Assembly: GCA_019022495.1 (NCBI GenBank)
Contig: JAFEKR010000009.1
Span: 1,922,001 to 1,986,000, forward strand
Source of the DNA: Epichloe hybrida
Taxonomy: Eukaryota; Ascomycota; Sordariomycetes; Hypocreales; Clavicipitaceae
Length of the DNA stretch: 64,000 bases
Reading direction: 5' to 3'
The translations under genes and the position numbers were made by a program. Shown piece by piece: positions 1-64,000 of the stretch (positions are counted from its first letter, which is position 1; every line of letters begins with the position of its first letter). The notes under the pieces were generated by a model. The model made no database searches. It was given only the letters and a program-made list of their open reading frames with translations, and was not told where the DNA came from.

Positions 1-537
1 TAAACACATAAATAGCGCGTAACTAATCTAGGAGTAAAACTACCTAGTTACTAGGCTTAAATTACTTACCCCTTACTATAATTAAATAAAACTATATGCT
101 TAGACTTTATAAGATATTTAGACTAGTACTAGGTTAGATTTAGCTAAAAAGTAAGGCACTAGAAGAGTTAGAAGTAAAGTAAATAAAAAGTAAATTATTA
201 TTATAAATCTAAATTTACTATACCCTAGGGTAAAGTAAGAGACATAAAGCTAGGTTAAAGTAAGACTAGACTAGCACTAAAGGGAGCTAGTTAAGACTAT
301 TACTATACTTTTTTCCTTTCTTTTTTATTTTCTTTAGGATAAGGCTAGTGTAAGCTAGCACTAAATACCTATAATTAATTATACCTAATGTAGTGCAAAC
401 CTAGAAGAGGGTTAGCGCTAGCCTATTAATAGATATAAGAGGGTTTTTCTTCCTAGTAAAGGGTTTTCCCTCTTAACTAAGTGAATAGAGTACTAGGAAT
501 AGCTATATAGTTAGCTAGCTAGCGTAAAGAATATATA
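1..537 (+). mobile_element. 3' end of a non-LTR-like retroelement, RIP-degraded
   Basis: This AT-rich stretch has a diverged second copy at about 10990-11500: both contain the run gctaaaaagtaaggcactag, then tttttcttccta...gggttttccc, and finish with a block agtactaggaatagctata followed by a TA-rich tail. The same 3' block occurs as short, 5'-truncated inserts with 13-15 bp target duplications at 2608 and 29728, which is how LINE/SINE-type elements behave. I see no coding frame in it. The left limit is outside the window. The family name is not recognised. Confidence 0.5.
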
Positions 538-540
538 GAA

Positions 541-3243
541 AACCTTTAGAAAAACTTTAAAGAATATTTTAAAGGTTAAACTAAAGATATATTTAGGAGA
601 GTTACTAACAAGCTTATAAGAGAGCTATAAAACTCTCTATAAGATAGTAATATATATATTAGCTAAGGAGTAAGCCTTCTTATCCTAATTACTCTTAAAT
701 ATATGCTTTAAGAGGTAATAATAACTTTATAGCTAAGAGATAGATTATAATCCCCTAAACTACCTTATATATAACCCTTATAATTTACTACCTTAAAGAC
801 CTTTTTTAATATTCCTTACTCTTAAGGGAAATAATCCCTATATTCCCTATAAGAACCCCTATAATAATCTTAGTTATATTAGGAATTTAATCTTTAATAG
901 CTTACCTTACTTCCTTATTCTTTCTCTTTAGATAAATAAATTATAAAGAAAATATCTAAGCTTATAAAAATATATAAGAATAGTAATTACTATAGTAAAA
1001 AGCTATATAACTTTCTTTTACTAAAGCTTATACTCTTTAAGAGTAAGTATAACTAAATTAACCTCCTTAAGTTATATTTTAGTAAGGTATTTCCTATTAT
1101 ATTAATAAGAGATACTAAATAGTACTTTCTTAATTACCTTACTAGTAAGAATCTCTTTTATAAAGAGATAATTATAAATATCTATTAATAATTTAAAATA
1201 GAAAGTAATTAATAGTTTTATTACTATAAATAAAGTAATATAACCCTTAAGAATATTATTACTTAAAACCCTAAAAAGAGTAAGCTTAAGTACCTTAAGA
1301 TTTTATTAATTACCTTAAAAAGAGTTTATAAAGGCTTATACCCCTTTAATATAGTAAATATAAAGCTTTATAAGTAAACCTTAAATATAGTCTTTAGTAT
1401 CCCTAAATATTAGGTAATAAAGTATATATATACACTAGGCTTTAAAAACCTTACTAGTAATCTTTATAAGTTAATTATAATTATAAAGAGTAGTATAAGA
1501 AGTAACTAATATTACTAGTATTAAGATAAAGACCTATTAGAGGTAATATTTATAGATTACTAATATAGCTAATAAAATTAGAGAGACTAAGGAAAAGGAG
1601 ATTATTATAGTAACTTTAAATAACCTAAGTAATGCTTTATTTATAGTAAAAGTAATTACTAGTTATTAAACTATACTAATACTAAATACTAGAAAGAGAA
1701 AGAGAGATAGTAAGCTAGTAAGAACTATTACTTACCTCTTATAAAGAAAAAGTTCTAAGTATTCCTTACTTTATTTAAAGGTAATAATAATATTAAGGAG
1801 AAGCTATTATTAAAGGTATAACTTAGTATTATATAATTCTTTTACTTAGGATTATAAATAATAGATAATATTAATATCCTTATAATACTTAAGAATTAGG
1901 CTTTTTAATATACCTTACTTAAGTAAGAGCTATACCTTAAAGAGGCTTCTAATAAAGATAATTTAATTTATTATATATCTAAAGAATACTATTTTAAAGA
2001 GGTCTTTAGAGAAATTATACTAGATATAAGAGCCTTAGGCTAATTAACTACTAGTCTAGCATAGGCTAGAGCCTTGCTAAGATTAATGCTATTATTAATA
2101 ATTAAACCCTATAACCTAGAAGTTATTTGCTTTAGTGCTAGATTAGTAATAACACATAGCGTTATTTATATGCTTATAAAGCTTAGCTAAATTAACTTTT
2201 ATATTCTTAATATTACTATACCTTTTCTCTTTTCCCTTACTAATATAAATAAGATAAAGGTTAAGATTAATAACCTTACTAATTTATTAATTTAAAATAA
2301 TAAGACTATACCTATTATATGTAAATAGGGCTACCCTTAGTAGCTTCTAGAGGTAAGAGAAACCATCGCTTTTTACCTATTAAAAGGAGAGATTTATTAG
2401 CTTTACTAAAGGTTTAGTTATTCTTTAATTTAGTAGCTTATAAAGATCCTTTAATAAGCTAGTTATAATATTAAATACTATATAATTAAGAAGCTTACTA
2501 AAGTCTATTACTATTATTAGATAAATAGAAAAGCCCTTAGCTAGTTTAAGTTCTCCCTTAAAGATAATTATAACTTTAACTTTAACTATAAGATTATTAT
2601 TAATATTAAGCGGATGGAGTACTAGGAACAGCTACATAGTTAGCTAGCTAGCGTAAAGAATATATATATTATTAATATTATATAAATTAATAGGTAGCTA
2701 GTCCTTTATATTATTAATTTAGTAACCTTATTTTAAGTAGCCTAATTCCTTAACCTTAAGAAGTAAAAAGCTTATAATATTTAGGATATAATTAGAGAGT
2801 ACTAGATTAATATATATCTAGGCCCTCTAGACTAGATTATTTATAATACTAGTAATAACTTTACTTTGGCTAAATTTAGGTATTATACTTACCTAATATT
2901 AATTAAGATTAATAAGATACTTATTAAGGCCTATAATAGTATTAGAAAGGTTAAAAAATATTATAAATCTCTTTACTAGGCTTATAATATTATTATAGAT
3001 TTAATTAGTAAAGAGATTACTCCTAAGTAATAACTCTAAATAGCTATTAAAGCTATTAATAACTTAGTAAGCCTAGATAGCCTTATGCCTATATTACTAG
3101 TCTTTAACGCTTACCTATAGATAATAGATAAGTTATTACTAAGTATCTTTATTATTTAATAGGCTAAAGTAATTTAAAAGGTAACTAATAAAGTTTACTA
3201 TTACCTAGCTAAGAGGTAAGTTTATAAGGCCCTTAGCGCTTAG
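541..3243 (+). mobile_element. copia-1, 5' part (gag to integrase), RIP-degraded
   Basis: This is the N-terminal half of a Ty1/copia-like gag-pol in which no frame is open. Around 1631-1660 a zinc-knuckle-like stretch reads CFIYSKSNY, as expected if CxxC and His were converted by RIP (C to Y, H to Y). From about 2790 to 3243 the plus-strand translation resembles a fungal copia-type integrase (AYNSIRKVKKYYKSLY, then AIKAINNLVSLDSLMPILLVFNAYL), with stops in place of Gln/Trp/Arg. It is cut at 3243 by gypsy C, which left the 5-bp duplication cttag (3239-3243). The rest of the frame is found on the minus strand from 39100 downward, because of the inversion described in the findings. The missing LTR must lie left of the window. 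Confidence 0.75.
2608..2666 (+). mobile_element. short 5'-truncated retroposon insert with 13-bp TSD
   Basis: A 59-bp piece of the repeat described at 1-537 (gtactaggaacagctacata...gcgtaaagaatata) is inserted in copia-1. It is flanked by the perfect direct repeat tattattaatatt at 2595-2607 and 2667-2679. It retains CpG and CpA sites that its surroundings have lost, so it may have arrived after much of the RIP, or escaped it because of its short length. Confidence 0.7.
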
Positions 3244-3441
3244 TGTGAGAACAATGGTAGCTAGGCAAGAGGTATAGGGGCTCTGGTATATTAACTAAAG
3301 CTTGCTAGGTCTAAGTGTGTTATGCGTGCAAGTCGCTAGCTTATAGCTAGTGGCTCACTAGTGTTATATAGACCTAGCCTTAGGGCCTCGCTAGCCTATG
3401 GGGTGCGTAAGTGCACTTATTATTATAAGTAAGGCCTTATA
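3244..3441 (-). repeat. LTR of gypsy C
   Basis: This 198-bp LTR begins tgtgagaacaatgg and ends ggccttata (RIP-altered from ...cctcaca). It matches the LTRs at 39106, 42800, 49435, 55612 and 62247. It is preceded by the target duplication cttag at 3239-3243; the matching copy is ctaag at 39101-39105, in inverted orientation next to the partner LTR. Confidence 0.9.
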
Positions 3442-5942
3442 ATTACCCCCTTACTTATAGCTAGGCTCCTAAATAGCTTTTACTAGGTACCCTATAGCTA
3501 TTTGCTAAGTATTAGCTAAATTAAAATAATAATAAATAATAAATAGTGCTTATATATAAATTTATCTATAACTCCTTATTATATTATAAACTTTTTCCTC
3601 TAGTAAATATAGTTATCCTTAATTAACCTTATTTACACTTTATTTACCTTAACTCTTTAACTCTTAATTTATATCCTTTTACTATAAAGCTAAATATAAT
3701 TTACTTTTATATTTACTTATATATACACTATCTTTAGACTAGGTGCCTAGACTTTAAGAAGTACTTACTAATTAAAATCCTTTTACTAGTAATTATATGT
3801 AGTTTTCCTTATTCTTTAGTTAGTATAGTAACTAGAGGAAAATAATTAAAATATTATATTTAGTGTAATAAATATGGTAATATATATAAGATAGTGAGTT
3901 ACTTAGTATTTTATTATCCTATAGCTATAAATTACTAACTTTTCTATACTAGGCTATGCTAACTTTAGCTAGTAACTTCTAGGACCTTTTAGTTATTTAT
4001 AAATAGGTTTAGGCCCTTATAGATACTACTATTACTACTAAGGATAAGGAGGGTATTCTTATGTTTTTAGATATAACTTACTATAGCTTTACTATATATA
4101 TCTTAAATTTAGTAATAGGTTTTAACTATACTAATACTATATACTATATTACCTTTAGGCTAACTAGTGCTATAAAGGTATATTAAGTGTATTAAATTAC
4201 TTATTTTTTACTTATTTCTTACTAACCTTTCTATATAAGTTACCTCTATTTTATACTAGAACTATCTAGTTTTATAGTAGTAACTATAAGTTTCCTTAGT
4301 AGCTATAGCTTTCTTTCCCTCTTTTCTAGTTTATATATAGCTTTTCCTTACTCTTTTACTTAGTCTTTACTAACTTTTCTATAGGAGAACCCTAAGAAAA
4401 CTATATTTATCTAGGAGGTAAGAATAGTTCTTTAGCTCTAGCCCTCTAACCCTAGGTATATAGCCTAGGTTATAGTGGTTTACTACTTTTACTATGCTAT
4501 AGAGAAGGTAATTTAAGGTAATAAAAACTAGGCAAAGTATAGCTTTAATAGCTAGAATATAGTCTCCTATATAGGGGCTATAATAGAGAGTTTTCCTATT
4601 ATTTTGCCTATGCTCTAGGCGTGTTTTCCTTTATTATTTAGTAGTATAACCTAGGCCTTTAGGTAATAGTTTTTATAGTAACTAGTAAGGTTAGGCCTTT
4701 TCTATAGTATATTTATATTCCTTTATAAGTGCCTTAATCCTATATTACTATCTTTATTACTAAACCTTAGTAACTAGTAAGGTTAGGTCTTTTTTGTAGT
4801 ATATTTATATTTCTTTATTAGTGCTTTAATCCTATATTACTACTTTTCTTACTAGACTTATTTTAGTAAAATGCCTAAATTATATATTAAGCGCTTTCTA
4901 TATTCTTTACTAGAACTTATTAGTTATATTTACTTAGCTAACCCTTTTATTTTACTAGGTATTTATTACTTTCTTAAGTCTTCCTATAGTTCTTAACCTT
5001 CTTAACTTTATACTTATTATCTTTATTCTCTAAGTCTAGTATTAGTATTTCCTTATCTCTAGTGACTTTATAGTAATTCTATAGCTCTAATAGGCTAATA
5101 TAAAATATATTATATAGCTAACTATATTTTTTAGGTAATATAAGTCTATATACTTATTTTCCTATAGTATTAAGTACTTAAAATAGTCTAATAAATCTAG
5201 GGGTTAGCTTTTATTTTATATTCTTAAGCCTAATATTCTTTACTAATAATAGTACTAGGTTATCCCTTTTTAGTATTAATAGCTAGTAATACTAGTTATA
5301 GTACTTTACTTAAGTCTTAGTAACTTTTACCTAGTTTTACTTTAGCTACTCTTTAACTTTATATAGCTTTATATATATATATAGGCTTCTAGTACTTCCC
5401 TTTCTTTAGTCTTATCCTTAAGAGCTAGGTAAAACTTAGGTAAATAGCCTATAAGGGAGTAATTAAGAGAGTAGCCTATGCTTTTATTTACTATATTATT
5501 ATAAGTAAATTAGGCTATTAGGAGTAGCTTAGGCTATATCTATTAGTTATTAGCTATAAAGCATTAGAGGTAATGCTTAAGCACTTAGTTTATTCTCTTT
5601 ATTTCCTATTAGTTTAAGGGTAAAACACTATAAAAAGCCTTTACTTTATATATAATAGGTAGTATAAGTCTAACTAGAATTAGCTTATAAAGACTAATCC
5701 CCTATTAGATATAATGCCCTCTAGTGCCCTAAACCTTAGTTTAATTTTCTTATAGAAAAGCTTTACTAGTTTAGCTATATTAATTATTATAGTTATAAGT
5801 AAGAAGATAAAGTACTTAGTGAATTAGTCTATAATTACTAGGATTATGTTAGTCTCTTATTTACTTACTTAGGTAACTAGTAATCCTATAATAAAATCTA
5901 TTAAGATTTTTACCTATAGTTACTATAGTATTACTATATTAG

Positions 5943-6352
5943 CAGAGTATTGTTTGTAGTTAGTGTAGTGTGTTTTGTAGTTTTTATATTTAATTTTATA
6001 GCTAGCTTATTTTTAAATAGATTATCCTATAAATTACGTAATCCTATAGAGATAAATCCTAAGAAAAATACTATATATAAAAGTGGGTCTAAAAGTGGAC
6101 CCCTTGCCTGTAAATTAGAAAAACTACATTTGTAGTGTATTCTTAGTGCTAAAATGTAGTAAAATGTAGTTTTTCTAATTTATAGGCGAGGGGTCCACTT
6201 TTAGACCCACTTTTATATATAACTACATTGTAGTTTTTTAGTTATCTATCTAAAAAAAGAAGTTTTATATCTCTATATATTTTCTAAGATTAGATATATA
6301 TTATTTGTGAAATAAAAAATACACTACAAATCAATTGTAGTGCAATACTCTG
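5943..6352 (+). mobile_element. 410-bp MITE, copy 1
   Basis: The element has terminal inverted repeats CAGAGTATTG/CAATACTCTG and is exactly as long as copies 2 (9920) and 3 (39337). It lies inside gypsy C. The flanks tatattag and cctcttac do not match, and about 300 bp of the host gypsy are missing at this point, so insertion was accompanied or followed by a deletion. Its centre is a near-perfect palindrome with arms of about 58 bp (6073-6130 and 6163-6220). It has no transposase. The terminal sequence and the 8-bp TSDs of relatives suggest hAT-type mobilisation. Confidence 0.9.
6073..6220. repeat. Internal palindrome of MITE copy 1
   Basis: Arms of about 58 bp each face each other around a loop of about 32 bp. 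The outer part of each arm carries aaaagtgggtctaaaagtgg and its complement. The same structure is present in MITE copies 2 and 3. The motif also recurs in the roughly 100-bp tandem repeats of the element at 33357-38900. Confidence 0.8.
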
Positions 6353-9300
6353 CCTCTTACTAAGGAATTATTAATCTTACTATTTTACCTTTATAAATCT
6401 AGATCTTAATCCTATGCTTTCTATAGTAATTACACTAATAGTTTATTTAGCCTAGATTAGTAAGGATTTAGTAGCTTAATAGTCTCCTATATCTCTTATA
6501 CTATACTAATATCTTAGATATATATTACCTTCTCCTAGAAATTACCCTTATTTAGCTAATCCTTTACTAGATTTATAGTAGCTAACTAGCCTTTTAACTA
6601 GGCTACTCTAGCCTCTAGAGCTCTCTTTATAGTAGCTAGGGTATTTTTCTCCCTTAAAGGTATTTTACTAAGCCTCTTTACTAAGACTAAGGTATTTTTC
6701 TCCCTTAAAGGTATTTTACTATATCTTCTCTTATATATTAGTATCTTTTTTTTTACTAGTTCTTTAGTAGCTACTATTTTCTTTTAAAGCTTTAGTAAAA
6801 GTAACCTATTTATTAAGGGTTTGCCTTTATAATTAGACTATCTTAATAGTGTATTTACTAGGTTACTTTTCCTAAGTCTATGCCTAATTATAAAGTAAAA
6901 GAGGTAAAGGAATATATACTATTTAGCCTACCTCTTATTTAGCTTTTATTACTTTATAAAAGTCTATAAGTTATAGTAATCTAATAGGACCTTTACTAAG
7001 GTTACTATACCTTTAATGTAGTATTACTAGTATTTAAATAACTTTACTATAGTAAGTAACTTCTAATTTACTATACTATAATTATATTTAGTGTTTATAA
7101 ACTTCCTTAACTAAAATGCTATAGAATACTATTAGCCCTTATTATCTTACTAAGATAAGATTCTTATTATTATAAAGACTAAAGTGTTTATCTTAATGCA
7201 CACTAGCTAACTTAAGTTATAATAATAAAGGAGAGGTACTTATTAAAAGGTATCTTTTAGCTAGTTAAATACTAGCTATTCTCTTTTCTTAAATATAAAC
7301 TTCCTAGTCTAGATACTATTTTAACTACCTTTTATTAGCATATATAAGGGTACTATAATCCTAGAGTATTAGTAAATAAACCTTTAGTAAAAGTTATAAA
7401 ATCCTAGGAAAAACTATATATCTTTAAAGCTTATAGGCTCTTTTTAATCTTAGATTATATTTACTCTATATATATTTATTAAAATGCTATTAACTAATAG
7501 GATAAACCCTAGGAATTTTACTAATTCCTAGTAAAATAAACACTTTAAGGGTTTTATATATAACTTTACTAACCTTATATATTCTAAAACTTCCTTAATA
7601 TATATAGTATACTTCTCTTATATTTTTAAGAAGATAAGGATATTATCTAAATACACTATATAAATAGTGTTTACTAGCCTATAAAGCGCTTTATAGATAT
7701 AGCTCTAGAAAGTAGCTAGTATATTAGTTAGCCTAAAGGGCATTATAAGGTATTTATAGTGTCTATAGTAAGTATAAAATATAGTCTTTTACTTATTACT
7801 CTCTTTAATATAAATTTAATAGTAAGTATTCTTAATATTAATCTTTAAGAAGTAATAAGCTTCTTAGCACTAGTCTAGGATCTCTAAAATTAGGGGGAGA
7901 GTGTAGTGATTCTTTTATATTACTCTATTAAGTCCCTAATAATCTATATATAGTTAAAGCATTTTATCTTTCTTTAGTATAAATAGGATAAGCATGCCTA
8001 TAGGGCTCTTAGAGGGTCTTATCTAGCCTTTCTATAGGTTTTTATTAATATATTTATAGAGCTCCTTTAACTTACTTTAGGAGAGAGGGTAAATTAGTCT
8101 ATATAGGGGCGTGGCCCTAGGTATTAGGTTAATTATATAATTAGTCTCCTTTCTTAATAGTAAATTACTTACCTTATTTACTATAAATATATCTTTAAAC
8201 TTATATAGTTTCTTAAGGATATTTTTAATAGTTTTATATATTTTTACTTTTTTATTATTTTTAAGGGTAATAAACTTATTTTCTATAACTCCTATAATAG
8301 TATATATAATAGCCTTATTATATATTACCTTTATAAACTTATAAGGAGTTATAAGTAAAAAGGCTATTTTCTTTTTCTTAAACTATTACTCCTATAAGTA
8401 TAAATAAAAATATATATATTTCTTAGGAAGTATATATATTTTAATTAAGATAAGGCTTTCTCTTACTCTTAGGTCTTTATTTATAGCTATATATAGTAGC
8501 TTAAGGTTCTTTTTTTCCTCTCTTATATCTTTAATAGTAATAAATACCTTATAAATACTATATTAAGGGACTATAAGGGCCTTTACTACCTAGAGAATAA
8601 GTACTATAGCCTTAGCCTAATTAAGCTTATAGTTCCTTATAAATTTAACACTAATTATATTAAGCTTAGCATAGCTATCTAAATTTACTACTATTTTAAT
8701 ATCTTTATACTTATAAATAGTAACTAGTATATAAAATTAATACTTAATTAGTACCTTAGTATTTAAGGTAAAGGTAAAGGCCTTTACTTTTACCTTAATA
8801 AGTTTCCTTATTTATCTTAAGGCTTTTTCCTTACTTTATTATACTTATTTATAAGGTAGTCTAGGCTATTATAGTTAAAATATTATCTTTTATCCTTAAC
8901 TTTACTATTATTTAAGTATATAACTAGGCCTTTTTCCTAGTCTTTATTCCTTTAATCTTTATATAGCTTATAACCTTAGGGTAAGTTATTTCTATAATAT
9001 TAGGGATTCTTATATAATCCCTTATCTCCTAACTATTTAAGCTTTTACTTACTCTTTAGCATAGCTTTCTAAAATCACTAAGTTATATAACCTTCTCTTA
9101 TGTTTTCCTAGTAATAAAGGTATATAGGTTAATATAGTCCTATAGCTTAAGAAGTAACTTTATAAAGAATATAAGGGTATAGGACTTTTCTAGGGCTTTT
9201 TCTAAGTATATCTCTAGTAAATCTAAGAAAATACTAAATTTAATAAGGCTTTAGCCCTTATATTACTTTATATTCTTAAGCTATATAGCTATTTAGGTAT

Positions 9301-9919
9301 TATAGTTTATAAAGTCCTTAAGTAATATAAGTATCTAGGTCTAGAATTTATCCTAATTATCCTTAAGATTATCCTAGCTATTAGCCTATTATTTATTAAG
9401 GTATTTATCCTATCTTACCTTATAGTTAGTATATATATAGTTAAGTATAAAAAGGATCTTTTAGTAATTATATTAGTATTTTTTCTTTACCTTATTAAAG
9501 GTATAGTTTAAGTTATTTATCTATATCTTATATCTCTAGGGATTTATAAGGTATTAAAGCTTAGTAATATTCTTAACTTTAATCTTTTAGTTACTATTAC
9601 TTAAGAAAAGGCTAGCTTTTTACTTACTTTTTCCTTATACTTCCCCTAAGTTACCCTTAATAAGGTTAATAAGCTTTTATTCTTATTTTTATAATCTTTA
9701 GAGTTTTTCTAGCTAAGTAATTTACTTTAGTATTACTATAGCTTTACTATAAGAGATAAAGGGTCTTATTATAAGTATAGTTTTATTAGTATATAGTATA
9801 TCTTTACCTATAGTATTACCCTTATTTAATTAGGTATAACTCTTATTTATTAGGGTTAGGTTATTATCTAATATTACTTTAGCAAATTAGGTGGTTCTCC
9901 CCCCTATATTACTCTTAGG

Positions 9920-10329
9920 CAGAGTATTGCACTACAATTGATTTGTAGTGTATTTTTTATTTAACAAATAATTTATATCTAATCTTAGAAAATATATAGA
10001 GATATAAAACTTCTTTTTTTAGATAGATAACTAAAAAACTACAATGTAGTTATATATAAAAGTGGGTCTAAAAGTGGACCCCTTGCCTATAAATTAGAAA
10101 AACTACATTTTACTACATTTTAGCACTAAGAATACACTACAAATGTAGTTTTTCTAATTTACAGGCAAGGGGTCTACTTTTAGATTCACTTTTATATATA
10201 GTATTTTTCTTAGGATTTATCTCTATAGGATTACGTAATTTATAGGATAATCTATTTAATTATAAGCTAGCTATAAAAATAAATGTAAAAACTACAAAAC
10301 ACACTACACTAACTACAAACAATACTCTG
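9920..10329 (-). mobile_element. 410-bp MITE, copy 2 (left inversion breakpoint)
   Basis: This is the same element as copies 1 and 3 but inverted relative to them. Its flanks are ctcttagg (9912-9919) and cttataac (10330-10337), which do not match each other. Each is the reverse complement of one flank of copy 3 (cctaagag, gttataag). The left neighbour is gypsy C internal sequence. Hybrid flanks of this kind are expected at one breakpoint of an inversion produced by recombination between two MITE copies. Confidence 0.92.
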
Positions 10330-11790
10330 CTTATAACACTAGTAAATTTAAACCTAATAATTAAAATAAGCATTAGTAATTACTCTTATATAAGTTAAAA
10401 TTACCTCTAGGCTAGGACTAAACTAAAGTAGCCTATACTAGAGATATTATAACACTAGTGCCTAGGACACTTAATTAATTAAGTTTTATATAAAATACAC
10501 TAACTTCTCTATAGCTTACTTAATTACCTTAGATTAAAGCTAGAGTAAGTATAAAATAAAGGCAAAAGGGTTATACCTTTATTCCCTTATTAATAACTTA
10601 CTTTAATTACTTCTTAGTTTAGGATTTTCTAGAGAACTAGTTATAGTTAATAGTTTCCTAGGCAAATTAAAACTAGAAATATATTAAAACTAAGGATACT
10701 TATAGGTTTAGCTAGTATATTTATAAGAATATATTATTCTTTATAATATATTATAGTAAATATTAGTAACTAACCTAAATCTAGCCTAGAATAGCCTTAA
10801 ATAGTCTAGAAAAAAGAAAAAAACCTATAGGAAGTTTAATATAAAAAGAGAAAAAAAGATTAAACCCCTATAAGGAGAAAGATCTTTCTTATACTTATTA
10901 AAAAAAGGGAGGGACTAAATCTAAATTAAGGCTTAAAAAATAATATATAGTAAAGGTTATTTATAAATAACCCTAATATAAATAAGACTTAGTATTAGGT
11001 AAAGCTTAGCTTAAAATTACCTTTCTTTAATAGTATATAAATAAAACTAAGTGCTTAAACTTTATAATACTTATAAGCTAGAAATAGGTTAAAATTAGCT
11101 AAAAAGTAAGGCACTAGAAAAGTTAGTAAGAAAGGAAAAAAGAAGTAAATAATTAATCTAAACTAAAATTCACTATATATAAAATAAAGTAAAATAGCCT
11201 AGGATAGGCATAATATTAGACTAAATTTACACTAGGAGGGAGTCTAGTTACCTTTATTTTAGTAAATCTTTCCTTTATCTTTTTTTTCTTATAACATAAG
11301 GCTAGTATTAGCTAGTAATAAATACCTATAGATAATTACTTACTAAGTAGTGTAAGCCTATAGTAAGACTAGTACTAACTTAAATATAAATATAAGGGGG
11401 TTTTTCTTCCTATTTAAGGGTTTTCCCCTTTAACTAAGTAGTGGGAGTACTAGGAATAGCTATACATAGAGCTAACTAGTGTATATAATATATATATACT
11501 AATTATCTAAAGATTCAATAATTAATTAACTTAAAAGAAAAGTACTAATTTAAAAGAAAAGTATACTTATTATAAACACTATATAATTACTACTATATTA
11601 GACTATAAAGCTAGGGTTTAATATAATTATATTTATTAAGTTATTTAACTTTATAAGAGAGTAAAAACTATAGTTTAAATACTTAAGTACCTTTACTATT
11701 AGTAAGGTACTAATATAGTGCTAAAATATACTATAAAGTTATAGAGGTCTTAGAAAATAACTAGCTAGGGGTAGACTATTATCTTAGCTA
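10330..11790. mobile_element. AT-rich RIP-degraded DNA with non-LTR-like 3' end copy
   Basis: About 10990-11500 aligns with 60-540 of the window (non-LTR-like 3' region, ending agtactaggaatagctatac...). The remaining parts (10330-10990 and 11500-11790) are TpA-rich with no reading frame, and I see nothing recognisable in them. Base composition changes abruptly to normal at about 11800. Confidence 0.5.
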
Positions 11791-11884
11791 GTTAAGTAGC
11801 AAGACTATCGTGCGGCAAGGGTAAACTATGCCCTTGTGAGTGTAACAAAAATGGAGTCTCTTTGCCCACACGTGATGATCTCCG

Positions 11885-11912
11885 TGGGGTGGTGGGGGGT
11901 GGTGGGGGGTGG
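11885..11912 (+). other. G-rich tract, potential G-quadruplex
   Basis: Three long G runs separated by tggt occur within 28 bases on the plus strand, at the left edge of the normal-composition island. A second G-rich tract lies just beyond the other end of the NRPS remnant (22965-23011). The role is unknown; the tract is read directly from the sequence. Confidence 0.5.
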
Positions 11913-12534
11913 CAGAAATCTGGAGGTCCAGAATGTTGCATAACAAAATATGTATTCCGTACCATCCCGTACCATTCCGCACCTTTGAGAAGACTTCCAG
12001 CCACATGCGAAATGGTCAGAAACGACTCCGACTACACCTGGGCCGCTAGCCAGCGGTTGTGGTTGTAATGGTGTATGGTGACCTACCCCCTATCTCCACG
12101 GTTCACTCGACAGTCTATTCGATATGACGCTGCGTTTCCACCATGCGACGAGTACCAGAAGGCGTATAATACAGAGCGTGCCTGCGCGAACAGTGCTTTC
12201 CATTCAGTCCACATCCTCATTTCCCTTTGGGCTCCCGGGCAGTGGTGTTCGTTTCCCCCCAAGTATCTCACGTGGTCAAGGACTCAAGATGGTTACGGAT
12301 TTCACAAACGTGTAATTACAGGGACGTAAATGTGAAACACATCTAGAGCTTCTCATGGTAGTCTATTTGTATTAAGTTACTACTATCACAATGAGCTTTA
12401 GCTTTAGCTTTAGCTTGCGCTCTGAATAGCTATTATCTATACGATAACAAAAAAAAGATCATCATCTTAAACTCCCAAATTTTTATATGTCGAGGATTTT
12501 TTCTCATAGAGAAAACAGTGAAAAAAAAAATGGT
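11913..12534. other. Intergenic DNA 3' of the NRPS remnant, no gene seen
   Basis: The composition is normal and not RIP-like. Several short frames occur on both strands but none shows a recognisable domain or splice pattern. A short tandem agcttt run is at about 12390-12415. I assign no function. Confidence 0.5.
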
Positions 12535-12655
12535 AGAAAGGACAAAGAAAAGGACAAGGAAAGGACAAAGAGAAGGATAAATAAAAGGATAAGGAAAGGA
12601 CAAAGAAGAGGACAAAGAAAAGGACAAAGAAAAAGGACAAAGAAAAGGAAACAAA
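12535..12655 (+). repeat. Purine minisatellite, about 12-bp unit ggacaaagaaaa
   Basis: About nine imperfect units of ggacaaagaaaa run through this stretch, which is purine-only on the plus strand apart from the C/T in each unit. It begins about 35 bp downstream of the NRPS stop codon (minus-strand sense), so it would lie in the 3' UTR as a pyrimidine-rich transcript segment. Confidence 0.75.
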
Positions 12656-12688
12656 AGATATTTCCATCCCGCGTAGCCCGCAGGCAAT

Positions 12689-14040
12689 TTAGAGAGTGAG
12701 AGCAAGGATATCAGCTTCAGGATGAGTAAGAACCCTGTCAATAGCCGTGCCAAAGGTCTTGGCCAACGCGACACCCTGACTGCCGGGCAAACGCTCTGCC
12801 CAACATTCCAGTGTCACGTCCACCTCATTCTCGTCATATGCTACTCTGATGTAGACATCATACTGCCGAACCGTGGTCAGCAGTTGTCATGAACACCGTC
12901 TCATCGAATCCAAGCGACTTACCTCGACTGGATCAAAGTCATTCTCCATCTCCATGGTGTGGCCGTCCGAGGTTGATGCCTCGCCCCGGGCCCTCTTGAC
13001 AACAGAAATAGCCGTATTGAACAGCGGCGATCGGTCTGCCTGAGAGTATCGCTGCGTGTTCACCGTTGCATTGGTCTGATAGCTTAGACTTCGTAGGAAA
13101 TCCTCGTGTGCCTCAGTGACAGCGCTCAGAACGCTGCGTGGTTCGTCAAGCCGAATGCGGCATGGCAGGAGGCTCAGGAGCGGCCCAAAGATGCCGTCCA
13201 CGTTCTTGACCGCAACATCTCGTCCGGAATTAATGTTGCCGAAGCACGGCGTAGTTGAGCCGGTCTGCTGACGCAACACCAAAGCCCAAGCCGTCTGCAG
13301 GACATTGGCAGGTGTAACTTCATGCTTGGTGCAGAACTCTCTCATCTTCAGAGCGTCAACAAGTGGCACGTCAACCTCGAAAGTACCCCGAGGCAGAGCC
13401 GCCGTGGTCTGAGAAGTAGGAAGCATGCAGGGCTCCACATCTTGCAGATAGTGGCTCCAAAATGTGTCACCCTCGACTCGGCTTCGGGACTCCAGATACG
13501 TGGCGAAGTGGGCGTACGGTGCCGCTGGCGACGCCGGACGGCCCTCGTACGCGAGTTGGAAGTTCTCGAGGAGGATGTCGGAGGAGTGACCGTCGGTGAT
13601 CGCGTGGCTCATCTCAAATCTTAGGTATGCGCGGTGCTTGTCTGTTTGATAGACGGAGAGATGATGCTGTAGGCCGTCTGGGCGGAACGAGACGGGATGG
13701 AAGACACTTTGGCTCCTTGAAGTGGCCAGGGAATCGGCTTCGCGTTCAAAGTATGAGATACTTGGCCTCGGGTCCCTGAGTACGACTTGCATTGTTTGGC
13801 CACCCCGAGCTGCATCCTTCATGAGCAGAGCACGCAAGAGGGCGTGACGTCGAACGACAGCTTGCCAAGCTTGTTGGATTCTGGCAAAGGTCACCGGCTT
13901 GTTACCGGGAGTTGCCAGAATCTCCAGGCCAAACCCGGTCACATAGACTCTGGAGTCTTTATCCCGCGCCAGTAACATACCTTCCTGCATGGGAGAACAG
14001 GGGAAGACGTCTTCAATGTCCGACAGTTGAGGCATGTGGA
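12689..14040 (-). pseudogene. NRPS terminal condensation domain
   Basis: This domain starts with IEDVFPCSPMQEGMLL (about 14020) and runs in one open frame to an intron at 12863-12922, then to YDVYIRVAYDENEVDVTL and a stop at 12689. The usual HHxxxDG catalytic motif is SHAITDG (about 13591-13611), so the first His is Ser. Such SHxxxD variants are known in fungal terminal (cyclising) C domains, and also result from loss of function, so its activity cannot be inferred. It is the best preserved domain of the gene. Confidence 0.88.
12863..12922 (-). other. Intron near the end of the terminal C domain
   Basis: This is a 60-bp intron with donor GTAAGT and acceptor CAG on the minus strand. Splicing joins ...DFDPVE to YDVYIRV... 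in frame. Without splicing the frame stops shortly after the donor. The position in the C-domain fold is the same as that of the intron at 19549-19617. Confidence 0.85.
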
Positions 14041-14149
14041 TGACCCGGGTTCGTTGACGGTGGAACTCGGCAATTTCATGGGCGGAGGAGAATGGACCAG
14101 ACGAGTCCCAAGACTCGACGACCCGGGAACTGGTGTCATGGGCCGCAGC

Positions 14150-14330
14150 GAGATGGGCAATTGTCTTCCTCTGGAGAATATCGGCCGTGGAGACATTCAA
14201 GTTCTCGGCCCGGGCGAGAGATGATACTTGCATGGCAGTGATGGAATCGCCACCAAGACGGACAAAGCTGTCGTCCACGCCTATGCTTGACAGGTCGATG
14301 TCGAGGACTTTCGCCCAGATCGACTGCAGA
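14150..14330 (-). pseudogene. NRPS thiolation (carrier) domain, last
   Basis: The carrier core reads DSFVRLGGDSITAMQ, with the phosphopantetheine-accepting Ser codon at about 14243-14245. The helix residues before and after it are those of a normal carrier. It is in frame with the terminal C domain but separated by a frameshift (about 14390) from the A domain that should load it. Confidence 0.88.
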
Positions 14331-14429
14331 CTCAGCTCGACCTCGGACGACGGGGGCCCGTTTGCTGTCCCTGGAGCCAGTGCGTAGTTCAGCGAGCTGC
14401 TGCACCGTGATGTTGGCGCCCATGTCTCG

Positions 14430-16010
14430 CAGAGCTCTACGATCTGTCTTGCCGCTCGCAGACACGGGCAGGTGCGGGACAAAGATGCACGCCGAGGGCA
14501 TCATGTACGTGGGAAGCATCATTGCCAGTTCGTCTTCCACATCGGCTGGAACGCTGGCGATGCGGGCGGCCGTCGTCGACCAACCATCTTCGCCCCCGAT
14601 ATCATCTCGACTTGGTTGCTCAACCTGCTCCCTTGCCGAATCCTTCAGGACGATGAAGACGGCCAACTCGGCCGCTGGCGCCCTCGCCACCAGGCACAAA
14701 CACCTCGGCCACGACCTCGCGGGCGTTCGGCATGCTCAAACGCGTGTAGTGCTCCACCTCGCCCATTTCCACTCTCTGCCCGCGAATCTTGACCTGCGTG
14801 TCCTTGCGGCTGACAAACTGCAGACTGCCGTCTGGACGGTAACGCACCAGATCGCCAGTCCTGTAGACTCTTCCGCGGCGTCCAGGGTGACCAGGCGCGC
14901 CGCGTAGCAGCCACTCCGGGGTCTGTGATGAAGGCCGCAGCCGTCTTCTCCGGATCTGCCAGGTAGCCTGCTCCCACAAGGGGTCCTTCCAAGAGCAGCT
15001 CGGCTGTCGCTCCGAAGGGCGCCAGTCGAGAGGAGTCATTCGGATCTACGAGCCAAGGAACAAGACCCGCGCCGACACCAATGTTGTTGAGTTCCCCCTC
15101 ATGGTCCGCGTCGAGCTGGATGGTGCTTGTGGGTGTGCACTCCGATGGCCCGTACGTGTTAATGACTGTGACGTTATCTGGCCATCCTCGCAGATCATCT
15201 CGTTGTATAGCTTCACCACCGAGGATGAGGTACTTCAGGCGTACAAGCTGGTCCCGTCGTAAGCTGCGTGCGACGGAGGCTGTCAGCTCAACCAGGGTGG
15301 CTTTCGAGGCCACCAGGGAGGCCGTCAGGTTGTCTATGCGCTCAGCTTCCGAGGGAACGCAGAGGCACCCGCCCGTCGCAAGTGTCATAAACATTGTCTC
15401 AATCGCCGCGTCAAAGACGTAAGATGCGAACTCGTACACGCGCGTGTTTCTGGAGTAGCCTAGCGCACGAGATTGGTGGTAAATGTCGGACGAGAAGGCT
15501 GAATGGGTGACCATTACTCTCCCTTAGGCTTGCCGGTACTCCCAGATGTAAACACGATGTACATGGGTGAATCGGAGTCGGCATCTGCTCGGATGGATGG
15601 CGTTTGATCGGACATCTTGGCGAGCGAGTCGCCGCCAACCTCCACAACGTCACCTACGACATCTTTGCACTTGTCGAACTCCGTGGGCGAACAGAGCAGT
15701 ACTTCTGCGCGTGTCTGCTCCGCGATGGAGCGCAACCGGGCAACAGGCTGCTTCGAGTCGAAGAGAACGAATGTGCCCCCGGCTTTGAGAACAGCCAGTA
15801 TTGCCACCACCGTCCAGCGAGACTTTTCCAAGTTCAGCGGGACAATGGACTTGGGCCCCACGCCACGGGCGATGAGATCGCAGGCGAGGCGGTTGGACAT
15901 GTCCTCGAGCTCGGCGTATGTCCACTGACCATCCCAAGAGCTGACAGCCACTGAACCAGGCTGCGTCTGTGCAGCATGTAATACCCAATCTTGCGCTACT
16001 CTGTCAATCT
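14430..16010 (-). pseudogene. NRPS adenylation domain, last module, frameshifted
   Basis: Core motifs are readable in order: SWDGQWTYAELEDMS (A1-like), LKAGGTFVLFD (A2), VFTSGSTGKPKG (A3), then a 2-bp (AG) duplication at about 15518 shifts the frame before VMVTHSAF. NTYGPSECT (A5), [15 protein letters not shown] (A6), YRTGDLVRY (A7) and SASGKTDRRAL (A10, with the catalytic Lys) follow in changing frames. A rough reading of the specificity residues from alignment to GrsA is D-A-E-E-I-G-T-P-T-K. I do not recognise this code and the alignment was done by eye. Confidence 0.88.
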
Positions 16011-16099
16011 TATCAGGAACTCGAGCGTTCAACTGCCAGATGGCTGCCATATCTCGCTCTCCAACGCTGTCCAAATCATCAAGCATCATGGTATCGTCG

Positions 16100-17350
16100 A
16101 GGCCGGGATCGCACAGCTGGCGGAGGATATGCTCGAGCTGTGAAGCGATTCGACGAACTTCCCTGCGGCTTATAACGGTGGAGTCGAATTCGATTTGCAT
16201 GTGTACTCCATCTTGCCGCAGACTGCATTCCAAAGTGAGAGCATGTGTGCTAAAGTCAGCATCTTCAGCATCTCCAGCCCCCTCGTCTTCTTCCTTTTTC
16301 TCGTTGCCGTCGGCGAAGAGAAGACTGTAGTTCACACTGCTTTCCCTGTCCGCGGGCTGTATCACCAACAGACTTTGGAAATTGCATGCTTGGTCGTTGC
16401 TAGAGCTGATTTGACGGATTTTTTTGCAACCCGGTCTGCTCGAACGCCATCATCTCGACCGCGCTGGACTGCACGTCATGCAGGAGCTCCGTTAAAGGCT
16501 TGCCTTGTTCCAAAACGACACGAACCGGCACCGTCGCAATGGTCGGGCCCGTCATTTGGCCGACTCCCCCAACAGGGGCTTGACGTCCGCTGACGGTCAT
16601 GCCGAAGACCACGTCCGGCGAGTTGGTGTATTGGCCGATCAAGATTGACCAGGCTGCTCGAAGGACGGTAGACGGTGTAACATCAGCAGCAACTGGCCAG
16701 GCAAGATCCTTGATCGAGTAGGATGTAGCTTCGTCTGGTGTAGGCTGGTAAGCCGTAAAAGGCAGGGGAGGGAAGACTGTCGACTCGGGTCCACCGAGAT
16801 GAGACTCCCAGAACTCTGCCGAACGTTTGGGGTCAACGTTCATGATGTGTTTGACGAATTTCTGGAAGGGGGGCGGGCGATCAATCACTGCAGCCCGACT
16901 CTGGTAGGCGTCTTCCAATCGTTGCAAGAGCAAGGGCATCGACCACCCGTCATAAAGCGCGTGGTGCAGGGTCAAGGCGAAGAAGCGCTTCGTCTTGTTC
17001 GCTGCATCGGCCAGAATTGCCACACGCAGCAGCGGCTTCCCCAGTCCCATCTGTTCTTCATCGAAGCGTTTGTAGGCCTCCAGGTCTCGGAAGTCTTCTT
17101 TCGCTGATCCGTCTGCTGGTCTGGACACGACGACTTGCACCAGTCCCTGATGAACAATGTTCACGATGCGGGTGCGCAGGATCGGAGTTGCTGCTACTAC
17201 AGCCTTCCACGCGATGTAGAGCCGGTCAACATCGATGCTTGATTGAAGCTCCATGAGAAAACGCCCGACGTAATCACCTGATCGCTTTGATGTCATGGCA
17301 AGAAGCCCCTCTTGAAGTGGCGTACATGGGAAAGCGTCTTCAATGCTATC
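16100..17350 (-). pseudogene. NRPS condensation domain with intact HHxxxDG
   Basis: This domain begins IEDAFPCTPLQEGLLAMTSKR (about 17341). The catalytic motif HHALYDG (16946-16966) has both His residues and the Asp, so of the three near-complete C domains only this one keeps a canonical active site. A run of seven A on the coding strand (16419-16425) shifts the frame between TGLQK and IRQIS. A homopolymer-length error in the assembly could explain that one break, but not the others. Confidence 0.9.
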
Positions 17351-17474
17351 CACGCTGACGTTGCAAAGAGCTGCCATCTTGGCACGCGCTGCACCGACGT
17401 CGGTGATCTTCAGAAGTGAATAAGGCTGGATGTCCTGGTCGGCTCCAGACAAGTACCTGACCCTCTGAGCTAGA

Positions 17475-17690
17475 TCACAGAGCTTGGGAGATGTAAAGAC
17501 GTTCGCAACCGTAAGATCGAGGCCACGATCGCGCGCTGCCCCGACAAGTTTCATGGCGCCGATCGAGTCGCCTCCAATTCGGAAGAAACTATCCAGTGCT
17601 CCGATGCTGTTCATATCAATTCCAAGAACAAGAGACCAAAGCTCCTGCATTTGTCGCTCCATGGATGTCTTGGGCGATTGTCGCTGACCC
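17475..17690 (-). pseudogene. NRPS thiolation (carrier) domain
   Basis: The core reads DSFFRIGGDSIGAMKL, with the modified Ser codon at about 17564-17566. It is in the same open frame as the following C domain and the A10 motif MTATGKTDHRRL upstream (about 17767). Confidence 0.9.
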
Positions 17691-17739
17691 CCAGTGGCGT
17701 TCATTGTTGTCAATTCCTCCATGCTGTATCCTTCACCAA

Positions 17740-19430
17740 TAGCGCGGAGACGGCGATGGTCGGTCTTGCCCGTCGCGGTCATGGGAAGACTCGCCAGGAG
17801 AAGGTAAGCGGACGGGATCATGTACGCCGGGAGCTTGGCAAGGAGACTGTCAGTCAAATCCGGAATCTTGTGCTTCGCAGCGGCGAGAAACGCTTTGTGC
17901 AACTTCCGTGTCTTTTCCTGTTGTGTAAATGAATGCCACCAGCCTTGGTTTCCGACTGTCTCGAGGCGCGATGACATCCGCCACAAATTGGACACGGTCA
18001 TCTTCAAGACCCATGCGTACGTGGTGCTCAACGTCGCCCAGCTCAACACGCTGCCCGTTGATCTTGACTTGGGCGTCCTTGCGGCCGACAAAAGTCAGGC
18101 CACCATCGGCGTCGTAGTAAACCAGATCACCCGTTTTATACAGCCGTCCATGCCGCCCAGGTTGGTTCTGGCCTGGCCCACCTCTAAGCAACCAGGTGAG
18201 AGCCTCGATGAAGCTTGCGGCAGTCTTCTCGGGGTCATTCAGGCAGCCTTCGCCAACCAGGGGCCCCTCCAGCAGAAGCTCACCAACAACACCAATGGGC
18301 AACAGTTCGTCATGGTTGGAAGGTCGAACAACCCAGGTGGACAGGCCGATGCCCACGCCGATGCTCGTGTTGGCGACACTGCTGTCCTTTTGCATGACAG
18401 CGCCAGTTGCATTAACACTGCATTCCGCGGGGCCATAAGTATTCAGCGTCAGAGTCCGAGCAGCCCATTTAGCAGCCAGGTTACCTGGGAGTGCCTCTCC
18501 GCTAAAGAGCAAGGCACTCCAGGCCGCTGAAATCGGATGGCTCTAGAGTACTGGCCACTGAGGGGGTCAGATATGTAAATGTCACGCCGTAAGAACGGAA
18601 AGCTCCGGCGATATCGTTCCTAGCCTCATGAAGCGAAGGGATACACAAGCATGCTCCTGCTGTTATGGTATGCAGGAAATTAGACCATGCGACGTCAAAG
18701 GAGTACATGGCAAGGTCAAAGACCCTAGAAGATGGCTTAAATCCTAACTCGCTTTGTTGGTGGCGGATCGCACTGGTGAAGTTGGAGTGTGTGATCACAA
18801 CACCCTTGGGCGTACCGGTGCTACCGGATGTAAAGACCACGTAGAGTTTATTTTGCCGGCTGTATGTCTGGCAGTGGTCGGTTGGCCGCCGTGTTTAGTT
18901 GTTTCTGCTCTGCTTCGCAAGCCTCTTCCAGTACGATAATAGGTCTGTCAGTTAGTTGTTTGGCTAGACCTTGGTTGCTCCTAGAAGCCACGATTACAAC
19001 GGGCTCGACTTGGCGAACAATGGTGCGAAGACGCTCCCCTGGTAGATTAGTGTCAAGAGCCACCGAGGCGGCTCCAGCCTTCATCACAGCGAGCATAGCA
19101 ACGGGAGTCCAACGTGAACTTTTCGAAACACAGAGGCACAATCCCATTAGGTTTGATGCCTTGACTAGTGAGGTAATGTGCTATGAGTGTGGAGAGGTTA
19201 TCCAGCTCAGCATAAGTCCAGTTGCCGTCCCACGCGCACACAGCTAGGGCATCTGGCCGATTTCGTGCTGTAGCCATGGAAATATGTCGTGAACGAGTCC
19301 GTCGACGGTCTCGAATGCCGTCTTGTTCCATTCCCACAGTTTGTACAAATCTGGGCTGCTGCACTTGTCTAATCAGACAAGCGCTTGGGCGTCTTGCTCT
19401 CGGCAGACATGTCTTGTGTGGTGAGGGCAA
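17740..19430 (-). pseudogene. NRPS adenylation domain, middle module, four frameshifts
   Basis: Motifs in order: [29 protein letters not shown] (A2), VVFTSGSTGTPKGVVITHSN (A3), SGEALPG, NTYGPAECSV (A5), [13 protein letters not shown] (A6), YKTGDLVYY (A7), GRKDAQVKINGQRVE (A8). Breaks fall at about 19115, 18850, 18508 and 17900. By eye, the GrsA-equivalent specificity residues read approximately D-V-S-Y-?-?-T-V-N-K; the two unknown positions fall at a frameshift. Confidence 0.88.
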
Positions 19431-20790
19431 TGACGTTGCTGCGCAGGAGTGATGTGACGCTCTCCTTTTCCGAACGAGACAGAGAGCAGCAAGTCAAGGA
19501 CAGGACGACTTCTTCTGTCCCATATCCTATGTTTAATGCAAGATCGTACTGCAAATTTTCTTTTTCCGCAATATAAGCTTCGGGGCAAGCTCAAAGGGGA
19601 AAATAATCATCACTTACCTCTGTTGGGTGCTCGCTGTCAAGCTCTGTGATTTCCACTGTTGGGTTCACTGCATCTTCATCTGCGCCCATTTCCTCGTTTC
19701 TCTGGAAAGAAACAATGGTTTTAAAGAGCGCCTGTCTAGACGGTATGTTTAACGCGTGCTGGATGTCCGCTAATGAGCAGTGCTGAAATACGAGGTCTTC
19801 GAGCACCTGGTCGTGGGCCTTCTTGATAACATCGTCAACTTTCTCGTCGGCTGCGAAGTTCAGGCGGCAGATCAGCATGTTGGCATACGCGCCAACAGCG
19901 TCAGTAATTCCCAAGGTGGGAAGATCTCTGCCGGATGCAAGGTAGCCAAAGCAAACGTCGCTGGTTCCGACGTACGCCTGCAGAGTTAAGCCCCAAGCTA
20001 CTTGGAAGATACTGGCAGGGGTGACGGAGTGATTCACGCAGAAACGATGGACGCGGACAAGTGCATGTCCGTCAATTGTTGAAGTGGTGTTAGTGAGAAC
20101 GTCCGGCTCGACGCCAGCTGGAGAAGCAGAGAGTTGGGGGAAATGGCAAGGCTCTGTGCTCGCGAGCTTTCCCTATTCCAATATGCATCTTCTCCGCCGC
20201 AGAACTGGACATGAGGGCTCTTGCGAAGTCTTTGCTCTACTTAGATAGACCTCCTTGTCCTAATGTGCCCTCGTAAGCGGCTGTCCAATCTCGGATGATC
20301 AGCTCATTGGAGGCGCCGTCTGTGATAGCATGGCTCATTTCGAGGTGGGCAATTACTCGCCCGTCCGATAGTTAACACAGGGTGAGGCGATGGGGAGGCT
20401 TCTCGTGCCTATATTCAACGGGAGGTAAGTTTTTGAATGTGTCTAGAGCTGTGCTCTCGTTCTCAGATCGAAGTATGGTGATGTCGCCTTGGCAGGATTG
20501 CAAAAGTACTTGATAGAAGGCAGATACTCGATCTAGCCCTGGGACGAATACGCTACGGAGCGATGGTTGGCGAGCAATAGTAACTCTCTAGGCATGAGCT
20601 AGCCTGTCTGGATTGACAGGGCTGCCGCTCCGAGGACATTCTATCTCGTAAGTCTGGGACGTCTTGTATGATTTGGGGTCCCTGATCTGGCTTAGCAGTG
20701 TACCATCAACCATAGGTGAGCAAGGAAACACATCTTTAACCCGAGTTTTGTTAGTAAGCTCAATGTTGGGAATCATGTGGCTCTGGAGCT
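19425..20790 (-). pseudogene. NRPS condensation domain following the E domain, degraded
   Basis: It begins VKDVFPCSPMVDGTLL (about 20730) and continues after a stop near 20588 with RSVFVPGLDRV and MSHAITDG (20315-20335), where the first catalytic His is Ser as in the terminal C domain. The second half (MNHSVTPASIFQVAWG to ELDSEHPTE) is open to an intron at 19549-19617. Position after E suggests a DCL-type function in the ancestor. Confidence 0.85.
19549..19617 (-). other. Intron near the end of the second C domain
   Basis: This is a 69-bp intron with donor GTAAGT and acceptor TTGCAG. Splicing joins SEHPTE to YDLALNIGYG in frame. It occupies the same place in the domain (PxE|YD) as the intron of the terminal C domain, pointing to duplication of an intron-containing unit. 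Confidence 0.85.
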
Positions 20791-20809
20791 GATCTAGTCC
20801 TCGGTAATC

Positions 20810-21900
20810 GAGCTGCAGAAATTCGTAGTCGCACAAGGTGCGTGATGCATCCCTCGAAGCCAGGCTCTCGCAGATGATGGTCAACGATGTTCCGATTGAG
20901 TCAATCCATTTATTGATGAGGCCCTGATGAGCGATGTGGCGATTATAAGTAAAAGAATAATTGGCCGTTCCACCTTCGAATAAAACATTGATGTTGAACA
21001 GCGTCGATGCCGGCAGCGACGTTCCTTCTTCTGGCACATCGAGAGAGATGCTCTCGAAAAGGCCATCTTCCTTCTCCAGTTGCTGGAATTGACCGTGATA
21101 GTTGAATAAAACCTCCGAGGTAGATTCATGTGACTCAAACGCCAGGCGTCCTTTGTTCGTTAAATACCTGGAAGCAAAGTAGGCCCAGCCATTGCTTGGC
21201 AGGCGCCTCCGCGCATCTTTGACATGGCGTACGACGTTGGCTGCGATGTCATCTCCAATTGCCGCCCTCGACAGATGGATAGGTGTCATGGTGGTAAACC
21301 AACCAACCGTGCGTGTCGGATCAGTCTCTGGAGTTCAAGTTTCACGACCGTGTCCCTCGTTGAAGATAGTCAGTCCCTCGCGGTCTTTGAACACGGACAA
21401 GAAGGCAGCCCAGACCGCTGAAAGAAGCAGATCGACTGGTGTCGAATCCAGGGCGGCGTTGCTGTCCTTAAGCAGCAAAGATGTCATGTGCTCATCGATG
21501 TCGATTGATCTCATCTCATGATCGCTAGTAGTATTGGAGACGGATTCATCAAACTTCCAAAACGTCAGATCATTAGAGACCCCGCTAGTGGAAAGGAACT
21601 TGGAAGGATCGATGTGCTCGGACGACTCGGCCTTCTCAACCTGAGCACGATTTCAAACCTGGAAGGGGAGGCTGTATTACTAGTAGTTCGCCTCCATCTA
21701 TGAGAGTCTCGAGGTCGTCCAGGAGAACACGCCATGATACAAGATCTATGACTAAATGGTGCGCGATTAGTATCAGGTAACAGGCGCCATCGGGCAACGT
21801 GTAGGCGTCTGCGGCAAAGACTGGGCCTCGTTCGATATCCAATTCTTGTTGTCTCTACAGGGTTACAGCCTCGACGTCGGAAAGACTCTCCGAACATCGG
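20810..21900 (-). pseudogene. NRPS epimerization domain, degraded
   Basis: The E signature DIERGPVFAAD is followed by HHLVIDLVSWRVLLDDLE (about 21710-21765, both His and the Asp kept), then after a frame change VDLLLSAVWAAFLSVF and, near the C-terminal end, GWFTTMTPIHLSRA and WAYFASRYL. The HHxxxDxxSW form and the GWFTTM block distinguish E from C domains. It would convert the residue loaded by the preceding A domain to the D-form. It is broken by a frameshift at about 21650 and stops. Confidence 0.88.
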
Positions 21901-21929
21901 ACGAAGCACCGAAATGATAGACGCCATCA

Positions 21930-22590
21930 TCTGCAGGCAGCACACGTTGCGATCAGACCCCTTTTAAATTTGCAGATGAGCTCAATGGCATGTCTTTCAG
22001 GACCACCCACCCCCGGGAGATCATCCCGGCGCTCGTCGTCGGAGGGGATGCAGAGGCAGCCACCACACTCGAGTGCACACAAGACGTTCGACAAAGCAAC
22101 GTCAAAGGCGTAGGATGCAGAGTCGACAACTTGCGCATTGGCCGTAAACCACGTGCCATGCAAATCCCGCAAGGCAAAGCTGAAGTTGGAATGGCTAACC
22201 ATCACCTCCTTCGGTACACTATTTGTGCCGGACGTGAATACAACATGGAGCCTCGGCCACGCTTCCACCTCTGGTAGAGGATTTGTAAGAGTCGCCGTCG
22301 TCGTCGCCTCGACTAGGCCTTCATATTCAGCAAAGATGGCTTGATTTGTTAATCGCCTGGACGGCCAGAGCTGCCACAGGGGGTCCAGCAAGACTTCTCG
22401 AAACATAGGGGAATGATTATTTAAGGCCTAACGTTTTGAGAGCGACCACGTACCGCGCGCGCGAGACGAGTTAAAACGGCATACAGCTTGGCATAAGTCC
22501 AGTTACCGTCCCAGGCGCATGTCACGGGTGCCCTGGGTTAACTTTGCACTGTTGCTGCGATGATGTCATGTACTGGCACATCTGCTGTCG
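21930..22590 (-). pseudogene. NRPS adenylation relic, internally deleted
   Basis: An A-domain start ([19 protein letters not shown], about 22475-22535) is followed after a gap by VVFTSGTNSVPKEVMVSHSN (a damaged A3 loop) and SYAFDVALSNVLCALECGGC (A4). All of A5-A10 and the carrier domain are absent, and E-domain sequence follows within about 50 bp. It is therefore a deletion product. Confidence 0.8.
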
Positions 22591-22649
22591 GAAATGGCAT
22601 TGCTGTTATTACCATTGTTGTCTTACTTAAACAGGACACTGCTGCCCTC

Positions 22650-22895
22650 TGAAGCGGGATTCTCGCCCAACACCATGTATGACCAGCAGGGTCTGGAATT
22701 TGCAAGCGCTTGCAGCGGCAGCGCTGACACGACGAATGTGTGACAATCCAGGTCGCTTGGCTGTCATGGCAAGCAGACCTTCTTGAAGTGGCGTGCATGG
22801 AAATGCATGCTCGACCATGCCTTATTCAACGGCGCACAGAGCTGCGATCTTGCCGCGCATCGTCTCAGTGCTGACAGTCAATTTCAGGATTTAGA
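22650..22895 (-). pseudogene. NRPS condensation relic, central part deleted
   Basis: The start of a C domain (EHAFPCTPLQEGLLAMTAKRP, about 22755-22815) runs directly into its C-terminal part (IRRVSAAAASACKFQTLLVI). The whole centre with the HHxxxDG motif is lost, some 350 residues judged from the other C domains here. It is the most upstream recognisable NRPS piece. Confidence 0.8.
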
Positions 22896-22964
22896 ATGGC
22901 TTGATCGCGTCTTAAATGGTACTTGAATCAGAAAGAACCACAGTAGCAAGGTTCCATCGAGGAG

Positions 22965-23011
22965 CGGGGTGCCGGGGGTGTGTGCCGGGGGGGGTGCCGG
23001 GGGGGGGTGCG
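22965..23011 (+). other. G-rich tract, potential G-quadruplex
   Basis: Repeated gccggggg/gtgcc blocks with G runs of 4 to 9 on the plus strand sit exactly where NRPS similarity stops. This is a plausible fragile or breakpoint site, but that is inference. Confidence 0.5.
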
Positions 23012-23129
23012 GCCGTGAACCCGAACCAAGTGGAGATCGCGAGGCTTGGCATCTCGGCCGGATGTGACCTTGCGCAAGGGGGAACGGGACGGGCCCACTT
23101 CACGGTGCTAGTAGGGCTTTATCTCACAT

Positions 23130-23963
23130 CCCTTCCACACCGTCCCGTCCCGTGGTCATGAACTCGTGAAGGTTGTGATGGGGTTGTGTGTAGCCTCGGT
23201 CTGGCAGTGACGAGTCAGAACTTGAGAGGCCCCTCAAGCACCTCACCATACAGGCGCACTTCAGCCATCCCCGGAAAGCGGAGACAATGAAACCGAATGG
23301 GTGAGGCCCGCCAGAATACGCTATTGCAGCTTTAAGGTCTGTTGTTCGAATGAGCATAACGCGGCCACCGGCTCCGACTCCCTCGAGATTGACAAATGTA
23401 AATACAGTAATTGTTCCCTTCAAAATACTGGCCGGCCCAGGTTGTCCCCGGTCTGTTGTCGCTTAAGCACCTAAGGTGCCTGCGTCATATATCATGGTGA
23501 AATTGGCAGCCTGGTCATCGAATATAGTGACGCGTGTGGCCCCAGTAGCGAAGTGATGATTGCCCGTGCTGCAATCAAATCTACAATGGATAGTCAACTA
23601 TTACAACCGCAAGTCGCAGTTGTAGATGGAGAACTTGGACACTTACAGGCTTTGCGATCTTATCGCTCGAAGCGATCCAGTGTTGTAACTAACCCCATTT
23701 CGATTCAATATTTCCTTTGATCGTCTCTGAATAAATTGCCGGACTCGGTCGTTATCACGACTGTTGAACGGGTGGTATGCATTTGTGATGTTTTGCAAGT
23801 CTTGCCACGCCTCGGTCAAATTTAGAGCGCGGGAAACATGCTCGGGAGCCGGCGGGATGGTTTCATGTTTGGATATGAAGAGCGTGATGATTGAGACATA
23901 TATAAACGCAGTCCAGAACGCAACTGGGCCTCGCCGAAAACCGACTAGATCATGAGGCCCCAT
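23130..23963 (-). pseudogene. PFF1: Vacuolar membrane M28-type metalloprotease, catalytic part deleted
   Basis: The N-terminus (start 23963) has the features of fungal vacuolar membrane proteases: FRRGPVAFWTAFIYVSIITL (first membrane helix), HETIPPAPEH, LNLTEAWQDLQNIT and NAYHPFNSRDNDRVRQFIQ. An intron (23569-23646) joins it to TGNHHFATGATRVTIFDDQ. After a stop and frame changes the text goes from [15 protein letters not shown] straight to [20 protein letters not shown] and HPFGFIVSA. The stretch that carries the zinc ligands in this family lies between those two blocks and is absent, as is the multi-helix C-terminal half. It is a truncated, non-functional copy; the active gene must be elsewhere if the species has one. 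Confidence 0.82.
23569..23646 (-). other. Intron of the M28 protease pseudogene
   Basis: This is a 78-bp intron with donor GTAAGT and acceptor GCAG. Joining ...AIRSQS to TGNHHFATGATRV keeps frame and family-like sequence, so the splice sites survive although the gene does not. Confidence 0.65.
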
Positions 23964-24443
23964 GGCTGTGACATAATGGAGAGCTATGGGGCCGCCATAT
24001 GGAAAATAACAGCAGAGTTAGAAGACTTAAACTGTCATTGACTGGAAAGGTAAACACCTCAGTCAGCTTTACGCCTCCTTGGTGCATGCGAATCTCACAG
24101 AGGCTCCGCCAGAAGACACCAGATGGATTTGAGTGAGTCGAGCTGAAGGTATCTCGCAGTCGCAATGGAGCGGGCGGAGAAGGTTTCACACAATAAGGCG
24201 GTGCGTCGCGACTCCCCGACCCGACACCGCCAGCAAAACAACATTAACTAGTTCAAAGTTAGTTTGACCTTGTACAGAGTGAACTGGTAATATATATAAT
24301 ACTCCGTATGGCACTCTGTGCTTTCGTTCACTTTCGCGCCAGACATGCACCATATGAATTCCCATATTCCGTATCCCAACCACGTCTGTGACTGCTGGGA
24401 GAATTTGTTTCCAGCTGAGAAATCTGGTTCATCATCATCATCA
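23964..24443. other. Intergenic, no gene seen
   Basis: These are 480 bp of normal composition between the protease pseudogene start and the UstYa stop codon. They would hold the protease promoter and UstYa 3' UTR. A tatatataatactccgtatg stretch is at about 24290-24310. The short frames here show no domain. Confidence 0.5.
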
Positions 24444-25683
24444 CTAATCAATCCCCGTTACTTTGCCAGATCCCGCCTTGGCCAAGGAGTCTTTGAAACC
24501 TTCACTAGGCTTGCCGTCAATGAAAAGGGGACCTATTTCAGATGCAAGTTAGTAAGGGTCGCCAAACTGTATCGAAAGGAGGAAGCGATGTACCTACCGA
24601 ACGCAGGATGAACAAGCATGCCGTCCGCAAACACGTCCACAGAATTGGGAACGACCCATTCCATTAACCTGTCCCAATTCACGCACTCGTGAGGACTGCT
24701 AAGGTTACCTATTGGGCGAGCTCCTTTGTCGTCCCATTTCATGGTGAGAACCGTCGTGTCTCCCTGACACATGATGGCATCCATGAGCATGTGCATACAG
24801 TGATCTACGAATCCCCCTGTTAGCTTAAAGAGGCATATGGGAACGGAGAGCGCTCGCAAATTGCTGAACTGTGCAGAGTACTCCAGTACTAACATACCAG
24901 TGTGCTCTCGATGCATGGCTAGCTCAGAGCCCTCCAGCTTATCTAGGTGGTAGTAGGTAGGGTTCAAGGCATGGTATATGTTTTTCTGGTCAAAAGTTAA
25001 TTGCTTCTGAGTGACCTGCGGCGAGGTGCATTTGGAAAGAGGCCCTTGGACGTACAAGGCAATGAAGATGATGAAACACCATAAGCGATCCAAAATAGGT
25101 TCCGCCTGGAAGTTTGATGCCTTCTTCCTCCCGACCTAGTTCGTACATGAGCTCTGACGAGATTCCAATGTTCTGATCTAGACACTATGCTTGAGTACCT
25201 TACTTCCCCTTCGGCTCATCGCGTATCGAAGCAGATTCAGACATACGTTCAAACATCTTGTGCCAATTTTGGTCGACTTGCTCACTAGGCTCACCAAAGT
25301 ATTTCACATCCCCAGGATACTCCCACTGATTCATCACATAAGGGTCATATGTGATGTAGTCATTTGCAGGAGCTCAAGAGATTGCACAAGTCACGTCAGC
25401 ACTTCCGAACACATTGCTTCGCTAACAGCAAAAACTTACATTTGAGAAACCGCGTGCCGTGTCTGCGGCTCTGTTGCATCATGTTCCATGTCACGGATGC
25501 AACAATTGTTGTGTACGCTGTGAGTGCTAACACCGCAACTATCGCAATCACCGGCTGAACGCAACTGTTTCGCCGGTGGCGTGCTGAGTTATTCTTGCAG
25601 GTTAAATAGTCACCTTCCACCTCAGAACTTGACATGGTATCGTCATGGCTGACGATGGGCAGATAATCAGATGATTCCTTCAT
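24444..25683 (-). CDS. UstYa-family (DUF3328) peptide-modifying oxidase, six exons, intact
   Basis: The exons are 25683-25440, 25372-25247, 25177-25056, 24985-24898, 24804-24598 and 24532-24444. Spliced they give one open frame of 291 residues with no stop. A membrane helix lies at about residues 44-66 (PVIAIVAVLALTAYTT...), then SPANDYITYD at 82-91, and the two HxxHC motifs that define the family: HHLHC at 159-163 and HTDHC at 192-196. DTTVLTMKWD and HECVNWDRL follow. Family members (ustiloxin and cyclochlorotine clusters) carry out oxidative cyclisation, hydroxylation or chlorination of peptides. Next to an NRPS remnant it is best read as the tailoring enzyme of that cluster. A start at 25710 (MVQVAKQSN) is also possible. 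It is the only gene in the window that looks functional. Confidence 0.9.
24533..25439 (-). other. Five introns of the UstYa-family gene
   Basis: The introns are 25373-25439 (GTAAGT..GAG), 25178-25246 (GTATGT..TAG), 24986-25055 (GTACGT..CAG), 24805-24897 (GTATGT..TAG) and 24533-24597 (GTAGGT..TAG), of 67, 69, 70, 93 and 65 bp. Each was chosen because it restores family motifs in frame: the second gives MFE|HQNIGIS, the fourth gives REHT|DHCMHM, the fifth gives HPAFG|PLFIDGK. An alternative acceptor for intron 4 at 24817 would insert four residues into the second HxxHC. Confidence 0.85.
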
Positions 25684-25752
25684 GTTGCTTTGCTTTGCTA
25701 CTTGAACCAAGACGGGTTTGCAAAAGAGTAAGGGTGCGACGTTGACTGTATT

Positions 25753-25765
25753 CTACTCCGAGTAG
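25753..25765. promoter_or_regulatory. Near-palindrome upstream of the UstYa gene
   Basis: ctactc-c-gagtag lies about 70 bp upstream of the first ATG (25683). A 6-bp inverted repeat with a single central base could be an activator site or chance; no factor is identified. Confidence 0.25.
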
Positions 25766-26107
25766 GCAACAACTAACGGAAGGAATCAATTTTTCACAAA
25801 CATACTTTGCGGAGGGGAAGGTCAGGGGCTGGGATATGACGAAGTTTCGGTTACGTAGGCGTTATGATTGCAACGTAAATGGTGTTGTTCCTTTTTATTC
25901 CTTTTGAGTTTCTATCATGCGGTGATACGACATTCCTATGCCTATCTACATGTTGACCAATAATGCGAGCAAAAGCTCCTAAGACACGGCTAGCTAAATT
26001 CGCCGCATTAGGATTGCTACAGATCGGTGTGTCTTAGGTCATTAAACGCGCATATCACGTTAGTCCTAATTCGGAAAAAAAGTCCCTATACCTAATCCTA
26101 GTGTAGT
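25766..26107. other. Promoter-side DNA of the UstYa gene, nothing specific seen
   Basis: This is a transition from normal composition to a milder AT-rich, CpA-poor sequence. I see no gene, repeat unit or convincing regulatory site. Confidence 0.4.
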
Positions 26108-26221
26108 GTCAGGTGCGCGCGCACGCTAATAATTAATTGTAAGATGTAATGCAAGTGACAGCTAGCATTGGTGGATCTTTTAGTCTAGTGGCTTAACCTA
26201 GCACACCTTCTAGGTTCTGAC
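26108..26221 (+). repeat. Short dispersed repeat, copy a (SINE or micro-MITE)
   Basis: This 114-bp unit begins gtcaggtgcgcgcg and ends aggttctgac. It contains tagtctagtgg (26181-26191), which fits the tRNA A-box consensus TRGYNNARNNG, and 32 bp later ggttctgac, which resembles the start of a B box. Five copies lie within 1.8 kb. The short gtcag/ctgac ends would also fit a very small MITE. Confidence 0.6.
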
Positions 26222-26324
26222 ATGTAGCTTATATTCATGGATTTTTATTATTATACTAGCATTATATTATGTAGTGAACTCTCTATTATATACGCCTCAA
26301 ATAACTATGACTAGCTTTAATGTA

Positions 26325-26427
26325 AGAACCCAGAAGGTGTGCTAGAATTCCCCAATAGACCAAAAGATCTGTCAATACTAGCCGTTGCTAACATTGCACC
26401 TTACAATCAATAATAAGACCTGTCACC
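26325..26427 (-). repeat. Short dispersed repeat, copy b
   Basis: This inverted copy of the repeat at 26108 runs from gaacccagaaggtgtgcta to aagacctgtcac. The A-box-like segment is degraded (ccaatagacc). Confidence 0.6.
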
Positions 26428-26481
26428 TAGGGCTCACTTCGTTAGCCTAGTCCATAGTGCCTCCTATTTAACTACTATATT

Positions 26482-26629
26482 GTAATAATCTAGGCTTTGC
26501 CTAGACCTAGTAATATAGGTGTTAATTATATAAGTAAACAATAACTTATATAATAGCGCAATAGGATTAGGCACATCACTTACACGGTGGCGTAGACACC
26601 CGCAATTAGCCTTGTGGGCTAGACCGCGT
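26482..26629 (+). repeat. About 150-bp repeat, copy 1
   Basis: The sequence from gtaataatctaggctttgcc to cttgtgggctagaccg is repeated at 27423-27595. Copy c of the short repeat abuts it on the right, so the two repeats may have been inserted or copied together. Confidence 0.6.
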
Positions 26630-26745
26630 CAGAACCCAGAAGGTGTGCTAAGTAAGCCATTAGACCAAAAGATCCACCAATGCTAGTTGTTGCTTGCATT
26701 ACACCTTACAATTAATTATTAGGCCCGCCCGCATACGCGCGCACC
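26628..26745 (-). repeat. Short dispersed repeat, copy c
   Basis: This inverted copy begins gtcagaacccagaagg and ends cgcgcgcacc. It keeps GC-rich ends (cgcccgcatacgcgcg) that are not RIP-altered. Confidence 0.6.
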
Positions 26746-27115
26746 TAATAATTATCCCTTCCCTCATAAAGCTCGCCCCCAAGCTAAAGGCCCCACAGGC
26801 CCCGCTAGCAGACGCAACCCTAGCTTAGATTAGGTCTAGATTCTATAGCCTCTGAGATAATTAACCAATTATAAACCCCCAAAGGCTAGTACGCACAGCA
26901 GCTAGGCCCATACATTACCTAGTGCACGTGGCCTATGGCGTAACTATACCTGCCCTATAAGCCTAATATAAGCTACCTAGCCTAGTAATTTAAACCTAAG
27001 CCAGCAATTAATTCACTCATAGGAATTAAACCTAGACTTAGATTTAGCTTACCTATAGGGATTTAAACCTAGGACTAGTATAACCAGAAGAGCCATAATA
27101 GCTAGTATTAATACT

Positions 27116-27234
27116 AGAACCTAGAAGGTGTGCTAGGTAAGTCATTAGACTAAAAGATTCACTAAAGCTAGCTGTCACTTGCATTGCACCTTACGATTGA
27201 TTATTAGGCCCGCCCGCGTACGCGCGCACCTGAC
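27116..27234 (-). repeat. Short dispersed repeat, copy d
   Basis: This inverted copy runs from agaacctagaaggtgtgcta to gcgcacctgac. With copies a and c it defines the unit ends as gtcag(a/g) on both sides. Confidence 0.6.
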
Positions 27235-27422
27235 AGACCGTAACATTTATATAAGTTACCTAAAGGTCATAGGTTCAAACTAGCTGCGTGCAAAGGGTTA
27301 GTTATAATTGGGTTCTTCCTAGGCTTATAGGGACAATAGAAGAGAGGGCCCCTAGGGGATGCGTAGTATTACTAGCTAACAAGGGGTCAATAGGAAAAAA
27401 GTCACCTAGGGAAAAAGCCTAT

Positions 27423-27595
27423 GTGATAATCTAGGCTTTGCCTAGACCTAGTAATATAGGTGTTAATTATACAAGTAAATAGTAACTTATATAATACATA
27501 TTCTTTTGTTATTATTTGCTGTAGTGTAATAGAATAAGGCACATTACCTGTACGGTGGCGCGGACTCCCGCGATTAGCCTTATAGGCTAGACCAT
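27423..27595 (+). repeat. About 150-bp repeat, copy 2
   Basis: This second copy of the repeat at 26482 carries an extra AT-rich stretch in its middle and ends at cttataggctagacc. No coding potential. Confidence 0.6.
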
Positions 27596-27772
27596 AACAT
27601 ATATATCCCTGATCTACTTACTAGGTATTAATAGCATTAATTGTATCTTCTATAGTTAAATAAAATAGCTATATCTTAGGGAATAATCTAATAAAGGGTA
27701 TTTATAAGAGCCTTATTATATTGTATTACATTACTATAAGGCGCTATGTACAGGCTAACAAAGTGAGCCACA

Positions 27773-27877
27773 GTTGACAGGCCTTATAATTAAATGTAAG
27801 GTGTAATGTTAGCAGCAGCTAGCATTAACAAATCTTTTAGTCTATTAGGGAATTCTAGCACACCTTCTAGGTTCTTA
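27773..27877 (+). repeat. Short dispersed repeat, copy e
   Basis: This is a direct copy, RIP-altered: the A-box-like segment reads tagtctattagg and the end aggttctta. Confidence 0.55.
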
Positions 27878-27885
27878 TAGTTACA

Positions 27886-28015
27886 TTATTGCATTATATT
27901 ATGTTATTATATTACATTACATTATTACGTTATCTTCTGTTATCATGTCATATTATGTTATTATATTACATTACGTTAGTACATTGCGTTACGTTATTAC
28001 ATTATGTTATATGAA
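27886..28015 (+). repeat. Imperfect attacattatgtt-type microsatellite
   Basis: Short units attac, attatgtt and acgtt are repeated irregularly over about 130 bp, between the short-repeat cluster and the AT-rich block on the right. Confidence 0.6.
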
Positions 28016-28997
28016 ATATACGTAATATAATATTACGAATTTATAGGCTTTATCCGTAAGAATCTAGAGATTTTAAGAGCGTTGCTATTCGAAGCTGTGT
28101 TTTCTTACTACTCGGCGCTATACCTACAATATAATACGGCTATATCCTATATCCTACGCCTTATGACTAAATTTATATAATACTCCCTATTAAAAAAAAT
28201 AGTTAGGCCTATTACCCTTACTTACTATACCTTTAGGTAGCTATATTAGTAGTTACTTACTAATTCTCTAAGTATACTTAACCTCCTTTCTTTAATATTA
28301 CTACTTTTATTAGTTATATTACTATATTTATTAATATTACTACTAAAGTAGTAAATTCTATTATAAAAATATTTAATCTTATATAGTATATTTAATTTTA
28401 TAATAATTCTATTATACTATATAGTATAAACTATAATATACTTATTAAAAGTAACCTAATAACTATAATCCTATTACTACCCCCCTTACTATAATTTAAT
28501 ACCTTTAATAAACTTTATAATTTCTTATAATAATAAGGCTACTCTTATAGCTATACCTTTACTAAGAAGTCTAGTAGTAATTATTAACTAATTTATAAAG
28601 AGCTCGCTATAGTAAATATTCTAATTTATTATAACTATAATAAGTAAAGACTTTCTAAATCTTAAGGTATTTATATAACTAGTACCTAGCTTTATAATTA
28701 CCTACTTAAGCTCTAGGTAAAATATAGTATAAGAACATATAATACTTAGCTATACGCTATTTAAGTTACTTATTATAATTACCCTTAATATATTAGCCCT
28801 AATAGTTATACTCTTTATTAGTAATATATAGTAGCTTATAAGGTATTACTTTAAGAGATTATATAACTATAAGGCATTCCTACCTATAAGGCCTATTAAT
28901 TACTTTAAATTAAATTCCCTAACTTAGTAGCTATAATTAAAGATATTTATAATAACTATTAATAAATCTAAATTAAGGCTTTTAATAGGCTTATAGG
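28016..28997. other. AT-rich RIP-degraded DNA, unidentified
   Basis: The sequence is TpA-rich with no open frame on either strand. Translations of the reverse strand look like a decayed coding region but I cannot assign it to a family. Confidence 0.4.
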
Positions 28998-29727
28998 CAG
29001 AGTATTGTTTGTAGTGTAGTTAGTGTAGTTTTTAGGAAAAATTTGTATTTATAGTGTAGTTTTTTTTTTCTTGTAGTTAATATATTATAGTTTTTTTTTT
29101 ATAGTTAAGGTAGTGTAGTTTTTTTTTTTATAGTGTAGTATATTATAGTTTTTTTTTTTGCTTATAGTGTAGTGTAGTTAGTGTAGTTACTAACTACACT
29201 AACTATAAAAACTATAAATATAGTATTAGTAAAAAAAAAGTGGGCCTTTTTATTATATAATATTATTATAAGGATTAAAAGAAAGCTAGTTATATAGAAG
29301 CTTTTATTATTACCTATTTTACTTAATTAGTTATAGAATTTATAATATTTACCTTTTTTTAAGAATTTTACTATAACTAGGGTTATTTATAATATTATAC
29401 CTTTTTAATAATACTATTATACTTATTACTTTATTTTACTAATATAACTTTAAGAAAAACCTTTTACCTATTTTATTTACTATTATTATTAATTATTTTA
29501 TATTATTATTATTAATTTAATTAAAAAATACCCTAAACTAATATAATTAAATTAAATTAGAAATCTAAATAAATATATAAAAGTTAATAGAATATATACT
29601 TAGTACTTTAATATTATTATTAATATAATAAGAACTTAAAAAAAGCTTAAACTATTTATTTACTATTTAAACTAATTAAATATTACTTTAAGCTTTATAA
29701 TTTTAAAGCTTTAAGAAGTTATATATA

Positions 29728-29815
29728 TATATTCTTTACGCTAGCTAGCTAACTATGTAGCTGTTCCTAGTACTCCATCCGCTTAGTCAAGAGGGAAAAC
29801 CCTTTGCTAGGAAGA
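29728..29815 (-). mobile_element. 88-bp truncated retroposon insert in E1, 15-bp TSD
   Basis: This is an inverted copy of the 3' block seen at 440-537 and 2608. It is flanked by perfect direct repeats aagaagttatatata at 29713-29727 and 29816-29830. The uninterrupted site is seen in the relative E4 near 37853. Confidence 0.75.
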
Positions 29816-30031
29816 AAGAAGTTATATATAGTAACTTTATATATATTATTACTATAATATATAAAGAAAGAATATAATAAACTAATATTTATATTATATT
29901 AATAAATAACTAATAGTATTATTTCAATTACCTTATATAGCTTAATTAAGCTATAAAAAATAAGTTTAACTTATTTTTAAAAATAATACTAGGACTTAGT
30001 TTTATATAATATACTATACTTATTATAAAAG

Positions 30032-30090
30032 GTAGTTAAAGTACTAAGACTAGCTATATAATTAGCTATTTAGTAAAAAGAATATATATA
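30032..30090 (+). mobile_element. 59-bp retroposon insert in E1, 13-bp TSD
   Basis: The insert (gtagttaaagtactaagac...aagaatatatata) is flanked by perfect cttattataaaag repeats at 30019-30031 and 30091-30103. The same insert at the same place occurs in E5 (54260-54320) but not in E4, so E1 and E5 share an ancestor that already carried it. Confidence 0.75.
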
Positions 30091-30908
30091 CTTATTATAA
30101 AAGCTTTAATAACCTTAATTACTATTATTACTATAATTACTATTATTTTACTTTTATTATTATTTTAAAAAAAACATAAAAGAGAAAACATTTTTATAAT
30201 ATTAATATTTTTAAAAACCTTAAAATACTAAGTTATTAAAAACTATAGCTTTTACTATAGTAATTTACTTATAATTACTAGTATTTATATTTAAGTTATT
30301 TATTTATTTTTTATTTTTTATTAAACTTTAACACTAATAATATTATAAGTAATCTTAGTAATCTTAGTATTATAAGCTATAATAAGATATAATAAGCTAC
30401 TTATATTAAGTTAACTAGTAGTTCTTTTTATAGTTTTTTTAAAATAAGTAATAATAATAATTTATAGAAATATAAAATAATTTATAGAAATAGTAAATAA
30501 TATAATAAGAAGGTTTTTCTTTAAGTTATATTAGGGAAATAAAGTATTAAGTTAAATAGTATTATGAAAAAAGTATAATATTATATATAACCTTACTTAG
30601 TTATAATAAAATTATAAAAATAATATAATATTATAAATTCTATAACTAATTTAATAAAATAAGTAATAATAAAAGCTTTTATATAACTAGCTTTCTTTTA
30701 ACCTTATAAATACTAATAACTAATAAAAAGTCTAATACTATATTTATAGTATTTGTAGTTAGTGTAGTTTAGGAAAAAAAATTTGTAGTGTAATATATTA
30801 TAGTTTTTTTTTTTGTAGTTAGTGTAATATAGTTTTTTTTTCCTTATAGTTAGTGTAGTTTGTAGTGTAGTTACTATACTACACTACACGTTTTAGTGCA
30901 ATACTCTG

Positions 30909-33356
30909 CCTATAATATAGCTAATTATATTATATATATCCCTTTAGTAAACTTATACTTTAGCTATAGCTCGACTAACTATTATCTAAGGGTCTAGAGA
31001 AAGCTATACTAGTAGTCTCTCTTTTCTTTATAGCTAAAGAAGCCTAAAAATATAATAAAAATTAAATTAAAGAAAAGTATATATAAGTAAATCCCTTTAT
31101 AAGAATCCATAGCTTTAATTAGCTATTATAGCCTTAGTTATTCTAATTAACCTAGTTACTACAATCTATACTTATATACCTATTATATTAATTCTTCTCT
31201 TTACCTAACCTTATAGGTCTCTTAACCTAGCCTTTTATATAAATTATTAATTCATTTAAATTAATTAAGGTTAAAAGGGCTAAATTTAGTAATACTTTTA
31301 TTATTATATTAGCTAGGTTATTACCACTATTAATTTACCTAACTTTATAGATCTCTTTTCTCTTATATAACTATTAGAGGGCTATAATATTAATTATAAG
31401 CCACTTCTCCTTTATTATACCTAGCTTTATAAGGCATTTATATAATAAAAAAGAGTCTATATAAAGGATTATTAGGATTTAAGGTATCTTTAATTAGTCT
31501 ATAATCTAATAAAGGGTTATAGATATTACGTACGCAATATTAGCGCCTTGAACTATGCTATATAGCTTAGAAGTAAGTGCGCTATAGGTCACACGCTTAC
31601 TCTTTATAAAGCTATATATAATAATATTCCCTCTTAAGGTAAAGGTATTATTCTCCTTTATTACCTTATTACTAATTATAATAATATATCTAATTTATAA
31701 ACTAAGGTCTTTATTATTAGTAAGAGACCTATGTATAAATATAAAAAGCTTTACCTCTTTAAGAGTTAAGGGGATATATTATAATCCTTATTACTAATAC
31801 TTAATTTGCCACTTAAGGCATTTATTAAGTTATAAGATATTATTAGTAAAGGGTTCTTAGTGTTATATAGTAATTAATAGGTTATAAGATACTTCTAGTT
31901 AATAGACTATTATAATATAACTCCCTTAGGCTCTTTACTTTACATAATCTTACTTTACTATTAGTAATTATAGGTTAATTTCCTTAATTTTCTAACTTTA
32001 GCCTTTTTAAGTTAAAGTTAGCAAATTATTAGCATTCTAGGTTAGAATATAGCTATTAAAGATAAGGTGATTTGTAGTTATTAGGTATTGTTTTTCTTTA
32101 GCTATAAACTTTACCTTCTAAAGCTCTCTTTTTTCTTTCTTAAAGAAGTTATTATTACTAAGGCTTAGCGTGTTATCTATTTATATTCCTATAATTCTAA
32201 AGAGATTCTTATTATTTAAGGCTATAATTAGCAAGTAGGGATTATATATTAAGGTTATTATCTTAAGGTTATCCCTATAGTAATAAAAGTATATTACTTA
32301 CTAGTGGGTTCTAGCCTTTATAATTCTATAGAGAGGTTTAATTACCTTTATTACTATGCCTTCTAGAAAGAGGTATACTATTTACTTTAGGATTCTTATA
32401 ATAATTAGCCTATTTAGAGTTATATATAATTAAATATAGGCTTATATAATATCTTATAGCTAAAGATAGATTTCTCTTAACCTTAATAACAGGGTAAGGG
32501 CTATAATAATCTATTAGCTTAATCACTATATTAATAGTAATTAGGTTAAGATAGCTTCCTTTCTCTTATTATTATGCCCTTATATAATAAGGCGTGATTT
32601 CTTATATGGTAATTTAGTCCCTTTACCTTTAATCTTTTAGACTATATAAGAATTAAAGATCCTATAGCCTTTATGCTTTACTAGATTAAATATTATAAAC
32701 TTAAATATATTATAAGCTTATAGGGTATTAATCTTAGCTTAGTTAGATTATTTAAAGGGGCCTCCTAGGGTTATAATCTTTCCTTCTTAGTAAAGTTAAA
32801 GGGTAAGCTTTTAGTTAGCCTTTTCTTTTACTATAAGGAATACTATATTTAGCACTTCTCTAGCTATAATCTCTTTAAATAATACCTTCTCTTAGTCTTT
32901 ATTAATAAATATAAGGAAATCTATAAGACTAATAGCTTTATTAGGACTATAAGCCTAAGCCTTAATTACCTTTACTTTTACTACCTTAAGGTAATTAGCT
33001 TTATAGCTTCCTATAGGGGTAGCTTTTATTACCTTAAGGTAAGCTATAAGTTCTTTAACTCTATAGCTTCCTATAGGATTACCTTTAGCTTTAATAGCCT
33101 CTATAGGCTTTTCTATACCCTTATTAATATAAAATTAAACTATAAGGTTTTTCCTTAGCCTTCCTTACTTTTTTTTTACTAATATCTCTTTTTTTTCTTT
33201 CTTTACCTTACTATTCTTTACTAGTAGCTTATCTCCCTTAGCCCCCTTATAAGAAAGGGCTATCTTATAAGAAAAAGCTATCTTATAAGGAGAGGCCTCT
33301 AGGCCTAGGTTATATTCCCTAATACCCTAAAGGCTTTACTTATTAGCCCTTATATA
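30909..33356 (-). mobile_element. copia-1, 3' part (reverse transcriptase and RNase H), RIP-degraded
   Basis: The minus-strand translation shows copia RT landmarks in order: RIFNSYIV-KIKGKGTKLPY with YKKSRLII, then the EGIVIKVIKPLYRI block, and RNase H with YERREIYKVR-INSGNNLANIITK near the end (about 31150-31250). Stops replace Gln/Trp/Arg codons throughout. It continues the frame of 38901-39100 after removal of the element at 33357-38900 and one copy of its 8-bp TSD. Confidence 0.78.
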
Positions 33357-34189
33357 CAGAGCTTTGCATGTAGTGTAGTAAATGTAGTATTTTGGCTTTC
33401 GTTGTAGTATGTAGTGTAGTAGATTTTAGTGTAGTGTAGTATGTAGTGTAGTGTAGTAAATACTACACTACACTACAAATACTATGAATGTAGTATTAGT
33501 AAAAAGAAAAATGGGGTATTATATAGTTTTATAATATTCCTTAGATTTTTCTTAATTAAGTTAATATTAGCTGTTTTTTTTATTATAATTTAGTTATTTA
33601 GTTATAAATTCTTAAAGTTTAAGATTATTAAGATTATTAAGCTAATTATAGGTATATAGAAGCTAAATAAGGTATATTTTTGTTTATAATTATAACCTAT
33701 TTTTTTCCCTTAATTATAGACATTACTTTATCTTAATATCTTTTTCTTTAGATTTACTATTTATTTTAGTATGCTTTTTTTTTACTTAAAATATAGGAAT
33801 TACCCTAAAGAAATTATTTTTATTATATATAAATAAGACTAAAACTCTAATAATATTATATATATATATATAACTATCTTATTAATAAGAGAATATTAAA
33901 ATTTAACTAATAAAGAAGTTCCTAGTAATATAGCTATTTTATTAGAGTTATAAATAATTATATTAACTTTAAGGGTTTTTTTAGTAAAAGGAATAGTAAA
34001 AGTACTAAGTAAAGTTACTTAAGAAGAAATTAAATATTTAATTATAGATTTAATAAATATATATAATGAATTTTCCTTAGTATTAAAGTTATTAAAAAAT
34101 AAGCTTTAAAAGTAACTTAAATAATATAGATTATCTTTAGTTTTCTTACTTAGTAATATAGTTTTTTCTAAAAACAGGTCTAAAAAAAG

Positions 34190-34428
34190 GTCTAAAAGTG
34201 GGGTTAAAAGTGGGTCCTTATAACTATTAGTAACTTCTTTATAGCTTTCTTGCTTAAATATATAATTTTTACTTTAAAAGAGAAATTTATATAAAAGTGG
34301 GTCTAAAAGTGGGTCCTTATAACTATAGGTAACTTCTTTATAGCTTTCTTACTTAAATACATAATTTTACTTAAAAAGAGAAATTCATATAAAAGCGGGT
34401 CCAAAAGTGGGTCTTATACCTATTAGCA
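34190..34428 (+). repeat. About 95-110-bp tandem repeats of E2, left part
   Basis: Units contain aaaagtgggtctaaaagtgg, then gtaacttctttatagctttc and an AT-rich tail. They continue at 36490-36840 after the E3 insertion. The gtgggtc motif is shared with the palindrome of the 410-bp MITEs. Confidence 0.7.
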
Positions 34429-34436
34429 GAGTATTG

Positions 34437-36486
34437 CACTAAAACGTGTAGTGTAGTGTAGTATTTGTAGTGTAGTATTTGTAGTGTAGTGTAGTATTTG
34501 TAGTGTAGTGTAGTATTTGTAGTGTAGTGTAGTATTTGTAGTGTAGTGTAGTATTTGTAGTGTAGTGTAGTATTTGTAGTGTAGTGTAGTATTTGTAGTG
34601 TAGTGTAGTGTAGTGTTGTAGTGTAGTGTAGTATTTGTAGTGTAGTGTAGTATTTGTAGTGTAGTGTAGTAACTACACTATAAACTACAACACAAACTAC
34701 TAACTATAAAAAAAAAACTACAATATATTACACTACAAATTTTTTTTCCTAAACTACACTAACTACAAACACTATAAATGTAGTATTAGACTTTTTATTA
34801 GTTATTAGTATTATAAGGATTAAAAGAATACTAGTTATATAAAAGCTTTTATTATTACCTATTTTATTTAATTAGTTATAGAATTTATAATATTATATTA
34901 TTTTAGTAATTTTACTATAACTAAGTAAGGTTATATATAATATTATACTTTTTTAATAATACTATTTAACTTAATACTTTATTTCCCTAATACAACTTAA
35001 AGAAAAACCTTCTTATTATATTATTTACTATTTCTATAAATTATTTTATATTTCTATAAATTATTTTATATTTCTATAAATTATTTTATATTTCTATAAA
35101 TTATTATTATTACTTATTTTAAAAAAACTATAAAAAGAACTACTAGTAAACTTAATATAAGTAGCTTATTATATCTTATTATAGCTTATAATTGCTTATA
35201 ATAGCTTATAATACTAATATTACTAGTATTACTAAGATTACTAAGATTACTAAGATTACTTATAATATTATTAGTGTTAAAGTTTAATAAATAATAAATA
35301 ATAAATAAATAACTTAAATATAAATACTAGTAATTATAAGTAAATTACTATAGTAAAAGGTATAGTTTTTAATAACTTAGTATTTTAAGGTTTTTAAAAA
35401 TATTAATATTATAAAAATGTTTTCTCTTTTATATTTTTTTAAAATAATAATAAAAGTAAAATAATAGTAATAATAGTAATTAAGTAATAATAGTAATAAT
35501 AGTAATTAAGTAATAATAGTAATAATAGTATTAATAGTAATAATAGTAATTAAGGTTATTAAAGTTATTAAAGCTCTTATAATAAGTATAGTATATTATA
35601 TAAAAGTAAGTCTTAGTTTTATTTTAAAAAATAAGTTAAACTTATTTTTTATAGCTTAATTAAGCTATATAGGGTAATTAAAATAATACTATTAATTCTT
35701 TATTAATAGATTATAAATATTAGTTTATTATATTCTTTATTTATATATTATAGTAATAAGATATATAAAGTTACTATATATAACTTCTTAAGGCTTTAGA
35801 ATTATAAAGCTAAAAGTAATATTTAATTAGTTTAAATCTTAAATAAATAGTTTAAGCTTTTTTTAAGTTCTTATTATATTAAGAATAAGATTTAAGTACT
35901 AAGTATATATTTTATTAACTTTTAGTAATTTATCTAGATTTCTTAATTAATTTTATTCTATTAGTTTAGGGTATTTTTTATTTAAAAGAATAATAATAAT
36001 ATTTTAAAATATAAAATAATTAATAGTAATAGTAAATAAAATAATAAGAAGGTTTTTCTTTAAGTTATATTAGTAAAATAAAGTATTAGGTATAATAGTA
36101 TTATTAAAAAGTTATAATATTATAAATTACCCTAGTTATAGTAAAATCCTTAAAAAAAGGTAAATTTTATGAATTATATAACTAATTAGGTAAAATAGGT
36201 AATAATAAAAGCTTCTATATAACTAGCCTTCTTTTAATCCTTATAATAACCTTATATAATAAAAAAGCCCACTTCTTTTTTTACTAACACTACATTTGTA
36301 GTTTTTGTAGTTAGTGTAGTTAGTAACTACACTAACTACACTACACTACAAGCAGAAAAAAACTACACTACACTACACTATAAAAAAAAGAAAATACATT
36401 ACACTAACTATAAGAAAAAAAAAACTACATTACAAATACAAATTTTTCCTAAAAACTACACTAACTACACTACAAACAATACTCTG
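34437..36486 (-). mobile_element. Long-TIR hAT-like element E3, nested in E2
   Basis: TIRs CAGAGTATTG/CAATACTCTG have perfect 8-bp target duplications cctattag (34429-34436 and 36487-36494). A gtagtgtagtatttgtag array fills 34450-34670. The two ends form long inverted arms. No transposase. It is oriented opposite to E1, E4 and E5. Confidence 0.92.
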
Positions 36487-36489
36487 CCT

Positions 36490-36845
36490 ATTAGTAACTT
36501 ATCTATAGCTTTTATACTTATATTTATAACTTTTACCTTGTGGAAGGGATTTTTATAAAAGTGGGTCTATAAGTGGGTCCTTATAAATATTAGTAACTTC
36601 TTTATAGCTTTCTTACTTAAATATATGATTTTTACATAAAAAGTGGGATTCTTATAAAAGTGGGCCTAAAAATGGGTCTTATACCTATTAGTAACTTATC
36701 TATAGCTTTTATGCTTAGATATATGATTTTTACTTAGAGAGAGAGATTTTTATAAAAGTAAGTATAAAAGTGGGTCTTAGTACTTATTTATAACTTATCT
36801 ATAGCTTTCTTGCTTTAATATATAATTTTTACTTAAAGGAGATAC
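36490..36845 (+). repeat. About 95-110-bp tandem repeats of E2, right part
   Basis: About four diverged units with the same pattern as 34190-34428 (aaaagtgggtctataagtgg, gtaacttctttatagc). E3 inserted inside this array. Confidence 0.7.
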
Positions 36846-36894
36846 TAGCTAATACTAATTAGTAATAGCTAATAAATTTGTAAGCTATTATAAG

Positions 36895-36978
36895 CTATAT
36901 AAGCTATTATAAGCTATTATAAGCTATAATAAGCTATAATAAGCTATAATAAGCTATTATAAGCTATTATTAGTTATT
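36895..36978 (+). repeat. taagctattataagctat tandem run
   Basis: Short 10-bp units (aagctatwat) are repeated about eight times within E2. Similar runs occur inside E1/E5 relatives (for example 54600-54650). Confidence 0.6.
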
Positions 36979-36999
36979 ATAAGTTATTTTTTTTAAAAT

Positions 37000-37130
37000 A
37001 CTACAAATACTACAAAATACTACAAATACTACAAAATACTACAAATACTACAAAATACTACAAATACTACAAAATACTACAAATACTACAAAATACTACA
37101 AATACTACAAAATACTACAAATACTACATG
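37000..37130 (+). repeat. 19-bp tandem array (actacaaatactacaaaat)
   Basis: About seven near-identical head-to-tail units of 19 bp form a subterminal array of E2, probably the counterpart of transposase-binding subterminal repeats in hAT elements (inference). Confidence 0.75.
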
Positions 37131-37175
37131 TAGTAAAAAAAATTTCTTGTAGTGTAGTATATAGTGTAGTGTAGT

Positions 37176-38818
37176 CAGAGTATTGTTTGTAGTGTAGTTA
37201 GTGTAGTTTTTAGGAAAAATTTGTATTTGTAGTGTAGTTTTTTTTTTTTTTTGTAGTGTAGTGTATTGTAGTTTTTTTTTTTTTGTAGTTAGTGTAGTGT
37301 AGTTTTTTTTTTTTATAGTGTAGTGTATTGTAGTTTTTTTTTACTTATATTGTAGTGTTAGTAAAAAAAAAGTGGGCCTTTTTATTATATAATGTTATTA
37401 TAAGGATTAAAAGAAAGCTAGTTATATAGAAGCTTTTATCATTACCTATTTTACTTAATTAGTTATAAAATTTATAAAATTTACCTTTTTTTAAGGATTT
37501 TACTATAACTAGGGTTATTTATAATATTATACCTTTTTAATAATACTATTATACTTATTACTTTATTTTACTAATATAACTTTAAGAAACACCTTCTAAT
37601 TATTTTATTTACTATTATTTACTATTATTATTAATTATTTTATATTTTTATTATTAATTTAATTAAAAATACCCTAAACTAATATAATTAAATTAAATTA
37701 GAAATCTAAATAAATATATAAAAGTTAATAGAATATATACCTAGTACTTTAATATTATTATTAATATAATAAGAACTTAAAAAAAGCTTAAACTATTTAT
37801 TTACTATTTAAACTAATTAAATATTACTTTAAGCTTTATAATTCTAAAGCTTTAAGAAGTTATATATAGTAACTTTATATATCTTATTATAATAATACAT
37901 AAAGAAAGAATATAATAGACTAATATTTATAATTTATTAATAGATAACTAATAGTATTATTTTAATTACCCTATATAGCTTAAATAAGCTATAAAAAATA
38001 AGTTTAACTTGTTTTTAAAAATAATACTAGGACTTAGTTTTATATAATATATTATACTTATTATAAAAGCTTTAATAACTTTTATAACCTTAATTACTAT
38101 TATTACTATAATTACTATTATTTTACATTTATTATTATTTTAAAAATACATAAAAGAGAAAATATTTTTATAATATTAATATTTTTAAAAACCTTAAAAT
38201 ACTAAGTTATTAAAAACTATAGCTTTTACTATAGTAATTTACTTATAATTACTAGTATTTATATTTAAGTTATTTATTTATTATTTATTATTATTAAATT
38301 TAACACTAATAATATTATAAGTAATCTTAGTAATCTTAGTAATCTTAATAATTTATAGAAATAGTAAATAATATAATAAGAAGGTTTTTCTTTAAGTTAT
38401 ATTAGGGAAATAAAGTATTAAGTTAAATAGTATTATTAAAAAAGTATAATATTATATATAACCTTACTTAGTTATAATAAAATTATAAAAATAATATAAT
38501 ATTATAAATTCTATAACTAATTTAATAAAATAGGTAATAATAAAAGCTTTTATATAACTAGCTTTCTTTTAACCTTATAAATACTAATAACTAATAAAAA
38601 GTCTAATACTATATTTGTAGTGTTTGTAGTTAGTGTAGTTTAGGAAAAAAAAATTTGTAGTGTAATATATTATAGTTTTTTTTTTTTTATAGTTAATGTA
38701 GTGTAGTTTTTTTTTCCTTATAGTTAGTGTAGTTTGTAGTGTAGTGTAGTTTATAATGTAGTTACTACACTACACTATAAATACTACACTACACTACACG
38801 TTTTAGTGCAATACTCTG
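37176..38818 (+). mobile_element. Long-TIR hAT-like element E4, nested in E2
   Basis: TIRs CAGAGTATTG/CAATACTCTG have perfect 8-bp duplications agtgtagt (37168-37175 and 38819-38826). The first and last roughly 450 bp are inverted copies of each other, around a central unique part of about 700 bp. No transposase. At 1643 bp it is the shortest copy, and lacks the retroposon insert shared by E1 and E5. Confidence 0.92.
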
Positions 38819-38900
38819 AGTGTAGTGTAGTGTAGTATGTAGTATACTACACTACACTACAAATACTACAAAATGTAGTGTAGTGTAGTACAAAGCTCTG

Positions 38901-39105
38901 CTTATATACTATAAGTCTTTATAGTATAGCTTTATTACTATAGAGCAAAACTTAGCTAGGCTATAGGGTATCTTAACTATATAGGTCTTCTTATTAGTAG
39001 CTAATAGCTTATAAGGGCTATACTATTTACCTTTTTCTCTTTATATATATATATTAGCCTATAGTAATAGCTAATATATTAGTAATATATTAGGGCTATT
39101 CTAAG
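38901..39105 (-). mobile_element. copia-1 integrase C-terminal piece
   Basis: The minus-strand translation reads YSPYKLLATNKKTYIVKIP then KFCSIVIKLYYKDL, the end of a copia-type integrase domain. It follows in frame on the 5' part at 541-3243 once gypsy C and one cttag duplication are removed. It ends at ctaag (39101-39105), the other copy of the gypsy C duplication. Confidence 0.8.
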
Positions 39106-39336
39106 TGTGAGGCCCCACTCACAACAACAGGTGCACCTGCGCACCCCACAGGCTAGCGAGGCCCTAGGGCTAGGTCCACGTGACACTAGCAAGCCACTAG
39201 CTATAAGCTAGTAACTCACACGTATAACACACTTAGACCTAGTAAGCTTTAGTTAATATACTAAAGCCTCTATACCTCTTACCTAGCTACTATTATTCTT
39301 ATAATTCTAAAGCTTTTCTTACTAGCTACCTAAGAG
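39106..39336 (+). repeat. Second LTR of gypsy C plus 33 bp of internal sequence
   Basis: The LTR is 39106-39303 (198 bp, starts tgtgagg, ends ttcttata). The following 33 bp match the internal sequence of gypsy A just after its LTR (ending gctacctaagag). The piece stops at the MITE. In isolation it looks like a solo LTR, but its TSD pairs with that of the LTR at 3244, which makes it the missing end of gypsy C. Confidence 0.9.
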
Positions 39337-39746
39337 CAGAGTATTGTTTGTAGTTAGTGTAGTGTGTTTTGTAGTTTTTATATTTAATTTTATAGCTAGC
39401 TTATAATTAAATAGATTATCCTCTAAATCACGTAATCCTATATAGATAAATCCTAAGAAAAATACTATATATAAAAGTGGGTCTAAAAGTGGACCCCTTA
39501 CCTGTAAATTAGAAAAACTACATTTGTAGTGTATTCTTAGTGCTAAAATGTAGTAAAATGTAGTTTTTCTAATTTATAGGCAAGGGGTCCACTTTAAGAC
39601 CCACTTTTATATATAACTACATTGTAGTTTTTTAGTTATCTATCTAAAAAAAGAAGATTTATATCTCTATATATTTTCTAAGATTAGATATATATTATTT
39701 GTTAAATAAAAAATACACTACAAATCAATTGTAGTGCAATACTCTG
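39337..39746 (+). mobile_element. 410-bp MITE, copy 3 (right inversion breakpoint)
   Basis: This is the same element as copies 1 and 2. The left flank cctaagag (39329-39336) is gypsy C sequence; the right flank gttataag (39747-39754) is not. Both flanks are found, exchanged and complemented, around copy 2 at 9920. Confidence 0.92.
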
Positions 39747-40764
39747 GTTATAAGGTAATGTTTGCCTTTATTCTAGGTCTAATTTAATGCTAATCTAATC
39801 CTAGGTAAAACTTACTAGACGTTAGACTAAGTATTAGTAATTAGTTAAAACCTAGGTAACTATTATTAATAAGGGTAATGTTAAAAATAAGACCTATTTT
39901 TAGCCCTTTCTAGTTAAAGGACCTTTCTATTACTAGCTTGCATTGCAAGCCTTGCAGCTGCACTACAGCTGTCAACGGTCGCGAAGGTGGCTATCAATGG
40001 CTATGTCGCAGCTGTCAACAGCTGCGACCGACCGTGTGGATAACTAATCCAAATCAATTGTGAATTATTCAATTGCGTTGTGGCTGCAAGCGTAGCCACA
40101 AGCGTAGCGCTACTAGTAATTAGGTAAGCTAGGGTAACATAAGCAGGTTACCCTGTACGCGGGTTACCCTATAGCTATCTTTAACAGTGATTTTCTCTTT
40201 AACTAGAGGTTATATAAAAGTCTTACATATAGCAAATTAAAGCTAGAAGATAGGGCTTTTATTTAATATAAGAATATTTTTTAGACTAAAAGTTAGTGCA
40301 TATAGGTTGCTAGTTTATATAGTGGTAAGTTGATTTTTTGGATTTTACATACAAATCAATTTTGCGGAAAATCAAAAGTAGCTCTTAAGACCTCTCTAGT
40401 GGTCTAGATTTACTAATATAGTTAGTGAGTATATAAGAGGAAGAAGATCTTTTTAATCTAGCTAGATAGCTAGGCCTCTTAATCCAATAGCTATATTGCC
40501 TATATAATGTCACTAAAATCAATTCTATTAGTATATAAGATATTATAAAAGTTATCTCAATTAAATTCTATTAGTTAATAACTGCCACAAACTTCCGTTA
40601 CGTTACGTTAAATATCTAACGTGGTAGTTCTATTAGTCCCTAACCGTAAAGCTACACCTGTATAGCTGTTGCTAGCTAGTAACTAGCTCCCTATATTTTA
40701 ATAGGTTATAAGCCTAGCCTATTACTATAAAATTCTTTCTAGTGCACTTTGCGTACGGTTATAA
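39747..40764 (+). other. Upstream region of copia-2, partly protected from RIP
   Basis: No reading frame is seen. A stretch at about 39940-40200 keeps CpG and CpA and contains repeated gcagctgtcaac and acaagcgtagc segments. It could be the LTR/leader of copia-2, but I could not find a second copy in the window to prove an LTR. Confidence 0.4.
40005..40028. repeat. Perfect 10-bp hairpin
   Basis: gtcgcagctg-tcaa-cagctgcgac is a perfect inverted repeat with a 4-base loop, GC-rich in an AT-rich setting. Function unknown. Confidence 0.6.
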
Positions 40765-41000
40765 AGACTTCCCTTCTATAAAACAGGAAGGACCCGCGAG
40801 ATAGAAGCTATTCCCTTCTATAAAAGGAATCATTATAGTTACAGAAGACTTCCCTTCTATAAAACAGGAAGCGCATAAGCAATACAGAAGCTTTTCCCTT
40901 CTATAAAAAGGAAATTCAGCGCGGATAGAAGCTTTTCCCTTCTATAAAAAGGAATTTTAGTATAAATAGAAGACTTCCCTTCTATAAAATTAGAAGATAG
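40765..41000 (+). repeat. Six tandem units of about 40 bp, each with ttctataaaa
   Basis: Units start at about 40765, 40803, 40843, 40885, 40926 and 40968. Each has agaag(a/c)tt, then cccttctataaaa, then (c)aggaa and a short variable spacer. They lie directly upstream of the copia-2 gag. The TATAAA in each unit suggests a repeated promoter or leader, which is inference. Confidence 0.75.
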
Positions 41001-42799
41001 ATACTAATTAATAAGGTTAAGGGCCTTCTACCCCTAATCTTAGTGCGCAAGAGGTTCTAAATAACTAGCTAAAAGAGCAGGTTATTAAGCAATAAGATGC
41101 TATTAATCTATTATTACAGAAGCTAGAGACTCTAACTATAGCTGTTAATAATAAAGGCATAGAGGGTATAAAAGCTACTAAGCCTGCTAGTTAGTAGTAA
41201 GGTTAGCAGCCTATTTATTAAGATAAGGCAACTAAATCTAGCTCTATATAAGCTACCTTTAATAATTTAATTATTAAGGAATTTAATAAGAGGGTTTATA
41301 GCTTCCCTAAGACTACTAAGTTTAAAGGAGCTGAAAATTTTGATTAATAGAAACAAGCCCTAGCTATCTAATTTAGAGCTTTAGGTATGCCTAATTTTCT
41401 AGATAATCCGGATATTTCTAGGGTGCTAGAGGACGCTAACTAAGCTATTATCCTTATATTACTAAGGGATAGCTATATAGAAGGCCCCTAAGCCACTATA
41501 ACTTGGCAAAAATTACCTAAAGAAGCCTATAATTTACTTATTAGGTAATATTTATATAGCGTTAAAATCTAGAGGGGGTCCCTATATTCTGAATTTCATA
41601 ACCTAAATTTTCATGGTTTTAAGGGGACTTTAGAAGCCTTTAATACAGTCTTTAAGAATCTACTAGCTAGATTATTGATTTTAGGAGTCCTAATTAATCC
41701 TCTAGATTAGGTTAATTAATATCTTTAATCCCTAAAATTAACCTTCCCTTAGTAGGCTAAGAGGCAATGATTTAGCATGCGTATGAATAGGGCTATAGGG
41801 GCTCCCCTAGATGCCGTAAATCTTCAATTTCTAATGGCAGACCTTCTAGCTAAATAAAGGGATAAGTTATTTACGGTATTTAAAGCCCTGAATTATAGGG
41901 CTAAAGACCTAGAAAAGGGTGCTAAAGATAAGGAAAAGGCCCCTAAAGGTTAGAAGAAGAAAAAAGAAGGCTTTAAAGAAAATAAGGGCTTTTCTAATTT
42001 TAATAAGAAGAAAAAGAAGCAAAAGGGTTATAAATTAGATAAAAAGGATAATAAAGAGCTTACAGAGGGTTCTTTTATGCTAGGAAATTATAACCTTTCT
42101 AACGGAGCTCTTAATCTATATAAGAAACCTAGTAATTACAAGACTAGTTATAGGAGCTTTAGTAATAGTAGCTCTGATTCTAGCTCTAGTGATTCGGATA
42201 ATGAAAAACAAGAAATTAATTCCTTAAATGGTTTTAATTATTACAGTAAAGACATGAAAAAAGCCCTATTATATAATATAGGTTTGACTATACATATAGT
42301 TAATTCTAGGGTCTTTAGGGATTATACCCCTTATAAGAAGGGGGAATCCAACCCTATTATAACTAGTGGTAGCTCTATTTATCCAAAGGGTTATGGTAGT
42401 GCTGTTTTTGAGGTCTTATATTAAAAGAAACCTAATAAATATAGGACCTTAGTGCTAAAGGACGCTCTATATTTTCCTTAGCTTAATGTTAATATAGTTA
42501 GTGGCCTTATTTACTATATATCTAGTGGTTGCTTTATAAAAAACCATCTTTATCCTAAAGATAGGTCTTATATTGCTACCCTAGATATAGAAAAACATGG
42601 TTTTTTCTTCCACGTTAAAAACCAATTTACACCTAGGTTACATAAAGGGCCCTGTAATAAGGAATCTTATTATATCTGACCTTTTACCTATGCTAGTTTT
42701 AGGGGTTATAGCTATCCGATTAGTTACCCTATAGAGGTTTAAATTCCCTCTAAAAAGCCGGATTAGGCTTCTAATTTAGATGAAATCGCTGAAATCGAC
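41001..42799 (+). mobile_element. copia-2 gag and start of protease, mildly RIP-degraded
   Basis: A single frame can be followed with about 20 stops at Gln/Trp codons: KFKGAENFD, ALGMPNFLDNPDISRVLEDA, WQKLPKEAYNLLIR (gag UBN2-like) and a Lys-rich region. The open stretch 42077-42424 includes NIGLTIHIVNS, apparently the protease active site with its Asp turned to Asn. It ends NLDEIAEID at the gypsy A insertion (TSD tcgac, 42795-42799). Its continuation lies inverted at 55164-55611. It retains more CpA/CpG than the neighbours, so it is a younger or less affected copy. Confidence 0.8.
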
Positions 42800-42997
42800 T
42801 GTGAGGCCCTACTCACAACAACAGGTGCACCTGCGCGCCCCACGGGCTAGCGAGGCCCTAGGGCTAGGTCCACGTAACACTAGCGAGCCGCTAGCTATAA
42901 GACAGTGACTTACACACACTATGCATTTAGACCTAGTAAGCTTTAGTTAATATACTAGAGCCCTTATATCTCTTACCTAGCTACTATTATTCTTATA
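42800..42997 (+). repeat. 5' LTR of gypsy A
   Basis: 198 bp, beginning tgtgaggccctactcac. It retains more CpG/CpA than the 3' LTR of the same element at its start. Left neighbour tcgac (42795-42799). Confidence 0.9.
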
Positions 42998-45900
42998 ATT
43001 TTAAAGCTTCTCTTACTAGCTACCTAAGAGTAATATAGGGGGAAGAACTACCTAATCTACTAGAGTAATATTAGATAATAACCTAACCCTAATAAATAAG
43101 AGCTACACCTAATTAAATAAGGGTAATACTATAGGTAAAGACACACTATATACTAATAAAACTACGCTTATAATAAGACCCTTTACCCCTTATAGTAAAG
43201 CTATAGTAATACTAGAGTAAATTACTTAGCTAGAAAAACTCTAAAGATTATAAGAATAAGAATAAGAGCTTATTAACCTTATTAAGGGTAACTTAGGGGA
43301 AGTATAAGGAAAAAGTAAGCAAAGAGCTAGCCCTTCCTTAAGTAATAGTAACTAAGAGGTTAAAGTTAAGAACATTACTAAGCTCTAATACCTTATAAAC
43401 CCCTAGAGGTATAAGATATAGATAAATAACCTAAACTATACCTTTAATAAGGCAAAGAAGAAATACTAATGTAATTACTAAAAGATCCTCTTTACACTTA
43501 ACTATATACACACTAACTATAGGGTAAGATAGGATAGATACCTTAATAAATAATAGGCTAATAGCTAGGATAATCTTAAGGGTAACTAGGATAAATTCTA
43601 GACCTAGACACTTACACTACTTAAGGACTTTATAAACTATAATGCCTAAATAGCTATATAGCTTAAGAACATAAAGTAATATAAGGGCTAGAGCCTTATT
43701 AAATTTAGTATCTTCCTAGATTTACTAGAGATACACCTAGAAAGAGCCCTAGAAAAGTCCTATGCCCTTATGTTCTTTATAAAGTTACTCCTTAAGCTAT
43801 AGGACTACATTAACTTACATACCTCTATTACTAGGAAAACATAAGAGAAAGTTATATAACTTGCCTAGTGATTTTAGGAGGCTATGCTAAAGAGCAAGCA
43901 AAAGCCTAAATATTTAGGAGATAAGGGATTATATAAGAATCCCTAATATTATAGAAATAACTTACCCTAAGGTTATAGGCTATATAGAGATTAAAGGAAT
44001 AAAGACTAGGAAAAGGGCCTAGTTACATACCTAAATAATAGTAAAGTTAGGGATAAGAGATAATATTATAACTATAATAGCCTAGATTACCTTATAAATA
44101 AATATAATAAGCTAAGGAAGGATCCCTAAGATAAATAAGGAAACTTCCTAAGGTAAAAGTAAAGGCCCTTACCTTTACCTTAAACACTAAGGTACTAATT
44201 AGGCGTTAATTTTATACACTAGTTACTATTTATAGGTATAAAGACATTAAAATAGTAGTAAATCTAGATAGCTACGCTAAGCTTAATATTATTAGCGTTA
44301 AATTCGTAAGAAACTATAAGCTTAATTAGGCTAAGGCTATAGTACCTATCCTTTAGGTAGTAAGGGCCCTTATAGTCCCTTAATATAGTGTCTATAAGGT
44401 ACCTATTACTATTAAAAACTTAAGAGAGAAAGAAAAGGACTTTAAGCTACTATACATAGCTATAGATAAAGACCTAAGAGTAAGGGGAAGCCTTATCTTA
44501 ATTAGGATATATATACTTACTAAAGAACGTATATATCTTTATTTATACTCTTAAGAGTGGTAGTTTAAGAAAAAGAAAATAGCCTTTTTACTTATAACTC
44601 CCTATAAGTTTATAAAGGTAATATGTAATAAGGCTATTATATATACTATTATAGGAGTTATAGAAAATAAGTTTATTACCCTTAAAGATAATAAGAAGGC
44701 AAAAGCATATAGAACTATTAAAGATACCCCTAAGGAACTATATAAGTTTAAAGATATATTTATAGCGGATAAGGCAAGTAGTTTACTATTAAGAAAGGAG
44801 ACTAATTATGTAATTAACCTAATACCTAGGGCCACACCCCCGTATAAACTAATTTACTCTCTCTCCTAAAGTAAGTTAAAGGAGCTTTATAAATACATTA
44901 ATAAAAACCTATAGAAAGGCTAGATAAAACCCTCTAAGAGCCCTATAAGCATACCTATCCTATTTATACTAAAGAAAAATAGGATGCTTTAACTATATAT
45001 AGATTATTAAGGACTTAATAGAGTAATATAAAAGAATTACTATACTCTCCCCTTAATTTTAGAAATCCTAGACTAGTGCTAAGGAGCTTACTACTTCTTA
45101 AAGATTAATATTAAGGATGCTTACTATTAAATTTATATTAAAGAGAGTAATAAGTAAAAGACCGCGTTTTATACCTATTATAAACACTATAAATATCTTA
45201 TAATACCCTTTAAGCTAACTAACATACTAGTTACTTTTTAGAGCTATATTTATAAAGCGCTTTATAGGCTAGTAAACACTATTTATATAGTGTATTTAGA
45301 TAATATCCTTATTTTCTTAAAAATATAAGAGAAGCACACTATATATATTAAGGAAGTTTTAGAATATATAAGGTTAGTAAAGTTATATATAAAACCCTTA
45401 AAGTGTTTATTTTACTAGGAATTAGTGGAATTCCTAGGGTTTATCCTATTAGTTAATAGTATTTTAATAGATATACGTAGAGTAAATATAATCTAAGACT
45501 AGAAGGAGCCTATAAGCTTTAAAGATATATAGTCCTTCCTAGGATTTTATAACTTCTACTAAAGGTTTATTTACTAATACTCTAGGATTATAGCACCCTT
45601 ATATATGCTAATAAAAGGCAGTTAAAATAGCATTTAGACTAGGAAGTTTATATTTAGGGAAAGAGAATAGCTAGTGTTTAACTAGCTAAAAAATACCTTT
45701 TAATAGGCGCCTCTTCTCTATTATTATAACCTAAGTTAGCTAGTGTGTATTAAGATAAATACTTTAGTCTTTATAATAGTAAGAATCTTATCTTAGTAAG
45801 ATAATAAGGGCTAATAGCACCCTATAGTATTTTAGTTAAGGAAGTTTATAAATACTAAATATAATTATAGTATAGTGGATTAGGAGTTACTTGCTATAGT

Positions 45901-46227
45901 AAAGTTATTTAAACACTAGTAACACTATATTAAAGGTATAGTAACCTTAGTAAAGGTCCTATTAGATTACTATAACTTATAGACTTTTATAAAATAGTAG
46001 AAGCTAAATAGGAGATAAGCTAAATAGTATATATTTCTTTACCTCTTTTACTTTATAATTAGGCATAGACCTAGGAAAAGTAACCTAGTAAATACACTAT
46101 TAAGATAGTTTAATTATAAAGGTAAACCCTTAATAAATAGGTTACTTTTACTAGAGCTTTAAAAGAAAATAGTAGCTACTAAAGAACTAGTAAAAGAAGA
46201 GATACTAATATATAAGAGAAAACATAG

Positions 46228-46380
46228 TAAGATACCTTTAGGGGAGGAAAATACCCTAGTTATAATGTATTAAAGAGGATATAGTAAGATACCTTTAGGG
46301 GAGGAAAATACCCTAGTCTTAGTAAAGAGGCTTAGTAAAATACCTTTAGGGGAGGAAAATACCTTAGCTACTATAAAGAG
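46228..46380 (+). repeat. In-frame tandem repeat in gypsy A pol
   Basis: Three units of about 55 bp encode SKIPLGEENTLV plus a variable linker, between RNase H and integrase. The equivalent region has three units in gypsy B (about 58880-59010) and two in gypsy C (about 6650-6720). Confidence 0.8.
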
Positions 46381-49300
46381 AGCTCTAGAGGCTAGAGTAG
46401 CCTAGTTAAGAGACTAGTTAGCCACTATAAATCTAGTAAAAGATTAGCTAAATAAGGGTAATTTCTAGGAGAAGGTAGTGTATATCTAAGACATTAGCAT
46501 AGTATAAGAGATATAGGAGACTATTAAGCCACTAAATCCCTACTAATCTAGGCTAAATAAACCATTAGCGTAATTACTATAGAAGGCATAGGATTAAGAT
46601 CTAGATTTATAGAAGTAAAATAGTAAGATTAATAATTCCCTAGTAAGAGGCAAGGGGAAAGCTAGTTTATAGTTACGTAGTATAAGGGGCCTCCTAATAT
46701 ACTAAGACTAGGTAGTTATTCCTTAGGAGCCTATCTTATAATAGGAGCTTCTATAGCTACACTATAATAATTTACTAGTAGGTTACTTTAGGACTAAACA
46801 CACTCTTAAGCTATTAAAGCATTACTTCTAGTAGCTAGGCATAAGCAAGTTAGTATCTAACTATATTATAAGCTATAAGGTCTACTAGTAAGTAGTAGCT
46901 AGAAGGTATTGCCTATATAGGAGCCTTAAATTCTTACTAATACCATAGTAACTATAGGCGGAAATCTTAATAGATTTTATTATAGAATTGCTAGTTACCT
47001 AAGCAAGTAAATAAGAGACTAACGCAATCCTAGTAATTATAGACTAATTTACTAAGTACTTTATCTTCTTACTTATAACTATAATAATTAATATAGCTAA
47101 ACTAGTAGAGCTTTTCTATAAGGAAATTAAACTAAGGTTTAGGGCACTAGAGGGCATTATATTAGATAGGGGATTAGTCTTTATAAGCTAATTCTAGTTA
47201 GACTTATACTACCTATTATACGTAAAGCAAAGGCTTTTTATAGTATTTTACCCCTAAACTAATAGGTAAATAAAGAGAATAAACTAAGTACTTGAGCATT
47301 ACCTCTAATGCTTTATAGCTAATAACTAATAGATATAGCCTAAGCTACTCCTAATAGCCTAATTTACCTATAATAACATAGTAAATAGGACTATAGGCTA
47401 CTCTCTTAATTACTCCCTTATAGGCTATTTACCTAAGTTTTACTTACCTCTTAGGGATAAGACTAAAGAAGGGAAGGTGCTAGAAACCTATATATATATT
47501 ATGAAGCTATATAAAGTTAAAGAGTAGCTAAAGTAAAACTAAGTAAAAGCTACTAAGACCTAAGTAAAGTACTATAACTAGCATTACTAGCTACTAATGC
47601 TAAAAAGAGGTAACCTAGTACTATTATTAGTAAAGAATATTAGGCTTAAGGATATGAAATAAAAGCTAATCCCTAGATTTATTAGACTGTTTTAAGTACT
47701 TAATACTATAGGAAAATAAGCATACTAACTTATATTACCTAAAAAATATAGTTAGCTATATAATATATTTTATATTAGCCTATTAGAGCTATAGAATTAC
47801 TATAAAAACACTAGAGATAAGGAAATGCTAATGCTAGACTTAGAGAATAAAGATAATAAGTATAAAGTTAAGGAGGTTAAGGACTATAAGAAGACTTATA
47901 AAGGTAATAAATACCTAGTAAAATAAAAGGGTTAGCTAAGTAAATATAACTAATAGATTCTAGCAAATAATATAGAAAGCGCTTAACGCGTAATTTAAGT
48001 ATTTTACTAAAGCAAGTCTAGTAAGAAAGGTAATAACATAGGATTAAAGCACTAATAAAGAAACACAAATATACTATAGAAAAAACCTAACCTTACTAGT
48101 TACTAAGTAAGTCTAGTAATAAAAATAGTAAAATAGGATTAAGGCACTAATAAAGGAATATAAACGCGCTATAGAAAAGGCCTAACCTTATTAGTTACTA
48201 TAAAAACTATTACCTAAAGGCCTAGGTTATACTACTAAATAATAAAGGAAAACACACCTAAAGCGTAAGTAAAATAATAGGAAAACCCTTTATTATAGCC
48301 CCTATATAGGAGACTATAGTCTAGCTATTAAAGCTATACTCTACCTAGTTCTTATCGCCCTAAATTACTTTCTCTATAGCGTAGTAAAAGCAGTAAACTA
48401 CTATAACCTAGGCTATATACCTAGGGTTAGAGGGCTAGAGCTAAAGGACTATTCTTACCTCCTAGATAAATATAGTATTCTTAGGGTTCTCCTATAGAAA
48501 AGTTAGTAAAAACTAAGTAAAAGAATAAGGGAAAGCTATATATAAACTAGAAGAAAGGGAAAGGAAGCTATAGCTACTAAGGAAACTTATAGCTACTACT
48601 ATAAAACTAGATAGTTCTAGTATAAAATAAAGGTAGCTTATATAGAAAAGTTAGTAAGGAATAGGTAAAAAATAAGTAACTTAACGCACTTAATATGCCT
48701 TTATAGCACTAGTTAACCTAAAGGTAATGTAGTGTATAGTATTAGCATAGTTAAAACCTATTACTAAGTTTAAAATACATATAGTAAAGCTATAGTAAGT
48801 TATATCTAAAAACATAGGGATACCCTCCTTATCCTTAGCGGTAATAGTGGTATCTATAAGGGCCTAAACCTATTTATAAATAACTAAAAGGTCCTAGAAG
48901 TTACTAGCTAAAGTTAGCATAGCTTAGTATAGAAAAGTTAGTAATTTATAGCTATAGGATAATAAAATACTAAGTAACTCACTATCTTATATATATTGCC
49001 GCGTTTATTACACTAAATATAACGTTTTAATTATTTTCCTTTAGTTACTACGCTAACTAAAGAATAAGGAAAACTATATATAATTACTAGTAAAAGGATC
49101 TTAATTAGTAAGTACTTCTTAAAGTCTAGGCACCTAGTCTAAAGATAGTGTATATATAAGTAAATATAAAAGTAAATTATATCTAGCTCTATAGTAAAAG
49201 GATATAGATTAAGAGTTAAAGAGTTAAGGTAAATAAAGTGTAAATAAGGTTAATTAAGAATAACTATATTTACTAGAGGAAAAAGTTGATAATATAATAA

Positions 49301-49434
49301 GGAGTTATAGATAAATTTATATATAAGCGCTATCTATTATTTATTATTATTTTAATTTAGCTAATACTTAGCAAATAGCTATAGGGTACCTAGTAAAAGC
49401 TATTTAAGAGCCTAGCTATAAGTAAGAGGGTAAT

Positions 49435-49632
49435 TATAAGGCCTTACTTATAATAATAAGTACACCTACGTGCCCCATAGGCTAGCGAGGCCCTAGGGCT
49501 AGGTCCACGTAACACTAGCAAGCCACTAGCTATAAGATAGCGACTCGCACACACTACGTATTTAGACTTAGCAAGCTTTAGTCAATATACCAGAGCCCCT
49601 ATACCTCTTGCCTAGCTACCATTGTTCTCACA
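49435..49632 (+). repeat. 3' LTR of gypsy A
   Basis: 198 bp, begins tataaggcc (RIP-altered tgtgaggcc) and ends attgttctcaca. Followed by cttaa (49633-49637). Confidence 0.9.
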
Positions 49633-50350
49633 CTTAATATTATCCCCTTTATTAGCGCTAGCCCTTTAGCTAGTTATAAAATAGTATAGTTTATATAATA
49701 AGTTACTAGTATTTTATTCTAATAAAACTAATAGGTTATTAGTAGCCTAAACGCTATATATAAAGAAATATATAAATAGTTTACTACCTTTATTTAGGTG
49801 CTTACCTCCTATTACTATAGTAAGAACTAATACTATTATTAAATTACTAAGTTAGGTAATAACTCCCTTTCCTATTATTACTAGTAACTTACTTATTTTC
49901 TCTTTAAGTTAAGGTTAATAAGTTCTTTTTCTAAATATACCCTTAGAAACCCTAGAGCTAGCTAGCCCCTAGCTAGAAATAATATTCCTTATTTTACTAG
50001 GGTTACTATTTTTACTTACTATTCTCTTACTAGTACTTTTATTATATCTTTACTTACTTATACTCTATATACTAATCTTACTTATATTATTTAAAACCTA
50101 GGTTATATCCTAGGTAAATAACTCTTTATACTATAATTATTACCTAGTAAATATACTATAGCTATATTAGTAAAGCACTAACTTTAAATAAAGGTAATAT
50201 ATACCTATATAAGCTCTTTTATTAATTTAAATAAAGACTTAAAGAATAACTATTCTCTTTAAGTAATAGTAATAAACTATAATATATTAATATCTTAAAT
50301 ATATATAAGAGACTTTATAAGTAAATAAGTTTTCTAAAATTAATTTAGTT
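49633..50350 (-). mobile_element. copia-3 gag piece (inverted)
   Basis: Read on the minus strand, the end of this stretch (GANKGDNIK) joins at ttaag to 62445 onward (ASYVYYRGIYS-RYF, a RIP-altered zinc knuckle), where a copia-type protease follows. The rest is broken gag-like sequence without clear landmarks. Its border with gypsy D near 50350 is approximate. Confidence 0.55.
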
Positions 50351-53323
50351 TATTATTATATTATATATCTCCTTATTTTATCTTAAACTTATTAAGAGCT
50401 TATATTTACACTATATTCTCTAATAGTTCTTATATAAGCTATATATAACTTACTTACTTAATAAGTATATTATATCTCTTACCTTAGCCTAAAGTATTCT
50501 AAGCTACTAGGATTTACTTAACTTAATATTTCTTAGTAAGTTTATTATTACCCTTTATAAAAACCTATTTTAGTCCTAGATAAAAGTCCTAGAGCTTTTA
50601 ACTAAGAAAAGAGTCCTTTATAGTGTGTTTAATAAGGTTTATATAAAATAATAGGTAAATACCTCTTAGGATATTAAGCTATACTATAAGTAATATTAGG
50701 ACTTTTATAACTATATACTTTACTATTACTTAATTAAGTTTTTATAAGGGGTAGTTAGTTTTAATATTTTTAAGTAAAAGCTATACCTTATTTTAAACCT
50801 AAAACTATTTTACTAGCTAATATAAAGTAAATATAGTATTTTCTTACCTTTATTATATATAGGCTATTATAGCTTATACTAGATAAGTACTCTCCTAGAG
50901 GTGCTTAAGAAACTATATTACTTACCCCTTTAGTGTTATTATAAAAGCAAACTTATCTAGTAATAACTAGACTAGCTTTAGGTTATAGCTATATAGTAGC
51001 TTATTTAAGCTAACTTCTATTATAAAAGATAGCTTATTATTAATTATAAGCTAGTAAGTAACTAGATATTCTAGCTAGTTAAACTATAAGAAAGAGACTA
51101 TAATATATAGTATTACCTATACCTCTTAGTTTACTTACTTTATACTACTATTAGTTTATAAGTAATATAATATAAAAAGTAACTAATTAATCTTAACTAG
51201 GGAGTATAATATTATCTAAAATTTTCCTAACTAATCTAAACTATAATCTATAATAATTAATTAAGGAAACCCCTTAAACTACTACTAGACTATTTTAAAC
51301 CTTTTTATATATTCCTTAGCTTTTATAAAAGTTATAGCCTTAAGCTAAATAAATTTAAAGAGTTAATCTATAATAACTATTAGATATTATAGCTTTTCTA
51401 AGGATAGTACTAGTAAGTTTATTATAAAGTTAATAGAGATCTATAACTAAAACTAGTTAGGGATAGGTAAAGGCTTTAGTAAGCCCTAGTATTATTAATA
51501 GCTCTTATAACTACTATAGTAGTAATAGTTATAAATAAACCTAGTAATATCTTATAATATCCTATCCTAGTAAAACTACTATTATAAGATTTAGAATATA
51601 GTATTATAGCCTAGGTACCTTACTACTAGTAGTAAATTATAGTATTACTATATTAGGGTTATTATAAGAGGCTTTTACGCTAGGACCTAGGTATAGCCCT
51701 TAAACTAAAGCGTCTTATAAGCACTTATAAAATAATCTACTACTTACTTCCTTATAAGTGCCTTAATAAGAAACCTCTAGGCTTTTTCTTAAATAGCCCT
51801 TAATTAAATACTATATATAGGGTTAGAGATAATAGCCTAGTCCTATAAGATCTAAAGGTATTTTATAGTAAAAAGGACCTTACTAGCTAGTGGTAGTGCT
51901 ATACTACTATTATCCTACTACTTATCTAGTATTAGTAAGAGTTATATAATAGTAATAGGTTATAGAATATATCCTATTCTAGAGGTTACCCCTTCCTAGT
52001 CTTACTCCCTTTAAGAAAGAGTATTAAGCTACTATACCTATATACTAGGTTTAGATAGATAGAATAACCCGCTATAATAATATATCCTAGGTATTAAACC
52101 TCCTTTACTATAAATATAGACTTATTAAGGTCTAAGTATAAACCTATAGCCCTTAGGTAGCCTAATATTAACTAGACCTTAGCTATATAGTCTTTCCTTA
52201 ATTCTCCTAAGTAAACTAAGATATTATCTAAGTATACTATAATAAAATCCTCTAATATATCCCCTAAGGACTTATTAATATAATATTAGAATATTACTAG
52301 TACGCTAGCTAGGCTAAAGGGGCAAACTAGCTACTTAAATAGTCTAAACCTAGTTTAAAACGCTATAAGGTACTCCTAGCCCTTAGTAATCTATAGCTTA
52401 TAAAACACTATATAAATATTTACCTTTATAAACTAGTATACCTAGGATAAGGAATAAAGTGTCTCCTTAATTAATAGGAAAGGGTAGTAATCCTATACTA
52501 TTATCTTATTAAGAGCGTGGTAGTTTATATAAAAACACTAACCCTTATTAGCCTTTTTAATAAGGAGGACTAGAGCTATAGCTAATAATAAGCTAGTATA
52601 AATCTAACCCTTATCTATTAAGTCTATAATCTAGTGCCTAACCTCTAGAAGCTAGTCCCTTAGTATATTATATAGCAGTCCCTAAGGGAGCGTTAGTTTA
52701 GACCTATCCTAGTTCTTACGTAAGTATATATAGTAATTAAGGGACCCCTAATAAGGAGGTAAGCTATTAGCTCTAGCCTTATTAAAAAGGTCTGTAAAGT
52801 TAGCTAACTCCTTAGGTAATATTAATATGTCTAGGCTATTAGGCTTTATCTTAGGCACTATAATCTATAATACTATTATTATCTCCCTAAGGCTTATAGT
52901 AATAAATATTATAAAAGTATCCTTCCTATAGTATACCTAGCGTGCTTTTATAGTATATAAGGACCTAATAATCCCCTATACTAAAGTCTTTACCTTATAT
53001 ATAAAGGCTTTAGAGATATATAAGCCCTTTATTACTTTAATAACTAATTACTATTTTACTATGTAAATAACTATATTATAATATTCTAGCTATAGTATCC
53101 TAAGTATAATATCTTATATAAGGCCTAGGATAATATATAAATATACTAATAACTCCTAGCTATTAATGTTTATTCTAGTGTATACTATATAGGTAATTAA
53201 GGAGGTATTCTCCTATACTCTCTTTCCCTTTCTTTTTCTTTTTACTATAGTCTAGATATACTTTCTCTTTAGTAAATATATAAGCTCTAGGCTAAACTAT
53301 CTTACTACTAACTTACTTATAGC
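50350..53323 (-). mobile_element. Ty3/gypsy chromovirus D, 5'-truncated, RIP-degraded
   Basis: This is a different gypsy family from A/B/C. Minus-strand landmarks: RT with LAIALVLLIKKANKG (about 52550), NYHALNKIIV, FIIVYLDNILVYL (about 52220); integrase C-terminal part with EYLVTYQLIINNKLS (about 51060); and a chromodomain-like end (KRYNILIK...; about 50460). Gag and most of protease are missing: similarity ends where element E5 begins, and copia-2 lies beyond E5. No LTR pair found. Confidence 0.75.
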
Positions 53324-55163
53324 TAGAGTATTGTTTGTGGTGTAGTTAGTGTAGTTTTTAGGAAAAATTTGTATTTATAGTGTAGTTTTTTTTTCCTTAT
53401 AGTTAATGTATTATAGTTTTTTTTTTTGTAGTTAGTGTAATGTAGTTTTTTTTTAATAGTGTAGTGTATTGTAGTTTTTTTTTGCTTGTAGTGTAGTGTA
53501 GTTAGTGTAGTTACTAACTACACTAACTACAAAAACTACAAATATAGGGTTAGTAAAAGAAAGTGGGCCTTCTTATTATATAATGTTATTATAAGGATTA
53601 AAAGAAAGCTAGTTATATTAAAGCTTTTATTATTACCTATTTTACTTAATTAGTTATAGAATTTATAATATTTACCTTTTTTTAAGGATTTTACTATAAC
53701 TAGGGTTATTTATAATATTATACCTTTTTAATAATATTATTATACTTATTACTTTATTTTACTAATATAACTTTAAGAAAAACCTTCTAATTATTTTATT
53801 TACTATTATTATTAATTATTTTATGTTTTTATTATTAATTTAATTAAAAAATACCCTAAACTAATATAATTAAATTAAATTAGAAATCTAAATAAATATA
53901 TAAAAGTTAATAGAACATATACTTAGTACTTTAATATTATTATTAATATAATAAGAACTTAAAAAAAGCTTAAACTATTTATTTACTATTTAAACTAATT
54001 AAATGTTACTTTAAGCTTTATAATTTTAAAGCTTTAAGAAGTTATATATAGTAACTTTATATATATTATTACTATAATATATAAAGAAAGAATATAATAA
54101 ACTAATATTTATAGTATATTAATAAATAACTAATAGTATTATTTTAATTACCCTATATAGCTTAATTAAGCTATAAAAAATAAGTTTAACTTATTTTTAA
54201 AAATAATACTAGGAGTCTAGGACTTAGTTTTATATAATATACTATACTTATTATAAAAGGTAGTTAAAGTACTAGGACTAGCTATATAATTAGCTATTTA
54301 GTAAAAAGAATATATATATACTTATTATAAAAGCTTTAATAACCTTAATTACTATTATTTTACTTTTATTATTATTTTAAAAAAATATAAAAGAGAAAAC
54401 ATTTTTATAATATTAACATTTTTAAAAACCTTAAAATACTAAGTTATTAAAAACTATAGCTTTTACTATAGTAATTTACTTATAATTACTAGTATTTATA
54501 TTTATGTTATTTATTTATTTTTTATTTTTTATTAAACTTTAACACTAATAATATTATTAGTAATCTTAGTAATACTAGTAATATTAGTAATATTAGTATT
54601 ATAAGCTATTATAAGCTATTATAAGCTATAATAAGATATAATAAGCTACTTATATTAAGTTTACTAGTAGTTCTTTTTATAGTTTTTTAAAATAAGTAAT
54701 AATAATAATTTATAGAAATATAAAATAATTTATAGAAATAGTAAATAATATAATAAGAAGGTTTTTCTTTAAGTTATATTAGGGAAATAAAGTATTAAGT
54801 TAAATAGTATTATTAAAAAAGTATAATATTATATATAACCTTACTTAGTTATAATAAAATTATAAAAATAATATAATATTATAAATTCTATAACTAATTT
54901 AATAAAATAGGTAATAATAAAATCTTTTATATAACTAGCTTTCTTTTAACCTTATAAATACTAATAACTAATAAAAAGTCTAATACTACATTTGTAGTAT
55001 TTGTAGTTAGTGTAGTTTAGGAAAAAAAATTTGTAGTGTAATGTATTATAGTTTTTTTTTCCTTGTAGTTAGTGTAGTTTGTAGTGTAATGTAGTTTGTA
55101 GTGTAGTTACTACACTACACTACAAATACTACACTACACTACACGTTTTAGTGCAATACTCTG
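53324..55163 (+). mobile_element. Long-TIR hAT-like element E5 at an element junction
   Basis: Ends are tagagtattg (first C lost to T) and CAATACTCTG; the structure is as in E1, including the shared retroposon insert at 54260-54320 with its cttattataaaag duplication. Flanks cttatagc and gggatagc do not match. The left neighbour is gypsy D and the right neighbour is copia-2, so it marks a rearrangement between unrelated elements and not a simple insertion. Confidence 0.82.
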
Positions 55164-55611
55164 GGGATAGCTAATTTCCTAGGTCTTCTAACTGCCTTAG
55201 ATTAATCACAAGCTATATATTTAAAGTCTTTATCCTTAATTTTAGAAAAATTAGGGATTCCTTTAGTTATAAGACTTGTTTTCTTTAGTAAAGGAAGCCC
55301 TAGGTGCCCTAATCATACATGCCATAGGCTAGCTAGTTCTAGTAACTTTTGATATTAAAGATCTTTAAGGCCTAAATTAGGGTCTAGATTAAGGCCCTCT
55401 CTGTTAGTCCCCTGCTAGGCCCCTTAAGAACTACAGGCCTCTTAGGGAGGTATTAGGGACCTTTTTCCTCCACTAAGGCCCTCTAACACCCCTAAATCTA
55501 TATCTTTAGATTTATAAGGGACCTAACCTAGGGCTATAGGCGTTAGAGAAGGGACTAAAACCCCTAAATTATCCCATACAATTTCTTTAATATTATCATT
55601 ATTTTCGTCGA
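55164..55611 (-). mobile_element. copia-2, part after the protease (inverted)
   Basis: The minus strand from 55611 reads (D)ENNDNIKEIVWDNLGVLVPS, and further on LWHV-LGHLGLPLLKKTSLI and IACD-SKAVRRPRKLAI, the GAG-pre-integrase zinc-binding region of copia elements. It is the direct in-frame continuation of NLDEIAEID at 42799. Confidence 0.82.
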
Positions 55612-55809
55612 TGTGAGAACAATGGTAGCTAGGCAAGAGGTATGGGGGCTCTGGTATATTGACTAAAGCTTGCTAGGTCTAAATGCGTAGTGCGTGCAAG
55701 TTACTATCTTATAGCTAGTGGCTTACTAGTGTTACGTAAACCTAGCCCTAAGGCCTTGCTAGCCTATAGGGCGCGTAAGTGCACTTATTATTATAAGTAA
55801 GGCCTTATA
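55612..55809 (-). repeat. LTR of gypsy B, left (3' in element sense)
   Basis: 198 bp, begins tgtgagaacaatgg, ends ggccttata. Preceded by gtcga (55607-55611). Confidence 0.9.
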
Positions 55810-58800
55810 ATTACCCTCTTACTTATAGCTAGGCTTCTAAATAGCTTTTACTAGGTACCCTATAGCTATTTACTAAGTATTAGCTAAATTAAAATAATAA
55901 TAAATAATAGATAATGCTTATATATAAATTTATCTATAACTCCCTATTATATTATAAACTTTTTCCTCTAGTAAATATAGTTATCCTTAATTAACCTTAT
56001 TTACACTTTATTTACCTTAACTCTTTAACTCTTAATCTATATCCTTTTACTATAAAGCTAGATATAATTTGCTTTTATATTTACTTATATATACACTATC
56101 TTTAGACTAGGTGCCTAGACTTTAAGAAGTACTTACTAATTAAGATCCTTTTACTAGTAATTATATATAGTTTTCCTTATTCTTTAGTTAGCATAGTAGC
56201 TAAAGGAAAATAATTAAAACGTTATATTTAGTGCAATAAACGTGGCAATATATATAAGACAGTAAGTCACTTAGTATTTCGTTATCCTATAGCTATAAAT
56301 TGCTAACTTTTCTATACTAGGCTATGCTAACTTTAGCTAGTAACTTCTAGGACCTTTTAGTTATTTATAAATAAGTTTAGGCCCTTATAAACACTACTAT
56401 TACTACTAAGGATAAGGAGGGTATCCCTATGTTTTTAGATATAACTTGCTATAGCTTTACTATATATATCTTAAACTTAGTAATAGGTTTTAACTATGCT
56501 AATACCACGCACTATATTACCTTTAGGTTAACTAGTGCTATAAAGGTATATTAAGTGTATTAAGTTACTTATTTTCTACCTATTTCTTACTAACCTTTCT
56601 ATATAAGCTACCTCTATCTTATACTAGAACTATCTAGTTTTATAGTAGTAGCTATAAGTTTCCTTAGTAGCTATAGCTCTCTTTCCCTCTTTTCTAGTTT
56701 ATATATAGCTTTCCCTTATTCTTTTGCTTAGTCTTTACTAACTTTTCTATAGGAGAACCCTAAGGATACTATATTTATTTAGGAGGTAAGAATAATCCTT
56801 TAGCTCTAGCCCTTTAACCCTAGGTATATAGCCTAGGTTATAGTAATTTACTACTTTTACTATGCTATAAAGGAAGTGATTTAGGGCGATAAGAACTAGG
56901 TAGAGTATAGCTTTAATAGCTAGACTATAGTCTCTTATATAGGGGCTATAATAGAGGGTTTTCCTATTATTTTACCTATGCTTTAGGTATATTTTCCTTT
57001 ATTATTTAGTAGCATAACCTAGGCCTTTAGGTAATAGTTTTTATAGTAACTAATAAGGTTAGGCCTTTTCTATAGCGTATTTATATCCCTTTATTAGTGC
57101 CTTAATTCTATATTACTATCTTTATTACTAGACTTACTTAGTAACTAGTAAGGTTAGGTCTTTTCTATAGTATATTTATATTTTTTTATTAGTGCTTTAA
57201 TCCTATATTATTACCTTTCTTACTAGACTTGCTTTAGTAAAATACTTAAATTATACATTAAGCGCCTTCTATATTATTTACTAGAACCTATTAGTTATAT
57301 TTGCTTAGCTAACCCTTTTATTTTACTAGGTATTTATTACCTTTATAGGTCTTCTTATAGTCCTTAACCTCCTTAACTTTATACTTATTATCTTTATTCT
57401 CTAAGTCTAGTATTAGTATTTCCTTATCTCTAGTGTTTTCATAGCAATTCTATAGCTCTAATAGGCTAATATAGAATATATTATATAGCTAACTATATTT
57501 TTTAGGTAATATAAGTTAGTATACTTATTTTCCTATAGTATTAAGTACTTAAAACAGTCTAATAAATCTAGGGATTAGCTTTTATTTTATATCCTTAAGA
57601 CTAATATTCTTTACTAATAATAGTACTAGGTTACCTCTTTTTAGCGTTAGTAGCTAGTAATGCTAGTTATAGTACTTCGCTTAGGTCTTAGTAGCTTTTA
57701 CCTAGTTTTACTTTAGCTACTCTCTAACTTTATATAGCTTTATAATATATACATAAGCTTCTAGTACCTCCCTTTCTTTAGTCTTATCCCTAAGAGGTAA
57801 GTAAAACTTAAGTAAATAGCCTATAAGAGAGTAATTAAAAGAGTAGCCTATAGTCCTATTTACTATATTATTATAGGCAAATTAGGCTATTAGGAGTAGC
57901 TTAGGCTATATCTATTAGTTATTAGCTATAAAGTATTAGAGGTAATGCTTAAGCACTTAGTTTATTCTCTTTATTTACTTATTAGTTTAGGGGTAAAACG
58001 CTATAAAAAGCCTTTACTTTATATATAATAGGTAGCATAGGTCTAACTAGAATTAGCTTATAAAGACTAATCCCCTATTTAATATAATACCCTCTAGTGC
58101 CCTAAACCTTAGTTTAATCTCCTTATAGAAAAGCTTTACTAGTTTAGCTATATTAATTATTATAGTTATAAGTAGGAAGATAAAGTACTTAGTAAATTAG
58201 TCTATAATTACTAGGATTGCGTTAGTCTCTTATTTACTTACTTAGGTAACTAGCAATCCTATAATAAAATCTATTAAGATTTCTACCTATAGTTACCGCA
58301 GTATTAGCAAGGATTTAAGGCTCCTATATAGGCAATGCCTTCTAGCCACTACTCGCTAGCAGACCCTATAGCTTATAATATAGTTAGATACTAACTTACT
58401 TATACCTAGCTACTAGAAGTAATGCTTTAATAGCTTAAGAGTGTATTTAGTCCTAAAGTAACCTACTAGTAAATTATTATAGTGTAGCTATAGAAGCTCC
58501 TATTATAAGATAAGCTCCTAGGGAATAACTACCTAGTCTTAGTATATTAGGAGGCCCCTTATACTACATAACTATAGACTAGCTTTTCCCTTACCTTTTA
58601 CTAGGGAATTATTAATCTTACTATTTTGCTTCTATAAATCTAGATCTTAATCCTATACCTTCTATAGTAATTACACTAATAGTTTATTTAGCCTAGATTA
58701 GTAAGGATTTAGTGGCTTAATAGTCTCCTATATCTCTTATACTACGCTAATATCTTAGACATACACTACTTTCTCCTAGAAATCACCCTTATTTAGCTAA

Positions 58801-61800
58801 TCTTTCACTAGATCTATAGTAGCTAACTAGCCTCTTAACTAGGCTACTCTAGCCTCTAGAGCTCTCTCTATAGTGGCTAGGGTATTTTCCTCCCCTAAAG
58901 GTATTTTACTAAGCCTCTTTACTAAGACTAAGGTATTTTCCTCCCTTAAAGGCATCTTACTATATTCTCTTTAATATATTATAACTAGGGCATTTTCCTC
59001 CCCTAAAGGTATCTTACTATATCTTCTCTTATATATTAGTATCTCTTCTTTTACTAGTTCTTTAGTAGCTACTATTTTCTTTTAAAGCTCTAGTAAAAGT
59101 AACTTATTTATTAAGGATTTGCCTTTATAATTAGACTATCTTAATAGTGTATTTACTAGGTTACTCTTTCTAAGTCTATGCCTAATTATAAAGTAAAAGA
59201 GGTAAAGAAATATACACTATTTAGTCTATCTCCTATTTAGCTTTTACTATTTTATAAAAGTCTATAAGTTATAGTAATCTAATAGGACCTTTACTAGGGT
59301 TACTATATCTTTAATATAGTGTTACTAGTGTTTAAATAACTTTACTATAGTAAGTAACTCCTAATTTACTATACTATAATTATATTTAGTGTCTATAAAC
59401 TTCCTTAACTAAAATGCTATAAGGTGCTATTAGCCCTTATTATCTTACTAAGATAAGATTCCTACTATTATAAAGACTAAAGTATCTATCTTAATGCGCA
59501 CTAGCTAACTTAGGTTATAATAATAGAGAAGAGATACCTATTAAAAGGCATCTTTTAGCTAGTTAAATACTAGCTATTCTCTTTCCTTAAATATAAACTT
59601 CCTAGTTTAAATACTATTTTAACTGCCTTTTATTAGCATATATAAGGGTACTATAATCCTAGAGTATTAGTAAATAAACCTTTAGTAAAAGTTATAGAAT
59701 CCTAGGAAAGACTATATATCTTTAAAGCTTATAGGCTCCTTCTAGTCTTAGATTATATTTACTTTATATATATTTATTAAAATGCTATTAACTAATAGGA
59801 TAAACCCTAGGAATTTTACTAATTCCTAGTAAAATAAACACTTTAAGGGTTTTATATATAACTTTACTAACCTTATATATTCTAAAACTTCCTTAATATA
59901 TATAGTGTGCTTCTCTTATGTTTTTAAGAAGATAAGGATATTATCTAAATATACTATATGAATAGTGTTTACTAGCCTATAAAGCGCTTTATAAATATAG
60001 CTCTAAAAAGTAACTAGTATATTAGTTAGCCTAAAGGGTATTATAAGATATTTATAGTATTTATAATAGGTATAAAACATAGTCTTTTACTTATTACTCT
60101 CTTTAATATAAATTTAATAGTAAGTATCCTTAATATTAATCTTTAAGAAGTAGTAGGCTCCTTAGCACTAGTCTAGGATCTTTAAAATTAGAGGGAGAGC
60201 GTAGTAATTCTTTTATATTACTCTATTAAGTCCCTAATAATCTATATATAGTTAAAGCGTCCTATCCTTCTTTAGTATAAATAGAATAAGCATGCCTATA
60301 GGGCTTTTAGAGGGTCTTATCTAGCCTTTCTATAGGTTTTTATTAATATATTTATAAAGCTCCTTTAACTTACTTTAGGAAAGAGAGTAAATTAGTCTAT
60401 ATAGGGGTGTAGCCTTAGGTATTAGGTTAATTATATAATTAGTCTTCTTTCTTAATAGTAAACTACTTACCTTATTTACTATGAATATATCTTTAAACTT
60501 ATGTAATTCCTTAGGGGTATCTTTAATAGTTCTATATACTTTTACCTCCTTATTATCTTTAAGGGTAATAAACTTATCTTCTATAACTCCTATAATAGTA
60601 TATATAATAGCCTTATTACGCATTACCTTTATAAACTTATAGGGAGTTATAAGTAAAAAGGCTATTTTCTTCTTCTTAAACCACTACTCTTAAGAGTATA
60701 AATAAAGATATATATATTCTTTAGTAAGTGTATATATCCTAATTAAGATAGGGCTTCCCCTTACTCTTAGGTCTTTATCTATAGCTATATATAGTAGCTT
60801 AAGGTCCTTTTCTTTCTCTCTTAAGTTTTTAATAGTAATAAGCACCTTATAGACACTATATTAAGGGACTATAAGGGCCCTTACTACCTAAAGGATAAGT
60901 ACTATAGCCTTAGCCTAATTAAGCTTATAGTTTCTTGCGAATTTAATGCTAATAATATTAAGCTTAGCGTAGCTATCTAGATTCGCTACTATTTTAATGT
61001 CTTTATACTTATGAATAGTAACTAGTATATAAAATTAATGCCTAATTAGTACCTTAGTGTTTAAGGCAGAGGTAAAGGCCTTTACTTTTACCTTAGGAAG
61101 TTTCCTTATCTATCTTAGGGATCTTTCCTTAGCTTATTATATTTATTTATAAGGTAGTCTAGGCTATTATAGTTATAATATTATCTCTTATCCCTAACTT
61201 TACTATTATTTAGGTATATAGCTAGGCCCTTTTCCTAGTCTTTATTCCTTTAATCTCTATATAGCCTATAACCTTAGGGTAAGTTATTTCTATAATATTA
61301 GGGATTCTTATATAATCCTTTATCTCCTAAATATTTAGGCTTTTGCTTGCTCTTTAGCATAGCCTTCTAAAATCACTAGGTAAGTTATATAACCTTCTCT
61401 TATGTTTTCCTAGTAATAGAGGTATGTAAGTTAATATAGTCCTATAGCTTAGGGAGTAACTTTATAAAGAACATAAGGGTATAGGACTTTTCTAGGGCTT
61501 TTTCTAGGTATATCTCTAGTAAATCTAGGAAAATACTAAATTTAATAGGGCTCTAGCCCTTATATTACTTTGCGTTCTTAAGCTATATAGCTATTTAAGT
61601 ATTATAGTTTATAAAGTCCCTAAGTAATATAAGCATCTAGGTCTAGAATTTATCCTAGTTACTCTTAAGATTATCCTAGCTATTAGCTTATTATTTATTA
61701 AGGTATTTATTCTATCTTGCCCTATAGTTAGTATATATATAGTTAAGTGTAAAGAGAACCTTTTAGTAATTACATTAGTATTTTTTCTTTGCCCTATTAA

Positions 61801-62246
61801 AGGCATAGTTTAGGTTATTTATTTATATCTTATACCTCTAGGGGTTTGTAAGGTATTAGAGCTTAGTAATGTTCTTAACTCTAATCTCTTAGCTACTATT
61901 ACTTAAGGAGAGGCTAGCTTTTTGCTTACTTTTTCCTTATACTTCCCCTAAGTTACCCTTAATAAGGTTAATAAGCTTTTATTTTTATTCTTATAATCTT
62001 TAGAGTTTTTCTAGCTAAGTAATTTGCTCTAGTATTACTATAGCTTTACTATAAGGGGTAAAGGGTCTTATTATAAGCGTAGTTTTATTAGTATATAGTA
62101 TATCTTTACCTATAGTATTACCCTTATTTAATTAGGTATAGCTCTTATCCATTAGGGTTAGGTTATTATCTAATATTACTCTAGTGAATTAGGTAGTTCT
62201 TCCCCCTATATTGCTCTTAGGTAGCTAGTAAGAGAAGCTTTAGAAT

Positions 62247-62444
62247 TATAAGAATAATAGTAGCTAGGTAAGAGGTATAGGGGCTCTAGTATATTAACTA
62301 AAGCTTGCTAGGTCTAAATGCGTAGTATATGCAAGTCACTGTCTTATAGCTAGTGGCTCGCTAGTGTCACGTGGACCTAGCCCTAGGGCCTCGCTGGCCC
62401 GTGGGGCGCGTAGGTGCACCTGTTGTTGTGAGTGGGGCCTCACA
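62247..62444 (-). repeat. LTR of gypsy B, right (5' in element sense)
   Basis: 198 bp, begins tataagaataatag, ends ggggcctcaca. Its last 80 bp keep many CpG/CpA (ctggcccgtggggcgcg), so RIP is uneven along the LTR. Followed by ttaag (62445-62449). Confidence 0.9.
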
Positions 62445-62805
62445 TTAAGGCTAGTTATGTTTATTATAGAGGTATTTATAGCTAGAGATACTTTAAAAGC
62501 TAAGTAAATAAAAGCTAGGTTAAATTATACTTAGTTAAGGAGGGTGTTCTAGTAACTAATAAGATAGTAATATCTCTAGGATAAAATAGGTATTTTCTTT
62601 TTTATATTTATAGTCTTATAGACTTTAGGTTTAATAATATATATACCTATAGTAATTTTAGCCTTAAGATCTTTAAGGGTATAGTAAAGTTATAAGTTAG
62701 TAAATAGAAGCCTAGTATATTATATATAGGTAATATAGTATTACTAATAAGGAGAATATAATTCCTTACTTCTAGGTAAATAATAGTTTAAAACGCTAGT
62801 AGTAA
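62445..62805 (+). mobile_element. copia-3 protease region, left arm of an inverted repeat
   Basis: The plus-strand translation gives SYVYYRGIYS-RYF (zinc knuckle), KEGVLVTNKIVISLG and IDFRFNNIYTYSNFSLKIFKG, a RIP-altered copia protease (DSGxNxHICN type). The same sequence occurs inverted at 63641-64000. Confidence 0.7.
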
Positions 62806-63640
62806 GAGATTATTTAATATAAGGACTATAGGGATGCTAGACTAACTTAAGTATAGTATACTATTTATTATTAGAGTTTCCTTCTATAAGGTACTTACTA
62901 ATAGAATAGGATATTAGCATTATAGGAGTAGCTATAGGAGTAAAAGTAAGGGCTTAATAGTAAGGCATTTCTAGTAAGGGAATGTTTAATTAAGAGAAAG
63001 AAGCTAATAGGATAAAGAGAAAGGCTTAATAGAATTATAATAATAGAGGGATAGTGTTATATAGAGAGAAAAGTAAGATAGTATAAGTATAAGTAAGATA
63101 TTTATACTAGATATTATACTTATACTAGGTAAGTTATAAATAGGTAAGGGTAAGGTAGTTATTCACAATAAATAACCTATTAGTAAGGCAAATATATTAC
63201 ATATACTGCAAAATAACACTTAGAAGTGAGGGGGGGTTATTATAATAAATAACAAGGTAATAGGGTAAGTGCCTATTAAACACTTTATAAATAGCTATTA
63301 GTAAGAATAGTTTTTATTATAATAACTAAGGGTATATATAACATAGGTGTTACGTATACTACTAGGGAACGTTATAGAGGGGAGTTTATTAATAATAGGT
63401 AAGTAAAAGCATATATAAGGGCTTAGGCTTTACCTAAGTATTATTTATATAGTAGTTAAAGAGGGGATTAGTAAAAGTAGTTAAGGTAAGGAAAAGGAGG
63501 CTTACATAAGTAGCCTAGGGGGTATAAGGGGCACTACTAGGGATCGTCTCTTACCCTTCCTCCTTCCTCCTTCCTCCTCAAGTCTCTTAATACTATATTG
63601 ACGCTCTATCGCAGTCGCCTCGGGGCTAGTCCATAACATA
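62806..63640. other. Spacer between the inverted copia-3 arms
   Basis: AT-rich with no reading frame. Two parts are not RIP-like: about 63160-63240, and 63540-63640, which has a pyrimidine run (cttcctccttcctcc) and gcagtcgcctcgg. No element is identified. Confidence 0.45.
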
Positions 63641-64000
63641 TTACTAGTGTCCTAAACTATTATCCCCCTAGAAGTAAGGAATTATATTCTCCTTATTAGT
63701 AGCACTATATTACCTATATATAGCACACTAGGCTCCTATTTACTAACCTATAACTTTACTATACCTTTAAAGATCTTAAGGCTAAAATTACTATAGGTAT
63801 ATATATTATTAAACCTAGAGTCCCTAAGATTATAAATATAAAAAAGAAAATACTTATTTTATCCTAGAGATACTACTATCTTATTAGTTACTAGAACACC
63901 CTCCTTAACTAAGCATAGTTTAACCTAGCTTCTATTTACTTAGCTCTTAGGGTATCTTTAGCTATAGACACCCCTATAATAAATATAACTAGCCTTAATA
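63641..64000 (-). mobile_element. copia-3 protease region, right arm of an inverted repeat
   Basis: This is the reverse complement of 62445-62805 with scattered transitions. It runs off the window edge at a point equivalent to just left of the gypsy B insertion site (tattaaggctag), and so shows an uninterrupted version of that site. Confidence 0.75.

Follow-up and report, generated by a model that had tools for sequence, protein, structure and literature searches.

A segment of 29,007 bp was very probably flipped by ectopic recombination between two MITEs lying in opposite orientation. It lies in the window, the whole 64-kb stretch of DNA that was analyzed (G000:C146:1922001-1986000), which belongs to an assembly of 79.86 Mb in 156 contigs. 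All copies were compared within this one assembly of a single strain, with paralogues serving as empty-site references. An inversion via two MITEs had been proposed in the initial annotation, and it fits what can be read from the assembled letters: reciprocal target-site duplications (TSDs), split gypsy C and copia host elements with uninterrupted paralogues, a paired LTR TSD, and MITEs that look like mosaics. A GC-rich island at about 12 to 27 kb of the window is enclosed by AT-rich transposon DNA, which makes up the window outside the island and shows the dinucleotide bias of C-to-T mutation. The TpA/ApT ratio is 1.6 to 2.0 in stretches outside the MITE and the island and 0.6 in the island.

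Target-site duplications of two inverted MITEs

The following features define the segment.

9920..10329, plus strand: MITE2, 410 bp, non-coding and hAT-like, with left flank CTCTTAGG and right flank CTTATAAC
39337..39746, minus strand: MITE3, 410 bp, inverted relative to MITE2, with flanks CTTATAAC and then CTCTTAGG in MITE orientation
10330..39336, no strand: putative inverted segment, 29,007 bp, with reciprocal TSDs and empty-site paralogues on both sides

MITE2 and MITE3 differ by 12 mismatches without a gap (97% identity), and their coordinates, length, opposite orientation, and flanks were confirmed on the sequence as first annotated. In MITE orientation, each flank of one copy agrees at 8/8 positions with the opposite flank of the other, and among the 64 copies with both ends no full MITE has CTCTTAGG or CTTATAAC on both sides. 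The claim that flipping 10330-39336 makes both TSDs perfect was borne out: after the flip in silico, one MITE has CTCTTAGG on both sides and the other GTTATAAG. With a chance model based on the position-wise target preference of the MITE family itself (45 distinct intact TSDs), the probability of one 8/8 flank agreement is 6e-4 and that of both is 3.8e-7.

A search of the assembly for the MITE ends, with up to 3 mismatches allowed, gave 75 left ends, each of which was read in the window or in a fetched locus, and 82 right ends. For 64 of the left ends a right end was present within 1.2 kb, and for 11 it was absent. TSDs were counted in 61 of the 64 copies with both ends, those of 400-425 bp, copies of 322, 376, and 680 bp being left out. 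The two flanks agree at 8/8 positions in 47 of these full-length copies, at 7/8 in 3, at 6/8 in 1, and at 5/8 or fewer in 10; thus, a mismatched TSD alone is not rare. These counts include possible duplicates: L051 and MITE1 are one locus in a block common to contigs C107 and C146, and L062/L071 and L021/L052, which have common TSDs, may be duplicated loci. Reciprocal pairing was examined by matching 80 right flanks against those of all 75 left ends, which make up 78 rows because three were entered twice. Several 8/8 matches were obtained between ends that belong together or between copies with intact TSDs of their own. MITE2 and MITE3 form the only pair whose members both lack a duplication of their own and match each other at both flanks, and in the same comparison no partner was found for the other mismatched copies (MITE1/L051, L034, L048, L054, L055, L059, and L068).

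The terminal inverted repeats of hAT elements are short and begin with CAGAG- or CAGGG-like motifs. Both ends of the MITE begin with CAGAGTATTG, and the family has an 8-bp TSD, as does the hAT superfamily (the 47 and 3 of 61 full-length copies mentioned above). By these features the non-coding MITE family is regarded as hAT-like. As a candidate autonomous partner, which would combine the same ends with a hAT transposase, the assembly contains a 4.2-kb element with ends similar to those of the MITE and GGCATTAG on both sides; no frame of 70 amino acids exists in the 3.45 kb of it that was read.

Interrupted host elements, probable crossover, and cargo

Each MITE lies within another transposon, and the parts of these host elements are distributed as follows.

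3244..9919, plus strand: gypsy C without its 3' LTR and containing MITE1
39106..39336, minus strand: 3' LTR of gypsy C (39106-39303) and last interior bases, apparently separated by the inversion
10330..11500, minus strand: one side of the split copia element
39747..39879, plus strand: other side of the split copia element, into which another repeat cuts after about 133 bp
5943..6352, minus strand: MITE1, inside gypsy C at a 282-bp deletion and outside the inversion

At the gypsy C site, gypsy A, gypsy B, and a paralogue on contig C13 (L094) are continuous, with a single CTCTTAGG and without a MITE. At the copia site, seven copia copies in six fetched loci are continuous without a MITE; the empty-site 8-mer is exactly GTTATAAG in three of the seven (L009, L010, and L014) and one letter off in the remaining four (ATTATAAG in L012 and both L013 copies, GTTATAGG in L011). 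The match of L014 extends only 25 bp past the site, where another repeat follows. The initial annotation also proposed that the flip would join the copia integrase in frame; once unflipped, the copia DNA of the window is collinear with uninterrupted copia copies elsewhere in the genome. The initial annotation had further stated that the flip reunites the LTR at 39106-39303 with gypsy C and pairs its TSD, and CTTAG was indeed found on the outer side of this LTR (as the reverse complement of 39101-39105) and of the 5' LTR (3239-3243); the chance agreement of two such pentamers here is 0.0047. Both gypsy C LTRs share a variant that is absent from the four LTRs of gypsy A and gypsy B and that the C13 copy also has. 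We considered the C13 copy (98%) as an orthologous empty site and rejected this, because the stretch compared from its 5' part is only 75% identical to gypsy C and an interruption lies in its 3' LTR; it is therefore called a paralogue. For MITE1, an origin by deletion between two MITEs was considered but is not supported, because its left flank mismatches the paralogous site.

The two LTRs of gypsy C differ by 17%, and the 5' LTRs of different gypsy elements are closer to each other than are the two LTRs of one element. Copying by duplication was rejected as the cause of this likeness, since a C-to-T gradient sparing the outer LTR ends fits better by eye; because of this mutation gradient, dating is not possible. 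Given that the two MITEs differ by 3% and the gypsy C LTR pair by 17%, we infer that insertion of gypsy and copia was followed by mutation, then by insertion of the MITEs, and finally by the inversion.

To locate the crossover, 46 MITE rows of exactly 410 bp were scored at the 12 sites where MITE2 and MITE3 differ. One copy with a perfect TSD of its own, L076 (C146:378956), has the MITE2 letters at positions 54, 90, and 151 (3/3 left diagnostic sites) and the MITE3 letters at the next 8/8 (247, 256, 266, 267, 304, 318, 324, and 360). It fits the expected unrecombined gypsy-site parent at 11/11 sites, the next best of the 46 rows, MITE3 among these, fitting at 8/11. At the twelfth site (366) it departs from the expected pattern with a MITE2 letter, and the family is split 23:23 there. 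Among the 46 rows, the letter at 54 is found only in L076 and MITE2 and the letter at 324 only in L076 and MITE3. For the copia-site parent, these rows contain no clear sister (best 7/11, except MITE2 itself with 8). Judged by these letters, MITE2 and MITE3 both look chimeric, with a clear sister copy for just one of the parents. Their longest tract of identity spans MITE positions 152-246 (95 bp), within which the crossover most likely took place.

In the history that we propose, a hAT-type MITE would have entered gypsy C some 30 bp short of the 3' LTR (TSD CTCTTAGG). About 29 kb away, a second one would have landed in a copia element with its orientation reversed (TSD GTTATAAG). Crossing over between these inverted MITEs, likely in the 152-246 tract, would then have flipped the intervening 29,007 bp, together with the following cargo.

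12433..25752, minus strand: GC-rich island with NRPS domains (A, T, and C) and a UstYa gene, inside the 29-kb segment

The island had been described as a re-oriented metabolic gene cluster, which is true of its position, but the NRPS frame is broken in places. At 15514-15523, one A domain is split into two pieces whose frames differ and overlap, and the protein P0032, which has 99% identity over 89% of the query, is uninterrupted where the window shifts frame at 14352/14353. The frame breaks reflect either a decayed gene or a consensus error. No other close copy of a 4.5-kb piece of the NRPS region was found in the assembly. With the UstYa piece as query, a Metarhizium acridum protein matches at 71% identity over 67% of its length and an Epichloe bromicola protein at 97% over 14%; by this one protein the host is a hypocrealean fungus. 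In a further alignment the Epichloe protein fell into three blocks (86, 70, and 97%), with 23 gap columns in the second. The island was carried whole and is bordered on either side by transposon DNA, so there are no grounds for inferring a regulatory effect.

A probable second inversion and alternative explanations

A further pair of inverted transposons lies to the right of the 29-kb segment.

42800..49632, minus strand: gypsy A, a flanking repeat of the putative second inversion, with TTAAG upstream and GTCGA downstream
49633..55611, no strand: second putative inverted segment, 5,979 bp between gypsy A and gypsy B
55612..62444, plus strand: gypsy B, the other repeat, with GTCGA upstream and TTAAG downstream

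The DNA enclosed by gypsy A and gypsy B, 5,979 bp, also appears to be inverted, via these two larger transposons. They are inverted repeats of 6,833 bp each with 94% identity, and a flip of 49633-55611 repairs both of their 5-bp duplications, whose exchange thus points to a flip of the DNA in between. In the AT-rich part, the frequency of GTCGA is 2e-5 (reverse complement, 4e-5) and that of TTAAG is 0.005. In the B-site paralogues L087, L028, and L089/L092 (the last two lie in a common block and count as one), the reverse complement of the post-gypsy-B sequence continues directly into 49633 onward, with the five bases present once. For the A site, L024 and L039 run on without a break, with changes around the five bases. 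Gypsy repeats of 6.8 kb are harder for an assembler than the MITE.

The initial annotation called the 29-kb inversion provable. The TSD exchange is clear, but proof would require a correct join of the contig, since an assembler that crossed over within the two MITEs of an unflipped chromosome would leave an identical TSD exchange and chimeric MITEs. At least one chimeric contig end does exist nearby in this assembly, at C107, where a gypsy stretch departs from C146 at window position 8112. However, the repeat in question measures 410 bp at 97% identity, while contigs reach 8.3 Mb and 6.8-kb gypsy copies at 91-94% identity are resolved; the window does not contain a single N, and where C107 switches, C146 continues to match the C13 paralogue at 98%. 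The assembly was probably built from long reads, and a mis-join appears unlikely. C107 was considered as a second haplotype (99% over window 1-9439) and rejected, being a shared block followed by a chimeric end: from C146:1912000 to window 8111, about 18.1 kb, it shows no difference from C146, is then identical for about 1.2 kb to a gypsy copy on C69, and after that differs again, stopping short of the 29-kb junction. A 1.5-kb piece of its head is identical to C92, the head of which matches C146:1842000-1850000 at 97%. Both breakpoints of the 29-kb segment lie to the right of window 8112, and only the CTTAG and LTR evidence spans that point.

A transposase could also have inverted the segment by joining ends of different MITE copies. 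Such alternative transposition is known for maize Ac/Ds (PMC8225341), and a transposase-made inversion is drawn in the legend of the Galileo supplement (PMC2775673); as drawn there, however, it requires insertion at a new site that gains a TSD of its own, whereas no third TSD is called for here. With MITE2 and MITE3 full length, their TSDs reciprocal, and the crossover seemingly inside the element, we consider this route very unlikely. Still more improbable is that two separate insertions with later-altered flanks only seem to have exchanged their TSDs. Mismatched flanks do occur in 10/61 full-length copies, including MITE1 at its deletion, but two reciprocal 8/8 matches are hardly expected by chance (see above), the split copia and gypsy C elements would be left unexplained, and the paralogous empty sites also oppose it. 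We infer that the event occurred in the organism rather than in the assembly, by homologous recombination between the MITEs rather than by transposase. It is doubtful that both orders coexist in the culture or the species, with the 29-kb secondary-metabolite region acting as a reversible cassette that the inverted MITEs flip back and forth; equally doubtful is the part of this idea by which the two flips within 64 kb would reflect frequent ectopic recombination of transposons in a mutated AT-rich compartment.

Significance and comparison with known systems

Two adjacent inversions, both apparently mediated by transposons, are readable from one assembly via exchanged TSDs, and one of them would have used a repeat of just 410 bp, probably a 95-bp identical tract. 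A census of mismatched TSDs, combined with reciprocal pairing and paralogous empty sites, could count inversions genome-wide without a relative, an approach suited to repeat-rich fungal genomes. If both orders occur among strains, this would bear on the rearrangement of fungal metabolite regions.

Ectopic recombination between inverted transposons is already known as a mechanism from other organisms, and ectopic recombination in fungi is the topic of two earlier papers (PMC3562529, PMC4112212). A fungal inversion with exchanged MITE TSDs was not found in titles and abstract openings, a search in which accented names could not be used and which is weak evidence of absence. For the Galileo inversions of Drosophila buzzatii, ectopic recombination was inferred from the orientation of the copies, exchanged TSDs, and chimeric copies (PMC2775673). 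The first two features are found here for the MITEs, which also look chimeric, though less firmly. The Galileo element is longer, with copies of about 1.5 kb, and has 7-bp TSDs; it belongs to a fly for which a standard chromosome is at hand (PMC2775673), whereas the present case involves a 410-bp MITE with 8-bp TSDs in a fungus and is known from one order only. hAT-derived MITEs have been proposed as the substrate of ectopic recombination at inversion breakpoints in Atlantic cod, as here; those are tandem arrays, and no mention of TSDs was found under the terms searched in the main text of that study (PMC12368964), whereas MITE2 and MITE3 are single copies with exchanged TSDs. In Tolypocladium inflatum, which is also hypocrealean, inversions of 10-40 kb and larger are described, along with hAT and other transposons near NRPS clusters and relict NRPS pieces (PMC6367777). 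In the parts of that account consulted, none of the inversions is traced to two particular transposon copies, whereas the 29-kb inversion proposed here is traced to MITE2 and MITE3.

A probable second inversion and LTR divergence

Three gypsy elements lie in the window:
42800-49632, minus strand, gypsy A
55612-62444, plus strand, gypsy B
3244-9919, with its 3' LTR at 39106-39303, gypsy C

Gypsy A and gypsy B form inverted repeats with 94% identity, and their 5-bp TSDs, TTAAG and GTCGA, are swapped between the two elements. Judged from these swapped TSDs and from paralogues that carry the unflipped join of the segment, window positions 42800 to 62444 hold a probable second inversion. The LTRs of the window elements (starting at 3244, 39106, 42800, 49435, 55612, and 62247) were compared: like-end LTRs of different elements are 89 to 94% alike, and the two LTRs within one element are 83 to 84% alike. 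By eye, mutation is concentrated at the inner ends of the LTRs and spares the outer ends, a C-to-T gradient starting from the element interior.

MITE copies in the window and elsewhere in the assembly

MITE1 (window 5943-6352) replaces 282 bp of gypsy C. Its flanks are mismatched (GTAAGAGG versus CTAATATA), and in comparison with a paralogue they match on one side and not on the other. Two halves of one MITE lie on opposite strands of contig C103, at G000:C103:12814 (L101) and 18592 (L049), about 5.8 kb apart, and the flank CTTATAGC is common to both; an inversion that broke at one of its ends within the centre of the MITE would leave such a pattern.

A 4.2-kb element with ends similar to those of the MITE (G000:C1:833895-838095; L095, L077) is flanked on both sides by the TSD GGCATTAG, and no frame of 70 aa was found in the 3.45 kb of it that was read. 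At G000:C1:6110900-6111693 (L026), a MITE is nested in the centre of a second copy of the same MITE, with the TSD CTAAGAAT. The 3' LTR of a gypsy copy on C13 (L094, G000:C13:885800-890800) is broken by sequence starting CAGAGCATT, perhaps a related hAT-like MITE.

The NRPS/UstYa island and contig overlaps

The NRPS domains change frame at window positions 14352, 15514-15523, and 16400-16449, with too little space for an intron; these changes are either decay or consensus errors. The UstYa region (window 24402-25874) has an 89% copy at G000:C1:2856295-2857771.

Several small contigs (C92, C107, C22, and C111) seem to duplicate stretches of large contigs. C107 (L088, G000:C107:241700-251661) is identical to the window's contig, C146, over about 18.1 kb, and its end past this stretch is a chimera of other gypsy copies.
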